Shown piece after piece: positions 1 through 64,000 of a stretch of DNA of 64,000 bases. The notes beneath the pieces were generated by a model. It was not told where the DNA came from, searched no databases, and saw nothing but the letters and a program-made list of their open reading frames with translations. The position numbers were made by a program, and so were the translations under genes. Where the stretch lies: the NCBI RefSeq assembly GCF_015350805.1, contig NZ_JADKSG010000001.1:1054001-1118000 (forward strand), given 5' to 3'. This DNA comes from Herbiconiux sp. VKM Ac-1786 (lineage in GTDB: Bacteria > Actinomycetota > Actinomycetes > Actinomycetales > Microbacteriaceae). The number at the start of each line of letters is the position of its first letter. Position 1 is the first letter of the stretch.

Positions 1-510
1 CTCGACCGGGGGCTGCCGGTGATGGAGGGGCTGGACGTGCTGACCCGGCTCCGCAGCCGCGGCATCCTGACCCCGGCCCTGGTGCTCTCGGCGCTGGGCA
101 ATCCGGCCGACCGCGTCGAGGGCCTCGACCGGGGTGCCGAGGACTACCTCGCCAAACCCTTCGACATCGACGAGCTGCTCGCGCGCATCCGTGCGCTCCT
201 CCGCCGGCACAGCAGTATGGTGCCCGTGCTGGCACTGCCGAACGGGTCGCTCGACACGGCGAGCCGCACCGTCACGACGCGGGAGGGAGCGGACGTGACC
301 CTCTCCGAGCGCGAGTCGCAGCTGCTCGAACGGCTTGCCCGACGACCCGGCCAGGTATTCGAACGCAACGATCTGCTCGCGAGCGTGTTCCCCGATGCCG
401 ACGACCCCGGCGTGGTCGACACCTACGTGCACTACCTGCGCAAGAAGCTCGGCCGCGACGCCGTGACGACGGTCCGCGGAATCGGCTACCGGCTCGGATC
501 CCTCGCGTGA
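1..510 (+). CDS. Winged-helix response regulator, 5' end cut by window edge
   Basis: C-terminal 169 residues of an OmpR-family response regulator. The visible sequence opens at the DRGLP-type motif that normally holds the phospho-acceptor Asp, continues through the conserved Lys (AKPFD) and ends in a winged-helix DNA-binding domain (YVHYLRKKLG, VRGIGYRLG). The first part of the receiver domain lies outside the window. It overlaps the next gene by GTGA, so it is translationally coupled to the histidine kinase and is its partner. Target genes cannot be read from the sequence. Confidence 0.93.
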   Translation, partial: LDRGLPVMEGLDVLTRLRSRGILTPALVLSALGNPADRVEGLDRGAEDYLAKPFDIDELLARIRALLRRHSSMVPVLALPNGSLDTASRTVTTREGADVTLSERESQLLERLARRPGQVFERNDLLASVFPDADDPGVVDTYVHYLRKKLGRDAVTTVRGIGYRLGSLA

Positions 511-1727
511 GAACGCTACGCACGGGCGACGACCTCAGAGGCTCGTCTCTGAGGCTCACTGCGCAGTTCACCGCCCTGGTGCTGATCATCCTCGCGATCG
601 TCGGCACCATCGTCTATTTCATCGTCTGCACGAGCGTGACCGAGTCGAATGAGCGCGCCCTCGTCGCGGCCACCCGGCTCGACTCACCGCAGGATGCACC
701 GAGCGGCACCTTCCTCTCCCTGATCGACGGGCGCACGGGCAACCAGCTCATCTCCTCCGATGACCTCCCCCCGGGACTGCTCGACACGGACGCGATCCGA
801 GCAGTCGCGGGCGGCGGCGGGGACGTGCAGAACCGACGCACTGTCGACGGCCGCGACTATCTCCTCCTTACCACCTCGGCCACCGGGGACCGCAACCACG
901 ACCGGGTCGTGCAGGTCGCCCTCGACCTGCACGAGAGCACCGAAGAGCTGGGCAGGCTCGCGACCGCGCTGATCGTCGGAGGGCTCATCGCAGCAGTACT
1001 CGCCTTCGCTGCGGCCTACCTGATGGCACGCCGCGCCATCCGCCCCCTGGCCGAGGCGCTGGCTCTCCAGCGTCGCTTCGTCGCCGATGCCAGCCATGAA
1101 CTCCGCACACCACTGACTCTGCTCAGCACGCGGGCGCAGATGCTCAAGCGCCGTCCCGGCCCCGACCTCCCCGACGACGTCACCGCCTCGGTCGACGAAA
1201 TCGTGGCCGACACGCGAGCCCTCACCGAGATCCTCGAAGATCTCTTGATCGCCGCCGACCCACGGACCGTGGCCGACCCGACTCCGGTCGACCTCGCGAA
1301 GGTCGCCGACGACGCCATCGCGCTGCTCCACGACGAGGCGACCCGACGCGGAGTCTCCCTCGTCCGGGCGGGCGACCCGGCACCCGTCACCATCACCGGG
1401 TCGAGGGCCGCTCTGCTGCGGCTGGTGATCGCCCTGTCGACCAACGCGCTCGACCATGCCCGTTCCGCGGTGGCGGTCACGGTCTCGGCGTCGAACGGAA
1501 AAGCATTCGTGCGCGTCACCGACGACGGACCGGGATTCCCGCCGGAGGTCGCGTCCACGGCCTTCGACCGCTTCGCCAGCCGCCGAAACGACGACGGTGC
1601 CACGCGCCACTACGGACTGGGATTGGCGATAGTCGCGGAAATCGTCGAGCGTCACCGCGGCTCAGTCACCATCGAGCACCCCCAGACCGGCGCATCCGTG
1701 CTGTGCGTATTCGAGCCCTCACGCTGA
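507..1727 (+). CDS. Sensor histidine kinase (EnvZ/BaeS type)
   Basis: 406-residue membrane sensor kinase. It starts at a GTG overlapping the response-regulator stop. TM1 is near residues 20-42, followed by an extracytoplasmic segment of about 110 residues, TM2 near 152-174, a HAMP-like linker, a HisKA domain with phospho-His197 (ASHELRTPL) and a HATPase domain with DDGPGF and YGLGLAIV boxes. It autophosphorylates and passes phosphate to the upstream regulator. The extracytoplasmic domain is not a family I recognise, so the signal is unknown. Confidence 0.95.
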   Translation: MRTLRTGDDLRGSSLRLTAQFTALVLIILAIVGTIVYFIVCTSVTESNERALVAATRLDSPQDAPSGTFLSLIDGRTGNQLISSDDLPPGLLDTDAIRAVAGGGGDVQNRRTVDGRDYLLLTTSATGDRNHDRVVQVALDLHESTEELGRLATALIVGGLIAAVLAFAAAYLMARRAIRPLAEALALQRRFVADASHELRTPLTLLSTRAQMLKRRPGPDLPDDVTASVDEIVADTRALTEILEDLLIAADPRTVADPTPVDLAKVADDAIALLHDEATRRGVSLVRAGDPAPVTITGSRAALLRLVIALSTNALDHARSAVAVTVSASNGKAFVRVTDDGPGFPPEVASTAFDRFASRRNDDGATRHYGLGLAIVAEIVERHRGSVTIEHPQTGASVLCVFEPSR

Positions 1728-1854
1728 ACCCGAGCACCGCCATGCGCAGCGATCTGCTCCACGGCGCCAAGCTCAGCAGCGCCGGACTTCGGCGACACGC
1801 TGACGATCGGTCCTCCCACGGCACAGACGCGATCTCTGCTCCGGTTGCGGCACT

Positions 1855-1868
1855 GGGACTTACGTCCT
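1855..1868. promoter_or_regulatory. Candidate DosR-like box upstream of polymer-forming gene
   Basis: GGGACTTACGTCCT resembles the island box (GGAC/GTCC arms, 11 of 14 positions matching the best copy at 4529). It ends 66 nt before the ATG at 1935, the same spacing as the box before hsp20. It is a weaker match than the others, so membership in the regulon is tentative. Confidence 0.45.
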
Positions 1869-1934
1869 CTCCAGGGTCACTGCGGCCACTCAGACTGTGG
1901 CCACGCCCACCACCTGTCTTGAGAGGCACACCCC

Positions 1935-3059
1935 ATGAGACTCGCACCTGTCCCCCGTCGGATACTCGGCACGACGTTTGCGCTCGGTATCGTCGCCTTC
2001 TCCCTTGCTGGCAGGGCCAGTGCGGCAGGAGCGGCTTCAGCCGCGGATGCGCTGTCCTCCGTCGGCAACGCCGAGGGCCCCCAGTTCTACACGGGGGCGG
2101 TCGTCAATGTCACCGACACGGTCGACGGCGATGTGTACGCAGCCGGACAGAGTGTGACGATCAGCGGTGACGTCACCGGTGATGTGATCGCGGCAGCCCA
2201 GACGATCACGATCACCGGGACGGTCGACGGCAGCGTCCGGCTTGCCGCTCAGAACGTGACGATCAGCGGCGACGTCACCCGAAGCGGAACCGTCTTCGCC
2301 GCAGACATCGCCGTCACACCCACGGGCTCGTTCGGTGACGACGTTGTCGGGAGCGCCGCCACGGCCGCCATCTCCGGTGACATCGGCCGCGACTTGCTGC
2401 TCAGCGTGGATCGACTCGCCATCAGTGGCGCGGTCGGCGGCGACGTGTCGTACACCAGCGACAACGAGGCCCTGATCGACGACGGCGCCGTCACCGGCTC
2501 CGTCGAACGCATCGAGCCGGCCCAGGCACCGGAACCATCCCCCGGGGCCGTCATCGGCGGATGGTTCCTCGGGCTGCTCTACGCACTCGTCGCCCTCAGC
2601 CTCATCACCCTGCTCGCGGGACTCCTTATCCCCCGCTGGCTTCACCAGGTCACGGATCACTTGCTGCCGTCGCCGTGGAAGGCGCTTCTGGTCGGTTTCA
2701 TCGCTTCGATCACCGTTCCCGCCGCGCTGGTGTTCCTGCTGGTCACGATAGTCGGCGCACCACTGGCGCTGGCAGGCATCCTGATCTAGTCCGTGCTCAC
2801 TCTCGCCGCGTTCGTCTACGGCGCCTACTACCTTGGTCGGATCGTGTTCCGGGGCGGGCAGCGTCCGGTTGTGAAGGCCTTGACAGGAGGCGGGATCCTC
2901 ATCGTCGCCTTGAATATCCCCTGGCTGAACATCCTCGTCTGGACGGCCCTGGTCTGTGTCGGCCTCGGTGCGCGGCTGCTCGAGTTCGCCCGGCTGCGCC
3001 CCTGGAGCACGACCTCGCGCATCACCGCATCGGAGGTCCCCGCACATGGTGAGAAGTGA
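1935..3059 (+). pseudogene. Polymer-forming (bactofilin-like) membrane protein, interrupted by in-frame TAG
   Basis: The reading frame codes for a signal peptide, a run of short beta-repeat units (VDGDVYAAGQSVTISGDVTGDV type, like bactofilin/polymer-forming cytoskeletal repeats) and a C-terminal block of transmembrane helices. A TAG at 2787-2789 splits it after residue 284 (LAGILI), and the frame then continues without a shift through SVLTLAAFVYGAYYLGR to a TGA at 3057-3059. A Trp TGG-to-TAG change is the simplest explanation. The first part could still give a truncated protein that lacks the last helices. The full product would be about 374 residues. Confidence 0.8.
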
Positions 3060-3273
3060 GTTCCCCATGGACGACGGCCGTCGGACGGGTTGGTATGACG
3101 ACGGATCGTCGATTAGTGATCGCTGGTGGACAGGGCAGGAGTGGCTGGATCTCTACGCATTCGAGCCACTCTCCGGCCGCCGAGGCAAGCCTCTTCCCGC
3201 GGTCTTCGTGCCTCACGACCTCGTCGTGCGCGCGGACGAACCGGAAGAGATCACGCCCTCTCCGGGCGGATGA
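3046..3273 (+). CDS. Small DUF2510-like protein
   Basis: 75 residues, soluble. The core GWYDDGSSISDRWWTGQEW matches the short DUF2510 pattern (G-W-Y-D ... W-W-G-x-x-W). Its start at 3046 lies inside the end of the polymer-forming gene and follows GGAGG at a spacing of about 8 nt. An alternative ATG at 3067 has a poorer ribosome site. DUF2510 usually sits next to membrane segments, which are lacking here. The function is unknown. Its tail overlaps the 3' end of the convergent flavodoxin gene. Confidence 0.6.
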   Translation: MVRSEFPMDDGRRTGWYDDGSSISDRWWTGQEWLDLYAFEPLSGRRGKPLPAVFVPHDLVVRADEPEEITPSPGG

Positions 3274-3790
3274 GCGTCGTGAGTTCGGTGCCCCAGTGCG
3301 CGGCGCGGCTGCGTTCTCCGGGCTCGAGGCGGTGATTCCCCATCACGGAGAAGCTCACCGGCTTGGCCACCAGGCAGATCTGAAAGCGATGCAACGTCTG
3401 TGCGATGTCATGTCCCGCTGATCCGACGAACAGTCGCGGTCCGCGAATGCGGGTGTCGAAGACCGCCACCTGCGTTCCGGACGGGATCGCTGCTGAATGG
3501 AGCCATTCGCGCATGCCGCTCGAGTCGTTCTCGCCGCGGTCCAGCTGGAGACCGGAGAAGGTGTCGATGGCAAGAAGCGCCGCCTGACCGCGGCTCTCGG
3601 CTGTACTGAGCCCATGGTTGTGAGTCGGAGCACCTAGCACGAGGAGATCCACCGCCGGCAGGGTGGCCGGATCGATGTCGTGTGCGGCGACCACGGTCAC
3701 CTCACCGTAAGGGCCCGCCCCCGTCCCGATCTCGTCCGCGATCGCATGGGTGGCCCCGAACAGTGACTCGAACACGATCAGGATGCGCAT
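3251..3790 (-). CDS. Flavodoxin-like protein
   Basis: 179 residues. It begins MRILIVFESLFGATHAIADEI, a flavodoxin FMN phosphate-binding loop (S-x-x-G-x-T-type), and continues LLVLGAPTHNHGLS, a typical flavodoxin second loop. It is predicted to bind FMN and carry electrons or act as a small quinone/nitro reductase partner in the cytoplasm. The gene lies 70 nt downstream of the BON gene at 4415 and has no box of its own, so co-transcription from the box at 4451 is likely. A paralogue is at 19268-19894. Confidence 0.85.
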   Translation of the reverse strand: MRILIVFESLFGATHAIADEIGTGAGPYGEVTVVAAHDIDPATLPAVDLLVLGAPTHNHGLSTAESRGQAALLAIDTFSGLQLDRGENDSSGMREWLHSAAIPSGTQVAVFDTRIRGPRLFVGSAGHDIAQTLHRFQICLVAKPVSFSVMGNHRLEPGERSRAAHWGTELTTLIRPERA

Positions 3791-3860
3791 GTACAGAATC
3801 TCATCCGGCTGACACGAATCCTCGCGACGCACGGCCGAAGCAACCTGCCGTGTTTCAGCG

Positions 3861-4415
3861 TCATCGGATGGCCGGGCGCGTGAGGGCGAGCCTGTTCTCG
3901 ACGCGGTGGGCCCGACCGCTGCGGTCGGCTAGGTCGCCGACCCTGATGCGGGTGTCGGCGCCGTCCACGCGGCCCGTGAGGATGACGTTGCCGTCACACA
4001 CCTCGATGCCGACCCCATCTGCCGCGCCGCACGCCGTCAGCGCGTCGGCTACGGAGGCCGCGATGCGTGCGTCCGAGGGGTTGCCGGCCCCGGTTCGGAC
4101 CGTGACGTCGTTGGCGACCGCTCTGACCCCGGGCACGTGAAGGGCGGTTCGGGCGGCGGTGTGGCGATGCCAGGAGTACGGCACATGTCCGGTGAGGGTG
4201 ACCACGCCGTCCTGAACGATCACATCGACTGTTTGAGCGTCGACACCTCGGGTGGTTTCGAACTCGGCGATGATCTGGTGCCTGAGTTGCGCATCCGTGG
4301 GTTTCGCATTCCCCTCTTCTATCCGGAACGCTTGCGGGACGGTCGGCGGCAGATCCCGTGCGCGCGGATCCGGCACGGCAACGCGACTCGGGAGCGCAGA
4401 TGGCATGGAGTTCAT
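3861..4415 (-). CDS. Double BON-domain protein
   Basis: 184 residues with a poorly conserved N-terminus of about 35 residues and two BON domains. The first has VIVQDGVVTLTGHVPYSWHR ... VPGVRAVANDVTV, and the second is GIEVCDGNVILTGRVDG ... HRVENRL. BON domains are small alpha/beta modules thought to bind phospholipid or other hydrophobic ligands. No signal peptide or lipobox is seen, so it is predicted to be cytoplasmic, unlike classical OsmY. A DosR-like box ends 35 nt upstream of the ATG. Confidence 0.9.
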   Translation of the reverse strand: MNSMPSALPSRVAVPDPRARDLPPTVPQAFRIEEGNAKPTDAQLRHQIIAEFETTRGVDAQTVDVIVQDGVVTLTGHVPYSWHRHTAARTALHVPGVRAVANDVTVRTGAGNPSDARIAASVADALTACGAADGVGIEVCDGNVILTGRVDGADTRIRVGDLADRSGRAHRVENRLALTRPAIR

Positions 4416-4450
4416 GCTCCCAACCCTCGTCCGGTTCCGGATGAGGGATG

Positions 4451-4464
4451 GGGACCAAAGTCAT
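4451..4464 (-). promoter_or_regulatory. DosR-like box before BON gene
   Basis: GGGACCAAAGTCAT. It has a perfect GGGAC left arm and a GTC right arm, and 35 nt separate it from the ATG at 4415. Confidence 0.75.
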
Positions 4465-4528
4465 TCGGCTGAGGCCTGCACTGTGCTGCACCCGACGTGC
4501 ACTCGCGCTCATGCTCCGGCGGTCGGGT

Positions 4529-4542
4529 GGGACTTTGGTCCC
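4529..4542 (+). promoter_or_regulatory. DosR-like box, best match to consensus
   Basis: GGGACTTTGGTCCC, with perfect GGGAC/GTCCC arms. It lies between the leftward BON gene and the rightward DosS-like pseudogene at 4721, 178 nt before that start. With the box at 4451 it forms a pair 78 bp apart (start to start). It may have driven the now decayed kinase gene or may add to the BON promoter. Confidence 0.75.
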
Positions 4543-4639
4543 ATGTCCACGCCGGGTCGCCGATACTGTCGCAGTCACGGGCTGGTCCCGGAGGCCGCAG
4601 AGACTCAGGGACGGCCCGTCCCGACTGTCGCACGGCTGA

Positions 4640-4683
4640 TGCGACGAGGCGGTCCGACCCCAACAAGGGATCGCCTCGTCGCA
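4640..4683 (+). terminator. 12-bp perfect stem-loop in leader of DosS-like pseudogene
   Basis: TGCGACGAGGCG at 4640-4651 pairs perfectly with CGCCTCGTCGCA at 4672-4683 around a 20-nt loop. No U-tract follows. It lies between the box at 4529 and the ATG at 4721, where it could act as an attenuator or terminator in the leader of that gene. Confidence 0.45.
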
Positions 4684-4720
4684 TGTTGGGTTGCTACCCC
4701 CAGACACTGGGAGGTGAGCA

Positions 4721-5471
4721 ATGGACGCTCTGGGACTTGGATCTCTGAAGAAGTTCGACGGGAGCTCGCGACCGCCGTCGATGTGCTCGACGACCGAGCC
4801 CGGAAGCTTTTCGCGTCCGACTATCGTCACCACCACCGGTCTCGTCGTCGTGGCCCTCACCGCCGGCTCAGCTCCTGTCACCTCACTCGACGTGTCGGCG
4901 GTCGTCGAGTTCATGGAACGCTCCTCCCTCGCACTCGCACTACTGCACGCACGACAGGAACAGCAGCGCAGCACGACCGCCGTGGACCACGCCCGAATGG
5001 CCCGCGACCTCCACGACCATGTCATCAAGCAGCTGCTCAACCGGCATCGGCATTCAGGCATTCGCAGCGACGCTTGCCGAACCGCGCGACGAGGTCACGT
5101 CCTTCATCGATGAGATCGATGCGGTGATCGCCGGCATTCGTGCAGCTGCGTTCACCCTCACCCGACCGACGCAGGCTGCTGTCAGTGTGCGGCATCGCCT
5201 CGTCGACATGCTCACCGAGCTCGAAGACACCCTCCCAATGCACCCAACGATTCACTTCTCCGGGCCGGTCGATCTGTTCCTCATCGACGAGTTGGCCGAC
5301 GACGTCCTCGCCGTCGTCCCGGAGACCCTGGCGAACATCAGCCCGCACGCCCGCGCCGAAGCAGTCGTCATCGATGTGACAGTGGCACAGCGCCGCGGAG
5401 GTTCCTACCTACTGGAATCGCGCCCACCGCACGGCACCCACGCCCGTGGGCAGGTTCCCCTGGAACGGTGA
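4721..5471 (+). pseudogene. Degenerate DosS-like histidine kinase
   Basis: A good ribosome site (GGGAGGTGAG) precedes the ATG at 4721. The first frame gives a remnant of the second GAF domain (GLVVVALTAG ... LALALLHARQEQQ) and the phospho-His helix MARDLHDHVIKQLL, after which it runs out of register. The frame starting before 5019 carries on with GIGIQAFAATLAEPRDEV ... IAGIRAAAFTL, which aligns with the intact kinase at 23867-25591. The tail has lost the ATP-binding N and G boxes through an internal deletion after ANISPHARAEAVVIDVTV. The GAF-A haem domain is absent. It is a dead paralogue of the island sensor. Confidence 0.8.
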
Positions 5472-5543
5472 TGCCGACACCCGTTCACCGGCCCCGGGTG
5501 TATTCCGGAGGGTGCTCTGACGGTCGTGATCCACGCGACGGTG

Positions 5544-5804
5544 TTAATCAGCGCCACCGGGAGTTGATCCGGTGGGTGCCGAGCGCGATACCCTCCTGAA
5601 GAGGGTGATGCGGTTGTCGACCCAGCTGACGCCCTTGATCTGACGCACCTGATTCTCCGCAGCACGACGTTGCCCGTCACACGCCACGCTGCCCATGAGG
5701 ATCACGCTCCCGTGGCTGACGGGAGCGTCGACAGTGCCGTCGCGCAGGCCGGCCGTCCATCGCGGGGCATGCTGGATGGCGTCGGCGACATCGGTGTCAC
5801 TCAC
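5544..5804 (-). CDS. Single BON-domain protein, probably a fragment
   Basis: 86 residues covering one BON domain (APVSHGSVILMGSVACDGQRRAAENQVRQ ... VSWVDNRITL). It aligns with the middle domain of the triple-BON proteins elsewhere in the island (for example WVDNRITLAPR in 17606-18298). Its length and the decayed neighbourhood suggest a leftover of a larger BON gene, though it could still be translated. No box lies close to its start; the nearest candidates are 280 and 474 nt upstream. Confidence 0.55.
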   Translation of the reverse strand: MSDTDVADAIQHAPRWTAGLRDGTVDAPVSHGSVILMGSVACDGQRRAAENQVRQIKGVSWVDNRITLFRRVSRSAPTGSTPGGAD

Positions 5805-6316
5805 CGGCGTCCCACTCGTTTCAGCGACCGAAGCCTACCGCGAGCTCCCGCACCGACGGGATGAGGGAATCACCACCCAGAAGGCGACACGACACGGTCT
5901 GAAGTCTCACGACCAGTCCTGCCCTGGAGCCCTCGCGGACTCAGATCGGGCCAATAGGTGGCCGGGCCCTCCCGGCCGAAGGGGAGAGCCGCAGCCACCG
6001 ACCGCCACCACGCCGTTGTGGTGGACCACCGCGCCCCGCTGATCGCCCTTTCCGTGACCCCATTTCCGGCAACCGCATGCTGTGGGACAAGAGCCCCCGA
6101 GTATGGTTCGAGGGGGTACCCCCGTCGGGATACCGCGTCTGTCACATCAGCCATTCGTTGCGGTCCATGCGACTTGTCAATCGCAACGTGCGATCCTCAG
6201 GATGCGACTCCTAGACCCTTGACGCTGTCCGGGTGCGACCCGTGACCAGAACACTACGGCGACGGCAATCGTGGCGAAGGACCAAAGTCCCTTGGCTGTG
6301 TCTGCCGTCAAGGCTC
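5805..6316. other. 512-nt stretch without a convincing gene
   Basis: Short ORFs exist on both strands, but none shows a recognisable domain. It contains a weak box-like sequence (GGGACAAGAGCCCC, 6084-6097) and a strong box at 6278-6291 with no obvious gene behind it. It may be a lost gene or an RNA gene. Confidence 0.5.
6278..6291. promoter_or_regulatory. DosR-like box without an obvious target gene
   Basis: AGGACCAAAGTCCC, with arms GGAC/GTCC and flanks that extend the symmetry (AAGG ... CCTT). It lies just past the 3' end of the leftward membrane-protein gene at 6317-6517. The next leftward gene starts at 5804 and the next rightward gene at 6675. Confidence 0.65.
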
Positions 6317-6517
6317 TCAGACGCTGAGTGCCAGCAGCACGTGGTAGATCACGTATGCCGGCCACACTACGGCCTGCAGCAGCCCCAGGATGACTCCCCA
6401 GAACGAACCGTCGGACGTGGAGATGAAGTACACCGCGGCGCCTATGTAGGCGAGGAGGAAGACGAACCCCCATGGGCCATCCCGTACGACCACTCCTGCT
6501 CGTTCACTACGACCCAT
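6317..6517 (-). CDS. Small two-helix membrane protein
   Basis: 66 residues with two hydrophobic helices (FVFLLAYIGAAVYFI and FWGVILGLLQAVVWPAYVIYHVLLAL). The ATG at 6517 is preferred over the GTG at 6526 because AGAAGGAG lies about 8 nt upstream of it. It diverges from the USP gene and shares the intergenic box at 6610. The function is unknown; proteins of this shape recur in stress islands. Confidence 0.75.
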   Translation of the reverse strand: MGRSERAGVVVRDGPWGFVFLLAYIGAAVYFISTSDGSFWGVILGLLQAVVWPAYVIYHVLLALSV

Positions 6518-6609
6518 GACCCTCACTCCTTCTGCCTGTGTTTCCCGGTCGCCTCATCCGACCGCAGCTTCGGGCATGGACAAGAGCCGAAGGTCCTTCC
6601 TGTTGCGAA

Positions 6610-6623
6610 TGGACCTTTGACCC
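6610..6623. promoter_or_regulatory. DosR-like box between small membrane protein and USP
   Basis: TGGACCTTTGACCC (complement GGGTCAAAGGTCCA). It lies 51 nt before the ATG at 6675 and 92 nt before the divergent ATG at 6517. A poorer half-match (AAGGTCCTT) sits about 20 nt to its left and might be a second site. Confidence 0.65.
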
Positions 6624-6674
6624 TACGTAGCCCGGTGCGAAAGCGGAATGCTGAGGCCGATCTTGGAGGATTGC

Positions 6675-7586
6675 ATGACAGTGAGAACAGTGGTCGCTTG
6701 GGACGACTCGGTGGAGAGCCGAACCGCTGTCGCGTGGGCGATCGAACGGGCTCGCCACACCGCGGCGGGCCATGAGGTCGTGCTGGTGCGCGTGATCGAT
6801 GAGGTCAGCTTCATCCCGGGCAAGACCATCACCCCCGAGGATTTCCATGCTGCCTCGACGGCCGTGGCCGCGGAAGCGGCCCGGATCGCCCGGGAGCTGC
6901 CCGCCGCACGGATGTCCAGCCAGGTGGTGATCGGCGACACGCTCAACGCGTTGCGGCGATACACCGATCCCGCCTCCCTGCTCGTGGTCGGCACCGAGGC
7001 ACGGACCTATGCGCACTTCCGATTCGCCTGGTCGATCGGTGCGCGTCTCGCCGCCACCGCTCTCGGCCCGGTCGCGATCATCCCCCGGCACGTCACCGGG
7101 ACTCGCTCCGGCGTCGTCGTCGGCGTCGACGGCTCCGAGACCTCGACACGCGCCGCCCTGTTCGCGGCAGGTGAGGCCGCGCTACGGGGCGTGGAGTTGC
7201 ACATCATCCATGTCTGGCTGGTGCCCCCGGTCTGGCAGGCCGACTACGTCTACGACGACCTCACCCTGGACATGCTCGGCGAAGAACACGAGTCGATCGT
7301 CCACGACGCGGCGGAACTGGTGAGACGCGCCCGCCCCGAACTGGTGGTGAAAGCTGAGGCGGTTCGTGGGACGACCGTGCGGGCGCTGCTCGACGCGTCG
7401 CCCTTGCCGCAGCTCGTGGTTGTGGGCTGCCGCAGCCGGAGCGCGGTGAACCGGTTCGTGCTCGGTTCCGCGAGTCACGAACTGATCCTGAACCTCGACG
7501 TGCCCGTCGTGATCGTCAGTGACCGGGTGCGCGAGGCGGCCACCGCCGTCGGCTGGCAGCGCACATACGAACCGATCGGAGGATGA
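6675..7586 (+). CDS. Universal stress protein, two USP domains
   Basis: 303 residues. It starts MTVRTVVAWDDS after GGAGGA. The N-terminal USP domain (1-140) ends GPVAIIPRHV. The C-terminal domain opens GVVVGVDGSETS and carries the ATP-binding GxxxxG(S)-type end (VVVGCRSRSAVNRFVLGSASHELI). Tandem USPs bind ATP or similar ligands and are hallmark members of DosR regulons. It is cytoplasmic and sits behind the box at 6610. Confidence 0.95.
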   Translation: MTVRTVVAWDDSVESRTAVAWAIERARHTAAGHEVVLVRVIDEVSFIPGKTITPEDFHAASTAVAAEAARIARELPAARMSSQVVIGDTLNALRRYTDPASLLVVGTEARTYAHFRFAWSIGARLAATALGPVAIIPRHVTGTRSGVVVGVDGSETSTRAALFAAGEAALRGVELHIIHVWLVPPVWQADYVYDDLTLDMLGEEHESIVHDAAELVRRARPELVVKAEAVRGTTVRALLDASPLPQLVVVGCRSRSAVNRFVLGSASHELILNLDVPVVIVSDRVREAATAVGWQRTYEPIGG

Positions 7587-7600
7587 TCCCGTGACCCCCC

Positions 7601-7696
7601 ATTGATGCCATCAAGACGGGCTTCGCGAACTACGCCATCTTCACGGGCAGGGCAACGCGCGGCAACCGCCTCGCCTCTTCCTACCCCACCATCTGA
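7601..7696 (+). pseudogene. DUF805 membrane protein fragment
   Basis: An in-frame stretch reads DAIKTGFANYAIFTGRATR and then stops. This is the characteristic N-terminal motif of DUF805 membrane proteins (AI-x-F-x-x-Y-x-x-F-x-GRA-x-R); the transmembrane part that should follow is missing. It is a short remnant between the USP and GyrI-like genes. Confidence 0.5.
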
Positions 7697-7708
7697 CCCC
7701 GGAGAACC

Positions 7709-8212
7709 ATGACGTCGACCCATGAAGTGACCATGCCGGAGACTACGGTGGCCGGCACTCGTTCTACCGTCTCTCTCGCGGACTTGCCGACGTTCTTCGC
7801 ATCCGCCTTTCAGCGTGCCCTGGGCGGCCTCACGCGCGCGGGGACGTTGCCGATCGGACCTCCGATCACGATCTACTTCCGGTCCTGCGCGGGTGGAATC
7901 GATCTCCTCGCCGGTTTCCCCGTGACGAAGTCACCGAGCGCTGAAGCCGCATTGACCTCCGTCACCGTGCCAGCGGGCCAGGCTGTCACGGCGGTGCACA
8001 AGGGTGGGTACGGCTCCCCCGGTAGCACCTACGCAGAAATCAGCGAATGGATGCACGCGCGGGAACTCGGCGAACCGGGAATCATGACCGAGCAATACCT
8101 GGTCGGCCCAGCTGACGACGCCGACTCATCAGCGTGGCGGACGCTCATCACGTACTACTTGGAACGCGCCACCCACCCGTCCCCTGTCGACTCGACAGGG
8201 GACGCGCCGTGA
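7709..8212 (+). CDS. GyrI-like small-molecule-binding protein
   Basis: 167 residues resembling the GyrI/AraC effector-binding fold: an IGPPITIYF strand, a middle LLAGFPVTKSPS, then VTVPAGQAVTAVHKGGYGSPGSTYAEI, and a final MTEQYLVGP acidic tail. Such stand-alone domains bind hydrophobic small molecules or act as hydrolases. The start at 7709 follows GGAGAACC. It lies 42 nt upstream of the DUF1345 gene, and the two may be co-transcribed. No DosR-like box is close. Confidence 0.8.
   Translation: MTSTHEVTMPETTVAGTRSTVSLADLPTFFASAFQRALGGLTRAGTLPIGPPITIYFRSCAGGIDLLAGFPVTKSPSAEAALTSVTVPAGQAVTAVHKGGYGSPGSTYAEISEWMHARELGEPGIMTEQYLVGPADDADSSAWRTLITYYLERATHPSPVDSTGDAP
8179..8203. repeat. 25-bp perfect palindrome at end of GyrI-like gene
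   Basis: GTCCCCTGTCGA at 8179-8190 is mirrored by TCGACAGGGGAC at 8192-8203 around one central base. It covers the last codons of the upstream gene. It may be a terminator stem without a U-tract or a protein-binding site. Confidence 0.6.
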
Positions 8213-8254
8213 AAGCGTTCGCCGACAACGGAGGTGAGCGGGCTCTGACGCATC

Positions 8255-8944
8255 ATGAAATCTGAGACAGATCATCGCACCGCGAGACACCGTCCCGAGC
8301 AGGGATTCGACGGCATCTGGCATCACGCCGGATTCCGTGTCGCTGTCATGTTCGTGGTGTTCGTGCTTTTGGGGTGGACGGTCGGGATGTCGGGGTCGTG
8401 GCTGCTGGCGCCCGCTCTCGGCTGGATCGGGGCCGCAATGACCTTCGTCATCTGGGTGCGGGTGTCCGTGCTTCGGCTCGGTTCCGCCGACACCGCCATG
8501 CACGCCACGCGCGAGGATCCGACTCAGCCGGTCGCGCAGACGCTCATCATCCTCGCCAGTCTCGCCAGTTTCGGGTCCCTCGCGCTGCTGCTTACCGAGT
8601 CGCGGGCCGCGGGAGGTATCGCCCAATTCGGGCTCGCTGCTGCCGCCGTGGCCACGGTGGCCACCTCCTGGATACTGGTCCAGGTGCTGTTCACGCTGCG
8701 ATACGCAGCGCTGTATTACCGCTCGGGCGGTAAGGGAGTCGACTTCAACCAGGAGGACAGGCCCCGCTACCTCGACTTCGCCTATCTTGCGTTCACGATC
8801 GGTATGACCTATCAGGTCTCCGACACCCCCCTGACGAGTTCAGTGCTGCGTCGGGAAGTCCTGCGTCATGCCCTGCTGTCGTTCTTATTCGGTGTCGGTG
8901 TTCTCGCATCCGCTGTGAATCTCGTTGCCAGCCTCGCCCGCTGA
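8255..8944 (+). CDS. DUF1345 membrane protein
   Basis: 229 residues with four to five transmembrane helices and the DUF1345 signatures (FTLRYAALYY; DFAYLAFTIGMTYQVSDT). It is an integral inner-membrane protein of unknown role, often found near stress or potassium-related genes. Its 3' end overlaps the convergent NUDIX gene by 60 nt. Confidence 0.88.
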   Translation: MKSETDHRTARHRPEQGFDGIWHHAGFRVAVMFVVFVLLGWTVGMSGSWLLAPALGWIGAAMTFVIWVRVSVLRLGSADTAMHATREDPTQPVAQTLIILASLASFGSLALLLTESRAAGGIAQFGLAAAAVATVATSWILVQVLFTLRYAALYYRSGGKGVDFNQEDRPRYLDFAYLAFTIGMTYQVSDTPLTSSVLRREVLRHALLSFLFGVGVLASAVNLVASLAR

Positions 8945-9424
8945 CGCTCGGCGACCTGCAGAGTGTGAGTTGAGGCGGCGCACGGCGTCGAGAATCGGCA
9001 GCTGCCCCAGCACCAGCTTCGAGCCCGCCGCATCGAGGTCGAACCAACGAGCATCGTCGATCTCGGGAAACGTCTGCACCCGCCCCGACCTGGGAGGCCA
9101 CTCGAGCTCGAACGTGCCAGGTGACGTCACAGGTGGTAGCTCCTCCACGTCGGCGACGAAAGCGATGATGAGCTTCCCGGACGGCTGGCGGAACTCGCCG
9201 AGTGGTTCGAGTGGGGCCGCGATCGGGTTCCCGGTCTCTTCAAGGAACTCCCGCCGGGCCGCGTCCAGAGCGTCCTCATCGCCTTCGATCAGGCCCTTGA
9301 CGATCGACCAGGATCGGTCCTTCCGCGCCCAGAAAGGGCCGCCCATGTGGCCGAGATACACCTCGGTGTTCCGGCGTCGCCGATACGGCAGGATCCCGGC
9401 ACTGCGCGTCGTGCGATCTCTCAT
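8885..9424 (-). CDS. NUDIX hydrolase
   Basis: 179 residues. The Nudix box is complete (G-LIEGDEDALDAA-REFLEETG). The N-terminal TRSAGILPYRRR and WSIVKG resemble the family that acts on nucleotide or dinucleotide polyphosphates. A metal-dependent pyrophosphohydrolase in the cytoplasm is expected; the substrate is unknown. A DosR-like box lies 35 nt upstream and is shared with the divergent hsp20. Confidence 0.93.
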   Translation of the reverse strand: MRDRTTRSAGILPYRRRRNTEVYLGHMGGPFWARKDRSWSIVKGLIEGDEDALDAARREFLEETGNPIAAPLEPLGEFRQPSGKLIIAFVADVEELPPVTSPGTFELEWPPRSGRVQTFPEIDDARWFDLDAAGSKLVLGQLPILDAVRRLNSHSAGRRASAGEAGNEIHSGCENTDTE

Positions 9425-9459
9425 CCCTCGACCTTCCCGGCCGGCGTGGTCCGACCTAT

Positions 9460-9473
9460 GGGACCTTGGTCAA
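9460..9473. promoter_or_regulatory. DosR-like box between NUDIX and hsp20
   Basis: GGGACCTTGGTCAA. It sits 35 nt from the NUDIX ATG (9424) and 66 nt from the hsp20 ATG (9540), so it could serve both directions. Confidence 0.78.
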
Positions 9474-9539
9474 TGATGCGCCTCGCCCGTGAATCTACAG
9501 TCGCAGGTACACCGAACATCCGATGTCAAAGGAGCCATC

Positions 9540-10040
9540 ATGGCACGCAATCTCGTCCGCTTCGATCCGTTCGCCGAGCTCACCGCGCTGCAGAAGCAGT
9601 TCTTCTCCGACGGGCCCTTCTCCAGCCCGCGCACGGCGACACTGCCGACGACCGACGTGTACACCGAGGACGACAATCAGCTGACCGTCGAGGCCCACCT
9701 GCCGAACTTCGCCGAGGACGACGTCACCGTGAACATCGATCAGGGTGCCCTCGTGATCCAGGCCGAGAAGCACCTTCGTGAAGAGGACGCGAAGAAGAAG
9801 TACGTCGTGCGGGAAAGCAGCACGAGCTTCTACCGCCGCATCGATCTGCCGGAGCAGGCCGACGACGACCAGGTGCAGGCCACGTTCGACAACGGCGTCC
9901 TGAAGGTCACCGTCCCCTTCCGCCAGCTGCCGTCTCCGAAGAAGGTCGCGATCACGACCTCGACGAGAGCGCCGCACGAGGCAGTACCGGCAGCGCCCGA
10001 GTCGGCGCCGCAGTCAGTGAACTCCGCGAACGCCGGCTGA
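9540..10040 (+). CDS. Hsp20/alpha-crystallin small heat-shock protein
   Basis: 166 residues. The alpha-crystallin domain spans about 35-130 (PTTDVYTEDDNQLTVEAHLPNF ... FDNGVLKVTVP), the GVLKVTVPF end being the usual signature. A Pro/Ala-rich tail follows. It is an ATP-independent holdase, equivalent in role to HspX/Acr of the mycobacterial DosR regulon. Two nucleotides separate its stop from the next USP gene, so they form one transcript behind the box at 9460. Confidence 0.95.
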   Translation: MARNLVRFDPFAELTALQKQFFSDGPFSSPRTATLPTTDVYTEDDNQLTVEAHLPNFAEDDVTVNIDQGALVIQAEKHLREEDAKKKYVVRESSTSFYRRIDLPEQADDDQVQATFDNGVLKVTVPFRQLPSPKKVAITTSTRAPHEAVPAAPESAPQSVNSANAG

Positions 10041-10042
10041 CC

Positions 10043-10885
10043 GTGTTCGACCGGATCGTCATCGGGTGGACCGACTCCCCCTCGGCCCATGCCGCCTCGT
10101 CCTGGGCGGTCGCCCGCGCAGGCTCGACCCCCATCACCCTGGTGAGTGTGGTCGGCGGGCACGAAACCGGCACCGACTACCTCAGCGCCACATCCCCGGA
10201 GGCTGCCACGCGGGTGCGGCTCATGGAGACTGCGGAAGCCTTCCGAGACACCCATCCCGCTGCGTCGATCTCAACCGAGGTCGTGCGGGGCTCCACGATC
10301 GGCGAGCTCCTCTCCGCCTCGTCGCCGCAATCGCTGCTGGTCGTCGGCGGAACACCCGGTGCACGGAAGCCGGGACCGTTCGGGTGGTCTATCGGCGCGC
10401 GGCTCGCCGCCGCGGACAAGCCGGGAACCGTCGCTGTCATCCCAACAGATTCCACGACGCCGCAGCGTGAAGGGGTCGTGGTCGGATACGACGGCTCGCT
10501 GGCCTCTAGTCGCGTACTCGAGCTCGCCTTCGCCGAGGCACTTGCCACACACCAAGAGGTGCGCCTTGTCCACGCCTGGACCGCGCCCCTGGAGTGGCAG
10601 GACGTCTATGCGCCCGACCTCGGCCTCGGGGACTCCCTCGAGGCCCTCCACCAGGGCGTGCTGCACACCGGAGTCGCCCGCGCCGGGCACATCCCGGGAC
10701 TGGCCGCCCGCGGATCCCTCGTCTATGGGGCGCCGGCACCCGCGATCGTGGACGCGGCGCAATCCGCGTCCGAGGTCGTGATCGGCAACCACGGCAATCA
10801 CGGGCTGCGCCGCATCCTGCTGGGCTCGGTAAGCCACGCGGTCGTGCGCGCCCTCGTGGCACCGACCATCATCGTCCGGGCATGA
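10043..10885 (+). CDS. Universal stress protein, two USP domains
   Basis: 280 residues from a GTG start directly after hsp20. Domain 1 begins FDRIVIGWTDSPSAHAA. Domain 2 begins EGVVVGYDGSLASSR and ends VVIGNHGNHGLRRILLGSVSHAV, a G-(2x)-G-(9x)-G-S/T type ATP motif. It overlaps the next gene by ATGA. Confidence 0.95.
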   Translation: MFDRIVIGWTDSPSAHAASSWAVARAGSTPITLVSVVGGHETGTDYLSATSPEAATRVRLMETAEAFRDTHPAASISTEVVRGSTIGELLSASSPQSLLVVGGTPGARKPGPFGWSIGARLAAADKPGTVAVIPTDSTTPQREGVVVGYDGSLASSRVLELAFAEALATHQEVRLVHAWTAPLEWQDVYAPDLGLGDSLEALHQGVLHTGVARAGHIPGLAARGSLVYGAPAPAIVDAAQSASEVVIGNHGNHGLRRILLGSVSHAVVRALVAPTIIVRA

Positions 10886-11895
10886 GCACGATTCCGTCGC
10901 CGGAGTCGGAGGCCTGGGTCACCACCGGCGACGGCGCGATTGCCCGAGCCGTGCGGCACGTGGTCGAGCCCGAAGGTGATGAGGTTCTCGTGAATGTGCT
11001 CGCCTGCGGGGTCTGTCGCACCGACCTTCACATCGTCGACAGCGAACTGCCCAGGCACCGCGCCGAGGTGGTGCCCGGCCACCAGATCGTCGGACGCGTG
11101 ACCGCAACCGGCCCCGGCGTGCAACGGACACGCACCGGAGAGCTGGTCGGCATCGCGTGGCTGCGTGAGACATGCGGGGTCTGCGATTACTGCACCGCGG
11201 GGCGGGAGAACCTCTGCGACCAGGCCCGGTTCACCGGCTACGACGCCGACGGCGGCTTCGCCCGTCACGCCATTGCACGGGAACCGTTCATCTACCATCT
11301 CCCATCGGATGCCGACCCCGTGTCCACCGCCCCCTTGCTGTGCGCCGGCATCATCGGCTACCGGGCACTGCGGCGTGCCGCCCTTCCGCCCGGGGGTCAC
11401 CTCGGCCTCTACGGGTTCGGATCCAGCGCCCACATCACCGCGGCTCTCGCTCTCGCCTCAGGCGCATCGGTTTCGGCAATGACCCGAGGAGAACACAACA
11501 GACACCTCGCCGAGACCATGGACCTCGCATTCGTCGGCAACGAAGACGCATCCCCGCTGTCTCCCCTCGACTCGGCGATCATCTTCGCACCAGCCGGCGA
11601 CCTCGTGCCGGGCGCGCTGCGCGCTACCGCGCCCGGAGGCACCGTGGTCATCGCCGGCATCCACCTCACCGACATCCCCGCTCTCAACTACGGCGAGCAC
11701 CTCTTCCGGGAGAAGAACCTTCGTAGCGTCACCGCGAACACCCGAAACGACGGCCGAGAGTTTCTGCGGATAGCCGCCGCACTCCGCATCGCACCCTCAA
11801 TCACCCGGTACGCCTTCGATGACATCCCTGGCGCCCTCGACGACCTCCGCTCCGGAAGGGCATCCGGTTCCCTCGTCATCGACACGACGGGCTGA
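10882..11895 (+). CDS. Zinc-dependent alcohol dehydrogenase
   Basis: 337 residues. It has the catalytic zinc region CGVCRTDLHIVDSEL ... PGHQIVGRV and structural-zinc cysteines in CGVCDYCTAGRENLC. A Rossmann segment LGLYGFGSSAH follows, slightly unlike the usual GxGGxG. It is a cytoplasmic medium-chain NAD(P)-linked alcohol/aldehyde oxidoreductase. It starts within the stop of the USP gene (ATGA), making hsp20-usp-adh one operon under the box at 9460. Confidence 0.93.
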   Translation: MSTIPSPESEAWVTTGDGAIARAVRHVVEPEGDEVLVNVLACGVCRTDLHIVDSELPRHRAEVVPGHQIVGRVTATGPGVQRTRTGELVGIAWLRETCGVCDYCTAGRENLCDQARFTGYDADGGFARHAIAREPFIYHLPSDADPVSTAPLLCAGIIGYRALRRAALPPGGHLGLYGFGSSAHITAALALASGASVSAMTRGEHNRHLAETMDLAFVGNEDASPLSPLDSAIIFAPAGDLVPGALRATAPGGTVVIAGIHLTDIPALNYGEHLFREKNLRSVTANTRNDGREFLRIAAALRIAPSITRYAFDDIPGALDDLRSGRASGSLVIDTTG

Positions 11896-11919
11896 ACCGG
11901 AGCACCGCCGTCAACTGAG

Positions 11920-12387
11920 CTAGGGCTTCCACACCATCAGGATCACCACGCCGACCAGAAGCACGGCGACTACTCCTGATCCGACGGTCACCGCGAGGCG
12001 GCCGGCGACAGCAGTCACACCCGCCGCGCCGCCGTCATCGACCGCGGCGGTACCGGCGTCGCCGTCCCGTGCGGCGCGCCTCAGCGCGGGCACCACGACG
12101 AGCAGACTGGCTGCGACCGCGATCAGGTACAGCACGATGGAGGCCATCACCCACGGTGTGGTGATCGACAGCTCGTATTTCGGGTCGGCCAGACCGACGA
12201 GAGCGAAGCCGAGCAGGAAGACGATCAGCGACAGATAGCTGAAGATGGCCGTCGACCGGGCGAGGGCGGCGACCTGGTGGCCGTTCCCGGCCCGTGCCGC
12301 TCGCAGGGCTGACATGGGGAGGATGGCCATAGGTCCGACGATGAAGACGGCGCCGACCACGTGCAGGATCGAGATGACAGTTTCCAT
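11920..12387 (-). CDS. Four-helix membrane protein (DUF2269-like)
   Basis: 155 residues with four predicted transmembrane helices (ILHVVGAVFIVGPMAILPM, AIFSYLSLIVFLLGFALVGL, WVMASIVLYLIAVAASLLVVVPAL, VGSGVVAVLLVGVVILMVW). The arrangement and HVVGAVFIVGPMA opening are like DUF2269 proteins. The ATG at 12387 is chosen because the box ends 34 nt upstream, as in other island genes. Role unknown. Confidence 0.8.
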   Translation of the reverse strand: METVISILHVVGAVFIVGPMAILPMSALRAARAGNGHQVAALARSTAIFSYLSLIVFLLGFALVGLADPKYELSITTPWVMASIVLYLIAVAASLLVVVPALRRAARDGDAGTAAVDDGGAAGVTAVAGRLAVTVGSGVVAVLLVGVVILMVWKP

Positions 12388-12421
12388 GACCCGAACGTAC
12401 TGAACACCACCAAATGTCGAT

Positions 12422-12435
12422 GGGACCAAGGACCA
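12422..12435 (-). promoter_or_regulatory. DosR-like box before membrane protein
   Basis: GGGACCAAGGACCA. The right arm is degenerate. It lies 34 nt from the ATG at 12387. Confidence 0.65.
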
Positions 12436-12551
12436 TCGCCCGTGGCTACGTTCAGGACAGATTCGGAGCGCAGCCATCCGTCATGACAAGCCAGACGATG
12501 GGACAGCTCTCGGTGCTGTCGCGCCCACGGTGGTTGTGCCGCTCGAGTGCA

Positions 12552-12929
12552 TCACTCTGCCTGCTGCGCCCGCTGCTTGAGGTCTTCCTGCCGGCTGGGC
12601 ACAACGAGCACGGGGCACGTCGCAAGGTGCACGCACTGCTCGCTGACCGAGCCGAGCATCAGGGCGGTGAAGCCGCCGCGCCCGCGAGATCCCACGACCA
12701 GCATCCTGGCCTTTCTCGCGATCCCCAGCAGGGTCTCGGCGGGTTGCCCGAGCACCGCCCGGTACTCGATCTCCACGGTGGGGTGTTTGTCATGGAATGG
12801 GCGGACGTGGCGGATGAGTGATCTCCGCTCGCGGGAGCTAACCTCGCCCAAGGGCAGCACGGAGCCACCCTCGGAACCGTCGTGGCCCACGACGATTGTT
12901 TCGGATGAGGCCTCCTCCGGCGGTGTCAT
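12552..12929 (-). CDS. Universal stress protein with internal deletion
   Basis: 125 residues. The start of a USP domain (TIVVGHDGSEGG) jumps to SVLPLGEVSSRERRSL and then continues with a normal C-terminal half (ARMLVVGSRGRGGFTALMLGSVSEQCV ... CPVLVVP). Compared with single-domain USPs (about 140-170 residues) it lacks roughly 35-40 residues covering helix 1 and strand 2. It may be non-functional or a shortened nucleotide-binding variant. It overlaps the upstream BON gene by ATGA. Confidence 0.75.
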   Translation of the reverse strand: MTPPEEASSETIVVGHDGSEGGSVLPLGEVSSRERRSLIRHVRPFHDKHPTVEIEYRAVLGQPAETLLGIARKARMLVVGSRGRGGFTALMLGSVSEQCVHLATCPVLVVPSRQEDLKQRAQQAE

Positions 12930-13609
12930 TGCAGGTCGGGGATGACGCGGATGTCGTTGTGGACGTCCTTGACAGCTGGATGCTTCCACACCGCCTGTTC
13001 CGCATCGTGCTTCTGCTGCGCGGTGGAGACGATCCCGCCGAGATACACGTCACCCTGCTGGATATGTACGCTCATCTTGGACACGTCCAAGGATCCCTGC
13101 CGGCGGAGCGCTTCGAGTAGCTGCTCCTGGAAGTCGGCTGGGTAGGGGCGGGCCATCAGGATGATGCGGTTCTCAACCGCCCGAACGTGCGCGAGTGTGC
13201 TGACGAGCTTTTCGGCCGCCCTGCGCTGGTAGTTGTATTCGACGTTGCCGCTCAGGATGACCTGGCCGTCGGTGACCTCTGCTCTGACTTTCTCGTAGGG
13301 CTGTTCGTTGAGCCAGGAAAGCACCGCGGTGATGCGTTTGGCGATCTCGATGTCACTGAACCGCACTCCGGGCTCCCCGGTGACCAGGATCTCGTCGACG
13401 ACGCTGACGACTCCCGCGACCTTCTGTGCCGCCTTCACGGCGATGTAGCGCTCGGAGAGGGTGTCGACCTCTCCCCCGAGAACCACGACCCCGTCTGAAA
13501 CGGCGACGCCGATCCGCGCTTCGTCGAGGTTCGGGGTGTATTCGAGTTCGGCCATCACCGCCTGCTGAACAGCACGGTCGGTGTCGTGCACGGGAGCGGT
13601 GAGTGCCAT
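12926..13609 (-). CDS. Triple BON-domain protein
   Basis: 227 residues with three BON domains: about 12-80 (IGVAVSDGVVVLGGEVDTLSER ... VVSVVDEILV), 88-155 (VRAEVTDGQVILSGNVEYNYQRR ... VRAVENRIIL) and 160-225 (MSVHIQQGDVYLGGIVSTAQQ ... VKDVHNDIRV). There is no signal peptide, so it is probably cytosolic. It is the first gene of a two-gene operon with the USP at 12552. The box at 13673 lies 63 nt upstream. Confidence 0.92.
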   Translation of the reverse strand: MALTAPVHDTDRAVQQAVMAELEYTPNLDEARIGVAVSDGVVVLGGEVDTLSERYIAVKAAQKVAGVVSVVDEILVTGEPGVRFSDIEIAKRITAVLSWLNEQPYEKVRAEVTDGQVILSGNVEYNYQRRAAEKLVSTLAHVRAVENRIILMARPYPADFQEQLLEALRRQGSLDVSKMSVHIQQGDVYLGGIVSTAQQKHDAEQAVWKHPAVKDVHNDIRVIPDLQ

Positions 13610-13672
13610 GGTGTCCTCCGGATCGTGGCCGTTCGGTCGACATCAGGCTACGAAACGGATGCGTCCCGAAGA

Positions 13673-13686
13673 GGGACTAAAGCCAC
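13673..13686. promoter_or_regulatory. DosR-like box between BON and metallo-hydrolase genes
   Basis: GGGACTAAAGCCAC, 63 nt from the BON start (13609) and 59 nt from the metallo-hydrolase start (13746). Its near-central position suggests control of both divergent units. Confidence 0.7.
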
Positions 13687-13745
13687 TCGCTCGAAAGCCC
13701 GATCGCGGGAGTGTGGGAAACAGTTCGATCAGACGGAGGCGCGCG

Positions 13746-15119
13746 ATGACATCAAGGATGAGCTTTCTCGGTGCAACCGACACCGTCACCGGATCCCGAT
13801 ATCTCATCGACGGCGGCGGGCAGCGCACTCTGGTGGACTGCGGACTGTTTCAGGGCGTGAAGACCATTCGGGACAGGAACCGTTCCCCGCTGCCGGTGGC
13901 ACCGGATTCGATCGACGCGGTACTCCTCACCCACGCCCATCTCGACCACTCCGGTTACCTCCCCGCACTCGTTCGTGACGGCTTCACCGGCCCGATCTAC
14001 GCCACATCGGGAACGGCCGAGTTGTGCGAGATTCTCCTGCCCGACAGCGGGTACCTCCTCGAGCAGGAGGCCGCGCATGCGGCGTCCCATCACTTCTCTT
14101 CTCACAGCCGGCCGACACCGATTTACACCGCGGCCGACGCCACCGCATGTCTCAGTCGATTCCGAACCGTCGAATTCGATGTGCCCGTCCAGTTGTCGGG
14201 CACATCGTCGGCGACGTTCGTTCCCGCGGGGCACATCTTGGGCGCCTCGCAGATTCGGGTGACCGAGGACTCGTATTCTGTGCACTTCACCGGCGATCTC
14301 GGGCGTGGCGGCGATCCCTTGATGCGCGCACCACGAGACCTCGAGCCATCGGACGTCCTCGTCACGGAATCCACGTATGGCGACCGCGTCCACTCGGACG
14401 ATGATCCCGAAGCGGTACTGGGAGATCTGATCCGTCGGGTGGCCGGAAAGGGCGGTGTCGTCCTCATTCCGGCGTTCGCCGTCGGACGGACGGAGACGAT
14501 CCTGCTGCATCTGTCCCGACTGCGTGATCGTGGCGAGATCCCGGACGTGCCGATCTACCTGAACAGCCCGATGGCCATCAACGCGGCCCGCATCTACGAG
14601 CGCCATCCCGACGAACACCGCCTGGATCGGGCTGAGGTCGAGCGCATGTACGACATCGCCCACCCGGTCCGCTCCGTGGACGCATCGAAGCTCCTGAATC
14701 TCCGGGGCGGACCGATGATCATCATCTCCGCCAGTGGAATGCTCACCGGTGGAAGGATCCTCCACCACATCGAGGCCTACGGATCGGATTCGCACAATGC
14801 GATCGTCCTCACCGGGTTCCAAGCCACCGGGACCCGAGGTGCAGCGCTGACATCAGGGGCGCGCACCTTACGGATCTTCGGACAGGACGTGCCAATCCGT
14901 GCCGAAGTGCTCGACCTCGACAACCTCTCTGCCCACGCCGATGCCGACGAACTGCTCGCATGGATGGCACGCACTTCTACGCCCCCCGCCATGACCTACG
15001 TCACGCACGGCGAGCCGAGGGCGTCCGACAGCCTCAGGGCACGCATCAAGCGCGAACTAGGCTGGCGGGTGCGCGTTCCGGAACCAGGCGAGACCGTCGA
15101 CCTGGGCGCTCCGCAGTGA
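13746..15119 (+). CDS. Metallo-beta-lactamase/beta-CASP/RMMBL hydrolase
   Basis: 457 residues. The MBL core carries the HAHLDHSGYLP metal motif and later VPAGHILGAS and HFTGDLGRG. The beta-CASP insert has VLIPAFAVGRTETIL and ISASGMLTGGR, and the C-terminal RMMBL part has LSAHADADELLAW and VTHGE. This is the CPSF/Ysh1-like family, usually a single-strand RNA nuclease. It is predicted to process or degrade RNA during dormancy. The GTGA overlap with the P-type ATPase gene indicates translational coupling. Confidence 0.92.
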   Translation: MTSRMSFLGATDTVTGSRYLIDGGGQRTLVDCGLFQGVKTIRDRNRSPLPVAPDSIDAVLLTHAHLDHSGYLPALVRDGFTGPIYATSGTAELCEILLPDSGYLLEQEAAHAASHHFSSHSRPTPIYTAADATACLSRFRTVEFDVPVQLSGTSSATFVPAGHILGASQIRVTEDSYSVHFTGDLGRGGDPLMRAPRDLEPSDVLVTESTYGDRVHSDDDPEAVLGDLIRRVAGKGGVVLIPAFAVGRTETILLHLSRLRDRGEIPDVPIYLNSPMAINAARIYERHPDEHRLDRAEVERMYDIAHPVRSVDASKLLNLRGGPMIIISASGMLTGGRILHHIEAYGSDSHNAIVLTGFQATGTRGAALTSGARTLRIFGQDVPIRAEVLDLDNLSAHADADELLAWMARTSTPPAMTYVTHGEPRASDSLRARIKRELGWRVRVPEPGETVDLGAPQ

Positions 15120-16963
15120 GCCGACTGCGCTACCCGCTGGTGGCCGCGACTGTCGCTGTCGGAGCGGGTGCCGGCATCCTTGTCGCCACAGGTCTTCCCG
15201 CCGTCGCGCAGGGGCTGGTCGCGGTCTACGCGCTGGGGATCGCCGGCGTGGAACTGGTGCGGATGATCCGCCGGCTCCGGCAGGGGGTCGTCGGAGTCGA
15301 TGTTCTCGCCGTGATCGCGATCCTCTCCACCGTGCTCGTCGGCGAGTCCCTGGCCGCGCTGATCATCGTGCTGATGCTGACCGGAGGGGAGGCGCTCGAA
15401 GATTTTGCGCAATCGCGTGCAGAACGCGAGTTGAAGGCGTTGATGGACCGGGCGCCCCGAGTCGCCCATCGGATCGCTTACGGGTCCGCCGAGCCGACCA
15501 TCACCGACGTTCCGACCGATGACGTCGCGGTGGGGGATGTCCTGCTGGTCCGCCCGTCGGAGATCGTCCCGGTCGACGGTGTTCTCTCCGAAGAGACCGA
15601 GTCGGTGGATTTCGACGAGTCCTCACTGACCGGGGAGAGTCTCCCGGTCGAGCACCGCGGCGGTGACCTGGTGTTGAGCGGATCAATCAACGGATCCACG
15701 GCGGTGCAGATCGTCGCGAGCCGGGATGCCGCCCACAGCCAGTACCAGAGCATCGTCCTGCTCGTCACCGAAGCAGCCGCGCACCCGGCGCCGGTGGTGC
15801 GGCTTGCGGATCGCTTCGCGCTGCCCTTCACCGGGGTCGCGTTGCTGATCGGCGTCATCGCCTGGGCGCTCTCGGGCGACCCGGTGCGCTTCGCGGAGGT
15901 TCTCGTGCTGGCGACACCGTGCCCGCTGATCATTGCGGCTCCGATCGCGTTCATGGCCGGGATGAGCCGCAGCGCGAAGGCCGGCGTCATCGTGAAGGGC
16001 GGTGCCGTTCTCGAACGACTCGCCCGCATCCGCACCGTCGTGTTCGACAAGACAGGAACCCTCACCGAGGGACGCCCCACCATGACCCGAGTGCTCCCCG
16101 AGCCGGGGTACAGCGTGGATCGCCTCCTTCAGCTGGCCGCCTCGGCCGAGGAGTACTCAAGCCATGTGCTTGCAAGCTCGATCATCGCCGACGCCCGCGA
16201 CCGAGGGCTGGCACTGCTCCCGGCCGAGCGGGCGGAGGAGGTCGCCACTGCCGGCGTCGCAGCTGTCATCGCCGGTGCGGACGTGCGTGTAGGAAAGCTG
16301 TCCTTCGTGCGAGAGCGTGCCCCCCTCGCTGCTTCACCGAACCTCGAACCCGGTGAGCTCGCCATCTACATCTCCGTCGACGACCGCTTCGCCGGAGTGA
16401 TCGTCGCGCGCGACCGACTTCGCGACGACGCTCGCCGGACCATCGACCAGCTGACGCGGCGTGGCGCTCGACGGATCGTGATGCTCACCGGTGACGCGCA
16501 CGCGACAGCATCCTCCATCGCTCGGCTGGCCGGCATCATGGAGGTGCGGGCAGACTGCCTCCCCGCGGACAAGGTGGCGGCCGTGGCCGAGATCACCGAC
16601 CGGCCGGTCATGATGGTCGGGGACGGCGTGAACGATGCCCCGGTTCTGGCGGCCGCTGACGTGGGAATCGCGATGGGCGCGCGCGGGGCGACGGCGGCCA
16701 GCGACTCGGCGGATGTCGTCATCCTTGTCGATGACCTGTCGAAGACCGTGGATGCGGTCGTGATCGGTCAGGACAGTGTGCGGATCGCGTTGCAGAGCAT
16801 CTGGATCGGTGTCGTGCTGAGTGTGCTCTTGATGGTGATCGCCGCGACCGGTGTCATCCCGGCGGCCGTCGGCGCCGGGATCCAGGAGGCAGTGGATCTC
16901 GTCTGCATCCTGAACGCGCTCAGGGCGCTCCGGGGACGCGGTGACCGATCTCGAGCTCGTTGA
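15116..16963 (+). CDS. P-type metal-transporting ATPase (P1B-like)
   Basis: 615 residues from a GTG start. Transmembrane pairs lie near 8-45 and 58-90, the actuator LTGES at 171-175, and the TPC motif (ATPCPL) at 266-271. Phospho-Asp311 sits in DKTGT, and the hinge is MVGDGVNDAP. It lacks an N-terminal HMA metal-binding domain. The nucleotide-binding motif is SSHVLA rather than the usual HPL, which is odd for P1B pumps. A TPC motif fits transition-metal export, but specificity is unknown. Its role may parallel CtpF of the mycobacterial DosR regulon although the subtype differs. Confidence 0.92.
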   Translation: MSRLRYPLVAATVAVGAGAGILVATGLPAVAQGLVAVYALGIAGVELVRMIRRLRQGVVGVDVLAVIAILSTVLVGESLAALIIVLMLTGGEALEDFAQSRAERELKALMDRAPRVAHRIAYGSAEPTITDVPTDDVAVGDVLLVRPSEIVPVDGVLSEETESVDFDESSLTGESLPVEHRGGDLVLSGSINGSTAVQIVASRDAAHSQYQSIVLLVTEAAAHPAPVVRLADRFALPFTGVALLIGVIAWALSGDPVRFAEVLVLATPCPLIIAAPIAFMAGMSRSAKAGVIVKGGAVLERLARIRTVVFDKTGTLTEGRPTMTRVLPEPGYSVDRLLQLAASAEEYSSHVLASSIIADARDRGLALLPAERAEEVATAGVAAVIAGADVRVGKLSFVRERAPLAASPNLEPGELAIYISVDDRFAGVIVARDRLRDDARRTIDQLTRRGARRIVMLTGDAHATASSIARLAGIMEVRADCLPADKVAAVAEITDRPVMMVGDGVNDAPVLAAADVGIAMGARGATAASDSADVVILVDDLSKTVDAVVIGQDSVRIALQSIWIGVVLSVLLMVIAATGVIPAAVGAGIQEAVDLVCILNALRALRGRGDRSRAR

Positions 16964-17609
16964 CGACCGCGGCGACGTGGGGTTCGTTCCATGCGATGCG
17001 CTCGGCATGCCGCTTGGCCTGATGCGACGGCACGAACCCGGAGAGGGTGACGGTCCCGTCGGCGACGGTCACGTCGATCGGGCACCCATGCGTCAGCGCG
17101 CTGCGGCCGAGGCCGGCGTGGATGTGCTCCCGGATGCGCAAGGACGGTTCCCGGGGGGTGAGAGTGATCCGGTTGTCGATCCAGCGCACTCCGCGCATGT
17201 GACGGATGCTGCTTTCGGTGACGCGGCGTTGGAATTCCCAACGCACCTCGCCGGTGAGGATCACGTTGCCCTCATGCACCACCACACTGACGGCGCCGTC
17301 GGGGACGGTCGCGTTCCAGGCGAGTCGCTGCACGATCGCCTCCGCGAGCACGGTATCGGTCGGGGCGTGGTGCAGCGCCCGGATCTGGATGTCATTGGCT
17401 ACGGCCTGCACCCCGGTCACGCCGAGGGCCGCCGCTGTGGCGGCGCTGAGCTGCTGGAGGGTGGTGACGTCGCCGCTGAGGGTGACGACGCGGCCGCCGA
17501 CGCTGACGCCGATTTGGGTTTGCCACAAGCCGGGGATGGAGGCGAGCTCATCCTCGACCATCTGCTGGATCGCGGTGTCGGTGGGCACTTTGCCCTGCAC
17601 GTATGTCAC
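16920..17609 (-). CDS. Triple BON-domain protein
   Basis: 229 residues with three BON domains in order: IGVSVGGRVVTLSGDVTTLQQ ... VQAVANDIQI; VSVVVHEGNVILTGEVRWEFQRR ... VRWIDNRITL; and IDVTVADGTVTLSGFVPSHQAK ... VAAVVNELEI. No signal peptide. It is the last gene of an operon whose first gene is the PNPOx-fold protein at 18753, joined by ATGA overlaps. Its 3' end overlaps the P-type ATPase gene tail to tail by 44 nt. Confidence 0.92.
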   Translation of the reverse strand: MTYVQGKVPTDTAIQQMVEDELASIPGLWQTQIGVSVGGRVVTLSGDVTTLQQLSAATAAALGVTGVQAVANDIQIRALHHAPTDTVLAEAIVQRLAWNATVPDGAVSVVVHEGNVILTGEVRWEFQRRVTESSIRHMRGVRWIDNRITLTPREPSLRIREHIHAGLGRSALTHGCPIDVTVADGTVTLSGFVPSHQAKRHAERIAWNEPHVAAVVNELEIGHRVPGAP

Positions 17610-18298
17610 GGCTGGACCTGCGTCGCGTGGGTGTGGATGATGAGGTTGTTGCGCACCTCCGTGATGTGGGGTGAACCCCAGGCGGCGAGTTCGGCCTGGT
17701 GCTTGGCGTCATAGCTGCGCACCTCCCCGGTGAGTATGGCGGTGGTGCCGTCGACGTGGACGTGGATGGCTTCGGCGTCGGTCAGCGCGTTTCGTTCGAG
17801 AGCAGCGGTGATCCGTGTACGGGTGTCAGCCGCTGAGGCGCGGGGTGCGAGGGTGATGCGGTTGTCGACCCACTGCACGCCTTTGAGTGCCGCGATCTCC
17901 CGTTCGGCCCCTCGCCTGGTGGTGTCCCAGCTCACCTGCCCCGTGAGTACGACACCGCCGTCGTGCACCTCGGCATCGATCTCGCCGGTCGGGATGCGCG
18001 ACGACCAGGTGAGGGCCTGTGCGACGGCGGCGGCGATCTCGGTGTCGGTGGGGGTGTCGTGGGAGCCGCGCACGGTGATTTCGTTGGCGACGGCCTGAAC
18101 GCCCCGCATCCGTAGCACGGCTTTGGCGGCGGTGTGCCGGTGCCAGTAGTAGGGCACCTCGCCGGTGAGCGTAACGGCGCCGTCTGTGACGGCCACGCCG
18201 ATAGCGGGTGCATCCACGCCTGCTGTCCAGATGAGTTCGTCTTCGACGAGTTCCTTGATCCGCGCGTCGGTGAGCCCGGCCGCCTCGGTGATGGTCAT
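17606..18298 (-). CDS. Triple BON-domain protein
   Basis: 230 residues with three BON domains (IGVAVTDGAVTLTGEVPYYWHRH; IDAEVHDGGVVLTGQVSWDTTRR; IHVHVDGTTAILTGEVRSYDAKH). The start MTITEAAGLT at 18298 overlaps the preceding PNPOx gene stop (ATGA), and its own stop overlaps the next BON gene. The pattern HTAAKAVLRMRGVQAVANEITV closely matches the other island BON proteins, indicating local duplication. Confidence 0.92.
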   Translation of the reverse strand: MTITEAAGLTDARIKELVEDELIWTAGVDAPAIGVAVTDGAVTLTGEVPYYWHRHTAAKAVLRMRGVQAVANEITVRGSHDTPTDTEIAAAVAQALTWSSRIPTGEIDAEVHDGGVVLTGQVSWDTTRRGAEREIAALKGVQWVDNRITLAPRASAADTRTRITAALERNALTDAEAIHVHVDGTTAILTGEVRSYDAKHQAELAAWGSPHITEVRNNLIIHTHATQVQP

Positions 18299-18753
18299 GA
18301 GTGGTCCTTTCTGGTGCGGTGGTCGGGTTGAGTGGTGAAGCGCACGCCGGTGATCGTGACCGGGGTGATGACGAAGTAGTTCCACTTCGTCGAACGGGTG
18401 AAGGTGTGCAGTTCGTCGACACCGGAGGTCTGGATGTCGGTGTCGATACTGAGCCGCCGTGCGGTGCCTCGGAGCACGACGCTCCAGCGCTGCCGGTTCT
18501 CGGTGCCGTCGGTCTCGAAGGCGACACCGGGCCTCTCGGTGAGGCGGACGATCTTCGTTCCTGGCGCGCTGCGGAAGTAGACGAGTCGGTCGGTCACGAG
18601 GTGGTTGATCGGGAAGATGTCGGCACCCTGGTCGTCACTGACGGCGAGGCGTCCGAGTTCGGTGGTGGCCAGTAGGCGCCAGCATTCCTCCGGGTCGAGG
18701 GTCTCGACCACATCCTCGGCGTGGATCTCGTGCGGTCGGGTCGTCCAGTTCAT
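18295..18753 (-). CDS. Pyridoxamine 5'-phosphate oxidase-fold protein
   Basis: 152 residues. The split-barrel core ECWRLLATTELGRLAVSDDQGADIFPINHLVTDRLVYFRSAPGTK is typical of PNPOx-like flavin or F420-binding proteins, where SAPGTK-type loops contact the cofactor phosphate. It may reduce or bind quinones, haem or F420-linked substrates. First gene of the PNPOx-BON-BON operon, with a box 25 nt upstream of the ATG. Confidence 0.88.
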   Translation of the reverse strand: MNWTTRPHEIHAEDVVETLDPEECWRLLATTELGRLAVSDDQGADIFPINHLVTDRLVYFRSAPGTKIVRLTERPGVAFETDGTENRQRWSVVLRGTARRLSIDTDIQTSGVDELHTFTRSTKWNYFVITPVTITGVRFTTQPDHRTRKDHS

Positions 18754-18778
18754 TTCGTGACTCCAGGATTCGATGGCT

Positions 18779-18792
18779 TTGACTAAGGTCGT
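18779..18792 (-). promoter_or_regulatory. DosR-like box before PNPOx operon
   Basis: TTGACTAAGGTCGT, with only the inner GAC/GTC arms conserved. It is 25 nt from the ATG at 18753. It matches the box at 21196 in its core GACTAAGGTC. Confidence 0.6.
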
Positions 18793-18813
18793 GAGCGGCG
18801 CACCGGCGCACGA

Positions 18814-19236
18814 TCAGTAGCGGTCCGGTTCCGGTGCACGCTGGAAGGCACGACCGCTCAGGTGGACGGGGCGGATGCGCACCCAGCGGTACTTGAGGGT
18901 GGGCAGGAACGGTACGAGCGGAAGCGAGTCGGCCTCGTCGATCTCACTCTGATGCTGCAGTTCCTCGGCAGTTCCTTTCACCACGACGCTGTAGGCGGCG
19001 CTGTCGTCGACATGATCGATCTCGAAGAGGACGTCGGGATGGATGGTCAACTCGATCAGTTTCGTGCCGGGGGCAGTGCGGATGCACAGGGTTCTATCGG
19101 TGACGACATAGTTCACGGGGAAGATGTCGATCTCGTCCGCCGCCTTGACCACGAGGCGCCCGAGCGTGTTGTCCGCGAGCTTCTGCCAGCACTCCTGCTC
19201 ACTCAGTACCTGCACGACGTCGATGATGTCGTCCAT
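18814..19236 (-). CDS. Pyridoxamine 5'-phosphate oxidase-fold protein, second copy
   Basis: 140 residues. It is homologous to its downstream neighbour: ECWQKLADNTLGRLVVKAADEIDIFPVNYVVTDRTLCIRTAPGTKLIEL. The start MDDIID at 19236 follows AAGGGAAC. The box at 19294 is 57 nt upstream and lies inside the 3' end of the flavodoxin gene. It probably binds a flavin or F420. Confidence 0.88.
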   Translation of the reverse strand: MDDIIDVVQVLSEQECWQKLADNTLGRLVVKAADEIDIFPVNYVVTDRTLCIRTAPGTKLIELTIHPDVLFEIDHVDDSAAYSVVVKGTAEELQHQSEIDEADSLPLVPFLPTLKYRWVRIRPVHLSGRAFQRAPEPDRY

Positions 19237-19267
19237 TGCAGTTGTTCCCTTCTTCCGTGAGTACCAG

Positions 19268-19894
19268 TCAAAGGGCAGGGGCATCCGAACTACGGGTCTT
19301 TGGTCCCACGCCCTTATCGGCGGCGAGTTGTCGCTCACGGAGCAGGTTGAGGTGCCCGGCAAGCTGAGCTCCCCAGTCGGCGGCTTCAGAGAGTTGCCCC
19401 TCGACCAGCCTGTGGCCGGCGTCGATCAGGAAATCGCGCGGGGCGACGAGGGGCAGGTAACCGGCGGCGCGGATGTCGCGTACGATGCGACGGGCGGCCG
19501 AGCCGGTGAAGAGCCGTGGGGCTTTGGCGCTCCGCGTCGAGAAGGCGGCGAAATGTTGCGGCCGTGACGCCCTCGGGAGGGAGCGCAGCATCTCCCGCAG
19601 TCCGCGGGTGACATCGGGCCATTCGAACACCAGGGCGGCGTCGCTGCGATCGGCGACCTTCCGGGCTTCTTCTCGTGTCGCCTCTGAGCTGAGCCCGAAC
19701 ACGTGGGTCGGACCTCCGGCGACGAAGAGGTCGGTGTGCATGATCTCGGTAGGGTCTGCGTTGGCGCTGTTCACGATGGTGATGTCGGCGAAGGGGCGGA
19801 GCTGGTCGGCGATGGTCTCGGCGACCTGGCGAGTGGCACCGAACATGGACTCGTAGACGATGGTCACTCGTGCACGTGGAGATGCCTCGTTCAT
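19268..19894 (-). CDS. Flavodoxin-like protein
   Basis: 208 residues. It has VTIVYESMFGATRQVAETIADQL (FMN phosphate loop) and DLFVAGGPTHVFGLSSEATR. It is a paralogue of the gene at 3251. The C-terminal tail of about 25 residues is charged and also encodes the box of the next gene. The start at 19894 overlaps the hydrolase stop (ATGA), so it is the third gene of a BON-hydrolase-flavodoxin operon. Confidence 0.87.
   Translation of the reverse strand: MNEASPRARVTIVYESMFGATRQVAETIADQLRPFADITIVNSANADPTEIMHTDLFVAGGPTHVFGLSSEATREEARKVADRSDAALVFEWPDVTRGLREMLRSLPRASRPQHFAAFSTRSAKAPRLFTGSAARRIVRDIRAAGYLPLVAPRDFLIDAGHRLVEGQLSEAADWGAQLAGHLNLLRERQLAADKGVGPKTRSSDAPAL
19294..19307 (-). promoter_or_regulatory. 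DosR-like box inside flavodoxin coding end
   Basis: GGGTCTTTGGTCCC lies in the last codons of the flavodoxin gene, 57 nt before the PNPOx ATG at 19236. It would create an internal promoter for that gene. Confidence 0.68.
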
Positions 19895-20478
19895 GTGATC
19901 TCCTGTCGGCGTTGTGAGAGAGCGGCGTCGAACCAGACGAGTGCGCGGCGCATCGACTGGTCCACGTCGTCCCACGTCAGTGTCGTGCCGAGCGTCGGGG
20001 TGCACTCCAGCACCCTCGAGCCGGCACGGTCGACATCGTCGTCGCTGGCGCTGACGACTCCGGGCAGCGCGCACGTGGCGATCGCCGTCACGTCCTGATG
20101 GTCGCTCGCGGGAAGGGCTGCCGGTGCCGCCGCGCCGATGGCGAAGACGCAGAGTCCGGTCTGGCCGCGCCGGCGGCTGTCCTCGAGAACGGACGCGAGG
20201 CGGCGAACGAGGTGCGCGTGAACTGCGTCCGGGCTGACGGTCGTCTCTTCCGGGGTGAGCAGGTCGACCGAGAGCGTGCTGTACCCGTGTTGATGGGCTG
20301 GGGTGCACAGGTGTTCGTCGTTCCGGCCGAAGCGCGAGAAGGCGGTCGGGTAGGCGATGACGATCAGGCCCCTGGCGTCCGGTTCCGTGTGCAACCGCCC
20401 CTGGATGGCCTCGTCTCCCGGATACACCACGTCCGTTCCCCCGGTCGGCAGGTGAGTGATGGGAGGGTGCATGGTCAT
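19891..20478 (-). CDS. Alpha/beta hydrolase of dienelactone-hydrolase type, nucleophile altered
   Basis: 195 residues. The opening (GRLHTEPDARGLIVIAYPTAFSR) and the order of strands match small alpha/beta hydrolases found beside USP/flavodoxin genes. The nucleophile elbow reads FAIGAAAPAAL and lacks the Ser or Cys of G-x-S-x-G. It may therefore be catalytically dead or a binding protein. The ATGA overlap with the BON gene upstream and the flavodoxin downstream shows one operon. Confidence 0.65.
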   Translation of the reverse strand: MTMHPPITHLPTGGTDVVYPGDEAIQGRLHTEPDARGLIVIAYPTAFSRFGRNDEHLCTPAHQHGYSTLSVDLLTPEETTVSPDAVHAHLVRRLASVLEDSRRRGQTGLCVFAIGAAAPAALPASDHQDVTAIATCALPGVVSASDDDVDRAGSRVLECTPTLGTTLTWDDVDQSMRRALVWFDAALSQRRQEIT

Positions 20479-21161
20479 CGCAGTCCTTTGGCGTCGACGT
20501 CGATCTGGTTGTCGACGTGCTGCACGTGGGGTGAGTTCCAGGCGGTCCGTTCGGCTTCGCGTCGTTCCTCGTACGAGCGCACGGTACCGGTGAGGCGGAC
20601 GGTGGTGTCGCTGACGGCGACGGTGATGTTATGGGCGTCGATGAGAGCGTCCCGGCGGAGGGCGTTGCGGATCCGGGTCCCGGCATCCACTGCCGACACA
20701 CGCCGCGACAGTTCGATGCGGTTGTCCACGAGACGGACGGACTGGACGTCCTGCACGGCCTTGCGGGCGGCGCGACGCTGGTAGTCCGAGTCGACGGTGC
20801 CGGTGAGGATCACGGTCCCGTCGTGGACGGTCACGGCGACTGACCCGGTGGGCAGGGTGGTCGTCCAGGTCAGGACCTCGTTGACATGGCGGGCGATCTC
20901 TTCATCGCTGGCGGATGCTTCTGCGGAGCCGTGGACAGTGATTTCGTTCGCCACGGTGCGGACGCCATCGACTCGAAGTGCCGCCTTCTCTGCGGCGATT
21001 CGCTCTGGCAGGGAGGCGACCTCACCGGCGAGGGTGACAACGCCGCCTAGGACGGCGACACCGATGGTCGCGGGGTGGATGCCAGGGGTCCAGTCGAGTT
21101 CGTCGATGACGGACTGCTGGAGGCCCCGGTCGGTGGGGGTGAGAACAGGTGAAGTAGCCAT
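20475..21161 (-). CDS. Triple BON-domain protein
   Basis: 228 residues with three BON domains (IGVAVLGGVVTLAGEVASLPER; VAVTVHDGTVILTGTVDSDYQRR; ITVAVSDTTVRLTGTVRSYEER). The start MATSPVLTP at 21161 has a box ending 34 nt upstream. It is the first gene of the operon running leftward through the hydrolase and flavodoxin. Confidence 0.92.
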   Translation of the reverse strand: MATSPVLTPTDRGLQQSVIDELDWTPGIHPATIGVAVLGGVVTLAGEVASLPERIAAEKAALRVDGVRTVANEITVHGSAEASASDEEIARHVNEVLTWTTTLPTGSVAVTVHDGTVILTGTVDSDYQRRAARKAVQDVQSVRLVDNRIELSRRVSAVDAGTRIRNALRRDALIDAHNITVAVSDTTVRLTGTVRSYEERREAERTAWNSPHVQHVDNQIDVDAKGLR

Positions 21162-21195
21162 AACCCGATCCTGCGTCCCGGTACACCGGCACACA

Positions 21196-21209
21196 GTGAC
21201 TAAGGTCCA
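21196..21209 (-). promoter_or_regulatory. DosR-like box before BON operon
   Basis: GTGACTAAGGTCCA, 34 nt from the ATG at 21161. It forms a pair with the box at 21249, 53 bp away, for divergent transcription. Confidence 0.7.
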
Positions 21210-21248
21210 TCGAGACCAGACCGCTCACTTCGGCAGGAGAAAGTCATG

Positions 21249-21262
21249 GGACCTTGGTCAGT
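21249..21262 (+). promoter_or_regulatory. DosR-like box before rightward operon
   Basis: GGGACCTTGGTCAG, nearly identical to the hsp20 box. It ends 58 nt before the ATG at 21321. Confidence 0.75.
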
Positions 21263-21320
21263 TCTTGCGGCGTAGCGAGGCAAGACGCTGTGGGAAACGA
21301 ACCCGACAGAAGGGGAAGCG

Positions 21321-21884
21321 ATGACGTCTTCGGCTCTGCTCACTCTCGAGCTCGACAATGCGCGAATCGCTGACGCCTTTCGGGGCATCGCCGAAGCCGC
21401 ACCTGGTACTGCTAGTGGAACGGTTGACTACGTTCCCGGTGGTGCGGTCATCGAGGCCCGTGCGCCATTGGGCACAATCGCGATAATGTGCGCTCCCGAT
21501 GCCCTCTCTGAGGACGTGGCGGTCAACATCGCCGCGGCGCTTGCTGCGGGAAACCGGGTCGCGGTCGGGCTCATCGACGCGCCTGACAGGGTGTTGACCA
21601 GCGTGCTCGCGACGCTCACGGGCGGTCTCGACCACGATGAGTTCTGGATTCTCGGCAGCGACCGGCGTAGCTGGCAGCAGCTCGGATTCGGCTACGTGAT
21701 CGTCGCGATCTCCTCCGCCGGGGTGCGCGTCGGCGAGAGCCCCCGGCAGCCTCATCTCCGCACGGCACCGCTTGACCTTATCCGCCGTTATACCCGTGTG
21801 CACCGCTTCGGAGTCAGCATCGACACGTGCGTCGTCAGCCGCCTGCCCGCGACTGAGCACTCGACGAAGGGAACCCGCTCATGA
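21321..21884 (+). CDS. Protein of unknown function with weak aldehyde-dehydrogenase likeness
   Basis: 187 residues. The segment RAPLGTIAIMCAPDALSEDVAVNIAAALAAGNRVAVGL recalls the aldehyde dehydrogenase N-terminal Rossmann core (P-L-G-V-V ... ALAAGN-x-V-x-L), but the catalytic Cys/Glu half is absent. It may be a shortened dehydrogenase-derived protein or an unrelated fold. First gene of a three-gene operon with a USP and a membrane protein (ATGA overlaps). Confidence 0.6.
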   Translation: MTSSALLTLELDNARIADAFRGIAEAAPGTASGTVDYVPGGAVIEARAPLGTIAIMCAPDALSEDVAVNIAAALAAGNRVAVGLIDAPDRVLTSVLATLTGGLDHDEFWILGSDRRSWQQLGFGYVIVAISSAGVRVGESPRQPHLRTAPLDLIRRYTRVHRFGVSIDTCVVSRLPATEHSTKGTRS

Positions 21885-22780
21885 CCATCCGAACGATCAT
21901 CGCCGTTGACGAAGGCCCGGCAGGGGACGCCGCTCTCGCCTGGGCTACACGTCGCGCCCAGTGGGTCAAAGACCCGCTGCTGCTCGTCCATGTCGTCGAC
22001 GAGAGCACCTTGGTCCCCGGCAAGGTCCTCGACCCGGCCCGATTCGGACGCGCCGGAGCGCTCCTCGACGCAGCGGCCGAGCAGCTGCGGGGCACCGTGC
22101 CCGGCATCGATGTGCGCACTGAAGTCATTTCGGGGGACGTGGTGCCGTCGCTGATCGCCCTGACTGCTGCAGACGCGCTCCTGGTCATCGGCGAGAACAC
22201 CCGAGGATCCGTCCGCTCGTCAATCGGCTGGTCCGCCGGAGTGCGGGTGGCGGCGCATGCGACCGGGCCGGTGGCCGTTGTCCCTGCCGAGGTGACCGAG
22301 GACCGCCGCGGGGTCGTGGTCGGTGTCGACGACACCGACCAGTGCCTGGACGTGGCCGAGATCGCCGCTTTGGAGGCGCTGGCGACCGGTCAGCCCCTGC
22401 AGGTCGTGCATGCGTGGATGGCGCCGAACATGTGGCTCGACACGTTCCCTCTTGACGAGGAATTCATGGCGTTCCTCGCCGAGCCTCACCAGCGGTTGCT
22501 CGACGACATCGTCGGCGTGCTCCGCGGCCGCCACCCATCACTCGATGTCACCGGCCGCGCCGTTCATGGCATTCCCGCGCAGTGCATCCTCGATGCAGAT
22601 CCCCTTCCCGCCCTCGTCGTGGTCGGAACCCGCGGGAAGTCACTGTTCCAACGGCTGCGCCTCGGATCCGTGAGCCGCGATCTGCTCCTCAACCTCGACG
22701 TGCCCGCCATCGTCGTTCCCACCGCGACCGTCATCACCACGCGCGAGTCCGCCGCAGACACAGCAAGGGCTGGATCATGA
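21881..22780 (+). CDS. Universal stress protein, two USP domains
   Basis: 299 residues. Domain 1 starts MTIRTIIAVDEGPAGDAAL; domain 2 starts GVVVGVDDTDQCLDVAE and ends VVVGTRGKSLFQRLRLGSVSRDLL with the ATP-binding motif. It overlaps the genes on both sides by ATGA. Confidence 0.94.
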   Translation: MTIRTIIAVDEGPAGDAALAWATRRAQWVKDPLLLVHVVDESTLVPGKVLDPARFGRAGALLDAAAEQLRGTVPGIDVRTEVISGDVVPSLIALTAADALLVIGENTRGSVRSSIGWSAGVRVAAHATGPVAVVPAEVTEDRRGVVVGVDDTDQCLDVAEIAALEALATGQPLQVVHAWMAPNMWLDTFPLDEEFMAFLAEPHQRLLDDIVGVLRGRHPSLDVTGRAVHGIPAQCILDADPLPALVVVGTRGKSLFQRLRLGSVSRDLLLNLDVPAIVVPTATVITTRESAADTARAGS

Positions 22781-23232
22781 TCCCGTCGCGATGGAACCGG
22801 GCCCTCACCGGGCTGCTGCTCGGCCTCGTCGGCATCACCGCTGCCGCTGGAGGTGCCGCCCTGGTCGCCGGCGAGATCACCGGCGATCCGAACGGCCTGT
22901 TCGTCCCCGACTCGTCGTACCTCGAAGGCACCCCGTTCGCCTCGTACGTGGTGCCGGGGCTTCTGCTGGCGATCGTCGTCGGCGGTGTTCAGCTCGCCGC
23001 GCTGGCCGTGCTGGTGCGCAGGCCGGCGCTCGCCCCGGCGGCGACGTCGATGGCCGCGTACACGATCCTGATCTGGATCTTCGTGCAGATGATCATCATC
23101 CCCTTCAGCCCACTCCAGCTCGCCTACTTCCTCGCCGGCCTCGCCGAACTCGGCCTCGTCATCGTCGCCGCCGGGGTGCTGACGGCAGAGAATCCGAGGG
23201 TCGACGTGCGTTCACGGGTGGATGCTCGCTGA
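22777..23232 (+). CDS. Four-helix membrane protein
   Basis: 151 residues with four hydrophobic helices (ALTGLLLGLVGITAAAGGAALVAG; YVVPGLLLAIVVGGVQLAALAVLV; AYTILIWIFVQMIIIPF; LAYFLAGLAELGLVIVAAGVL). Last gene of the operon under the box at 21249. It is convergent with the regulator gene, 2 nt apart. Function unknown. Confidence 0.8.
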   Translation: MIPSRWNRALTGLLLGLVGITAAAGGAALVAGEITGDPNGLFVPDSSYLEGTPFASYVVPGLLLAIVVGGVQLAALAVLVRRPALAPAATSMAAYTILIWIFVQMIIIPFSPLQLAYFLAGLAELGLVIVAAGVLTAENPRVDVRSRVDAR

Positions 23233-23234
23233 GC

Positions 23235-23870
23235 TCACAGCTCGTCGCGGTGGGCCGACCCGAGCACGGCGGCCTGGGTGCGGCGTTCCAGACCGAGCTT
23301 CCGCAGCATGTTGGAGGCGTAGTTCTTCACGGTCTTCTCCTTCAGACCCAGCCGCTCCCCGATCTGCCGATTGGTCAGGCCGTCGGTGATCAGTCCGAGG
23401 ATCTGACGCTCACGGATGTTGAGGGACCCGAATCGGGGGTCGTCGCGCGATTCCGACCGCACCCTCTCTGAGACTTTCTTCGCCGCAGCGGGGTGCAGAA
23501 GTGAGCGGCCTGCGGCAACTGCGGTGATGGCTTCGACCAGACTGGGGCCGCGGACGTCCTTGAGGAGGTAGCCGGAGGCGCCGGCGATGACTGCCGCGAC
23601 CACGGCGTCGTCGTCGTCGTAGGCGGTCAGGATGACGCAGCGGATGCCGTCCATCCTCGACCGAAGTTCCCGGCAGAGGTCGATGCCGTTACCGTCTGGC
23701 AGGCGCATGTCCAACACCGCGACGTCCGGCCGGGTCGCCGTGATGCGCGCCAGTCCCTGTGCCACTGTTCCGGCCTCGGCTACCACCTCGATGCCGGCGG
23801 TTGCTTCGAGGAGGTCGGCGACACCTCGTCGCACGATCTCATGGTCATCGACCAGTGCCACCCGGATCAT
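23235..23870 (-). CDS. DosR/DevR-like NarL-family response regulator
   Basis: 211 residues. The receiver domain has acidic residues at VDDHE, phospho-Asp54 in LDMRLPDG (same number as mycobacterial DosR) and Lys in YLLKDV. The LuxR-type HTH ends LTNRQIGERLGLKEKTVKNYASNMLRKLGLERRTQAAV. The KTVKNY recognition helix keeps the Lys/Lys/Asn that contact DNA in DosR. It is the predicted activator of the boxes in this island. Its start overlaps the sensor stop by ATGA. Confidence 0.93.
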   Translation of the reverse strand: MIRVALVDDHEIVRRGVADLLEATAGIEVVAEAGTVAQGLARITATRPDVAVLDMRLPDGNGIDLCRELRSRMDGIRCVILTAYDDDDAVVAAVIAGASGYLLKDVRGPSLVEAITAVAAGRSLLHPAAAKKVSERVRSESRDDPRFGSLNIRERQILGLITDGLTNRQIGERLGLKEKTVKNYASNMLRKLGLERRTQAAVLGSAHRDEL

Positions 23871-25591
23871 CCGTGTCCGCCTTCGCTGTCCGGAATGGGG
23901 ATATGCCACTCGACGCGGGTGCCGTTGGCGGAGGAGGTGACAAACATCGTGCCGCCGAGCGCCACAGCACGTGCCGTCAAGTTCGACAAACCGCTGCGCC
24001 GCACTCCGCCTGGGATGCCGATACCGTCGTCACCGACATCGACGCGGATGTCCTTGTCGTCGACGGCGAGAGTGACATCGGTTTCAGTGGCCCCGGAGTG
24101 CTTGACGATGTTGCTCAGCAGCTCCCGGGCCACGGCGGTCACCTCGTCGGCGAGCACACCCGTGACGAACAGGTCGACGGGGCCGGAAAAGCTGACGTTG
24201 ACGGGGTTGGGCAGAGCCTTGGACGCATCGGCGGCGATGTCGAGGATGCGGTGCCTCACCGACGCGGATCTGCTGTCAGCAGGCGGGGTGAGGGCAAAGA
24301 CGATCTTCCGAATCTGAGCGATCACCCTGTCGATCCTGGTCACCGCTTCATCCAACCGGGCGCGGTCCTTGTCGGGGAGGATCGGCGCGAGGCTCTGCAA
24401 CTCCAACCCGGTGCCGAAGAGGTCTTGGATGACGTGGTCATGCAGGTCCCGCGCGATCCGCCCGCGGTCCTCGAGAACGGTCACCCGTTGCTGGTCTGCT
24501 CTGGCCCGCGCGAGGGCGAGGGCGACACTGATCCGCTCCCCCAGGTCGATGCCGACCTCCAGGTCGGTTCGAGTGAAGCTGGGCCGGCCGGGAAGGCGTG
24601 CCGCGATCAGCACCCCCCACACCGTCCTGCCATCCGTCAAAGCGATGCAGATCGTCGGGCCCGCCACCTGTCCCCGGGTGAGGGAAAGCGGGTCGCTGGG
24701 TCGGGCGGGACCGATGTGCCCCGGGGCGGCGATCAGCGATTCTCCCGACGCGAGCACGTCGGTGGCGAGCGTGGTCGCCGAGGGCAGGTCGGCACCGTCC
24801 AGGGCGGCGGACCCCTCCCCGCGCGCGGCGGCGACGTGGACCGTGCCGGGTTCGTGACCGGGCACGAGGATGGTGAGCAGTTCGGAGTCGGAGCGGCTGA
24901 TGAGTTCATCGGCGAGTGTGGCATACGCCCGCTGCGCGTCGCTGTCTGCGAGTGCGATCGCGATCTCCGCCGACGAGGTCATCCACCGCTCCCTGGTTCG
25001 GGCTTCGACGAGGATGCGGGCGTGGTCGATGGCGGAGCCGGCCGTCGCAGCCAGTGCACCGACCAGCTGCTCATCCTCGTCAGAGAAGGAGCCGCGGCGC
25101 GGATTGGTGAGGTACAGGTTGCCATACACCACCCCGCGCACCCGGATGGGAACTCCGAGAAAGCCATCCATCTTCGGGTGGCCGTCCGGGAACCCCGACG
25201 ATCGCGGATCGGCCGAGATGTGCTCGAGCCGGATCGGCTGCGGAGTCACGATTACGGCGCCGAGAAGACCATGCCCTTCCGGTAGGTGCCCGATCCGGCC
25301 AACCGCTCCATCGTCCATGCCGACGTGGATGAACGCCTCCAGGCCATGCCCGTCTGCGGAGATGACGCCCAGTGCCCCGTACTCCGCATCGACGAGTTCG
25401 ACGGCGGCTTCGACGATGCGACGCAGCACCATGCTGAGATCAATGTCCTCGACCACCGCTTGGGTTGCTCGGAGCAGCGCCCGCAGCCGGCTCTGGGACA
25501 GTTTCACGTCGTTGGCGCGGGCGATCAGCTCTTCGATGGAGCGGTCCAGTTCGGATCGCGGTAGATCGGGGAATGAGAGCGGATCGGTCAT
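23867..25591 (-). CDS. DosS-like haem-GAF sensor histidine kinase
   Basis: 574 residues: GAF-A about 45-195, GAF-B about 210-365, a HisKA_3 helix with phospho-His384 (RDLHDHVIQ), and HATPase with DDGIGIP and GLSNLTARA. His138 (GFPDGHPKM) and Tyr160 (GNLY), 22 residues apart, align by context with the haem-ligand His149 and distal Tyr171 of M. tuberculosis DosS. It should be an oxygen, NO or redox sensor in the cytoplasm. It is coupled by ATGA to its regulator. The box at 25676 lies 84 nt upstream, allowing autoregulation. Confidence 0.94.
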   Translation of the reverse strand: MTDPLSFPDLPRSELDRSIEELIARANDVKLSQSRLRALLRATQAVVEDIDLSMVLRRIVEAAVELVDAEYGALGVISADGHGLEAFIHVGMDDGAVGRIGHLPEGHGLLGAVIVTPQPIRLEHISADPRSSGFPDGHPKMDGFLGVPIRVRGVVYGNLYLTNPRRGSFSDEDEQLVGALAATAGSAIDHARILVEARTRERWMTSSAEIAIALADSDAQRAYATLADELISRSDSELLTILVPGHEPGTVHVAAARGEGSAALDGADLPSATTLATDVLASGESLIAAPGHIGPARPSDPLSLTRGQVAGPTICIALTDGRTVWGVLIAARLPGRPSFTRTDLEVGIDLGERISVALALARARADQQRVTVLEDRGRIARDLHDHVIQDLFGTGLELQSLAPILPDKDRARLDEAVTRIDRVIAQIRKIVFALTPPADSRSASVRHRILDIAADASKALPNPVNVSFSGPVDLFVTGVLADEVTAVARELLSNIVKHSGATETDVTLAVDDKDIRVDVGDDGIGIPGGVRRSGLSNLTARAVALGGTMFVTSSANGTRVEWHIPIPDSEGGHG

Positions 25592-25675
25592 GGCGCCTCC
25601 AGCGGCCTCAGCGCGAAAGTACCACGTCGGCGCCGCGGTCACTACCGCACGTCTCGTCGCCCCGTCAGGCATCGA

Positions 25676-25689
25676 TGGACCAAAGCCCC
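25676..25689. promoter_or_regulatory. DosR-like box between sensor kinase and DUF1003 gene
   Basis: TGGACCAAAGCCCC. It lies 35 nt before the DUF1003 ATG (25725) and 84 nt before the kinase ATG (25591). Confidence 0.7.
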
Positions 25690-25724
25690 GCGAATCGGGC
25701 ATCCGTCGCGCGAGACTCGGACCC

Positions 25725-26177
25725 ATGAGACGACCTCTGACCAACTGGCACGCCCAGGCGCAAGAGAAGCTGACGCCCGGTGAACGAGCCGCAGACCGTC
25801 TGCGGAACGGGATGGGCAGCTCGCCCTTCGTCAGCGCCTTCATCGCGGCGATGCTGATCTGGTTCGTGCTGAACTCGCTCGACAGCGCCTGGGACCCGTA
25901 CCCGTTCATCCTCCTCAACCTGTTCCTCAGCATGCTCGCGGGTCTGCAAGGTGCCATCCTGCTCATCGCAGCGAAACGTCAGGACACGATCGCGGCCGCG
26001 CTCGCCCGCCACGACTTCGAGACCAACGTGGCCGCGAAACAGGAGATCGAGGAGCTGATGGCAATCAACCGCGCACAGCTCGCCCTGCTCGGCGAACTGA
26101 GCGCGAACCGCGCCGCGGACAGGGACGGTCAGGTTGCGCTGCCGCCGTTCCCCTCGGCGGCTTCGCTCAGCCGCTGA
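25725..26177 (+). CDS. DUF1003 membrane protein
   Basis: 150 residues with the DUF1003 signature: two helices (FVSAFIAAMLIWFVLNSL; FILLNLFLSMLAGLQGAILLIA), a Gln/Lys-rich loop (AKRQDTIAAALARHDFETN) and a coiled C-terminus (KQEIEELMAINRAQLALL). Inner-membrane protein of unknown function. The box at 25676 is at the standard 35-nt distance. Confidence 0.87.
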   Translation: MRRPLTNWHAQAQEKLTPGERAADRLRNGMGSSPFVSAFIAAMLIWFVLNSLDSAWDPYPFILLNLFLSMLAGLQGAILLIAAKRQDTIAAALARHDFETNVAAKQEIEELMAINRAQLALLGELSANRAADRDGQVALPPFPSAASLSR

Positions 26178-26179
26178 TC

Positions 26180-27214
26180 TCACGGAACGACGACGGCGCG
26201 ACCACGGATGTCGCCCTCGTGAAGCCGCCGATACGCCTCAGCAGCGTCTTCGAGAGAGAACCGCTCCACGTGCACACGCACTGCGCCCGACCGGGCGAGG
26301 TCAAGCACCTCCAGCAATTCAGACCGACTTCCCCAATACGGTGCCCGAACCAAGGCGCCGAACGGAGTCGAGAAGAACCCCGTCGGGAGTGTGGCGCCAC
26401 CGATGCCCACGATCTGCACGTCACCATCGATTGCGACGACATCGCGCGCCAGCTGCAGCGTGCCGGCCGCTCCCACGAAATCGAACACCGCCTCCGCACC
26501 GACACCGGCCGTCAGCTCCCTGATCCGGGTGGCCGCATCCGGTCCCGAATGCACCGTCCAGTGTGCACCCACCTCGGTTGCGAGGGCGAGCTTGTCGTCG
26601 TCGATGTCGACAGCCACGATCGTCGCGGGGGTGATGGCTCGGAGGATCTGAACCGCAACGTGGCCGAGCCCCCCGACACCGATAACGACAGCGGTGGAAC
26701 CGGGCCAGAGCTTGCCCTGACTCGACCGGATCGCGTGATAGGGCGTGAGGCCCGCATCGGTCAGCGAGACGCTGTCGACAGGGTCCAGCCCGTTTAGCGG
26801 CACCAGGTGGCGTGTGTCGTCGACGATCATGTACTCGGCCATCGCACCAGGTGCGCCGAGGCCGGGCGGGGCGATCCCGAGGGCGGCCGCGTTCGGGCAG
26901 TAATCCTCTCGCCCCTGCGCGCAGGCATGGCATCGGCCACACCCCCACGGCCCGTACACTGCCACCGCGTCCTCGACACTCACCCCGGTCGCGCCGACAC
27001 CGAGCTTGTCGACGATCCCGGCGGCTTCGTGCCCGAGCGTCAGAGGAAGCCCGTAGACGTACTGCTCGGCCGGCAGTCCCATCAGGAACCAGTCGGAATG
27101 ACACAGGCCGGCCGCCGTGACCTTCAGCCTGACCTCGCCCGGGCCGGGCTCGGGCGTCTCCACTTCCACCAGCTCCGGGGCGGCACCGATCGTGCGGTAC
27201 TGAAGCGCCCTCAT
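26180..27214 (-). CDS. Zinc-dependent alcohol dehydrogenase
   Basis: 344 residues. It has AAGLCHSDWFLMG ... LGHEAAGIVDKLG (catalytic zinc), CGRCHACAQGREDYC (structural zinc) and VIGVGGLGHVAVQIL (NAD-binding GxGGxG). A complete medium-chain alcohol dehydrogenase. It overlaps the USP stop by one base (TGATG), giving a usp-adh operon. The pairing of USP and Zn-ADH repeats that at 10043-11895. Confidence 0.94.
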   Translation of the reverse strand: MRALQYRTIGAAPELVEVETPEPGPGEVRLKVTAAGLCHSDWFLMGLPAEQYVYGLPLTLGHEAAGIVDKLGVGATGVSVEDAVAVYGPWGCGRCHACAQGREDYCPNAAALGIAPPGLGAPGAMAEYMIVDDTRHLVPLNGLDPVDSVSLTDAGLTPYHAIRSSQGKLWPGSTAVVIGVGGLGHVAVQILRAITPATIVAVDIDDDKLALATEVGAHWTVHSGPDAATRIRELTAGVGAEAVFDFVGAAGTLQLARDVVAIDGDVQIVGIGGATLPTGFFSTPFGALVRAPYWGSRSELLEVLDLARSGAVRVHVERFSLEDAAEAYRRLHEGDIRGRAVVVP

Positions 27215-27738
27215 CAGCGTGCCCCTTCGCTCTGCTTCGCGGCATGCTCGTCAGCCTTGGTCTCCGCATGCGGGTGCACGATCAGCACCGAGCATTTCGC
27301 GTGAGCTGCGAGTTGCGCGCTCACCGAGCCGAGCAACAGGCCGGCGAAACCTCCATGCCCGCGGCTCCCGGTCACGACGAGATCCGCCGTCTCGCTTTGA
27401 TCGATCAGTACCCGGGCGGCTGACCCCTCCACGATCGACAGGTGCACACGATCGGGCTTCTTCTCGCCGAAGACGGCATCCGCCACATGACGCACCGTCC
27501 GGGCCGCGTCCCGATCGGGGTACCAGTCCGGGGGAACCATCGTGTACCGCGAGATCGGATACGTCCACACACAGACGGCATCAAGCTGCGCATCGAAGGC
27601 ATCGGCGATACGGCCGGCCTTGCGTAGGGCGTGGATCGACGATTCCGAACCGTCGACACCGACGACGACACGGGAGAATTCTCCGAAGCTCGACCCGGCG
27701 GATTCGGGGTAAAAGAAGTTAGCTTCTGAGTCACTCAT
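27214..27738 (-). CDS. Universal stress protein, single domain
   Basis: 174 residues: FSRVVVGVDGSESSIHALRKAG, then VVTGSRGHGGFAGLLLGSVSAQLAAHA (ATP-binding G-2x-G-9x-G-S) and a His-containing tail. The start MSDSEANFF at 27738 has a box ending 34 nt upstream. Translationally coupled to the downstream dehydrogenase. Confidence 0.94.
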   Translation of the reverse strand: MSDSEANFFYPESAGSSFGEFSRVVVGVDGSESSIHALRKAGRIADAFDAQLDAVCVWTYPISRYTMVPPDWYPDRDAARTVRHVADAVFGEKKPDRVHLSIVEGSAARVLIDQSETADLVVTGSRGHGGFAGLLLGSVSAQLAAHAKCSVLIVHPHAETKADEHAAKQSEGAR

Positions 27739-27753
27739 ACGGACAGCCTTGCC

Positions 27754-28143
27754 ATGGTGCCCAATGGATGCGTGGACCAAAGTCCCACACCAAGCAGAAG
27801 CCCGGAAGAACGGCTGAAGTCTCCCCGCCCGGCCCGCCTGCGCTCCTTCAATCGGTTCGGGCTATGGCAGACTGCCGTCAACCGCTCGACAACCGTGATC
27901 CTGGCGCTCGCCTTCACGCTGGTTGGCGTCGCCTCCGCCACCGCGGTATCGGTCGTGCTCACCGGCGCCGGCTGCAGCCGACGCCTCCCGGCTGGGCTCC
28001 TTCGCGACGGGTCAGGCACTGGAACTGCAGGCATGCTGATGACCGTCACGGTCATCTTGGCCACCAGCGGGGTGCTGATCGTAGTGATGCGCCGCCTCCT
28101 CGACCTGCTCTCGCACGAGACAGACGGAGTCTCCAATAGGTAA
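27754..28143 (+). CDS. Small membrane protein at right end of island
   Basis: Up to 129 residues with two hydrophobic helices (VILALAFTLVGVASATAVSVVL; LMTVTVILATSGVLIVVM). The start is uncertain: the box at 27773 falls inside the first codons if the ATG at 27754 is used, and no good start follows. It may be a degraded gene or one read from a non-box promoter. Confidence 0.45.
   Translation: MVPNGCVDQSPTPSRSPEERLKSPRPARLRSFNRFGLWQTAVNRSTTVILALAFTLVGVASATAVSVVLTGAGCSRRLPAGLLRDGSGTGTAGMLMTVTVILATSGVLIVVMRRLLDLLSHETDGVSNR
27773..27786 (-). promoter_or_regulatory. DosR-like box before usp-adh operon
   Basis: TGGACCAAAGTCCC, with flanks that extend the symmetry to GTGG ... CCAC. It is 34 nt from the USP ATG. 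It is the rightmost box. Confidence 0.78.
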
Positions 28144-28147
28144 AGAT

Positions 28148-28277
28148 TTACGAGACACCCGACGCGACCACAACTAACCACTCCCCCCCGCCCGGAATCT
28201 CGGCACGACTCGATGTCTCACAAAGTCATCTCAGCACCCCGCGTGTCTCAGCACTATTCAGCAGGCTTTACAAGACA
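28148..28277. repeat. Cluster of TGTCTC motifs upstream of resolvase
   Basis: TGTCTC-type motifs occur at 28148-28157 (reverse, TTACGAGACA), 28214-28220, 28244-28250 and 28268-28277 (reverse, TTACAAGACA). The last two form an inverted pair spanning 34 bp. This is what one expects of subsites for a serine recombinase. Confidence 0.6.
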
Positions 28278-28287
28278 TGATTGCGGC

Positions 28288-28872
28288 ATGAGGCTTCTCG
28301 GCTATACACGCGTCAGCACCGCCGGCCAAGACCCGCAGCTCCAGATCGATTCACTCCTCTCTATAGGGGTGCAAAAAAGGGACATCTTCGCGGACGTCAC
28401 GTCCGGCAGCAAGACCGCCGCATCACGTCCGGGGATGCAGCGGCTGCTCGAGTACGCCGAGGCCGGCGACACCGTAGTTGTGTGGCGGGTCGACCGGCTC
28501 GGCAGATCTCTGATCGACGTTCTCAACACCGTGAACGGGCTCCGCGATGCCGGCATAAACGTTCGGTCCATCTCTGACGGCATCGACCCAGCGACATCGA
28601 CAGGACGGCTGATGCTGAACATGCTTGCCACGCTGGCTGAGTACGAGCGCGAACTCATCGTCGAACGCGTCAACGCCGGTATCGCCGTCGCTCGAGAGGC
28701 CGGCACTCAGTTCGGACGTCCAAAGTCCGACCCCGCCATCGTCGGCGAGAAACTCGCGATCGTCGCTAAGGCACGATCAGAAGGTAAGACTGCGACGGAC
28801 GCTGCCCAGCTAGTGGGTTGGAGCCGAGCCACCCTGTATCGCCATCAAGCCAGCACCGCACCCACTAAGTAA
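28288..28872 (+). CDS. Serine recombinase (resolvase/invertase)
   Basis: 194 residues. The catalytic domain begins MRLLGYTRVSTAGQDPQLQ with the active Ser in RVS. It is followed by VVWRVDRLGRSL (catalytic Arg residues), the long E helix LMLNMLATLAEYERELIVERVNAGIA and a C-terminal HTH (TATDAAQLVGWSRATLYRH). A full-length resolvase/DNA invertase, likely acting on the TGTCTC repeats around it. The ATG at 28288 is chosen because the conserved N-terminus starts there. Confidence 0.93.
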   Translation: MRLLGYTRVSTAGQDPQLQIDSLLSIGVQKRDIFADVTSGSKTAASRPGMQRLLEYAEAGDTVVVWRVDRLGRSLIDVLNTVNGLRDAGINVRSISDGIDPATSTGRLMLNMLATLAEYERELIVERVNAGIAVAREAGTQFGRPKSDPAIVGEKLAIVAKARSEGKTATDAAQLVGWSRATLYRHQASTAPTK

Positions 28873-28902
28873 CACGGGCAGCTCGAGCGATACCCTCCGA
28901 TC

Positions 28903-29394
28903 ATGCGCCGAACTAGCTTCCCGTTTCCGGATTCTTGGGACCGAGAGGGCCTTGCAGCGGCAGGGTTCAAGGGCTTTGTCCCGCTGGTCAATATGGCAAT
29001 GAAGGACGTAACGGCAGAGAAGGGCATTTACGTCGTACTGAGACCGCAGGCAGACGCGCCTTACGTCTTGTTGACGCACAGCCCGCTTGCCGCATACTCG
29101 CTGGACGACCTCCAAGAACGGTGGCTCCCCGGTGCTCCAATCGTCTACATCGGCAAGGCCGGGACGCCCACGAGTAAAGGCGGCCTCAAGTCCAGGCTGA
29201 GCCCCTACAGCAGGAAAGCTCGCAATCACTCCGGAGGCCGATCAATCTGGCAGCTCGAGGACGCCGATGAGTTGCTGGTCTGTTGGATCGAGACTCCCGA
29301 GCTGAACCCGCGGCACGTCGAAGAGGACTACCTCGACGAGTTCTCACGGGTTCATCTCGCCCTGCCTTTCGCCAACGTCGATGGCCGAAAATGA
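28903..29394 (+). CDS. GIY-YIG-like nuclease domain protein
   Basis: 163 residues. The core has EKGIYVVLR and then IVYIGKAGT ... GGLKSRLSPYSRKARNHSGGRSIWQL, matching the GIY ... YIG ... R order of GIY-YIG nucleases. A probable catalytic Glu lies in NPRHVEEDYLDEF. It may nick DNA as a module partner or in defence. It lies 30 nt after the resolvase gene on the same strand, and both are bounded by the repeats. Confidence 0.72.
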   Translation: MRRTSFPFPDSWDREGLAAAGFKGFVPLVNMAMKDVTAEKGIYVVLRPQADAPYVLLTHSPLAAYSLDDLQERWLPGAPIVYIGKAGTPTSKGGLKSRLSPYSRKARNHSGGRSIWQLEDADELLVCWIETPELNPRHVEEDYLDEFSRVHLALPFANVDGRK

Positions 29395-29739
29395 GCACTG
29401 CCACGCAAGACCCGGAGCACACACGGCTCGACTTTTCCTGAGATCGGTCCATCCACCCAGATGCGCGGTGTCTCACAACGCAATTTCCTCGCGCCTTAGG
29501 GTGCCAACACTTGCGCGCCATAGTTACGAGACTTCGGCGCGGCAGAACGCCGGTGGACTATCGAGGCGCGTGCATCACTAGTGAGGCATCTCGAATGCCT
29601 AGAGTTACGAGATGTCTCATCAGGTCGCAGGCCTGCAACTCCGCGACGACGCCAACGCGTGCTCCCACGAGACGGTCAAGCTCTCGGCGACTGCCATTGC
29701 GGACGTCCCGCTCAGGAGTCTGGGCTGGAATCGTCCCGA
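29395..29739. repeat. Intergenic region with right-hand TGTCTC motifs
   Basis: No gene seen. Motif copies lie at 29469-29475 (TGTCTCA), 29524-29532 (TTACGAGAC, reverse), and the overlapping pair TTACGAGA/TGTCTCA at 29605-29619. They mirror the left-hand cluster and may mark the right border of the recombinase module. Confidence 0.55.
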
Positions 29740-31323
29740 TCAGATTCGGGAGATGCCTCTTCGGCGGCGCACTAGGAGGACCGCAACGCCCGCGAGCAGG
29801 AACGACACCGAGCCGAGCCCCGGGACCAACAGGTCGGCGCCCGTGTTCGCCAGGGCTTCGCCGGGCACCGGGGAGGGATCGGCGGTGGGCGCGGGCGTGG
29901 CGGTGGGCGTCGGGGTGGCCTCATCCGGGGTGCCCTGCGCGGCCACGAGGAGCGAGAGGATGCGAGGGGCGAGCTGCTCGATGTCCGCCCCGTTCTGGTT
30001 GAACATCGTGGTCACTCCGATCCGCAGGGACGGCGCGAGGAGCGTGTCGGTGCTGCCTCCGGCGGTGCCGCCGTTCTTGTGCGCGTACGGCACGGTAGTT
30101 CCCGACGCCAGCGCCGGGCGGAGCTCCCAGCCCAGGCCCATCTGGAAGTTCGTGGCTGTGCACGCGTCGCCGGGTGCTGCGGTCGGTGTGCAGGTCTGCG
30201 TGATGGGCAGAACCGGCGCCACGGTGTCCGCCACCGCCTGCACCCCGGGGGCTACGTCCGCGGGCAGGTAGCCGAGGCTCGCGGCGACGAAGGTGCCCAT
30301 GTCGTCCGCGGTCGAGATCAGACCGCCGCCGCCGACGTAGGCGTTGTAGTTGTTCCATCGGTGAATGGTCGTGTCACCGTTGTAGGGAGTCGCCGGATCG
30401 GTGTCGGGGAACTCCACTGTCGTGGAGTCCATGCCGAGGTCAGTCAGGAACGTCGTCTCCAGCGAGTCCTGGAACACCTGCCCCGGCCCGGTCTCGCCGG
30501 GCGGGACGGCCCCGGGTGTCACGAGCCCGGCGACGATGTCACCCAGCAGCGCGAAGCCCCAGTTCGAGTAGCTCCAGGCGGTGCCGGGCTCCCAGAGCGG
30601 GCACTGGCGGGTGTCGGCGCAGGGCTCCGTGAAGGAGTCCCAGAGCATCGCCGGCGTGTAGCCGGGCTTCGGGTTGGCGCAGTGGGGCGGATCGTGCGGC
30701 GGCTGGTGCTCATCCGGCTTCTCTTCCGGGCAGCCGTCGTAGAGATTCGGTGGGGCGTCGGTGAGCCCTGCGGTGTGTGTCGCTAGATCGAGCAACGTGA
30801 TCGGGGTCTTCTCCAGCGTGACCGGGTTCTCCCACTCGGGCACGATGACGCCGCTCGGCGCGTATTTCTGGATGGGGTCGTCGAGCGCCACGGTGCCTGC
30901 GGAGAGAAGGGAGGCGAGCAGGCCGGCGGTGAAGACCTTCGTCTCCGAGCCCAGCTCGAATTGCGTGATCGCCTCCACCGGGACCCCGCTGGCGCGATTC
31001 TCGACACCGGCGACGAAGGTCGTGATGACGGGATCCGATCCGGCGGGGTCCGGGGTGACGACTGCGACAGAGATTCCCGGCACGGTCTCGTTGTCGGCCA
31101 TGAACGTCTCGACCATGTCCTGGATCTGCGTCTGCAACTCAGGGGTCATGGTCACCGAGGCTTCGGCGGTACGCAGAGGCGTTGCCGTCGCCGTCGCCGG
31201 AGCCGTCAGCACGAGCGCTGCCGCCACACCAGCCGCCGCGGCCCCTGTCACCCGGAGGCGATACCGGCTGATTCTCCCTGTCACCGCTGACTCCCGTCCC
31301 CGTCGCACCGCAAATGCTCTCAT
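29740..31323 (-). CDS. Sortase-anchored class C beta-lactamase-family serine hydrolase
   Basis: 527 residues. A signal peptide (hydrophobic 26-47) is followed by a penicillin-binding-like domain with S126-x-x-K (GSETKVF), YSNWGFALLG (Y-x-N) and HKNGGTAGG (K/H-x-G). It then has a Pro/Thr-rich spacer and the cell-wall sorting signal LANTG at 491-495, followed by a helix and RRRRGISRI. It is exported and covalently linked to the wall; likely a D-Ala peptidase or esterase. The ATG at 31323 overlaps the upstream gene stop (ATGA). Confidence 0.92.
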   Translation of the reverse strand: MRAFAVRRGRESAVTGRISRYRLRVTGAAAAGVAAALVLTAPATATATPLRTAEASVTMTPELQTQIQDMVETFMADNETVPGISVAVVTPDPAGSDPVITTFVAGVENRASGVPVEAITQFELGSETKVFTAGLLASLLSAGTVALDDPIQKYAPSGVIVPEWENPVTLEKTPITLLDLATHTAGLTDAPPNLYDGCPEEKPDEHQPPHDPPHCANPKPGYTPAMLWDSFTEPCADTRQCPLWEPGTAWSYSNWGFALLGDIVAGLVTPGAVPPGETGPGQVFQDSLETTFLTDLGMDSTTVEFPDTDPATPYNGDTTIHRWNNYNAYVGGGGLISTADDMGTFVAASLGYLPADVAPGVQAVADTVAPVLPITQTCTPTAAPGDACTATNFQMGLGWELRPALASGTTVPYAHKNGGTAGGSTDTLLAPSLRIGVTTMFNQNGADIEQLAPRILSLLVAAQGTPDEATPTPTATPAPTADPSPVPGEALANTGADLLVPGLGSVSFLLAGVAVLLVRRRRGISRI

Positions 31324-31907
31324 TGTTCGTCCTGACATGATGGGTCGCTGATCGAGCACTGCTGCACCGACGTCGATGGCCCTGGCACTGCTAACGGCTC
31401 GATGTCGCCGATCGTGAATGTAGTGCCGTGGTAGCCCGGCTCGTAGGGCAGGCCCGCGCGGTCGTCGGGGTAGACCTGCAGCTGGCACGAGATCGACTCA
31501 AGTGGGTAGCCGTTCGCGAGCTGGGTACAGAGCTGTTCGTCGAGGATCTCCCAGTACGGGTTCTCGGCGGCATCGACCGCGTCCATGAAGTCGATCGCGT
31601 CGGTGCGCAGGTCGATGTAGTTCGGGATGTCTTTCGCCTGGATGCCGCGGTCGTAGCGGTAGTGGAAGTACATGTTCAGCGTCTGCCCGCCCTGGTTGGC
31701 GGTGTCGTAGCCGATGACCTGGAAGAAGAAGTCCCGCTCGGGCAGATCGGCGCCGGGCGTCGTCGTACTCGCGGGGGCGGCATCGGCCCGGGCGGGGTCG
31801 GCGATCAGCCATCCGGCCACGCCTCCGGCCACCAGCAGCACGAACGCGGCAACCACCGCTGTGACGACAAAGAGAACGGATACGCGGGACGGGCGGGTGT
31901 CGGTCAT
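31320..31907 (-). CDS. Membrane-anchored exported protein of unknown function
   Basis: 195 residues: an N-terminal transmembrane anchor (VLFVVTAVVAAFVLLVAGGVAGWLI) and an extracytoplasmic domain with three or four Cys (EQLCTQLAN, SISCQLQVYP, QQCSISDPSCQ) that may form disulfides. The FFFQVIGYDTANQGGQTLNMYFHYRYDRG segment is not a family I can name. Coupled by ATGA to the serine hydrolase. Confidence 0.75.
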   Translation of the reverse strand: MTDTRPSRVSVLFVVTAVVAAFVLLVAGGVAGWLIADPARADAAPASTTTPGADLPERDFFFQVIGYDTANQGGQTLNMYFHYRYDRGIQAKDIPNYIDLRTDAIDFMDAVDAAENPYWEILDEQLCTQLANGYPLESISCQLQVYPDDRAGLPYEPGYHGTTFTIGDIEPLAVPGPSTSVQQCSISDPSCQDEQ

Positions 31908-31915
31908 GGCCGGCC

Positions 31916-32500
31916 TCAGCGGCTCGCGTCGGCGGTGACCCGCGGGGTGGTGGCGTCGGTGCTGTGCACCGGCTCCCTGCGGCGGGCGATCGCGTGCCAG
32001 ATCACGAAGACGAGGCCGACGAGATTGATGACGATGTCGCCGATCAGCAGCAGGCCGGTGTTGTTCACCGCGTAGTCGGCGTTGGCGATCGTCTGGTAGA
32101 GGTGCCCGCCGGCGGCGCCGAAGCCGAAGATCACCGCGGCGACGACCACGCCGACCTTGGCGCGGAACTGAGCCTTGCGGCTGTAGACCAGGAAGCAGAC
32201 CAGGGCGAAGCCGAGGCTGGAGAAGGCGAGCTCGAGCTGGAAGGGCGACTGCGCCCATCCGATGGTCTTCGCTGCGTAGTCGCCGAACACGGAGTGCATC
32301 ACGAAGTTGATGGTGAAGGCCACACCGAGGGCATAGAAGATGAACTCGTTCACAAAGATGCCACTCACTTCGGCGGGCGAACGGTGGCCGTTCCGGCGCA
32401 GCACCTTGACGGCGGCCACGATCAGGCCAAGCACGAAGCAGCTGATGAGGTAGTTGCCGATGACGGCGGTGAGAACGGCGGTGATGATGTCGGAGATCAC
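31916..32500 (-). CDS. DUF6790-like membrane protein
   Basis: 194 residues with about five transmembrane helices (ITAVLTAVIGNYLISCFVLGLIVAAVKVL; FIFYALGVAFTINFVMHSVFGD; LAFSSLGFALVCFLVYSR; VGVVVAAVIFGFGAAGGHLYQ; LLLIGDIVINLVGLVFVIWHA). The NRxY-poor layout resembles DUF6790. A GTG start at 32500 is preferred, preceded by an AGAAAG purine run. It is first in a leftward three-gene operon. Confidence 0.75.
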   Translation of the reverse strand: MISDIITAVLTAVIGNYLISCFVLGLIVAAVKVLRRNGHRSPAEVSGIFVNEFIFYALGVAFTINFVMHSVFGDYAAKTIGWAQSPFQLELAFSSLGFALVCFLVYSRKAQFRAKVGVVVAAVIFGFGAAGGHLYQTIANADYAVNNTGLLLIGDIVINLVGLVFVIWHAIARRREPVHSTDATTPRVTADASR

Positions 32501-32719
32501 GGGGTCGCTTTCTGGAGTGACGTCGGTGCCGCCGAACGCGCGCCACCGGCTCGACACTAGAGTTCTGCGCGTTCCCTGTCTGCCGGGCGACCGGGCGTCA
32601 TCCGTTCGGACTACACGGCTGTCATCCACTCGATCAGCGCCGCTACGACGGTTTGATCGGAGACCGATGGAACCGGATGATTGTCGTGAGGTCCGGAGCG
32701 GACCGGGTCGGGGGTTGTC

Positions 32720-33358
32720 GTGAAGATCACGGTCGCGGTCGGAGACGATCATCCGGTCGTGCGCGCCGGTCTGGTGCAGATGCTCACCGCATCGGAGCTG
32801 ATCGACGTCGTGGCCGAGGCCGACGACGGCACCCAGTTGCTCGACGCCATCCGCGCGCTGAGACCCCAGGTGGCCCTCAGCGACTTCCGCATGCCGGGCT
32901 TGGACGGAGCAGCCCTCGCGCTCGCGGCGCAGCAGGAGCAGCTTCCCACCCGGGTGCTCGTGCTGTCGGCCTACACGGAGCCGGCCATCGTGTTCCGGTG
33001 CCTCGAGAACGGCGCGGCGGGCTTCCTGTCGAAGGACGTCGACCGCACCACCCTGATCGATGCCATCCACAGCGTCGCCTCGGGCACCGATGTGCTGCCG
33101 CCCGAATTCATCGGCGACGTGCTCGACCAGATCCGGCAGCGGCGCACCGCCACTCCCGCAGCAATCACCTTGAGCCCGCGCGAGCGAGAGATCCTCGCGG
33201 CGGCCGCGGAAGGTCGGTCGGCGCCCGACATCGCCCGATCGATGCACCTCTCCACCTCGACGGTGAAGACCTACCTGCGTCGCTTGTACGAGAAGCTCGG
33301 CGTCGCCAGCCGCGGGGCCGCCATCGCCGAGGCCATGCGTCAGGATCTCCTCCGGTGA
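32720..33358 (+). CDS. NarL/LiaR-type response regulator
   Basis: 212 residues from a GTG start. The receiver has phospho-Asp55 (LSDFRMPG) and Lys in FLSKDV; the C-terminal LuxR HTH is LSPREREILAAAAEGRSAPDIARSMHLSTSTVKTYLRRLYEKLG. It pairs with the kinase behind it (GTGA overlap) and probably controls the divergent wall-protein operon, 219 nt away. Confidence 0.93.
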   Translation: MKITVAVGDDHPVVRAGLVQMLTASELIDVVAEADDGTQLLDAIRALRPQVALSDFRMPGLDGAALALAAQQEQLPTRVLVLSAYTEPAIVFRCLENGAAGFLSKDVDRTTLIDAIHSVASGTDVLPPEFIGDVLDQIRQRRTATPAAITLSPREREILAAAAEGRSAPDIARSMHLSTSTVKTYLRRLYEKLGVASRGAAIAEAMRQDLLR

Positions 33359-34602
33359 CCGACGGGCCCCTGATGGCCGAGCGCCCCGACTCGCTCGGCG
33401 GCCGCATCCTGAGTTCGGTGCACCGCGTCACCGCCCTCCTCCGCGTGGCGCTGCTCGCGCCGCTGCTCGTGCTCGCCGTGTTCCTCACCGACATCGCTGA
33501 CGTCGGCGCTACCGCCTTCTCGGTGCTGGTGGCGCTCTTCGCGGCCTGGGGACTGTTCACCGTCTGGTGGTCGGTGCAGCGGCCGGTGCCCTCGTGGGCG
33601 GGAGCAGCGAGCATCGTCGTCGACCTGGCATTCTTCATCGCCATGGCAGCGAGTTCCGCCGGGGCGACCTCCTACATCACCCCCGTCTTCTACCTCTACC
33701 CGGTGTTCTCGGTCTTCTATTCACGGCCCGCCCTCACGGCCGTCGTCGGGGGTGTCGTAGCGGGAGGATACGCCGCGGTGTGGCTCGAGAACCTCGCCGT
33801 GCGAGGCGGCCCAGACGAACCCGGCATCGTGTGGATGCACTTCCTGCTGCTGACCTGGATGGCTCTGACCACCACCGCGCTGTCGCTCGTGCTGGCCCAT
33901 CGCGCCCGCGCCGACACCGAGGCCCGCAGCGTGCAGACCAGCCTGATCGCGCAGGTACTCGCCGCCGATCACCGCGCCAGCACCCGGCTCGCGAACGACC
34001 TGCACGACGGCCCCCTGCAAGACGTCATCGCCGTCCGACGACTGCTCGAGCAGATCGGCGACACCTCGCCCGACCGCGAGCGGGTCGACACCGCAGCCCG
34101 CATCCTCACCGAGACCACCGCCCGTCTGCGCGGCACCGTCCAGAGCATCCACCCGCACGTCCTCGCAGAGCTCGGGCTCGCCGCAGCGGTGACGGAGCTG
34201 GCACGCACAGCGGCGTCACGCGATGCCGTCCCGGTATCCGCAGCAGTCGAGCCCCTGCCCCCGATCGACTCCGAGAAGGCAGCGGCACTGTTCGGGGCCT
34301 GCCGCGAGTTCGTCGCCAACGCGCAACGGCACGCCCACGCGAACCGGATCGACATCACCCTCACCCAACGCGGCGAGCACATCGTCCTGTCGGTGACTGA
34401 CGACGGAGAGGGGTTCGATGCCGACTCCTCCGCCTCAGGCAACGCGGTGCGAGACGGGCACGTCGGCCTCGCATCACACCGACTGCGCATCCACAGCCTC
34501 GGCGGCACGATGAACCTCGACACCTACCCCGGTGCCGGGACCACCGTACGAGCGGCTCTCCCCACAACAGATCCAGCAGATCCGAGAGTTGACCTGCGCT
34601 GA
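33355..34602 (+). CDS. LiaS/NarX-type sensor histidine kinase
   Basis: 415 residues with four to six transmembrane helices in the first 180 residues and almost no extracytoplasmic domain, a HisKA_3 helix (RLANDLHDGPLQDVIAVRRLL) and HATPase (FVANAQRHAHANRID; TDDGEGF). A membrane-stress type sensor. The GTG start overlaps the regulator stop; an ATG at 33373 is the alternative. Confidence 0.92.
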   Translation: MTDGPLMAERPDSLGGRILSSVHRVTALLRVALLAPLLVLAVFLTDIADVGATAFSVLVALFAAWGLFTVWWSVQRPVPSWAGAASIVVDLAFFIAMAASSAGATSYITPVFYLYPVFSVFYSRPALTAVVGGVVAGGYAAVWLENLAVRGGPDEPGIVWMHFLLLTWMALTTTALSLVLAHRARADTEARSVQTSLIAQVLAADHRASTRLANDLHDGPLQDVIAVRRLLEQIGDTSPDRERVDTAARILTETTARLRGTVQSIHPHVLAELGLAAAVTELARTAASRDAVPVSAAVEPLPPIDSEKAAALFGACREFVANAQRHAHANRIDITLTQRGEHIVLSVTDDGEGFDADSSASGNAVRDGHVGLASHRLRIHSLGGTMNLDTYPGAGTTVRAALPTTDPADPRVDLR

Positions 34603-35017
34603 CCGCACCAAAAGCCAGAGTCCAGTACCTCGGACGTTGGGACACGCTCACCTAGCCCCCGGTCACCGGAACGTATTTCGGACCGGGGAGACGAGACGCG
34701 CCGTTTCGGCGTGTCCGGCACATTGCGGCGGCGTCCGGTGAACGATCCCCTATCGAGATTCCTTGTTATAGCGGACAACTGCTAGCTGGGCTCAAAGATG
34801 GTGTCACTGGGCGGCTATCTACGAGTTGAGTGCCTGGGGGTAAGACGGCAGCCGACGCTGCGCCGCTCGTCGGGCGGAGCGGCGGCTTTCTCCCGCCACC
34901 AGACTGCTGACCACAATCTAGGGGAACGCATCTCACACCATCGCTCGAGCAGGCCTGCCACTTGGTGCTGAAAGGGGCCGGTGCACTGCCTAATGTCTGA
35001 TCAAAGTGACCTTGTGC
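34603..35017. other. 415-nt intergenic region
   Basis: No gene or known RNA seen. The stretch 34780-34840 shows a faint resemblance to the dispersed repeat at 39768/41722 (GCTAGC ... GATGG ... TGGGCGGC), too weak to assert. Confidence 0.4.
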
Positions 35018-35653
35018 TCACCCGGGCTCTGGCGGGCTGGCACTCCTGAAGGGGGTGACCCATGGAAAGCGGCTAAAGATCGGTATCAGAGGATGAATTA
35101 GCGGCCCCACTGCAAATGCGGCAATCACGGTTCCAACACCGACGTTGCCGCCGAGGATGCCACCAGCGATCACTACCGTTACTTCTATTGATGTCCGGGT
35201 CACCCATATCGGCCAGCCAAGCCGCTCGTGCAACCCGACCATAAGCCCGTCCCGCGCGCCAGAACCAAAACCCGCGCCGATGTAGCACGCGGTTGCAATC
35301 GCAAGAAGCAAAAGGCCCGATGCGAAGAGAGCCACCCGCAACACAAGAACTTGTGAAGTGGGTACTACCGCCAGAACGATATCTGCCGAAGGCCCGATCA
35401 TCACCACATTAAGAAGAGTTCCGATGCCGGGACGCTGCCTTAGCGGTATCCAGAGCAGGAGTAACGCAGCGCTCACCGCCACCGTGATGACACCGAAGGA
35501 GAACGGCACAAGATGTTGCAGGCCCTGTGTCAACACTGACCATGAACTGACGCCTACGGTCGCCCGCACCATTAGTGCTGTCGCAGCACCGTAGAGGAAT
35601 AGTCCGACGCCGAGTTGGGCAAGGCGAAAGAGTATTCGAGGGCCGGGTCGCAT
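35018..35653 (-). CDS. YczE/YitT-like membrane protein
   Basis: About 211 residues with five transmembrane helices and motifs of the YczE family: LVQL-like FRLAQLGVGLFLYGAATALMVRATVGVSSWSVL, GIGTLLNVVMIGPSADIVL, and IGAGFGSGARDGLMVGLHERLGW. Probable membrane transporter or permease-like protein of unknown substrate. The ATG at 35653 starts the conserved region; another at 35680 is possible. Confidence 0.82.
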   Translation of the reverse strand: MRPGPRILFRLAQLGVGLFLYGAATALMVRATVGVSSWSVLTQGLQHLVPFSFGVITVAVSAALLLLWIPLRQRPGIGTLLNVVMIGPSADIVLAVVPTSQVLVLRVALFASGLLLLAIATACYIGAGFGSGARDGLMVGLHERLGWPIWVTRTSIEVTVVIAGGILGGNVGVGTVIAAFAVGPLIHPLIPIFSRFPWVTPFRSASPPEPG

Positions 35654-35945
35654 CTTCTGATGGTTGCTCTCCCTTGCCATGGACAACAACAGCCAATCGA
35701 GGATTTCTGGTTTCGGTGATGATCGTGACCACGATCGTCGATTCAGCCGTCAGTGACGCTAACGGGCTTCATGCACGCCTCGGCAAATGATGAGGCTCTC
35801 GTCCGATACGGATCTCTGCACATGATTCTCGCCAGCGACTTGCCCCTACTGGCCGGGATCATCTCGGCAGGGCGGCGCAGTACGCAGACGAACTATTTGC
35901 CGTTGGAGTGTGCGGCCGAGCCCGATCGCGCTAACGATGGTTTCA

Positions 35946-36806
35946 TCAAGGGGTTGCGGAGTTGAGCTGCCGACGCAGGATCGCGTCGAGGGCCCGGTCG
36001 GGTAGCACGCGTGCCAGACGGGTGAGGATCGCCGCGTCACGGCCGACCATGTACCGGGTCCGGGGCTTGGATGCGTGGATGGCGCGGCTGATGACGGTCG
36101 CGGCCGTCTCGGCGGGAATACCCGTCTTGGCGTAGCTTTTTGCTTGGGCGACGTGGGCTTCGATGAGGCGGGCATACCGGTGGGTCTGTTCAGGGGTCAT
36201 TCGGTCCGCGATCAGTGCTGCGGTAACGAGCCCACGTTCGGACAGCTTCGAGCGGACCACCCCGGGAACGACGACGATCACGTCGACGCCGAACTCCGCA
36301 ACCTCTCGGCGAAGGGCGTCGCTGATCGCGTCCATCGCGGCTTTCGCGCCGGAGTAGGGCCCTGAACTTGGCATTGCGACGCTACTAAGGAGGGAGCCGA
36401 TGTTCAGGATGCGTCCATGACTGGCCACTAGTGCGGGCAGTAGGGCTTGGGTGACGGTGACCGGACCGAACACCGCGACATCGAACTGCCGCTTCCAGTC
36501 TGCGATAGGCAGCACCTCGACCGGAGCGTCGACGGCGATGCCTGCGTTGTTTATCAGAGCGCGTAGCGGCCTTCCTTCGGGATCAGCGCGGACCCGCTGG
36601 GCGAGAGCCTGGATATGAGTGATATTGGTGATGTCGAGAATGATCGGCTCGATGTTCACTGACTCCTGGGCGAGGGAGTCGCCGTCGATGTTGCGGCGGA
36701 CACCGGCGAGGACATGGAAGCCTTCGCCGGCGAGCTGCCGGGCGGTGGCGCGACCTATTCCGGTGGAAGCGCCAGTGACGATTACGAGTTCGTTGTTTGT
36801 CTTCAT
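35946..36806 (-). CDS. Short-chain dehydrogenase/reductase
   Basis: 286 residues. The NAD(P) loop is TGASTGIGRATA, with NNAGIA, catalytic Ser in IGSLLSSVAMPSSGPYSGAKAAM (Y-x-x-x-K) and PGVVRSKL. A complete classical SDR acting on an unknown carbonyl or alcohol. It sits at the end of the leftward operon from 38937 that also holds two membrane proteins and a quinone-type reductase. Confidence 0.93.
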   Translation of the reverse strand: MKTNNELVIVTGASTGIGRATARQLAGEGFHVLAGVRRNIDGDSLAQESVNIEPIILDITNITHIQALAQRVRADPEGRPLRALINNAGIAVDAPVEVLPIADWKRQFDVAVFGPVTVTQALLPALVASHGRILNIGSLLSSVAMPSSGPYSGAKAAMDAISDALRREVAEFGVDVIVVVPGVVRSKLSERGLVTAALIADRMTPEQTHRYARLIEAHVAQAKSYAKTGIPAETAATVISRAIHASKPRTRYMVGRDAAILTRLARVLPDRALDAILRRQLNSATP

Positions 36807-36849
36807 GATGAGAGGCCAATCTTGTTCAGACAAATGGGGTGAAGGGCGT

Positions 36850-37236
36850 TCAGGACGCGATGTTGGCTGCAATGCGCTTGCGGTTGCAGCGAACTGCGTA
36901 ATGCGCGGCGAAGGCCGTGGTCGCTCCTAGTGCGACGGTGAGGGCGACGTGGAGGGGGTCGTAGTCCTTGGTCAGGCTCGGCGGCGGGGTTTCTCGGGTC
37001 GCCCACAGACCGATGGCGACGGTCTGAGAAAGGGTGAAGGCGGCGGCGAAGGGGAGGACGAGTCGCCACCGGCTTCCGCCGATGATGACGGTGGCAGTGA
37101 GGACGAGTATGGGGACAGTTCCGATGAGCGCCCATCCGGTGCTCACAAGAACGATGGAGCTCCAGGCCGATCCAAGGATGACGTATGTGAGCCGATTGGA
37201 GGGTGTGGCGCGGGTTCGACGAGTCGCTTGGGACAT
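36850..37236 (-). CDS. Membrane protein of unknown function
   Basis: 128 residues with three to four hydrophobic helices (LTYVILGSAWSSIVLVSTGWALIG, VPILVLTATVIIG, LVLPFAAAFTLSQTVAIGLWA, ALTVALGATTAFAAHYAV). It lies 12 nt after the preceding gene and 43 nt before the SDR, so it belongs to the operon. No family recognised. Confidence 0.72.
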   Translation of the reverse strand: MSQATRRTRATPSNRLTYVILGSAWSSIVLVSTGWALIGTVPILVLTATVIIGGSRWRLVLPFAAAFTLSQTVAIGLWATRETPPPSLTKDYDPLHVALTVALGATTAFAAHYAVRCNRKRIAANIAS

Positions 37237-37248
37237 AGGGCCGGCCCC

Positions 37249-37851
37249 TTACAGAACCGGGTAATTGGGGTACTGGCGGCGAGGGGCAAGGAAGATGGCG
37301 AGGATATAGGCGCCACCACCACCCGCTGCCATCACTAGGAGCGTGAGGGGCGCAGGGAGCATGAGGGCAACGCCGCCCAGGACGGTCAGGAAGGTGCCCA
37401 GGGAGTAATGAAGTGGGTCTCGACGCACCGCACCTTCAGCGACGTAGATCAGTCCAACAACGAGGGCCGATCCTGTCGGCCATAGCAGCAGTTGCAGTTG
37501 CGGATCACCGGAAGACAGCGACAGCCCGGTGATGACAAAGAACAGGCCGGTAAAGCCGGCGACCCAGGCCATGCCCAGCATTCGGGAAGTGATGAGTTCC
37601 GTCCCGACTAGGGATTTCTGGGCTCGCATCGCCGAGACAGTGCTGGCGATCGTTCCTGCGATGAATCCGAGCCCAAGCATGACCCAGGACAACCAGCCGG
37701 GGATGACCGTCCCCCCGCCGAACGTCAATGCGTTCAGGCCATGACCGAAAACGTAGGCGACGGCGAAGAACAGATAAGCGAGACGGTTGTCGATCGACAG
37801 CGAACGGAGAACCGGACGGGGTGTGACGAGCGGAGCGTGCAGCGTGGACAT
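37249..37851 (-). CDS. Membrane protein of unknown function
   Basis: 200 residues with six hydrophobic helices and no recognised motif (RLAYLFFAVAYVFGHGLNAL; MLGLGFIAGTIASTVSAM; WVAGFTGLFFVITGLSL; LLLWPTGSALVVGLIYVAEG; SLGTFLTVLGGVALMLPAPLTLLV). Second gene of the TetR-controlled operon, 27 nt after the reductase. Confidence 0.75.
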   Translation of the reverse strand: MSTLHAPLVTPRPVLRSLSIDNRLAYLFFAVAYVFGHGLNALTFGGGTVIPGWLSWVMLGLGFIAGTIASTVSAMRAQKSLVGTELITSRMLGMAWVAGFTGLFFVITGLSLSSGDPQLQLLLWPTGSALVVGLIYVAEGAVRRDPLHYSLGTFLTVLGGVALMLPAPLTLLVMAAGGGGAYILAIFLAPRRQYPNYPVL

Positions 37852-37878
37852 GGTTTCTCGTTCCAGGAGGCGGGTGGA

Positions 37879-38937
37879 TTAAGCGGGGAGAAGGACGACT
37901 TTGCCGGCCACGGTGCGGCTTTCAGCAAGTTGGAGGGCTCTCACGGTGTCGGTCAGAGAAAAACGGGCTGCGACTTGTGGGCGCAGCACACTCGATTCGA
38001 GAAGCCCCAACACTTCCGCGAAGGCGGCGCCGATCTGCCGGTAGAACGAGCTCGGACGTTTGACTCCCTTCCAGAAGTCAAAGAAGCTCGCCCGGCGACC
38101 ATTAGGGAGCGCGTTCCAAATCGCCAGGCGAGTGAAGAGAGCGAAAAAGATCGAGCCAACGCTTCTGCTGTCGTCCTTTGCTGCCGCCGTGCCATAAGAC
38201 ACCAGCGCGCCCCCGCGGCGCACCAGCGCCCACGACTGAGTGATACCAGCTCCGCCGATGTGGTCGAAGACTGCGTCGTACCCTGAGGGGGCAAGGTCGC
38301 GAAGCTGGTCGTGCATGTCCGGCCTGGTGTAATCGACCGGTTCGGCGCCGAGGTCACGCAGCAGGTCGTGGTGGCGGAGCGATGCCGTACCCACCACACG
38401 AATGCTTCCTGCATTCGCAAGCTGGACGAGGGTCGACCCGACGCCGCCGTTCGCTCCGAGTACAAGGATCGTTCCCCCCGACCGGACTCGTGCTACCTCA
38501 TAGAGCATGCGCCACGCCGTGATGCCGTTAACGATGATCGACTCGATCTCCGCCGCGTCCATCTCCACCGGTACCGGCATCAACGCGCGCGCGTCGACGT
38601 CAACCACATCTGCCCACGCCCCGATCTTCGTCACCGCGGCGAACCGTCTCCCGATGACATCAGTAGACACCCCCGGCCCCACCGCGATGACAGTACCGAC
38701 AACGTCGTAACCGGGGACGAAAGGGAACGCTGGCTGGCCGTAGTAGCGGCCCCGACGCATTTGCTGCTCAGCGAAGCTCACACCCGTCGCCTCCATGCGG
38801 AGCACCGCATGTCCTGGTGCTGGCGGAGACACCTCGGTGGTGTGGACGATAAGCCCTTCCGGTTCTACGAGACCGGGAAGAACGACCTCCATACGCGAAT
38901 GCGGCGCCGTATGGGCGGAGAAAATGGGTTCAGGCAT
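37879..38937 (-). CDS. Medium-chain reductase of quinone-oxidoreductase type
   Basis: 352 residues without zinc ligands. It has VSPPAPGHAVLRMEATGVSFAEQQMRRGRYYGQPAFPFVPGYDVVGTV and the NADPH motif ILVLGANGGVGSTLVQLA, plus FDHIGGAG. Family members reduce quinones or enals. The start has GAGGAG six nt upstream. It diverges from the TetR gene over a shared palindromic operator. Confidence 0.92.
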   Translation of the reverse strand: MPEPIFSAHTAPHSRMEVVLPGLVEPEGLIVHTTEVSPPAPGHAVLRMEATGVSFAEQQMRRGRYYGQPAFPFVPGYDVVGTVIAVGPGVSTDVIGRRFAAVTKIGAWADVVDVDARALMPVPVEMDAAEIESIIVNGITAWRMLYEVARVRSGGTILVLGANGGVGSTLVQLANAGSIRVVGTASLRHHDLLRDLGAEPVDYTRPDMHDQLRDLAPSGYDAVFDHIGGAGITQSWALVRRGGALVSYGTAAAKDDSRSVGSIFFALFTRLAIWNALPNGRRASFFDFWKGVKRPSSFYRQIGAAFAEVLGLLESSVLRPQVAARFSLTDTVRALQLAESRTVAGKVVLLPA

Positions 38938-38952
38938 AACAGCTCCTCGTGA

Positions 38953-38972
38953 GTAAACAAGTGTTTGTTTAC
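38953..38972. promoter_or_regulatory. TetR-type palindromic operator
   Basis: GTAAACAA at 38953-38960 and TTGTTTAC at 38965-38972 form a perfect 8-bp inverted repeat with a 4-nt spacer, between the divergent reductase and TetR genes. It starts 15 nt before the reductase ATG, a position suited to repression. Confidence 0.82.
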
Positions 38973-39014
38973 GTCAGTATACGCACATTGGGAAACAGAT
39001 GTAAAGTTACAGCC

Positions 39015-39647
39015 ATGAGCCTTTCCGGACCCCCAGCCTCCCGCATCCGCAACGCTCGAGGTGACGGAGGACGACTCCGCGATGAGATCGTCGATGCGGC
39101 AGCGACTCTGCTTGAGGGCGGCAACGCCGAGTCAATTACGCTCCGCGCCGTCGCTCGGACGGCAGGGGTGACCGCCCCCTCCATCTACCGTCATTTCGAA
39201 AGCGTCGACGCCATCCTTCGTGTCGTGGTCGAGCGGACCTTCGCCGACCTCGCACTGGTACTTCGAGTGGCAGCCCAGAGCGCGGCCGGCGTAGAGCAGG
39301 TGTGGGCGGTGACGCACGCGTACCTCGCTTTCGCTGAGGAACATCCCGAGCAATATCGCCTTCTTTTCGGCGGCGCTTGGGACGCAGCAAACATCGACCC
39401 CAGCGAACTCGTCGAACGCGAGGAGCGGCGAAACATCGGCCAGGACGCTTTACTCGTTCTGGCCGACGCAATATCCGCTGCTTCGGCTGCAGGCTCGTCG
39501 TCAAGTACGGATCATAGGAGCGATGCCGCCGCGCTCTGGGTCGGTCTTCATGGACTGGCGACACTTCGCCGCGCGACGCCACTGTTTCCTTGGCCCACAA
39601 CGATTGAGCACGACCTTATTCATGCGCTCGCTCGACTTCAGAAGTGA
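39015..39647 (+). CDS. TetR-family transcriptional regulator
   Basis: 210 residues. The N-terminal HTH is EIVDAAATLLEGGNAESITLRAVARTAGVTAPSIYRHFESVDAIL. The C-terminal domain resembles TetR_C_25/WHG-type ligand domains (AYLAFAEEHPEQYRLLFGG). The ATG at 39015 is chosen; an upstream start at 38949 would lie on the operator. Local repressor of the divergent operon. Confidence 0.93.
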   Translation: MSLSGPPASRIRNARGDGGRLRDEIVDAAATLLEGGNAESITLRAVARTAGVTAPSIYRHFESVDAILRVVVERTFADLALVLRVAAQSAAGVEQVWAVTHAYLAFAEEHPEQYRLLFGGAWDAANIDPSELVEREERRNIGQDALLVLADAISAASAAGSSSSTDHRSDAAALWVGLHGLATLRRATPLFPWPTTIEHDLIHALARLQK

Positions 39648-40122
39648 CGCCAATGGTCCGAACGCACGTTTCGGAACCCGATTGTTTGGAATAACCGCAA
39701 GGGTTTCACGCATCGCGGGTGAGCGTGCCGGTAATACATCGCAAGCTACACGTCTACAACCCTCATTTCTTCTCGTCTGGTGCTGGTCCATTCGGTGAAA
39801 GCGGTAGTTGCACCGTCGGTGTCCGGAGCTGGCGTACGCCGTCGAGCCCGGCTGTCGGCCCAAATGGATTAGCAGAGTGCGCAATGATGGCGCTCGACTG
39901 CGTCATCCAAGACGGCGGAAGCGATGCTCATGAAGGCTGGGCCAGAGTGATGTCCGCCCCACCACTTTGCCTTCCCTGGACTCTGGATCGCTGCCGGAGG
40001 GCGTTCCCTCTCGTCGCCGCCGCCTGTGGTGTTTGCCGTCCTCGAAACCGCATGACCCTCATAAGTCGTCGACTAGCGTCGAAGACTTCGTCGTTCGATA
40101 GAGGATTTTCTATCAGAACGAA
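39648..40122. other. 475-nt intergenic region with direct-repeat copy A
   Basis: No gene seen. Positions about 39768-39916 resemble 41722-41878 in the same orientation. Exact shared blocks include GGTGTCCGGAGCT, ACGCCGTCGAG and AGCAGAGTGCGCAATGATGG. Confidence 0.6.
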
Positions 40123-40599
40123 TCAGGCCTCGGTTGCGGGCCAGAAGGCCGTGGACAGATCCACGAAGTCGCGTGACGTCGTCGGAGTGAATGTCCTGTC
40201 TTGCTGGTCCCAAGTGAGGATGGACATGCGGCTTAGCGAGATATCCGTGACGCCGGCGACAGGGTTTAGGCGCCCTTCTGCGCCGACGAGCTGGGTAACG
40301 GTGTTGATGGTGACAGCTGTGTCGCTGGCGACGTTCACGACACCGGGGATGGTCTCGATCGGGGTCGCAATCTCGCCAGCGACGGACAGGGTACCGTCGT
40401 TGCGGTCGACGAACGCACCGAGGGTCCCGGCGAGGACGAGGCGCGCCGCGGTCTCGATGACGAGAGAGCCCCGGAGGTTCCCGTAGAGGAAGAGGGTGTG
40501 TCCTTCCTCGACTGTCAGCCCGTCGTAAAGCGTCCCTTGAATAGCCAGGTCCTCTCGGGCAATGAATGCGATCGAGAGATCGCCGCTGATGGTCTTCAT
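40123..40599 (-). CDS. Hypothetical beta-repeat protein (bactofilin-like layout)
   Basis: 158 residues, no signal peptide. The middle (LTVEEGHTLFLYGNLRGSLVIETAARLVLAGTLGAFV ... GTLSVAGEIAT) has the short strand-turn rhythm of polymer-forming/bactofilin-like beta solenoids. A C-terminal part of about 60 residues is not recognised. It stands between the two copies of the direct repeat. Confidence 0.6.
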   Translation of the reverse strand: MKTISGDLSIAFIAREDLAIQGTLYDGLTVEEGHTLFLYGNLRGSLVIETAARLVLAGTLGAFVDRNDGTLSVAGEIATPIETIPGVVNVASDTAVTINTVTQLVGAEGRLNPVAGVTDISLSRMSILTWDQQDRTFTPTTSRDFVDLSTAFWPATEA

Positions 40600-40826
40600 G
40601 CAGGGGGGTGCTCCTTTCGACGATCTGGGCCGCGTTCGTGGATGCGGGATCTATGCCGACCGACACGAGCCCCACACGTACGTATGGATGAAGTCCGCAG
40701 GCGAGGCCTGGTGCTGGCCAGGCCCTGGCAAGAAGGTGACCAGGACGCAGATTTAGCATCGGACGAATCGTTCGCTTCTGGTGAGGGGTCTCCCTCACTT
40801 TCTACCGGTTCGAAGGTTGCGAGCAA

Positions 40827-41687
<861 letters not shown>

Positions 41688-41721
41688 TCAGTCATGACTC
41701 ATGTGTCCAGAACACTTTTGT

Positions 41722-41878
41722 CTTCTGGTTTGATGTCGATTTCTTCAGTTAAAGCGGCCGGCGCACAGTTGGTGTCCGGAGCTAACGTGTACGCCGTCGA
41801 GTCCGGCTGTAGCCCTAGGACGGGCTAGCAGAGTGCGCAATGATGGCGTTGGGCGGCGTCATCCAAGACGCCGGGTCG
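41722..41878. repeat. Direct-repeat copy B
   Basis: About 150 bp in the same orientation as 39768-39916, 1.95 kb away. Conserved blocks are AAAGCGG, GGTGTCCGGAGCT, TACGCCGTCGAG, AGCAGAGTGCGCAATGATGG and GCGTCATCCAAGACG. The overlap with the last codons of the WYL gene means the repeat end is partly coding. Confidence 0.65.
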
Positions 41879-42578
41879 GCCATCGAGCCAGGTCGTCATC
41901 CCAGACATTCGGGTCCCGCATCACGGGCACCTCGTCGAGGATCTGGAGGTCAATGATCCGCTCGATGCGAAATCCTCGAACGGCATCGCGCAGCCGACAC
42001 CAGCCTGCAAGGAGCCACGAATCACCCGCCCGCAGCAGACCCATCGTCTCGACATCTCTGACTGTGCTGGTGGATGGGTCGGGTGTGCCGTCAGCGTGTT
42101 CGCCCAGATAAGCGAGTCGGACCACGCGGCGTGCGGCAATCGCATCCGACAGCATACCGAGCGGCACGGTAACGGTGTCTTTCGGGGCGACAGCGTCGAT
42201 GACACGAATCATGCCGAGGGCTTCGTGCACAGGGCCGCGGTGTTCTTCACGCATAACGGCCTGAATCTTTGCGGACGCCCGCATTGCGGCCGCCTGGTAC
42301 GGCGACGATTCCAGGAGACCTAGGCCGGCGAGGACGGCGAGGGACTCACCAGCGGACAGGTTCAGGGGCGGAAGCGAATAGTCACGAAGGATTGAGTAGC
42401 CGCCCGATGCTCCTCGGTCGGCATAGATAGGTACCCCGACAAGCTGTAACGCCGAGATATCGCGTTCGATGGTGCGCTGTGAGACCTCAAAGTGGCGGGC
42501 GAGCCGAGCGGCGGACCACGGGTGTCGCACTCCCCGCAACAGGTCGACGAGTGCATACTGCCGCTCGGCTCGCTTCAC
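41859..42578 (-). CDS. YafY-like WYL-domain transcriptional regulator
   Basis: 239 residues. N-terminal HTH_11 (RAERQYALVDLLRGVRHPWSAARLARHFEVSQRTIERDISALQ), a wing, then a WYL domain (VVRLAYLGEHAD ... WLLAGWCRLRDAVRGFRIERIIDLQ). The GTG at 42578 follows GGAGGA. WYL regulators often respond to ligands or nucleic acids; the nearby hydrolase and SnoaL-like gene are plausible targets. Confidence 0.9.
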   Translation of the reverse strand: MKRAERQYALVDLLRGVRHPWSAARLARHFEVSQRTIERDISALQLVGVPIYADRGASGGYSILRDYSLPPLNLSAGESLAVLAGLGLLESSPYQAAAMRASAKIQAVMREEHRGPVHEALGMIRVIDAVAPKDTVTVPLGMLSDAIAARRVVRLAYLGEHADGTPDPSTSTVRDVETMGLLRAGDSWLLAGWCRLRDAVRGFRIERIIDLQILDEVPVMRDPNVWDDDLARWPTRRLG

Positions 42579-42619
42579 GGTCAATCCTCCCCGATATGCC
42601 AGTATGTGCCGCGGATGGT

Positions 42620-43027
42620 TCAGCTCCGCATACTGCGCTGACCTCCGGCAGACCAGACCCGTCGAACCCGCCCATCCTCGTCGAAATCGAAGACGTCGAC
42701 ACCACCGACGTGCACGTCGCCGGCTTCCATGTCCCAGATCAACCGGCCATGATCACCGTCGACGGCGGAAGCAATGCTCGAGAACACTGCGCCGGGGTGC
42801 TGCCCGTGCCACCACTCAAGATAATGGGCAAAGTCCTCAGCGGTTCGAATGTCGTCCGCCGGGGTCGACCCGTCGGGCTCCGTGACAGCGAAGCGGATCC
42901 GGAAGTCAGTGGAGCAGATGTTCTGGGCGAGCTCACCGTCGCCGTTCCACATCACCAGCCACTGGTCTAGAGAATTGCGGGCGAGCAAGGTCGAGGGGGT
43001 TTTGGTTGAAGCGTCATTGTCGTTCAT
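42620..43027 (-). CDS. SnoaL/NTF2-like protein
   Basis: 135 residues. Pattern LDQWLVMWNGDGELAQNICSTDFRIRFA ... AHYLEWWHGQHPGAVFSSIASAVDGDHGRLIWDMEA ... VDVFDFDEDGRVRRVWS is typical of the NTF2-like cone fold. Ligand-binding or polyketide-cyclase-like; function unknown. It lies 41 nt upstream of the WYL gene and is probably co-transcribed. Confidence 0.82.
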   Translation of the reverse strand: MNDNDASTKTPSTLLARNSLDQWLVMWNGDGELAQNICSTDFRIRFAVTEPDGSTPADDIRTAEDFAHYLEWWHGQHPGAVFSSIASAVDGDHGRLIWDMEAGDVHVGGVDVFDFDEDGRVRRVWSAGGQRSMRS

Positions 43028-43295
43028 GCCTCCACTGTCTGTCGTCGCCGCGACAACAGCATGTCGGTATTCCGGACATTTCTCATCCGTCCACGAGTTT
43101 GTACGGCCACGACGGCATTTTCGAAAACGACTAATTCCTCCGCGGCCGCGAGCTGCACCGTGGCAGTTCGGCGAACGCCGGCATCTTCAGTTCGGGTAAA
43201 TGGTGTTCCTTTGCTCGAGCGGGTTGACGCCTAGGTGTAGTTCCCAGGGACGTTGCGAACACGACCCCGCTCTTCGGCGGCAGCTGTGATGCTCG

Positions 43296-43730
43296 TCAGT
43301 TCGCTCGGTCTCCTCTAGAGAGGAGTTCGGCGGCGGCGGCCAGGTGCTGTTGAAGGGTGGCGCGCTCCTGATCGGTGAGGGTAGGCGTGTGCATGAAGAG
43401 CGCTGATTCGAGCGGCTCATTGGCCCGTTGGAGTATCGCTGCGCTGGTGGTGCTGCTGAGTTCCACGCGAACCTTGCGGCGGTCCCGTTCGTCGGTCGTG
43501 ACGGTTAGTGCCCCGGCGGCGGCGGCGGCGTGAACGATTCGCGAAACGAGGCTCTGCGCCAGCCCGGTTCGGACGGTGACGTCTCGGATTGATGCTCCGG
43601 GGTGCCGCGCGACGTCTTCGAAAACGGCGAGCTGGCCTGCGTTGACGCGGTCCGCGCCCACATTTCCGGTGGCCTCGAGCGCGATCTCTCGGAGCGTGCG
43701 GGCGAGACGGTGGAGTTCGGATGCGCGCAT
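43296..43730 (-). CDS. MarR-family transcriptional regulator
   Basis: 144 residues: NAGQLAVFEDVARHPGASIRDVTVRTGLAQSLVSRIVHAAAAAGALTVTTDERDRRKVRVELSS is the winged HTH, followed by a dimerisation helix. The ATG at 43730 is preferred over an in-frame TTG at 43742. Two palindromes in the divergent promoter are its likely operators. Confidence 0.9.
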   Translation of the reverse strand: MRASELHRLARTLREIALEATGNVGADRVNAGQLAVFEDVARHPGASIRDVTVRTGLAQSLVSRIVHAAAAAGALTVTTDERDRRKVRVELSSTTSAAILQRANEPLESALFMHTPTLTDQERATLQQHLAAAAELLSRGDRAN

Positions 43731-43741
43731 GCGTTCATTCA

Positions 43742-43777
43742 ATCACCAGTGATAGATTGCAATCCATCACAAGTGAT
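43742..43777. promoter_or_regulatory. Tandem MarR-type operators
   Basis: ATCAC-nn-GTGAT at 43742-43753 and again at 43766-43777, 24 bp centre to centre (about two helical turns, same DNA face). They lie between the MarR gene and the rightward membrane-protein gene and should control both. Confidence 0.8.
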
Positions 43778-43794
43778 TGAAATGGAGCGGATCA

Positions 43795-44316
43795 ATGCAA
43801 TGGGACTGGAGCACAGCGAACCAAATTCTGGACGACGTCATCATCGCGGCGGGGATTATCATCCTCATCGTCCGCCAATTCGTCTGGCGCTCGACGCAGC
43901 TGCATCGGATGCTGCGAATGCCCGTCGTGATCATCGCGGCGGGGCTCGTCTACCTCGCCATTGAACTGTGGGGTGGCTTCGGTTGGGTGGCAGCGGATTG
44001 GGTCATCATCGGTGAACTCGTCCTGGTCACAGTGACCGGAACCGTCATGGGCTTGGTCACTCGGTTCCGAACCGCCAATGCGCACCTCCAGTACAAGCTC
44101 AGCCCCGCCGGGATCTTGTTGTGGGCACTCTTCATCGTGATCCGGGTCGGATCGTTCTACCTGGCCTCCGTGCTCGGGGCGAACCTGGCGGAAGCCACTG
44201 GATTGATCTTGCTGTCTTTCGGGGCGAACAGGCTTGCCGCAATTCTCGTCGTGCGAAAACGCGCTGAAGCGCTTCTCACCACGGAGTCCCGGGACGTTGT
44301 GGGCAACGCATCGTGA
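43795..44316 (+). CDS. DUF1453/CcdC-like membrane protein
   Basis: 173 residues with four to five transmembrane helices (VIIAAGIIILIVRQFVW; VVIIAAGLVYLAIELW; WVIIGELVLVTVTGTVMGLVTRFR; GILLWALFIVIRVGSFYLASVLG; LILLSFGANRLAAILVV). Start MQWDWSTAN follows GGAGCGG. The last dozen residues (TTESRDVVGNAS) may be encoded by the adjoining IS end. Probably regulated by the divergent MarR. Confidence 0.82.
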   Translation: MQWDWSTANQILDDVIIAAGIIILIVRQFVWRSTQLHRMLRMPVVIIAAGLVYLAIELWGGFGWVAADWVIIGELVLVTVTGTVMGLVTRFRTANAHLQYKLSPAGILLWALFIVIRVGSFYLASVLGANLAEATGLILLSFGANRLAAILVVRKRAEALLTTESRDVVGNAS

Positions 44317-45058
44317 CGCACGCGAATGCGCCGCTTACTCCCGAAGGCCGGCGTCGGCTGGCCAACCTGATCGTCAATCGAGGATGGGGCATCCGTCGCG
44401 CCGCCGAACGGTTCCAATGCTCACCATCGACCGCATCGAAGTGGGCCTCGCGCTACCGGCAGGGTCTTCCGCTTACCGACAGAACCTCGAAACCCCTGTC
44501 GTCGCCCCGTCGAACCGCACAACGCACCGAACGTCGAATCGTTGCTGTCCGATTCACCAGACGGTGGGGGCCACACCGGATCGCGTATCACCTCCACGTC
44601 CCTCGCTCGACCGTTGGGCGCGTTCTTGTCCGCTACCAGATGCCGCTCCTCACGCAAATTGATCAAGCGTCAGGCCTGCCGGTTCGGAAGCCAAAGGTTG
44701 TGCGCTACGAGAAGGCCACGCCGGGGGGAGCTCGTTCACGTCGACATCAAGAAGCTCGGCCGCATTCCCATTGGCGGTGGACACCGCATCCTCGGACGGC
44801 AGAAGGGAGCACGCAACACCAAGCGAGATGGTCGCGGATACGCCTACCTCCACCACGCAGTGGACGACCACTCCAGGCTCGCCTACTCAGAGATCCTGGA
44901 TGACGAACGCAAAGAAACAGCCGCTGCTTTCTGGACCCGCGCAGCCGCATACTTCGCCGCTCAGGGCATCCTCGTCACCGCCGTAATGACAGACAACGGG
45001 TCCTGCTACAGATCCGGAGCCTTCGCCACCGCGCTCGGTACCATCAAGCACAAATGGA
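44313..45058 (+). pseudogene. IS481-family transposase, frameshifted and 3'-truncated
   Basis: GTG start THANAPLTPEGRRRLANLIVNRGWGIRRAAERFQCSPSTASKWASRY is an IS481 N-terminal HTH. At a run of six G (44723-44728) the frame shifts by one; the second frame continues GELVHVDIKKLGRIP ... YLHHAVDDHSRLAYSEIL ... TAVMTDNGSCYRS, with two DDE Asp residues. Coding ends at IKHKWT, where the third acidic residue and C-terminus should follow. Instead sequence of another gene begins at 45059. The element is dead, and no clear terminal inverted repeat is visible. Confidence 0.9.
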
Positions 45059-45409
45059 CTGATCCTGATCGCCGGCCCCTACCGTTCCGGCACGAACGGC
45101 GACGAAGCTGCCATCGCCCGCAACCTGGAGCGCCTGGAAGAAGCTGCCGCACCCATCTACCGACTCGGTCACGTCCCGATGATCGGCGAGTGGGCGGCGT
45201 TGCCCGTTCTGCGCGGACTCACGGAACAGGAGTCGGAGAGCGAGGACGTCATGTACGAGACCGCGAGCCGGCTCCTTCGCCACTGCGACGCCGTCCTGCG
45301 CCTGTCGGGCGAATCGGCCGGCGCCGACTCCGACGTGCGTATCGCGACCGAGCTGGGCCTCCCCGTCTACTTCGACGCCGACGACATCCCCGCGTCGCAG
45401 ACGCCGTGA
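45059..45409 (+). pseudogene. DUF4406-like protein lacking its start codon
   Basis: In-frame LILIAGPYRSGTNGDEAAIARNLERLEEAAAPIYRLGHVPMIGEWAALPVLR ... ASRLLRHCDAVLRLSGESAGADSDVRIATELGLPVYFDADDIP, 116 residues. This matches small DUF4406/nucleoside deoxyribosyltransferase-like proteins, which normally begin a few residues earlier with Met. The IS481 fragment replaced the start region, so only a CTG at 45059 or an internal ATG at 45179 remains. It is probably silent. Confidence 0.7.
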
Positions 45410-45554
45410 CCTGACCTGACCTGATTGACGGAAGCCTGGACCACGCCCCCGACCGCCGGCTGACGTCTGGGTGGCCCTCGTAGGGCGTGGTTCAGGGATG
45501 GCGACGCTCCTACGCTCGTGCTGCACGGTCACCGCTCAGGTCGGGAGGGCATGG

Positions 45555-47054
45555 ATGTCGGACGAGTCACCTGCCCCACCGGGGGTCGAGCGCAAGGCCG
45601 AGGCATCTGCCGGCGGTGCGGGCCCCATCGGGACCGCCTCGTCCGCGCATCCGTCGCGGTCGGCGAACCTCGCCCTGATCGTGGTGTGCGCCGCCCAGTT
45701 CGTGCTGCAGCTCGACTTCAGCGTGGTCAACGTGGCGCTGCCGTCGATCAGGTCGGGGCTGGGCTTCTCCGACAGCGACCTTCAGTGGATCGTCACCGGC
45801 TACGCGCTCACCTTCGGGGCGCTGCTGCTCTTCGGCGGGCGGGCGGGCGACCTCTTCGGGCAGCGCAAGATCCTGCTCATCGGTCTCGTGCTCTTCGGGC
45901 TCGGTTCGATCGGCGGCGGGCTGGCACCCACGCCCGAGGCGCTCATCGCGGCCCGCTTCGTGCAGGGGGCGGCGGGGGCCCTGGTCTCGCCGTCGGCGCT
46001 GTCGTCGCTGACCCTGCTCTTCCCCGACGGGGCCGGGCGCATCCGGGCCCTCGGTATCTGGCAGGGGGCGACCGCGGCCGGCGGCACGGCGGGTATCGTG
46101 CTCGGCGGGCTGCTGGTGGAGCTGCTGGGGTGGCGGAGCGTCTTCATCATCAACGTACCGATCGTCGTCGCCCTCGTCGTGCTGGTGCCCCGTGTCATCC
46201 CGCGGCCGGCCGCGCGGCAGCGGGTCTCGCTGCACATCGGGCCGTCGCTGCTGATCACCGTGGCGATCGCCCTCGTGATCTACGCGCTCAGCAACCTCGA
46301 GCAGTTCGGGCCGGTGAACGTCGTGACGATCGCGCCGTTCGCCGTCGGTCTGGTGGTGGCCGCGGTGTTCGTGGTGATGGAGCTGCGCTCGCGCGATCCG
46401 CTCATTCCGCGGGACCTGTTCCGATCGCGGCAGCGGAGCGGCGCGCTCGGGGTGATGCTGATCACGGGCGCAGTGCTCGCGGCCTACGTCTACTTCGTGT
46501 CGCTCTACCTGCAGACCGTGCTGAAGCTCAGCCCGCTGCTCACCGGCATCAGCCTGCTGCCGGCCACGCTCACGATCGTGGTGCTCTCCTCGTTCATCGC
46601 CCGGCGGGTCATCGCGCGGATCGGGCTGAAGGCCACCGCCCTCATCGGCGCGGTGCTCGTCGCCGGCGGTCAGTCGTGGTTCGTCTCGCTCTCGACCACC
46701 GGCGACTACCTGGTGAACGTGCTGCCGGCGCTCGTGCTGACCGCTGGCGGCATCGGGCTGCTGCTGCCGGCGGTGTCGATCGCGGCCACCGCCGACGTGG
46801 CGGCCGCCGTGCAGGGTGCGGCGGCGAGTCTGCTGACGACGAGTCAGCAGGTCGGGGCCGCGCTCGGGGTCGCGACGCTCGCCACCATCGCGGCGACGCG
46901 CACCGCCGGGGGCGCCAGCGTGGCGGGCGGCTACTCCACGGCCTACGTCATCTCGGCGGCGGCGATGCTCGTGGTGGTCGTGGTGGTGGCACTGACCTTC
47001 TCGAAGAAGAGCCCGCCCCCTCCGACCCCCGCCCCACCGACCCCAGCTCACTGA
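45555..47054 (+). CDS. DHA2-family MFS drug transporter
   Basis: 499 residues with 14 predicted helices. Motifs include LDFSVVNVALPSIRSGLGFSDSDLQWIVTGYALTFGALLLFGGRAGDLFGQRK (motif A after TM2) and GLVLFGLGSIGGG. A proton-driven multidrug exporter in the inner membrane. The ATG at 45555 follows GGGAGGG. The gene for an 81-residue protein follows 17 nt later and is probably in the same operon. Confidence 0.93.
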   Translation: MSDESPAPPGVERKAEASAGGAGPIGTASSAHPSRSANLALIVVCAAQFVLQLDFSVVNVALPSIRSGLGFSDSDLQWIVTGYALTFGALLLFGGRAGDLFGQRKILLIGLVLFGLGSIGGGLAPTPEALIAARFVQGAAGALVSPSALSSLTLLFPDGAGRIRALGIWQGATAAGGTAGIVLGGLLVELLGWRSVFIINVPIVVALVVLVPRVIPRPAARQRVSLHIGPSLLITVAIALVIYALSNLEQFGPVNVVTIAPFAVGLVVAAVFVVMELRSRDPLIPRDLFRSRQRSGALGVMLITGAVLAAYVYFVSLYLQTVLKLSPLLTGISLLPATLTIVVLSSFIARRVIARIGLKATALIGAVLVAGGQSWFVSLSTTGDYLVNVLPALVLTAGGIGLLLPAVSIAATADVAAAVQGAAASLLTTSQQVGAALGVATLATIAATRTAGGASVAGGYSTAYVISAAAMLVVVVVVALTFSKKSPPPPTPAPPTPAH

Positions 47055-47071
47055 ACTGATAGGAGAACGAC

Positions 47072-47317
47072 ATGACCGACGTCCACGAACAATCCGCTGA
47101 CCCGACCTTCTCGTCCGACGTCAAGCCGCTCTTCCGCGACCTCGATCGGAACAGCATGATCGGGGCCTTCGACCTCTGGAAGCACTCCGATGTCGTCGCC
47201 CACCAGGATGCGATCCTCCACGCCGTGGAGAGCGGCGGCATGCCCTGCGACGGCGCGTGGCCCGCGACCAGCGTGGAGGTCTTCAAGCGCTGGATCGCGG
47301 GCGGGTCCAAGCCCTGA
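47072..47317 (+). CDS. Small conserved hypothetical protein
   Basis: 81 residues, soluble: DVKPLFRDLDRNSMIGAFDLWKHSDVVAHQDAILHAVESGGMPCDGAWPATSVEVFKRWIAGGSKP. This layout, with a MPCDGAWP-type loop, resembles short actinobacterial proteins and cytochrome-c-like tails but has no CXXCH. Start after GGAGAACG. It follows the MFS gene closely. Confidence 0.75.
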   Translation: MTDVHEQSADPTFSSDVKPLFRDLDRNSMIGAFDLWKHSDVVAHQDAILHAVESGGMPCDGAWPATSVEVFKRWIAGGSKP

Positions 47318-47348
47318 CGGAACCTCCGGGCTGTTGAGGTGCGCGATG

Positions 47349-47640
47349 GTTCACGGCCGTGATGGTGTGCGAGTACGAGGCGCACTGCGACGTGCCGACA
47401 CCGACGGTCATCTCCTCCGCTACATCTCCGTCGTGACCCTCCGCGAAGGACGCATCGGTCACCTGCATGGAGCCCTTCGAAGCGCTCTTCCCCAATCTGG
47501 ACAAGGTTTCGCGATCTTCGTTCCGTAAGGGATCGCTGAGCCGGCGCCGAACCACCATCGCCGCGATCGTGCTCGGCCTCGTGCTGATCGTCGTGATCGG
47601 GTTGATCCTCTTCTCCGACACGATCTTCGGGCCCCTGTAG
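47349..47640 (+). pseudogene. Decayed NTF2-like remnant joined to a short membrane segment
   Basis: Pieces of an NTF2/SnoaL pattern appear in two frames (GHLLRYISVVTLREGRIGHL, then MEPFEALFPNL), implying frameshifts. From the ATG at 47467 an open frame of 57 residues ends with one transmembrane helix (TTIAAIVLGLVLIVVIGLILF). Whether this short protein is made is unclear. Confidence 0.4.
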
Positions 47641-47786
47641 CGCGAGCAGCCGTCTTGCGGGCTCACCGATCGACCGTCGCCCGGTCCAGACGAACAGGAC
47701 GGCAGTGGACGGGAAGTCCGTCGCTCGACGGATGTTCGAAGGCGGTGGTCCTCATAGCCTGGGTGAAGGAGCAGAGAGGGCACACC

Positions 47787-47978
47787 ATGAACAGCGCGTC
47801 GAACTCGCAAGCGGGCCTCTTCCGAGCCGCAACGGTAATGACGGTCGTCATTGCTGTCGGCTTCGTCGTCTTCGGACTCGCCGTCCAGAGTTGGGGAGTG
47901 GTCGCCGTGTTCACCGTCATCGGCATCGCGGGACTCAGCACCTGGCCGACGGCCACTCGTAGGTCTGACCGGGCGTAG
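47787..47978 (+). CDS. Small two-helix membrane protein
   Basis: 63 residues with two hydrophobic helices (AATVMTVVIAVGFVVFGLAV; WGVVAVFTVIGIAGLSTW). The ATG at 47787 has a purine-rich AGAGGG upstream. No family recognised. Confidence 0.6.
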   Translation: MNSASNSQAGLFRAATVMTVVIAVGFVVFGLAVQSWGVVAVFTVIGIAGLSTWPTATRRSDRA

Positions 47979-48173
47979 CACCCGCGGAGTATCCCGGGCT
48001 CAGCGACACGACGGAGGTCTGGACCGGAGTCGAGCAGGCTGCCCCTGTCGGCACTCGGCCCATCTGAGACTCAGACCGACTTCGTGGATGCGCGGGGCGA
48101 GCGACCCTGTCACCGGCAGGTAGGAATTCAACGAATGCCCCACGAGGCGGGGCACCGGCACGGTGGGGCGGTC

Positions 48174-49391
48174 TCAGGAACGCTTACGTCGGCGGATCAC
48201 CGGTGGCACCTCGAGAGTCGGCACCGCACGCTTCATGAACGCGTCGAAATCGGGCACGGTGAACGCGGCGTACCCGTGCTCGGGAGTGTAGAGAAGCCCC
48301 ATCTCGATGAGCTCTGCGCGAGTCGGGCCGAGCTGGGTCGATGTGCGACCCATCAGAGCAGCGACGTCCGCCGCCTTCTGCGGTGCCGAACCGAGTTCGG
48401 CCATGGCGCGCATGTACGCGGTCTGAAGCGGAGTCGCGCGGTCAAGACGAACGCGGAAGAACGAGGTGTCGAGCTTCGCCTCGTAGGCGTCGCGCGCCAG
48501 CTCCACGTCCTCTCTCGTGATCCGGTCGCCCGCCGCGATCGTCCAGACCTGGTAGCCGAGCTCCTGGATGAAATACGGGTACCCGTTGGTGATCTCCACG
48601 GCGAGTTCGACCGCGTCCTCGTCATAGGCCGCTCCCTCCGCCGCAGCGGGTTCCACCAATGCGGCTCTCGCATCGTCGTGGTCGAGTGAGTCGATCCGGG
48701 GGAATTTGAAGAGGCGCTCGGCGTAGGATTTCGCGTCACCGGCCAGCTCGGCGATCTGCGGTAGTCCTGCGCCCACGAAGGTGACAGGGAGACTGCGCTG
48801 CACGGTCTTGTGCACGGCCTGGATGATGGCTTCGAGTTGCGGCGCGTTGAGGAACTGGACTTCATCGATCAGGAGTACGACACCCCTCTCCTGCTCAGCG
48901 GCCGCCTCGCCGAGCGCGACGAAGACGTCGGTGAGGTCCATCCCGAGGTCGCCGTGATCAGCCGCGCCCTCGGCCGGCGGGACGTCCCAGCCGATCGACC
49001 AGGTGCCCTCGGCGTCGACCGAGACCGAGAAGGCACTGAGCACCTCCGCCGCGCGGCGCCCCACAGCGGTCCACCTGGTCCTCGGCGACAGTCTCAGCAG
49101 CGCGGCCTTGAGCTGTGACGCGATCGTCTGGCGGAACCGGCCCTCACCGTGCTTGACGGCTTCGAACTCAATGACCTCCCACCCCTCCTGCTGCGCGATC
49201 GAGCGGAAGCGGTTGAGCAGCACCGTCTTGCCGACGCCCCGCAATCCGGTGACGATCATCGATTGCTCGGTGCGGCCACGACGCAGCCGGTGCAGCAGCG
49301 TGCTGAACGCAATGGTCTGCTCATCACGCCCGATCAGGATCTCCGGACGCGCTCCGGCATTGGGAGTGTAGGGGTTGTCGATCGCGTCCAC
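48174..49391 (-). CDS. AAA/P-loop ATPase (ORC1-like architecture)
   Basis: 405 residues from a GTG start. Walker A GLRGVGKT at 49-56, Walker B VVLLIDEVQF near 175, sensor-like FVGAGLPQIAELAGDAKSYAERLF, and a C-terminal winged-helix part (LGSAPQKAADVAALMGRTSTQLGPTRAELIEMGLLY). Such stand-alone ATPases occur beside mobile or defence genes, but no partner is visible here. A palindromic element precedes it. Confidence 0.85.
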   Translation of the reverse strand: MDAIDNPYTPNAGARPEILIGRDEQTIAFSTLLHRLRRGRTEQSMIVTGLRGVGKTVLLNRFRSIAQQEGWEVIEFEAVKHGEGRFRQTIASQLKAALLRLSPRTRWTAVGRRAAEVLSAFSVSVDAEGTWSIGWDVPPAEGAADHGDLGMDLTDVFVALGEAAAEQERGVVLLIDEVQFLNAPQLEAIIQAVHKTVQRSLPVTFVGAGLPQIAELAGDAKSYAERLFKFPRIDSLDHDDARAALVEPAAAEGAAYDEDAVELAVEITNGYPYFIQELGYQVWTIAAGDRITREDVELARDAYEAKLDTSFFRVRLDRATPLQTAYMRAMAELGSAPQKAADVAALMGRTSTQLGPTRAELIEMGLLYTPEHGYAAFTVPDFDAFMKRAVPTLEVPPVIRRRKRS

Positions 49392-49407
49392 ACGGGGAGC
49401 TTACGAG

Positions 49408-49448
49408 CTTTAGAGCGTTTTATCCATGAGCAATAAACTGCTCTAAAG
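49408..49448 (-). promoter_or_regulatory. Inverted repeat in ATPase promoter region
   Basis: CTTTAGAGC at 49408-49416 and GCTCTAAAG at 49440-49448 (9-bp perfect arms), with partly symmetric AT-rich inner sequence (GTTTTAT/ATAAAC). It begins 17 nt upstream of the GTG at 49391, in AT-rich DNA unlike the surroundings; likely an operator. Confidence 0.65.
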
Positions 49449-49506
49449 TCGGTAAATCGAGCCGGCGCGGTCAGCCGCTAGCTGCGCGCCCTGCGCGAAC
49501 AGCGCC

Positions 49507-50433
49507 TCAGCGCACGTCGGACTGCCCGAGCAGGGCGGCCGCCGTGGCCGCGTCGAGCACGAGCTCGAGGGGGGCCGCGCCCGTGGGGAGCGTGACCACG
49601 ACGGCGTCGGGGTAGAGCGGATGCGCGTGCGAGGCCGGCCGCGCATCCGGTCGCCGCACGACCAGCGTGTGGGCGTCGGAGATGTCGGCCTGGCCACCGC
49701 GCGTGAGCCAGTCGCGGCGGTGGAGCAGGTGCAGCTCGCCCGGGGTCGCGGCGAGCACGGCGCCGTGCAGCGTCATGGGGCGCACGGCGTGGAGGGCGCG
49801 GGTGAGGGCGCCGCCGGACGGGCGCAGGCGGAGGGTGGGGTGGGCCGCCAGGAGCTCGACCGACGATTCGGCCGCCGCGAAGTCGAGGTAGGCGGCGACG
49901 AGTCCGGCGTCGCGCGGGTGCTCCGGGAGCCGGGCGGCAGCCGGAACCGCCCCAGACGCGGGCAAAGGCGAGGGCGCAGGCGAAGGCGCGAGCGGAGGCA
50001 CCGACCCGCGACCGATCAGCCCGCGCATCCGCGTGATGAGGCCATCGATGGCACCGCGGGCCGAGCCGTTGTACGGCACCGTCAGCGGGTCGCCGTCGGT
50101 GGTGTGCACCGTGAAGCGGGCGTCGAGCAGCAGCGAGTCGTTCTGCAGGGCGACGATCGACGCGAGCGGCACGCGGCGGGCCGCGACGTCGTCGCCCGTG
50201 CGGCTGAGCACGAGCAGGCCGTCGGCGTCGAGCGCCAGCAGGGCGTCGTAGAGGTGCATCGACGGGGTCGCGTCGCGGCGCACGATGTTGCGCGGCACCT
50301 TCAGCACGAGCGACGCGGCATCGAGGTCGAGCGGATGCCCGCGGAAGACCCGGGGCACCTGCGACGGGTCGCGCACCTCGTCGATCCACGGGCCGAAGGC
50401 GTCGTACTCGGCCCGGTCGTCGACGCTCGTCAT
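49507..50433 (-). CDS. Conserved hypothetical protein
   Basis: 308 residues, soluble. The N-terminal part (AEYDAFGPWIDEVRDPSQVPRVFRGHPLDLDAASLVLKVPRNIVRRDATPSMHLYDALLALDADGLLVLSR) and a later repeat-like half (LAAHPTLRLRPSGGALTRALHAVRPMTLHGAVLAATPGELHLLHRRDWL) suggest two similar beta-rich domains. A Pro/Ala linker joins them. No family recognised. Confidence 0.75.
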   Translation of the reverse strand: MTSVDDRAEYDAFGPWIDEVRDPSQVPRVFRGHPLDLDAASLVLKVPRNIVRRDATPSMHLYDALLALDADGLLVLSRTGDDVAARRVPLASIVALQNDSLLLDARFTVHTTDGDPLTVPYNGSARGAIDGLITRMRGLIGRGSVPPLAPSPAPSPLPASGAVPAAARLPEHPRDAGLVAAYLDFAAAESSVELLAAHPTLRLRPSGGALTRALHAVRPMTLHGAVLAATPGELHLLHRRDWLTRGGQADISDAHTLVVRRPDARPASHAHPLYPDAVVVTLPTGAAPLELVLDAATAAALLGQSDVR

Positions 50434-50447
50434 GCCGGGAGTCTAGG

Positions 50448-52445
50448 TCAGCCCGCCGTGACCGTGTCGACCACCGCCGCCGCGAACTGCGGCAGCAGCG
50501 CCTCCTGCCCCGCCGAGACGCGCAGCGAGAACCACGCGTTGTCGACCAGCACCGCCACCTGGTCGCCCGACGACGAGACGAAGGCCACACCCGGGTAGCC
50601 GGTGGCCGGCGCCCAGGTGCCTCCGCCGACCGGCGTCGACTCGGGGAAGTACCCCGCACCGCCCGGCAGCACCGAGGCCGACACGGTCGACGCCGCGTCC
50701 CCGGCCCAGCCGCAGCCGAAGCCGCCGACCTGACCGTTGCTGCGGAAGCTGGCGAGCGCGTACTCGCCCTCGTAGCTGCGGTAGACGCGCACCGTCGCGT
50801 CGCCCACGATCCCGGCCAGCCGGTCGAGGGGGATCAGCCCGTCGCAGCTCGACGCCCCGGCGACGTCGGCGCCGACCGGGTGCCAGAGCGGGCCGGGCTC
50901 CCCGGCCGCGGCCACCGTCGCGGTCGCCGTCGCGAACGCGCTGCGGGCGGCCGAGACCAGTTCCGGGGTGACGGCGCCGGAGGCCGGCGACACCGAGAGG
51001 CGCAGGCCGTAGCCGTCGACGTGGTCGATCAGGCTGCAGAACGGGAAGCCACCGCCGACCTCGCAGAACTCCTTCGACTCCGGCCCGCCGCCCGGGATGG
51101 CGGGGCTGCCGCCGAAGGTCTCGCCGTTCGCCGTCCACTCGTAGTCGTCGTCGGTCACGTCGGGCACGATCGTGAGCGAGGCCGACGTGCGCAGCGTGCC
51201 GTTCGGCACCTCCGGCCCGCTGAAGGCGCAGGTCAGCGCCCCCGCCCGCGCATCGGCGAAGCGCAGCGGGTCGTTCCCCTCGCGCACGGCGGGGTCGAGC
51301 GCCGCCCCGGCGAGCGCCTCGGCCGTGCCCTCCGGCAGCACCGTGTCGCACGACACCGGCACCCGCACCGGGGCCTGCTGCGGGTCGTCGCACCCCGTCA
51401 GCGCCTCGACGCCGGCTCCGAGCGCGTTCGGCCCGCCGAGCAGCGTCACGCGGCCGACCCCCTGCTGACGCAGCGCGGCGAGGGTCGCCTCGGGCACGCA
51501 GTCGGGGCGCACCGCGTAGAGCGGCGCTCCGACGCGTGCGGCGACGGCCGAACCGGCCAGGGCGTCGGGGAAGTCGGAGCCCGTCACGAGGAACGCGCGC
51601 TCCGCCGTGGCGAAGCCGTCGAGGTTCACCTCGGCCGAGGTCGCGAAGCGGTCGGTGCCGCCGAGGCGCGTGGTGGGTGCGATCGTCTCGAGCTCGTCCT
51701 CCAGGGCGGGGGTGACGGATGCGGGGCCTCCCGCGATCACCAGCCGATCGACACCGAGTCGCGTCACGAGGTCGCGGGCCGGGGTGTCCAGCGCCGACGC
51801 CGTGCCGTCGACCAGCAGCACCGGGGCGTCGTGGAAGCCGGCCGCGGCGCCCGCGGTGAGCGCATCGGGGAAGTCGCGGCCGGTGGCGACGTAGGCCTCC
51901 GCCGCACCGTCGCCGAAGGCGTGCTCGGCGACCGCGAGGGAGGTCGAGAAGCGGGTGTCGCCCGCGACCCGCTCGACGTCGGGGGCCAGGGGGACGAGGG
52001 CGTCGATGACGGCCCGGCCGACCGCGGCGGGGCCGCCGACCACGACGATGCGGCCCGGGTCGAGCCGGGTGATCTCGTCGGCGACGGCCTGCGGGAGCGT
52101 GGCGCCCGCCGTCAGCAGCAGCGGGCCGCCCTCGACGGCCGCGGCGGGACCGGCGGAGAGCGCATCCGCGTACCCGGTGCCGGTGACCACGTAGACGACG
52201 GGGGCGGTGCCGGGGAAGGCGGCCTTCGAGATCGCGACGGCGGTGGCCGTGCGGTCGGCGCCGCCGAGGCGGTCGACCGAGGGCGCGGGCGCGTCAGCGA
52301 CGACAGCTGCAGTCACCAAAGCCGCCGGCGCTGCCGATGCCGCCGGCGCCGCAGCGGCCCCCAGCTGCACGGCGAGCGCCAGCGCGGCCGTCACGGCCAG
52401 CCCGCTCATGATCGTTGCTGTCCGCCTGAACGCGCGACCGGTCAT
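50448..52445 (-). CDS. CWB2 cell-wall-binding repeat protein
   Basis: 665 residues with a signal peptide (residues about 8-40, ending ASA). Three CWB2 repeats follow (VDRLGGADRTATAVAISKAAF; VERVAGDTRFSTSLAVAEHAF; TTRLGGTDRFATSAEVNLDGF), each with VVGGPAAV/IAGGPASV-type ends. The C-terminal half of about 270 residues has paired Cys (SCDTVLPEG; ALTCAFSG; CEVGGGFPFCSLI) and is not recognised. Exported and non-covalently bound to the wall polymer. Confidence 0.9.
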   Translation of the reverse strand: MTGRAFRRTATIMSGLAVTAALALAVQLGAAAAPAASAAPAALVTAAVVADAPAPSVDRLGGADRTATAVAISKAAFPGTAPVVYVVTGTGYADALSAGPAAAVEGGPLLLTAGATLPQAVADEITRLDPGRIVVVGGPAAVGRAVIDALVPLAPDVERVAGDTRFSTSLAVAEHAFGDGAAEAYVATGRDFPDALTAGAAAGFHDAPVLLVDGTASALDTPARDLVTRLGVDRLVIAGGPASVTPALEDELETIAPTTRLGGTDRFATSAEVNLDGFATAERAFLVTGSDFPDALAGSAVAARVGAPLYAVRPDCVPEATLAALRQQGVGRVTLLGGPNALGAGVEALTGCDDPQQAPVRVPVSCDTVLPEGTAEALAGAALDPAVREGNDPLRFADARAGALTCAFSGPEVPNGTLRTSASLTIVPDVTDDDYEWTANGETFGGSPAIPGGGPESKEFCEVGGGFPFCSLIDHVDGYGLRLSVSPASGAVTPELVSAARSAFATATATVAAAGEPGPLWHPVGADVAGASSCDGLIPLDRLAGIVGDATVRVYRSYEGEYALASFRSNGQVGGFGCGWAGDAASTVSASVLPGGAGYFPESTPVGGGTWAPATGYPGVAFVSSSGDQVAVLVDNAWFSLRVSAGQEALLPQFAAAVVDTVTAG

Positions 52446-52548
52446 CCTGTTCCCGCTGCTCCCCCGATGACGCCGTCGACGCCGTCGGGAACAGTGTGGC
52501 CCAGGACGGTGCCGTCCGCCAAGACGAGCACCGCGGAGGCGTCGACTC

Positions 52549-52716
52549 TCAGCCGAACGGCGTCTCCAACCAGGCGGCGGCGTGCTCGTCCGAGCAGAAC
52601 GAACCGCCCTGGTCGACGACGTCGCCGCAGTGCTCGCAGCGGGTCGTGCGGGCGGGTGCGGCGGCGGACGGGGAGCCGGGTGCGGGTGCAGGAGTGGTGA
52701 GTCCGAGAGTGACCAT
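52549..52716 (-). CDS. Small Cys-rich zinc-binding protein
   Basis: 55 residues. CEHCGDVVDQGGSFCSDEHAAAWLE gives a C-x2-C ... C-x3-H zinc pattern like MYM/TRASH-type fingers. Start MVTLGL at 52716 with GGAGG upstream. Function unknown. Confidence 0.65.
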   Translation of the reverse strand: MVTLGLTTPAPAPGSPSAAAPARTTRCEHCGDVVDQGGSFCSDEHAAAWLETPFG

Positions 52717-52879
52717 CGGGGATGCGCCTCCAGAATCGATCGGGCGTCGGACGGGTTTTCCGACCAGGCGATTGTGCAGCACACCGCCCGCGAACTCCAC
52801 CCGCTCAGATCGTGCAGGCTGTCAATCCCCCTGGGTCCCTCGGGGGCCCGCCGCGCATCCGCTCTGCTTGAATGGACGC

Positions 52880-53110
52880 ATGCCGAGCCCCGTCCCGCCC
52901 GCCGACCGCCCGCGCTGGACCTCGGCCCAGTGGTCCTACCTCGCGCTCGGCCTGAACGGCGGCTGCCTGATCGTGCTGTTCGCGAACCTGCTGACCCGCA
53001 ACGAGTTCTGGCAGGTCGCGGTGGCCCTGGCGATCGGGCTGCTCCTGCTCGGCGGCCTCTCGGCGTTCCAGGCGCGGCGCCTGCGCCTGAAGGAGCGCCG
53101 CGAGCTCTAG
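52880..53110 (+). CDS. Small two-helix membrane protein
   Basis: 76 residues: WSYLALGLNGGCLIVLFANLL and FWQVAVALAIGLLLLGGLSAF helices, then a basic tail (RRLRLKERREL). Convergent with the AraC regulator, 16 nt apart. No family recognised. Confidence 0.72.
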   Translation: MPSPVPPADRPRWTSAQWSYLALGLNGGCLIVLFANLLTRNEFWQVAVALAIGLLLLGGLSAFQARRLRLKERREL

Positions 53111-53126
53111 CCGAGCGGATGCGCGA

Positions 53127-54116
53127 CTACCGCCGGAGCGTGTCCTTCGGCCGCTCGCCGAACCGTGCCGAGTACGACGCCGCGAAGCGCCCGAGGTTGC
53201 CGAACCCCCAGTCGCGCCCGATCTCGGCCACGGTCGCCGACCCGGGATCGCGCTCGAGCAGCTCCTGGCGCACCCGGTCGAGCCGGATGTTGCGCAGGTA
53301 GGTCGACGGCGACATGCCGAAGTGGCGGCGCGTCGCCTGCTGCAGCGTGCGGGTGTGGATGCCCGCCGCCTCGGCCGCGTCGGCCGGCGCGATGGGGTCG
53401 TGCGCGTGGTGGTGCAGGTAGTCCAGGGCGACGCGGGTGCGCCAGGCGGCGGGGGTGCGGATGCTCTCCGGCACGTCCCACGCCCGCCACGGGAACAGGC
53501 GCAGCAGCACGCGCGCGAGGTCGAGCTCGGCCGCCAGTCGCACCAGCGGGCCGGCGCCCACGCGGGCGATCGCCTGGGTCGCCTCGGTCACGGCCGTGCG
53601 CCAGCGGTCGAGCACCGTCGGGTCGGCCGGAGCCGCGTAGTCGAAGGAGATCGGCTGCAGCGGCCCGGCGTGCTGCTCGGTGGCGACCTTCTCGAGGAAG
53701 TCGGGCGCGAAGTGGATGAGGTTCTGCCGGTGCGGCTCGAACTCGAGGCTGAAGCGCCGCTCGGCGGGCAGCAGCAGCGGGTCGGAGGTGTCGGAGCCGC
53801 GGCGGATGATGCGCCGCAGGTCGAGCGTGCCGCCGCCGCGGCGGAACCAGCCCACCACGTACTCCTGGAGGTGCAGCACGTCGCCGCTCAGGATGCCCGA
53901 GCACTCGGAGGTGCGGAGGGTCACCCGCTCGTCGCCGATGTAGGCGTAGCGGTACGTGAAGTCGCCGGACGCCGCGCGCGCCCGGAGGCTGCCGCCGCCG
54001 TACGCGTCGGAATAGGTGGTCGCCGCCTCGCGCGGGTCGGCGCCCGCGCTCTCGAAGCGGCGCAGGGTTCCACCGGGTTCTTGGCCTGCTGTGTAAGTGC
54101 TCGTCGTTCTCTCCAT
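53127..54116 (-). CDS. AraC-family transcriptional regulator
   Basis: 329 residues. The C-terminal HTH_18 pair is ALDYLHHHAHDPIAPADAAEAAGIHTRTLQQATRRHFGMSPSTYLRNIRLDRVRQEL ... IGRDWGFGNLGRFAASYSARFGERPKDTLRR. The N-terminal domain has a ligand-binding cupin-like layout. The ATG at 54116 (MERTTST) fits best. Target unknown; it diverges from the ECF sigma gene. Confidence 0.92.
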   Translation of the reverse strand: MERTTSTYTAGQEPGGTLRRFESAGADPREAATTYSDAYGGGSLRARAASGDFTYRYAYIGDERVTLRTSECSGILSGDVLHLQEYVVGWFRRGGGTLDLRRIIRRGSDTSDPLLLPAERRFSLEFEPHRQNLIHFAPDFLEKVATEQHAGPLQPISFDYAAPADPTVLDRWRTAVTEATQAIARVGAGPLVRLAAELDLARVLLRLFPWRAWDVPESIRTPAAWRTRVALDYLHHHAHDPIAPADAAEAAGIHTRTLQQATRRHFGMSPSTYLRNIRLDRVRQELLERDPGSATVAEIGRDWGFGNLGRFAASYSARFGERPKDTLRR

Positions 54117-54377
54117 CTCGCACACCGCGCGACTCCCGGGGCGGGTCTGCCCGGTCGCCGTCTGCGCGGTCACAGATAAGACGTGGAGAACGAACGTTTC
54201 GTCACGACTTTCGCTTAACGGACACGGCGGGAAGGGCGCCGAGACAACGGTGATAGGCACTCTGAGGGACTCTCACCGGGGAGCCCGGAGCACGGGAGCG
54301 AGGCGCACACCATCGAGCACGACGCACTGCTCCAGGCCGACGACGCCCTTCTCGCGACCCGCGCGATCGACGGCGAC

Positions 54378-54866
54378 GTGCAGGCCTTCGCCCTGCTCGC
54401 CCGGCGGCACGGCCCGCTGATGCGCGTGTACGCCTCGCGCCTGCTCGGCAGCGACAGCGAGGCCGACGACGTCGTGCAGGAGTCGTTCCTGATCGGCTGG
54501 CGCCGGCTGGCCGACCTCGACAGCCCCGAGCGCATCCGGGCCTGGCTGATGCGCATCGTCAGCTCCAAGGCCATCGACCGGATGCGCCTCCGCCGCAGCC
54601 ACGACGACATCGACGACTGGGATCCGCCCGCCCCCGACGCCTCCTCCCCCGACCGCATCGTCGAGGCGCGACTGCAGTTCGACGCGATGTGGCTGGCGCT
54701 GAACCGCTTGCCGGCGGAGCAGCAGCGGTGTTGGCTGCTCCGTGAGGTCGGCGGCTACCGCTACCAGGAGATCGCCGAGGCCCTGGGCCTGCCCGTCTCG
54801 ACCGTGCGCGGGCTGCTCGCCCGGGCGCGGCAGTCCCTGCTGCGGGAGATGGAGGCGTGGCGATGA
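54378..54866 (+). CDS. ECF-type RNA polymerase sigma factor, start uncertain
   Basis: At least 162 residues: region 2 (RRHGPLMRVYASRLLGSDSEADDVVQESFLIGWRRLADLDSPERIRAWLMRIV) and region 4 (LPAEQQRCWLLREVGGYRYQEIAEALGLPVSTVRGLLARARQSLL). The GTG at 54378 is the first ordinary start codon, but family-like sequence (DDALLATRAIDGD) continues in frame upstream to an ATC at 54312 that sits 8 nt after GGGAGCGAGG. First gene of a coupled operon with an Asp23-family gene (ATGA). Confidence 0.88.
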   Translation: MQAFALLARRHGPLMRVYASRLLGSDSEADDVVQESFLIGWRRLADLDSPERIRAWLMRIVSSKAIDRMRLRRSHDDIDDWDPPAPDASSPDRIVEARLQFDAMWLALNRLPAEQQRCWLLREVGGYRYQEIAEALGLPVSTVRGLLARARQSLLREMEAWR

Positions 54867-55483
54867 CCCCCGACCGCACCGCTCCCGACCGCTCCGTGCC
54901 CGAGCCCGGGCCCGAGCCCGGGCTCGACGGCCACACCATGGCCGAGCTCGGCGAGTACCTCGACCGCGGCCGCACCCCGTACGACCCGTCCATCGAGAAC
55001 TCGCCCGGATGCCGCCTCGCGCTGGCGAACCTGACGAGGCTCGCGGAGCTGTCGGCCGGGCTGCTGCGCCGGCAGGCCGAGAGCGAGCCGGCCCGCGACG
55101 AGCTCTGGATCGCGGGGCTGCTCGAGATCATCCGCGCCGAGATCGTCTCGGGGCGGGACGTGCCGGTCGCGCATCCGGACCCCGGCCTGCGACTCACGCT
55201 CACCGAGGCCGCCGTGCGCGGCATCGTGCGGCGGGCCGGCGACACGCTGGGCGGAGTGGTGATGGGCCGCTGCGCCCTCGTCGGCGACGTCGGTCTGCCG
55301 GGGGCGGTCATCCGGCTCGACCTCAGCTGCGCCGTCGAGTACGGCCGGCCGATCGACGCGACCGCGGAGCGGCTGCGCGAGCGGGTGCGCTCCGAGCTCG
55401 CCCGGCACACCGAGCTGGTGATCGGCGCGATCGACGTGGCGGTCGACGACGTCTACCCGAGAGGAGGGGCCGCCGATGTCTGA
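54863..55483 (+). CDS. Asp23/Gls24-family envelope stress protein
   Basis: 206 residues with an N-terminal extension of about 100 residues and a C-terminal Asp23 core (PDPGLRLTLTEAAVRGIVRRAGDTLGGVVMGRCALVGDVGLPGAVIRLDLSCAVEYGRPI ... RVRSELARHTELVIGAIDVAVDDV). Associated with alkaline shock and envelope stress at the membrane. Coupled to the sigma gene by ATGA and overlapping the next gene by 8 nt. Confidence 0.87.
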   Translation: MTPDRTAPDRSVPEPGPEPGLDGHTMAELGEYLDRGRTPYDPSIENSPGCRLALANLTRLAELSAGLLRRQAESEPARDELWIAGLLEIIRAEIVSGRDVPVAHPDPGLRLTLTEAAVRGIVRRAGDTLGGVVMGRCALVGDVGLPGAVIRLDLSCAVEYGRPIDATAERLRERVRSELARHTELVIGAIDVAVDDVYPRGGAADV

Positions 55484-55826
55484 CGCCGAGCTCTCGCAGC
55501 GCCTGACCGCGCTGGTGCGCGCCGCCGAGGGCGTGACCGCGGTCTATCCCGCGCAGCCGCCGCTCGAGGCCGCGGCCGAGGTGGTGGCCGAGACCCTCGA
55601 GCTGCGGCCCGCCGGCTCGTACGTCGACGTCGAGCGCGCCGACGGCGTCGTCACGGTGCGCGCGCAGATCGCGGCGGCCGACGCGCTCCCGGCGCCGGCG
55701 ACCCTCCGCCGCGTCGGCGAGCTCCTGCGCCGCGCCACCGACGCCGAGCCGGCCCTCGCACCGCCGGTGGTCATCGCGGTCGCGGTGCGGCTGGTCGATG
55801 CGGAGGCGCCCACCCCCACCCCTTGA
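55476..55826 (+). CDS. Small protein of the Asp23 operon
   Basis: 116 residues, soluble, Ala-rich. VDVERADGVVTVRAQIAAADALPAPATLRRVGELLRR and VVIAVAVRLVD strands echo Asp23 secondary structure. Third gene of the sigma-Asp23 operon, with no independent family assignment. Confidence 0.75.
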   Translation: MSDAELSQRLTALVRAAEGVTAVYPAQPPLEAAAEVVAETLELRPAGSYVDVERADGVVTVRAQIAAADALPAPATLRRVGELLRRATDAEPALAPPVVIAVAVRLVDAEAPTPTP

Positions 55827-55872
55827 CGTCGACGCCCGGATGCGCACCAATGGAGTCGGACGGAGGACACCC

Positions 55873-56490
55873 ATGACCGGACGCATCGTGATCGACCTGT
55901 TCAGCACCCTCGACGGCGTGATGCAGGCGCCGGGCGGCCCCGACGAAGACCCGTCGGGCGGCTTCGCCCACGGCGGCTGGCAGGCGCCCCTGGTCGACGA
56001 GACCGTCGGCGCCCAGGTGCTGGCCGGCATCGACGAGCTGGATGCGCTGCTGCTCGGCCGCTGGACCTACGACCTCTTCGCGTCCTACTGGCCGGCGCAG
56101 CTCGCCTCCGGCTCCCCCATCGCCCGCACCTTCGACGAGGTGCCGAAGTACGTCGTCTCGCACGGCCGTCCCGCCATGCCGTGGCGCGGCTCCGAGCTGC
56201 TCGGCCCCGACCTGCCCGCCGAGCTCGACCGGCTGCGCGCCCGGCACCGCAGCGTGCACGTCATCGGCAGCCTGGGCCTCGCCCGCACCCTCGTGCGCGG
56301 CGGTCTGTTCGACGTGCTGAACCTGTGGCTGCACCCCGTCGCCCTCGGGCCGGGCAAGCGGCTCTTCCCCGACGACGGCCCGCCGCTCGGCCTCACACTG
56401 CTCGAGCCGCCGACCGCGTCGCCCTCGGGCGTCGTGCTCCTCCGCTACGCGCCGGGGCCGCCGGTCACGACGGGGACGATGGGGGCCTGA
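55873..56490 (+). CDS. Dihydrofolate reductase-like (RibD C-terminal) protein
   Basis: 205 residues. It begins GRIVIDLFSTLDGVMQAPGGPDED (RibD_C opening) and has LLLGRWTYDLFASYWP, KYVVSHGRPAM, VIGSLGLARTLVRGGLFDVLNLWLHPVALGPGKRLFP. NADPH-dependent reductase fold; substrate unknown. Start ATG at 55873 after GGAGGAC. Confidence 0.9.
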   Translation: MTGRIVIDLFSTLDGVMQAPGGPDEDPSGGFAHGGWQAPLVDETVGAQVLAGIDELDALLLGRWTYDLFASYWPAQLASGSPIARTFDEVPKYVVSHGRPAMPWRGSELLGPDLPAELDRLRARHRSVHVIGSLGLARTLVRGGLFDVLNLWLHPVALGPGKRLFPDDGPPLGLTLLEPPTASPSGVVLLRYAPGPPVTTGTMGA

Positions 56491-56500
56491 GGCTCCCGAC

Positions 56501-57745
56501 TCAGGCCGGCGGCGCCGGCCTCCGCCGCCCCAGCACCCCGATCCCGACGCCCGCGGCGAGCGCAGCCGCCCCGCACATCCCGATGACCGTGAGAACCGTC
56601 GCCACCCACCCCGCCCCGTCGTACACGACGCCCACGGCCCAGCCGAAGAACGCCGTGCCGCTCAGCCAGGCGAGCTGGTAGAGCGCCGTCGACTGCCCGC
56701 GGCCCAGCTGGGCCCAGCGCCCGCTCAGCCCGCTCGCGACCGGATGCGCGCTGAAGCAGCCCACCGTGAACACCACGAGCCCCACGATCACGACGGCGAG
56801 CGAGTCGCTGAACAGCAGCACCAGCCCGGCCACCATGATCGCGATGCCCCCGAGCATCACCCGCAGGTAGCCGATCCGCTGCCCGAGCCCGCCCGAGACC
56901 CGGCTGGCGAGCGTGCCCGAGAGGTAGGCGACGAAGAGCAGGCTGACGAGGGTCTCCGGCACCAGGAAGGGCGCGCCGGTCAGGTGGAAGCCGAGGTAGT
57001 TGTAGACCACCGAGAACGCCCCCATCAGCAGGAAGCCCACCGCGTAGAGGGCCAGCATCACCGGGTCCGTCAGCTGGAACAGGATGCGCGTCCGCAGCGG
57101 CACCGAGGCCGACCGCACCCGCACGAACCCCCGCGCCGCCGGCACCAGCACGAAGAACGTCGCGGCGGCGACCGCTCCGAGCACCGACACGGCCAGCAGC
57201 CCGGATCGCCAGCCGACGACCTCCGACAGCGGCCCGGCCACCAGCCGGCCGGCGATGCCGCCGATCGTGTTGCCCGCCACGTAGGTGCCGGCGGCCACGC
57301 CGACCCAGGAGCCGTGCAGCTCCTCGGCGAGGTAGGCCACCGCGATCGCCGGTACGGCGCCGAGCGCGAGGCCGACGAGCCCGCGCATCACGAGCACCGA
57401 CTCGAAGCCGGGCATCAGCGGCACCAGCAGCGAGAGCACCGTGGCCGAGACAAGCGAGATCTTCATCGCCGCGATGCGGCCGATGCGATCGGCGACGGAG
57501 GCCCAGGGCAGCACCGAGACGGCCAGGCCGATGGTGGTCGCCGAGACCGTCAGCGCGGCACCCGCCGCCGGCACGCCCAGTTCGCGGCCCAGCGCGGGCA
57601 GCACCGCCTGGGCGTCGAAGATCTGGGCGAAGGTTGCGAAGCCGGCGGCGAAGAGAGCCACGACGATGCGCGTGTAGGCCCGCTCGCCGCGCTCGAAGCC
57701 GCGCCAGGCGGGCGGCTCAGCGGGCGGCTCGCGGGGCGGATTCAC
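56501..57745 (-). CDS. MFS transporter (YnfM/arabinose-efflux type)
   Basis: 414 residues with 12 predicted helices. Motif A-like LPWASVADRIGRIAAMK after TM2, and FATFAQIFDAQAVLPALGRELGV at TM1 as in YnfM-type exporters. Inner membrane exporter, substrate unknown. Single-gene unit. Confidence 0.92.
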   Translation of the reverse strand: MNPPREPPAEPPAWRGFERGERAYTRIVVALFAAGFATFAQIFDAQAVLPALGRELGVPAAGAALTVSATTIGLAVSVLPWASVADRIGRIAAMKISLVSATVLSLLVPLMPGFESVLVMRGLVGLALGAVPAIAVAYLAEELHGSWVGVAAGTYVAGNTIGGIAGRLVAGPLSEVVGWRSGLLAVSVLGAVAAATFFVLVPAARGFVRVRSASVPLRTRILFQLTDPVMLALYAVGFLLMGAFSVVYNYLGFHLTGAPFLVPETLVSLLFVAYLSGTLASRVSGGLGQRIGYLRVMLGGIAIMVAGLVLLFSDSLAVVIVGLVVFTVGCFSAHPVASGLSGRWAQLGRGQSTALYQLAWLSGTAFFGWAVGVVYDGAGWVATVLTVIGMCGAAALAAGVGIGVLGRRRPAPPA

Positions 57746-57782
57746 CCCACGAGCCTGCCACGCCCGACGACGGCGCCGGGCG

Positions 57783-59183
57783 TCACATGTTGATCATGTG
57801 GCCGGTGAGCCCGTGGAAGCCCTCCTGCAGCGCCTCGCTCAGCGTCGGGTGCGTGTGCACGTTGCGGGCCAGCTCGGTGGCCGTGAGATCCCACTTCTGC
57901 GCCAGCGTCAGCTCGGGCAGCAGCTCGGAGACATCGGGGCCGATGAGGTGGGCTCCGAGCAGTTCGCCGTACTGGGCATCCGCGATCAGCTTGACGAAGC
58001 CGGTGGGCTCACCGAGGCCGTGGGCCTTGCCGTTCGCGGTGAACGGGAACTTCGACACGAGCAGCTCGTGGCCCTCGTCGCGGGCCTGCTGCTCGGTGAG
58101 GCCGAACGAGGCGACCTGCGGCTGGCAGAAGGTGGCGCGGGGCATCATGCGGTAGTCGCCGAGCGACTGGGTCTCGGCGCCGGCGATGGTCTCGGCCGCC
58201 ACGACGCCCTGGGCCTCGGCCACGTGGGCGAGCTGCAGCTTCGCGGTGACGTCGCCGATGGCGTAGATGTTCTCGACGTTCGTGCGCATGAAGTCGTCGA
58301 TCGCGATGGCGCCGCGCTCGGTCAGCTGCACGCCGGTGGTCTCGAGGCCGAAGCCCTCGACGCGGGGCGCGAAGCCGATCGACATCAGCACCTTGTCGGC
58401 GACGAGCGTGCCCTGGGAGCCGTCCTTCGCCGTGTAGGTGACGGTGACCTGCGTGCCGTCGTCGACCACCGTCTCGACCTTGGTCGAGGTCAGGATGTTC
58501 ACGCCGAGCTTCTTGTACTGCTTGGCGATCTCCTTCGAGACGTCCGCGTCCTCGTTCGGCAGCGCCCGGTCGAGGAACTCGACGATCGTGACGTCGACCC
58601 CGTAGTTCTTCAGCACGTAGGCGAACTCCATGCCGATGGCGCCGGCACCCACGATCACCATCGAGCCGGGGAGCTCGCGGGTGAGGATCTGCGTCTCGTA
58701 GGTCACGACGTTGTCGCTCAGCTCGACGCCGGGGAGCAGGCGCACGGTGCTGCCGGTCGCGATGATCGCGTTATCGAAGGTGACCGTCTCGGTGCCGCCC
58801 GCGCCGAGGATGACCTCGATAGTGTGCGCATCCTGGAACGAGCCGCGGCCGTCGATCTCGGTGATGCCGTTCTTCTTCATCAGGAAGTGCACGCCCTTGA
58901 CGCGGCCGTCGGCCACCGAACGGCTGCGGTCGAAGGCCACGCCGAAGTCGAAGTCGACCTGGCCCGACATGCCGAACTGCTCGGCCTGGTGGTGGAAGAT
59001 GTGCGCCAGCTCGGCGTTGCGGAGGAGCGCCTTGGAGGGGATGCAGCCGACGTTGAGGCAGACTCCGCCCCAGTACTGCGACTCGATCACGGCCACCGAC
59101 TTGCCCAGCTGGGCGGCGCGGATCGCGGCGACGTAGCCGCCGGGGCCGGCTCCGAGGACGACGACGTCGTAGTGCGAGGACAT
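57783..59183 (-). CDS. lpdA: Dihydrolipoyl dehydrogenase
   Basis: 466 residues: FAD motif [20 protein letters not shown], redox disulfide [19 protein letters not shown] motif [20 protein letters not shown], second FAD motif [20 protein letters not shown] and C-terminal active-site His/Glu in [13 protein letters not shown]. This is the E3 subunit that re-oxidises dihydrolipoamide in 2-oxoacid dehydrogenase complexes. All key residues are present. No E1/E2 genes are adjacent. Confidence 0.96.
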
Positions 59184-59283
59184 GGATCTCCTTCGGGGAA
59201 GAACGGTGGGGGTGGAGCCTCTCGGCCCGCTATCGACACTAGTCGCCCCTGGCGAACTCGCCGGATGGGGAGATTATGGAGAG

Positions 59284-59613
59284 ATGCAGAAGCTCTTCTA
59301 CGCGGGTGGGTTCATTCTGCTGAGTGATGCCATCTGCGATGCCGTCGTCGAATACGCCCAGGCCCTGGCAGACGTGGGCAAGTCCGATCTGGTCGTCGTG
59401 CCGGCCCTCTCCGACGAGGGGCTGCGCGGCACGGTTCGCCTCCTGATCGGCCCGGCCAGCCAGCTCTTCGCGGCGCCGGCACTGGATCGCGACGTCGATC
59501 TCGACGATCCCGATGCCGTCGCCTCGATGCAGGAGAAGACGGCCCGGCTGCGGCCGGCCCGGGCCCAGCCCGACCCCGAGGCCTCGAAGCCGGGCTTCGG
59601 CGACGAGTACTGA
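59284..59613 (+). CDS. Conserved hypothetical protein
   Basis: 109 residues: MQKLFYAGGFILLSDAICDAVVEYAQALADVGKSDLVVVPALSDEGLRGTVRLLIGPASQLFAAPA then a charged tail. Soluble alpha/beta layout, no family recognised. The ATG at 59284 is preferred over upstream in-frame starts because the conserved-looking part begins there. Confidence 0.7.
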   Translation: MQKLFYAGGFILLSDAICDAVVEYAQALADVGKSDLVVVPALSDEGLRGTVRLLIGPASQLFAAPALDRDVDLDDPDAVASMQEKTARLRPARAQPDPEASKPGFGDEY

Positions 59614-59672
59614 CCCCGCGAGTTCACCCCGGGTCTCTTCCGACAGCTGTCGATGACGGCTAGCGTGCCCCC

Positions 59673-61418
59673 ATGAGATTCCGGATGCTCTGGTCGCTGT
59701 CGCTCGTCGCCGCCCTCCTCACGGCAGCCGCCGCTCCGGCCGCCGCCGCCGAGACGCCGCCGTCCCCGTCCCCCTCCCCGTCGGTCGTGGCCGAGACCCC
59801 GCCGCCCGCACCCTCCCCGGAGTTCGAGGCCTACCTGGCGGCAGGCAGCGTCGCGAGCTTCCGCAACGACGACATCATCTCCGACGCGAAGATGTACGAC
59901 GGCGGCGCGATGACGGCCGACCAGGTGCAGGACTTCCTGGTGAAGAACACCCCGCAGTGCGCGAGCACCAACTGCATCGACATCCGCTCCTTCTCGGCCT
60001 CGCCGGCGCAGCCCGCCAACAACGACTGCGCCGCCGTATCCGCCGGCTACACGAAGGCCTCGGCCATGATCGCGGCCTCGGGCAAGGCCTGCGGCGTAAG
60101 CCAGAAGGCGCTGCTCGCGCTGATCCAGAAGGAGTCGTCGGTCGTGCTCAGCAACGACCCGAGCAACGCCTCCTACGACCAGGCTACGGGCTACGGCTGC
60201 CCCGACACCGCGAGCTGCGACCCGGCCTACAAGGGCTTCTTCCTGCAGGTCTACAACGCGGCCCGCCAGCTGAAGGACTATCGCACCGACCCCCGCTTCC
60301 CGGTGGGCACCCCCACGTCGATCGACTACTCGCCGAACTCCGGCTGCGGGGCGGCCACGATCACCCTGCGCACCGTGGCGACCGCGGCGCTCTACTCGTA
60401 CACGCCCTACCAGCCCAACGACGCGGCCAAGGTGACGGGCAGCGACGGCAACCGGTGCTCGAGCATCGGCAACCTCAACTTCTGGTTCGTCTACTCCGAC
60501 TGGTTCGGGTTCCCGCACATCGACGTCGACCGCATCCAGGGCGACGACCGCTTCGAGGGCGCCGTCGCGATCTCGCAGAAGGCCTACCCCCAGGGCGCGA
60601 AGACGGTCTACCTCGCCACCGGCACCGGCTACGCCGACGCCCTCTCGGCCGGCCCGGCGGCGGTGGCGGCGGGCGGCCCCCTGCTCCTGACGACTCCGGA
60701 TGCGCTGCCCGACGAGGTGCGCGCCGAGATCGTGCGCCTGAAGGCCACGAAGGTCGTCATCGTCGGCGGCACGAACGCGGTCTCGACCACCGTGCAGAAG
60801 CAGGTCGCGGCCGTCGCGTCCGTGGATCGTATCGACGGGGCGGACAGGTTCGAGGTCTCCCGGAACATCGCGGCCGAGGCGTTCCCTGCCGGCGCGAAAG
60901 GCGCCTACGTCGCCACCGGCCTAAACTTCCCCGACGCCCTCAGCGCGAGCGGCGCGGGCGGCGCCCTCGGGCGGCCCGTGATCCTCGTGAACGGCGGCGC
61001 CTCCTCGATCGACTCCGCCACCGCGGCCACACTGAAGGACCTGAAGGTCTCGACGGTCTCGATCGCCGGCGGCCCGAACACCGTCTCCGCGGGCATCGCC
61101 TCGTCGCTCGATGCCCTGCCGGGGGTGGCCGTGAAGCGGCTCGCCGGCGACGACCGCTACGAGACGGCCCTCGCGGTGAACGACGACGCCTACGGCACGA
61201 GCGACCGCGTCTTCCTGGCGACGGGCGCGAACTTCCCGGATGCGCTGGCCGGCTCCGCCTACGCCGGCGCCCTGGGCGCTCCCCTGCTGGTCGTGCCGCA
61301 GGGCTGCGTGCCCGCCGACGTGAAGGCGAGCTTCCGCTCCTTCGACAACACGAAGGTCACCCTGCTCGGCGGACCGGTCTCGCTCGGGGCCGGGGTGACG
61401 TCGCTCACGACCTGCTGA
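59673..61418 (+). CDS. Exported lysozyme-like protein with three CWB2 repeats
   Basis: 581 residues. A signal peptide (1-27) and Pro/Ser-rich linker are followed by a domain at about 50-290. There KACGVSQKALLALIQKESSVV and YDQATGYGCPDTASCDPAYKGFFLQVYNAARQLKDY match actinobacterial lysozyme-fold proteins with the Glu of QKES as probable catalytic acid. Three CWB2 repeats follow (VDRIQGDDRFEGAVAISQKAY; VDRIDGADRFEVSRNIAAEAF; VKRLAGDDRYETALAVNDDAY). Wall-bound; likely a peptidoglycan-acting enzyme. Confidence 0.88.
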   Translation: MRFRMLWSLSLVAALLTAAAAPAAAAETPPSPSPSPSVVAETPPPAPSPEFEAYLAAGSVASFRNDDIISDAKMYDGGAMTADQVQDFLVKNTPQCASTNCIDIRSFSASPAQPANNDCAAVSAGYTKASAMIAASGKACGVSQKALLALIQKESSVVLSNDPSNASYDQATGYGCPDTASCDPAYKGFFLQVYNAARQLKDYRTDPRFPVGTPTSIDYSPNSGCGAATITLRTVATAALYSYTPYQPNDAAKVTGSDGNRCSSIGNLNFWFVYSDWFGFPHIDVDRIQGDDRFEGAVAISQKAYPQGAKTVYLATGTGYADALSAGPAAVAAGGPLLLTTPDALPDEVRAEIVRLKATKVVIVGGTNAVSTTVQKQVAAVASVDRIDGADRFEVSRNIAAEAFPAGAKGAYVATGLNFPDALSASGAGGALGRPVILVNGGASSIDSATAATLKDLKVSTVSIAGGPNTVSAGIASSLDALPGVAVKRLAGDDRYETALAVNDDAYGTSDRVFLATGANFPDALAGSAYAGALGAPLLVVPQGCVPADVKASFRSFDNTKVTLLGGPVSLGAGVTSLTTC

Positions 61419-61504
61419 GCCGGCCGATACTGCCGAGCCGGTCGCTCCTGCCGAGTAGGGCGCTCCCGGAAGGTCATCTCGGCGACACCGCCCGTCATCT
61501 CGAC

Positions 61505-61535
61505 GACGGGCGCCGGCCGGGCGACGGCGCCCGTC
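61505..61535 (+). terminator. Stem-loop after CWB2 gene
   Basis: GACGGGCGCCG (61505-61515) pairs with CGGCGCCCGTC (61525-61535), 11 bp with a 9-nt loop, 87 nt after the stop codon. No U-tract; a GC-rich actinobacterial-type terminator is likely. Confidence 0.6.
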
Positions 61536-61560
61536 GGCCCGCACCCGGAGGATCGGAGGG

Positions 61561-62610
61561 GTGACGACCTCGACCGCCCCCGCGCCGGCCCGCCGCCTCC
61601 CGGCCCGGGCGGCCCACCGCATCCCCGCCGTCGACATCGCCCGCGGCCTGGCCGTGCTGACGATGTTCGTCGCGCACGCGCAACCCACGGTTCCGACCGG
61701 CGCGCTCGACGTCCTCCTGGTGGCGGGCGGCGGCGAGCGTCCGCGCACCCTGTTCGCGGTGGTCGGCGGGATCGCGCTCGGGCTGTTCGTGGCGAGTGCC
61801 GAGCGGCGCGGGCTCTCCGACCGCGAGATCCGTCGCGAGATCGCGGTGCGGGGCGTCGCCCTGATCGCCCTCGGACTCGTGCTGCAGACGATGGCATCCG
61901 GCGTCGCGGTGGTGCTCGACACCTGGGGACTGCTGTTCCTGATCGCGCTGCCGTTCCTGCGGGTGCGCACCCTGCTGCTGCTCGGCGGCGCCGCCGTGGC
62001 CGTGGTCGCGGGCTCGGCCCTCGCGGCCGCGCTGCCGATCGCCGCCCGCGACGAGCTCGCCCGGCACCAGGTGCTGAACCAGCTGTTCGAGTGGCTGGCG
62101 ATCGGGCAGTACCCGCTGCTGCTCTGGCTCGGCTTCCTCGCCCTCGGCCTCGCGATCTCGCGGTTCACCCTTCGCCGCCGGAGCACCCAGCTGCTGCTGC
62201 TCGGCGCCGGGGCCGTGCTCGCCCTCGCGACCGTGGCCACCCGAGGCGCTGCGGACGCAGGGGAGCGCCCCTTCCCCCTCGAGCTGCTCGTGCACCTCGG
62301 GGCGATCGGTGCCGCCGTGGCCCTGATCGCGGCGCTGCTCGTCGTGACCGATCCGGCGGACGGCTGGCGGCGGGTGACGGGAGCCGTGCTCTGGCCGCTG
62401 CGGGCCGTGGGCGCGATGCCCCTCACCGTGTACACCCTCCACGTCGTGGCGCTGGCCGTCTGGCGGAGTTCAGGCGGAGCACTCGCCGACACCTGGCTGC
62501 CGTTCGCCGTGCTCACGGCGGCCAGCCTGATCGGCGCGAGCCTGTGGACGGCGACCCTCGGACAGGGCCCGCTCGAGCGGGTGCTCGCCACCCTCTCCCG
62601 CGCTCGCTGA
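61561..62610 (+). CDS. DUF418/DUF1624-type multi-helix membrane protein
   Basis: 349 residues from a GTG after GGAGGG. It opens HRIPAVDIARGLAVLTMFVAHAQP, the signature start of the heparan-acetyltransferase/DUF1624/DUF418 superfamily. About nine helices follow, and AVGAMPLTVYTLHVVALAVW near the end is typical of DUF418. Possibly an acyl-transfer membrane enzyme. Confidence 0.85.
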   Translation: MTTSTAPAPARRLPARAAHRIPAVDIARGLAVLTMFVAHAQPTVPTGALDVLLVAGGGERPRTLFAVVGGIALGLFVASAERRGLSDREIRREIAVRGVALIALGLVLQTMASGVAVVLDTWGLLFLIALPFLRVRTLLLLGGAAVAVVAGSALAAALPIAARDELARHQVLNQLFEWLAIGQYPLLLWLGFLALGLAISRFTLRRRSTQLLLLGAGAVLALATVATRGAADAGERPFPLELLVHLGAIGAAVALIAALLVVTDPADGWRRVTGAVLWPLRAVGAMPLTVYTLHVVALAVWRSSGGALADTWLPFAVLTAASLIGASLWTATLGQGPLERVLATLSRAR

Positions 62611-62630
62611 AAAACGATTCAATAAATCCC

Positions 62631-62659
62631 TTGACGGGGTTGCAGCCGCGTGCGATTCT
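62631..62659 (+). promoter_or_regulatory. Promoter of sugar ABC operon
   Basis: TTGACG (62631-62636) and GATTCT (62654-62659) with a 17-nt spacer form a plausible sigma-70-type promoter. The repeats just downstream would place a repressor over the transcription start. Confidence 0.5.
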
Positions 62660-62662
62660 TCC

Positions 62663-62689
62663 CTAGAACGTTTTATCTAGAACGTTTTA
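62663..62689 (+). promoter_or_regulatory. Tandem operator CTAGAACGTTTTA x2
   Basis: CTAGAACGTTTTA occurs at 62663-62675 and 62677-62689, a direct repeat with period 14. Each contains AACGTT, the centre seen in LacI-family operators. It lies 23 nt before the ABC ATPase start; a sugar-responsive repressor is likely. Confidence 0.7.
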
Positions 62690-62712
62690 GGTTCTCAACG
62701 ACGAGGTTCCCG

Positions 62713-63540
62713 ATGGCTGAAAACGCATCCGCCCCGCAAGCCGCCGCATCCGACGTGGCACTGCAGGCGACGAGCATCTCCCGGCGCTACGGGGCCGTCG
62801 TGGCCCTGGCCGACGCGTCCATGACGCTGCGGCGCGGCGAGGTCATGGGCCTCGTCGGCGACAACGGCGCCGGCAAGTCCACGTTCCTGAAGATCCTGTC
62901 GGGCGCGGTCGTGCCCGACGCCGGCTCGATCCGGATCGGCGGGATCGAGCAGAGCTTCCGCCGCCCGTCCGACGCGCTCGAGGCCGGCATCGAGACCGTC
63001 TACCAGGACCTGGCGCTCGTCGACACGATGTCGGCCGTGCAGAACGTCTACCTCGGCCGCGAGGAGCTGTCGAAGAACCCGTTCCTGCGCCTGCTCAACG
63101 TCGTGAACGACGGGGGGATGCGCAAGCGCTCCCGGGAGGTGCTGGCCGAGCTCGGCGTCGGCATCCAGTCGGTCAACGTCTCGGTGAAGGGCATGTCGGG
63201 CGGCCAGCGCCAGTGCCTCGCCATCGCCCGGGCGCTGCTCTGGGGGCGGCAGATCGTCATCCTCGACGAGCCGACCGCCGCGCTCGGCGTGCGGGAGTCG
63301 CAGCAGGTGCTCGAGCTGATCGGGAGGCTGCGCGACCACGGCGTCAGCGTCATCCTCGTCAGCCACAACATGCAGCAGCTCGCCCAGGTGGCCGACCGGG
63401 TCACCGTGATGCGGCTCGGCCGCACCATCGCCACCCGCACCGTCGCCGACATCACGCCCGCGACCATCGTCGGCCTGATCACCGGCGCCATCCCGGCCGA
63501 CGTCGCCACCCCCGAGGACTCGGCGACCGTCGTCGCCTGA
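62713..63540 (+). CDS. Sugar ABC transporter ATP-binding protein
   Basis: 275 residues, one ABC domain: Walker A GDNGAGKST, Q-loop YQDLAL, signature MSGGQRQCLAIARALLW, Walker B IVILDEPTAALGV, H-loop VSHNM. Matches the single-domain FrcA/RbsA-half type of CUT2 sugar importers. Start MAENASAP at 62713. First gene of an operon continued by the binding protein. Confidence 0.93.
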   Translation: MAENASAPQAAASDVALQATSISRRYGAVVALADASMTLRRGEVMGLVGDNGAGKSTFLKILSGAVVPDAGSIRIGGIEQSFRRPSDALEAGIETVYQDLALVDTMSAVQNVYLGREELSKNPFLRLLNVVNDGGMRKRSREVLAELGVGIQSVNVSVKGMSGGQRQCLAIARALLWGRQIVILDEPTAALGVRESQQVLELIGRLRDHGVSVILVSHNMQQLAQVADRVTVMRLGRTIATRTVADITPATIVGLITGAIPADVATPEDSATVVA

Positions 63541-63560
63541 CCCGGCACCGGCCCCACCAC

Positions 63561-63579
63561 GGCCGGCCCACCGCCGGCC
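63561..63579 (+). terminator. Intercistronic hairpin in ABC operon
   Basis: GGCCGGC (63561-63567) pairs with GCCGGCC (63573-63579) around a 5-nt loop. It sits in a very C-rich, G-poor 117-nt gap between the ATPase and binding-protein genes. It may stabilise or partly terminate the transcript. Confidence 0.4.
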
Positions 63580-63657
63580 ACCGCGGCCGCACAGACCACC
63601 ACCACAGCACCACCCACCCGCACCACCAACCCACCCCTTCACCGAGGAGCAACTGCA

Positions 63658-64000
63658 ATGACGCACTCCACCACCCGCGGGCGCCTCGCCCGCCTCGGCC
63701 TGATCGGCCTCGCCGCCGGTCTCGCCCTCACCGGCTGCAGCACGGTCGGCAGCACCGCCGGAGGCGACTCCACCGGTGCCGCCGACGACGGCACCTTCAC
63801 CGTCGGCTTCGCCACCGGTGGCCAGCCCGACGCCGACTGGCAGCAGCTCCAGGGCGACGTCGCCCAGGGCCTCGCCGAGCAGCGCGGCTGGGACTTCGTC
63901 GAGCTGAGCAACGACAACAGCGAGGCCACCGCCACCAAGAACGCCGACATCTTCATCCAGAAGGGCGTCGACGTCGTGATGATGTTCAACGGGCAGCCCT
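63658..64000 (+). CDS. Sugar-binding lipoprotein of ABC transporter, 3' end cut by window
   Basis: The first 114 residues are visible. Lipoprotein signal peptide with lipobox LALTGCS (Cys27), then a mature part GTFTVGFATGGQPDADWQQLQGDVAQGLAEQRGWDFVELSNDNSEATATKNADIFIQKGVDVVMMFNG, typical of periplasmic-binding-protein-4 (ribose/fructose-type) proteins. Start ATG at 63658 after GAGGAG. Partner of the ATPase upstream. Confidence 0.92.
   Translation, partial: MTHSTTRGRLARLGLIGLAAGLALTGCSTVGSTAGGDSTGAADDGTFTVGFATGGQPDADWQQLQGDVAQGLAEQRGWDFVELSNDNSEATATKNADIFIQKGVDVVMMFNGQP

Follow-up and report, generated by a model that had tools for sequence, protein, structure and literature searches.

Genes and features of the locus

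The window, a 64,000-nucleotide stretch of the Herbiconiux sp. VKM Ac-1786 genome, contains a 26-kb block in which genes for a DosR-like response regulator and a DosS-like sensor kinase lie among genes for stress, redox and metal-transport proteins, together with thirteen copies of the 14-bp palindrome GGGAC-N4-GTCCC (Table 1). An earlier note, made from the sequence alone, had named universal stress protein (USP), Hsp20, BON, PNPOx, flavodoxin and further families in the block, and these assignments were borne out by Pfam. The 15 BON-domain matches found in the genome all fall within this island, as do 7 of the 12 USP matches; five USP and six BON genes, some of them decayed, are present there. 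The predicted target set contains USP and Hsp20 genes, as in DosR regulons (Pfam); none of the 13 relative regions compared had Hsp20 among its called genes. The Pfam search of the island named neither a nitrate reductase nor any other enzyme of respiration, and the window yielded no Rfam family or tRNA. A CRISPR-related role of the beta-CASP protein was considered and rejected, the type VII CRISPR model scoring far under its cut-off (345/800 bits).

Table 1. Boxes, genes and boundaries of the locus, in window coordinates.
Feature	Position	Strand	Remarks
Stretch absent at the matching place in dosS-less congener G011	1728..48173		46.4 kb
DosR-type box	1855..1868		Before bactofilin-like gene 1935; PWM rank 5; 14/14 conserved in G305
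DosR-type box	4451..4464		Before BON gene 3861-4376 (-); no orthologous promoter aligned
Perfect DosR-type box	4529..4542		0 mismatches; PWM rank 1
DosR-type box	6278..6291		1 mismatch; faces only decayed BON gene (about 5604-5801, -)
DosR-type box	6610..6623		Between small membrane gene 6317-6493 (-) and USP 6675 (+)
Two-domain universal stress protein	6675..7586	+	PF00582
DosR-type box	9460..9473		Between NUDIX (-) and Hsp20 operon (+); no orthologous promoter aligned
Hsp20 small heat-shock protein	9540..10040	+	PF00011
Universal stress protein	10043..10885	+	PF00582
Zinc alcohol dehydrogenase family	10882..11895	+	TIGR02822 above cut-off
DosR-type box	12422..12435		Before DUF2269 gene (-)
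Triple-BON protein	12926..13609	-	PF04972, 3 stretches
DosR-type box	13673..13686		Between BON (-) and beta-CASP/P-type ATPase operon (+)
Beta-CASP metallo-beta-lactamase ribonuclease-like protein	13746..15119	+	PF10996, PF07521
P1B heavy-metal P-type ATPase	15116..16963	+	TIGR01525 and TIGR01512 above cut-offs
Two triple-BON proteins	16920..18298	-	Pfam
Two pyridoxamine-oxidase-like proteins	18295..19236	-	PF12900
Operon: flavodoxin, unassigned protein, triple-BON protein	19268..21161	-	Pfam
DosR-type box	19294..19307		Before PNPOx-like 18814-19236 (-); 1 mismatch
DosR-type box	21196..21209		Before BON gene 20475-21161 (-)
DosR-type box	21248..21261		Before ORF 21321 and USP 21881 (+)
Two-domain universal stress protein	21881..22780	+	PF00582
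dosR-like response regulator (receiver and LuxR HTH)	23235..23870	-	Best PDB match DevR 3c3w
dosS-like sensor histidine kinase, GAF-GAF-HisKA_3-HATPase	23867..25591	-	Pfam
DosR-type box	25676..25689		Between dosS-dosR (-) and DUF1003 gene (+)
Zinc alcohol dehydrogenase and universal stress protein	26180..27738	-	Pfam
DosR-type box	27773..27786		Before USP-ADH operon 27738-26180 (-)

The regulator and the kinase

According to Pfam and PDB searches, the regulator is a NarL-type protein (receiver plus LuxR HTH) closest to DevR of Mycobacterium tuberculosis, as DevR 3c3w topped 226 PDB matches with 236 bits and the runner-up reached 135 bits. Pairwise alignment to DevR gave 115 identical residues of 204 (56%), and DevR residues D8, D9, D54, T82, K104, K179, K182 and N183 are all kept; from what is known of DevR, we take Asp54 to be the phosphorylation site and Lys179, Lys182 and Asn183 to be the DNA contacts. 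The genome had six further DosR matches at E-values up to 1e-20, of which four were full-length (35–41% identity); the closest paralogue was 41% identical, and no other close copy was found.

The best PDB matches of the kinase were DosT 2vzw and the DevS GAF-A domain (E-values 9e-41 to 3e-38), with 76 of 148 residues identical to DevS. In the alignment, its His138 and Tyr160 stand opposite positions 92 and 114 of the DevS chain, which presumably correspond to His149 and Tyr171, the proximal heme His and the Tyr, and GAF-A is predicted to be a heme-type, heme-binding domain. Among the matches listed, no NCBIfam model exceeded its own cut-off for either protein. The kept residues and the match to solved structures from M. 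tuberculosis support the earlier claim of a DosR/DosS-like pair.

Number and placement of the boxes

Fourteen boxes had been listed for the block. A family weight matrix (PWM) was built from 137 boxes of 80 relative loci and the window, the window's own boxes included, and its ranks 1–13 in the window were exactly the listed boxes minus 18779..18792, which was rejected as a box (1.0 bits, rank 81). The latter falls within a probable operon that has box 19294 as its promoter, and it is conserved at 9/14 positions in relatives G305 and G307, 2/14 in G304 and 3/14 in G192. The box at 1855, previously called weak, is a good one by its rank and its identity in the nearest congener. Where sequences had been given they were correct, as were the positions save 21249, where the start is 21248. 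When the matrix was built from other genera alone (122 sites), listed boxes took all of the first 8 places and 11 of the 14 stood among the best 16, five additional sites (four of them coding) being interspersed at weaker ranks.

When arms and spacing were searched blindly (13,312 combinations), frames of the box ranked top for island-intergenic enrichment; by raw count alone, GGGAC-N4 came fifth, after GC-rich arms common everywhere. The resemblance to the mycobacterial motif that had been proposed holds. The core GGGACTWWAGTCCC, which we take to be the mycobacterial DosR core motif, had ten sites in the window at up to 3 mismatches, all ten in the island and nine intergenic.

Whether such boxes are as frequent by chance in intergenic DNA had been set as a check, for which a loose count is insufficient: at up to 3 mismatches the whole window held 27 sites against 20.7 expected, a number reached by 6 of 100 shuffles and not significant. 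At up to 2 mismatches, 11 intergenic sites were found, whereas letter-permuted arms gave a median of 0 and never more than 2. Genome-wide, all four sites with at most 1 mismatch lie inside the 26 kb, as do 13 of 30 with at most 2 mismatches, in 0.7% of the genome; the 17 outside comprise 14 in coding sequence and 3 intergenic. These totals do not exceed the control of the pattern read backwards, either in this genome (30 vs 68, up to 2 mismatches) or in 16 genus genomes (31 vs 85, up to 1 mismatch). The box matches are therefore special in placement only, not in genome totals.

Promoter geometry and individual boxes

The boxes had been described as lying almost all in front of genes, which is true of 12 of the 13, the exception being 6278. 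Among relatives, a −10-like NANNNT element at an offset of 29–31 bases from the box centre occurred gene-ward in 45 of 63 one-sided boxes and on the away side in 5. Within the window it was at the usual place in 12 of 17 box-gene pairs (TACAGT at box 9460), and no −10-like element stood there in the dosS promoter. This spacing would place the box centre near −42, overlapping the −35 region, as positioned from the −10-like element alone. In M. tuberculosis, the proximal DosR box likewise overlaps −35, at the same position relative to the −10-like element as here (PMC3029386).

Box 4529 precedes a decayed DosS-like kinase remnant (about 4721–5471, +), and the BON gene 3861–4376 (−) is 159 bases away. 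Box 6610 has 3 mismatches yet ranks tenth in the PWM and is conserved at 13/14 positions in G305. Box 19294 overlaps the 3′ end of the upstream gene, is conserved at 12–13 of 14 positions in all five relatives compared, and is probably the promoter of a PNPOx-PNPOx-BON-BON operon. Box 25676 suggests a possible autoregulation of the dosRS operon.

Conservation in relatives

In the nearest congener, G305, a footprint was taken over 10 of the 14 boxes on the list, with 18779 among them: 128 of the 140 bases within boxes were conserved, compared with 563 of the 1030 in the flanks. Boxes were conserved above their surroundings in G305, G307 and G155; the footprint was weak in G192 and failed in congener G304 (62/112 vs 419/798). 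Box 12422 was conserved at 14/14 positions in G305 and G307 and 6/14 in G304; box 13673 at 12/14 in G305 and G192, 3/14 in G307 and 5/14 in G304; box 25676 at 14/14 in G305, 13/14 in G307, 5/14 in G304 and G155 and 4/14 in G192; and box 27773 at 13/14 in four of five relatives and 6/14 in G192. Boxes 21196 and 21248 jointly kept 26/28 positions in G305, 24/28 in G155, 19/28 in G304, 17/28 in G192 and 13/28 in G307.

Throughout the family the box is over-represented near dosS: 20 family genomes held 52 intergenic sites where permuted arms had a median of 4, and 80 relative loci, a set overlapping the former, 133 against 7. It stood before dosS in 29 of 78 relative loci (permuted arms, at most 4) and was absent there in 49. 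At up to 1 mismatch, six dosS-less congeners had 4 sites in all and ten dosS-bearing congeners 27, of which 12 lay within 25 kb of a dosS match; these counts do not uphold compactness as a family rule. Several other family genomes have sites elsewhere, among the matches listed.

Boundaries of the island

At the matching place in G011, the two genes that flank the 46.4-kb stretch adjoin with 11 bases between them, an empty site such as a mobile island would leave in a relative. The hallmark of a mobile island, terminal repeats and an own integrase at an end, is absent from this stretch: the longest end-to-end match is 9 bases (chance mean 9.2), and a serine resolvase at 28288–28872 is not at an end. 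G307 has relatives of the left-flank genes (71%, 67% and 44%) 5–8 kb to the right of its own island, and G155 carries, about 5 kb from its copy of the left-flank kinase, a gene closely matching the island DUF2269 gene (81%). This proximity of flank genes qualifies free relocation and lowers the odds of a portable regulon, in which sensor and regulator would be inherited, dropped and moved as one block along with the sites and nearly all of the targets. We hold that idea only tentatively, as rather doubtful; if true, a complete oxygen-shortage programme could be gained or dropped in one step.

Discussion

We regard it as highly probable that the locus is a DosR-type dormancy or hypoxia regulon packed into one island. 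On the computed protein relationships, residues, boxes, conservation, −10 placement and island concentration, DosS would carry heme in its first GAF domain, be switched on by a fall in oxygen or by NO/CO binding, autophosphorylate and pass the phosphate to Asp54 of DosR. The phosphorylated DosR dimer would then bind the 14-bp palindromes at about a dozen promoters, recruit RNA polymerase from sites centred near −42 and overlapping −35, and raise its own operon together with the Hsp20, USP, BON, flavin/redox, alcohol dehydrogenase and metal-efflux genes of the island, possibly in the service of survival.

The regulon may instead be tuned to a signal other than oxygen shortage (redox, NO/CO, metal or stationary phase), which we consider possible though on the unlikely side. 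GAF domains of the DevS type have several gaseous ligands and can serve in redox sensing, and a P1B metal ATPase is part of the island. OsdR of Streptomyces serves stress and development (PMC5069765). Against this, the proximal His and the Tyr of oxygen/redox sensors are kept in DosS, a pattern that fits several gases. That the boxes serve a different NarL-family regulator, with DosRS merely among them, is very improbable: the six further DosR matches offer candidates, but the DNA-contact residues of DosR are those of DevR, the box precedes dosS far beyond permuted arms, and dosS-less congeners have few of the sites found in dosS-bearing ones. Clustering by duplication of promoter-gene units, without active regulation, is scarcely credible, as the USP and BON paralogues, some decayed, would suggest it, but boxes outlast their surroundings in three relatives and also precede the unrelated Hsp20, DUF2269, DUF1003 and bactofilin-like genes.

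The DosR-type island shares with DosR/DevR-DosS/DosT of M. tuberculosis the heme-GAF kinase, the GGGAC-N4-GTCCC box and the USP and Hsp20 targets. It differs in that BON genes are prominent, the kinase gene precedes the regulator gene, and every site with at most 1 mismatch is in one 26-kb block. The mycobacterial DosR regulon is scattered over the genome, and the earlier note had found the compactness notable in that light. The compactness is real here, but it is not unprecedented. Streptomyces coelicolor has eight OsdR sites in the neighbourhood of osdR, through which 20 of 22 genes are controlled (PMC5069765); OsdR/OsdK likewise has a core regulon around the regulator, a site before the regulator gene and an alcohol dehydrogenase, and its region is also rich in USP genes (8 of 11). 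The OsdR system differs (PMC5069765) in a AGGGCCGATCGGCCCT-like box, in 43 predicted sites over 27 transcription units, several elsewhere in the genome, in nitrate reductase genes and in effects on development. Mycobacteria and streptomycetes have sites elsewhere too, whereas none with at most 1 mismatch lies outside the island here. The locus is an unusually self-contained putative regulon of an already known type, the compact DosR core being known from Streptomyces.

DosR has been studied mostly in mycobacteria, and a literature search by title and abstract opening, mostly outside subscription journals, recognised no paper on DosR in Microbacteriaceae. Here a member of a non-mycobacterial actinobacterial family appears to have a regulon nearly complete in 26 kb, a natural minimal version in which deletion of a single block could test sufficiency. 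Its content suggests a core programme (USP, BON, PNPOx, flavodoxin, metal ATPase) apart from pathogenesis, and the box model with the promoter rule is usable for annotating DosR-type regulons in Microbacteriaceae.

The regulator pair

The DosR-like protein of the island (the 26-kb block at 1855..28143) had its best PDB match in DevR (3c3w, 236 bits), the next structure being VraR (135 bits), and 115 of 204 residues were identical to DevR. DevR residues Asp8, Asp9, Asp54, Thr82, Lys104, Lys179, Lys182, Asn183 and Thr198 are unchanged and Thr205 is replaced by Ser, the functional roles of this set being presumed. The closest DosR paralogue in the same genome reached 41% identity. The kinase gene precedes dosR with a 4-base overlap, and its product carries, according to Pfam, GAF, GAF, HisKA_3 and HATPase_c domains. 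In PDB comparison the first GAF domain was best matched by the heme domains of DosT and DevS (76/148 identical to DevS), with His138 and Tyr160 aligned to the proximal His and Tyr of DevS under the numbering we assume for them. The nearest named relatives of the kinase, each at 79%, were from a Microbacteriaceae bacterium and a Herbiconiux MAG, and a search for dosS relatives (E up to 1e-60) was positive for 93 of 299 genomes of the family and for 10 of 16 of the genus, counts that take in the genome of the window itself.

Boxes in the window and in the genome

All fourteen box sequences listed in the earlier note (1855, 4451, 4529, 6278, 6610, 9460, 12422, 13673, 18779, 19294, 21196, 21248, 25676 and 27773) are present in the window. 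When 1024 arms were searched without bias at 13 spacings, frames of the palindrome GGGAC-N4-GTCCC led by enrichment in island intergenic DNA, and by raw count it ranked only fifth. What we take to be the mycobacterial box core gave 10 sites in the window at ≤3 mismatches, all in the island and nine intergenic; at ≤4 mismatches the contrast was weaker (24 in the island vs 12 in the remaining window). The listed pattern produced 11 intergenic sites at ≤2 mismatches, against a median of 0 and a maximum of 2 for controls with shuffled arm letters (permuted arms). By weight matrix, thirteen of the listed boxes took ranks 1–13 in the window and can be retained, whereas 18779 fell to rank 81. When the matrix was built from other genera alone, listed boxes filled the top eight places, and five unlisted sites stood among ranks 9–16.

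The whole genome (3.89 Mb) holds 30 sites at ≤2 mismatches, 13 of them inside the island, and four at ≤1 mismatch, all inside it. The island site at 22004, within a USP gene, is probably a chance match. Of the 17 sites outside, 14 were coding by the calls of a purpose-written codon-usage script, which makes some errors and was checked with Pfam, and just one intergenic site lay ≤120 bases from a gene start. The box pattern read backwards matched 68 times at the same threshold; thus the box total is in no excess, and it is the placement that is special.

Predicted targets

Operons, assigned by gene spacing, gave the predicted target sets tabulated below. Within the island, the genes at 7709–8944 (GyrI-like, DUF1345) have no box of their own, nor does a USP gene shortened to the C-terminal half of its Pfam model. 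The island contains all 15 of the genome's BON matches and seven of its 12 USP matches; three of the other five USP matches fall within open frames of 864–1040 residues. The DosR regulon of M. tuberculosis reportedly contains six of ten USPs (PMC2914252).

The decayed kinase, of which an H-box region and a C-terminal part with a broken frame remain, sits behind the genome's single perfect box, and the decayed BON gene is a match in a short leftover frame facing box 6278. Between their two PNPOx genes, the nearest congener (G305) and another relative (G307) carry an extra BON-like gene of ~160 residues, absent from the window, with 34–36% identity to the window BON protein at 12926.

Predicted targets of the boxes, from left to right, and further features of the window and its relatives
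Feature	Content	Coordinates
Target 1 (leftmost box)	bactofilin-like membrane protein	
Target 2	BON + flavodoxin	
Target 3	decayed DosS-like kinase, remnant of a second one	4721–5471
Target 4	decayed BON gene	5604–5801 (-)
Target 5	USP	
Target 6	NUDIX + Hsp20-USP-ADH operon	
Target 7	DUF2269	
Target 8	BON + beta-CASP/P1B-ATPase operon	
Target 9	PNPOx-PNPOx-BON-BON operon	
Target 10	BON/unassigned/flavodoxin operon	
Target 11	USP operon	
Target 12	dosS-dosR + DUF1003	dosS 23867–25591 (-); dosR 23235–23870 (-)
Target 13 (rightmost)	USP-ADH operon	
Shortened USP gene		12552–12860
Serine resolvase		28288–28872
Response regulator frame and histidine kinase		32726–34602
Low-GC segment	SDR, ADH, hydrolase, MarR, WYL genes	36001–44000
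Extra BON-like gene, G305	L166-L167 joined	18586–19068
Extra BON-like gene, G307	L168-L169 joined	22140–22625

Promoter geometry

Among 137 intergenic boxes of the window and of the named loci, i.e. dosS loci of named relatives (211 orientations, 61 loci), there were 25 cases of TANNNT starting at an offset of 29, 30 or 31 bases from the centre of the box; the mean for three other offsets was 1.4. At 63 boxes with a single facing gene, five of them from the window, NANNNT occurred at offsets 29–31 gene-ward in 45 cases and opposite in 5; other gene-ward three-offset groups had a mean of 4.3 and a maximum of 11. Twelve of 17 hand-listed box-gene pairs of the window have the hexamer at the usual offset and two more have TANNNT one base closer; at the usual offset it was not found for the promoters of dosS, 18779 and 19294. 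Taking the hexamer for a -10 element that spans -12 to -7 would place the centre of the box at about -41.5 to -43.5, to be compared with the proximal DevR site of M. tuberculosis, described as overlapping the -35 (PMC3029386). Weaker second sites were commoner just upstream of boxes (41 within 14–69 bases vs ~4.5 expected, pairs being countable from both sides), in agreement with the close packing of DevR sites described in the same source for M. tuberculosis (PMC3029386).

Conservation of boxes in relatives

In nine promoters aligned with G305, which hold ten of the fourteen listed boxes (those of 4451, 4529, 6278 and 9460 left out), 128/140 box bases were identical vs 563/1030 flank bases (Fisher 1.7e-19); 18779, counted here, kept 9/14. 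Box and flank identities were 78/112 vs 402/798 in G307, 55/70 vs 229/450 in G155 and 55/98 vs 313/682 in G192 (p 0.04), and the congener G304 had no box excess (62/112 vs 419/798).

Near dosS, 20 other family genomes (40 pieces) contained 52 intergenic sites vs a permuted-arm median of 4, and the 80 named loci, partly from the same genomes, 133 vs 7. A box lay ≤300 bases ahead of dosS at 29 of 78 named loci, two without upstream DNA being omitted, and permuted arms gave ≤4. At ≤1 mismatch, ten dosS-bearing genomes of the genus had 27 sites, 12 of them ≤25 kb from a dosS match, and six dosS-less genomes had 4; in these 16 genomes the backwards control matched 85 times vs 31 for the box. Second dosS loci elsewhere in congeners (G307 C1:3587848, G288 C1:1756579, G155 C25:60061) each have at least one box with ≤2 mismatches close by.

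A block variable in place and content

In a congener (G011) with no match to dosS at E ≤1e-60, genes matching 507–1727 and 48174–49391 adjoin, 11 bases apart, so that 46.4 kb, the island included, is absent at that place. The G305 island (17 kb, ten intergenic boxes) adjoins, as judged by eye, transport-like genes on a contig other than that of the left-flank genes, and in G304 and G155 island and left-flank kinase are likewise on separate contigs. The G307 island spans 12 kb, with diverged relatives of three left-flank genes 5–8 kb to its right, and G155 has an 81% copy of the island DUF2269 gene ~5 kb from the left-flank kinase. The gene after this kinase is unrelated in all five congeners compared, and the island's Hsp20 gene is absent from the called genes of all 13 relative regions compared. 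The block is therefore variable among relatives in both place and content.

A search for terminal repeats of the 46.4-kb stretch found none. The serine resolvase gene lies immediately right of the island, within this stretch. The response regulator frame (35% identity to DosR) beside a histidine kinase would, judged by sequence, be another two-component pair of the same variable stretch. The low-GC segment (~62% vs 65–74% elsewhere) is perhaps of a different origin from the island.

Relation to known systems

Eight OsdR sites close to osdR are described as controlling 20 of 22 genes in Streptomyces coelicolor, where 43 sites are predicted and the transcription units number 27 overall; OsdR is also described as binding mycobacterial DevR targets in vitro (PMC5069765). 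By that account, a clustered DosR core was already known (PMC5069765). No paper on a Microbacteriaceae version was recognised among the matches listed, in a search with subscription journals mostly outside it. New here are the Microbacteriaceae version with a mycobacterial-type box, the finding that this genome concentrates the boxes in a single block, and the geometry of the promoters as seen across relatives.
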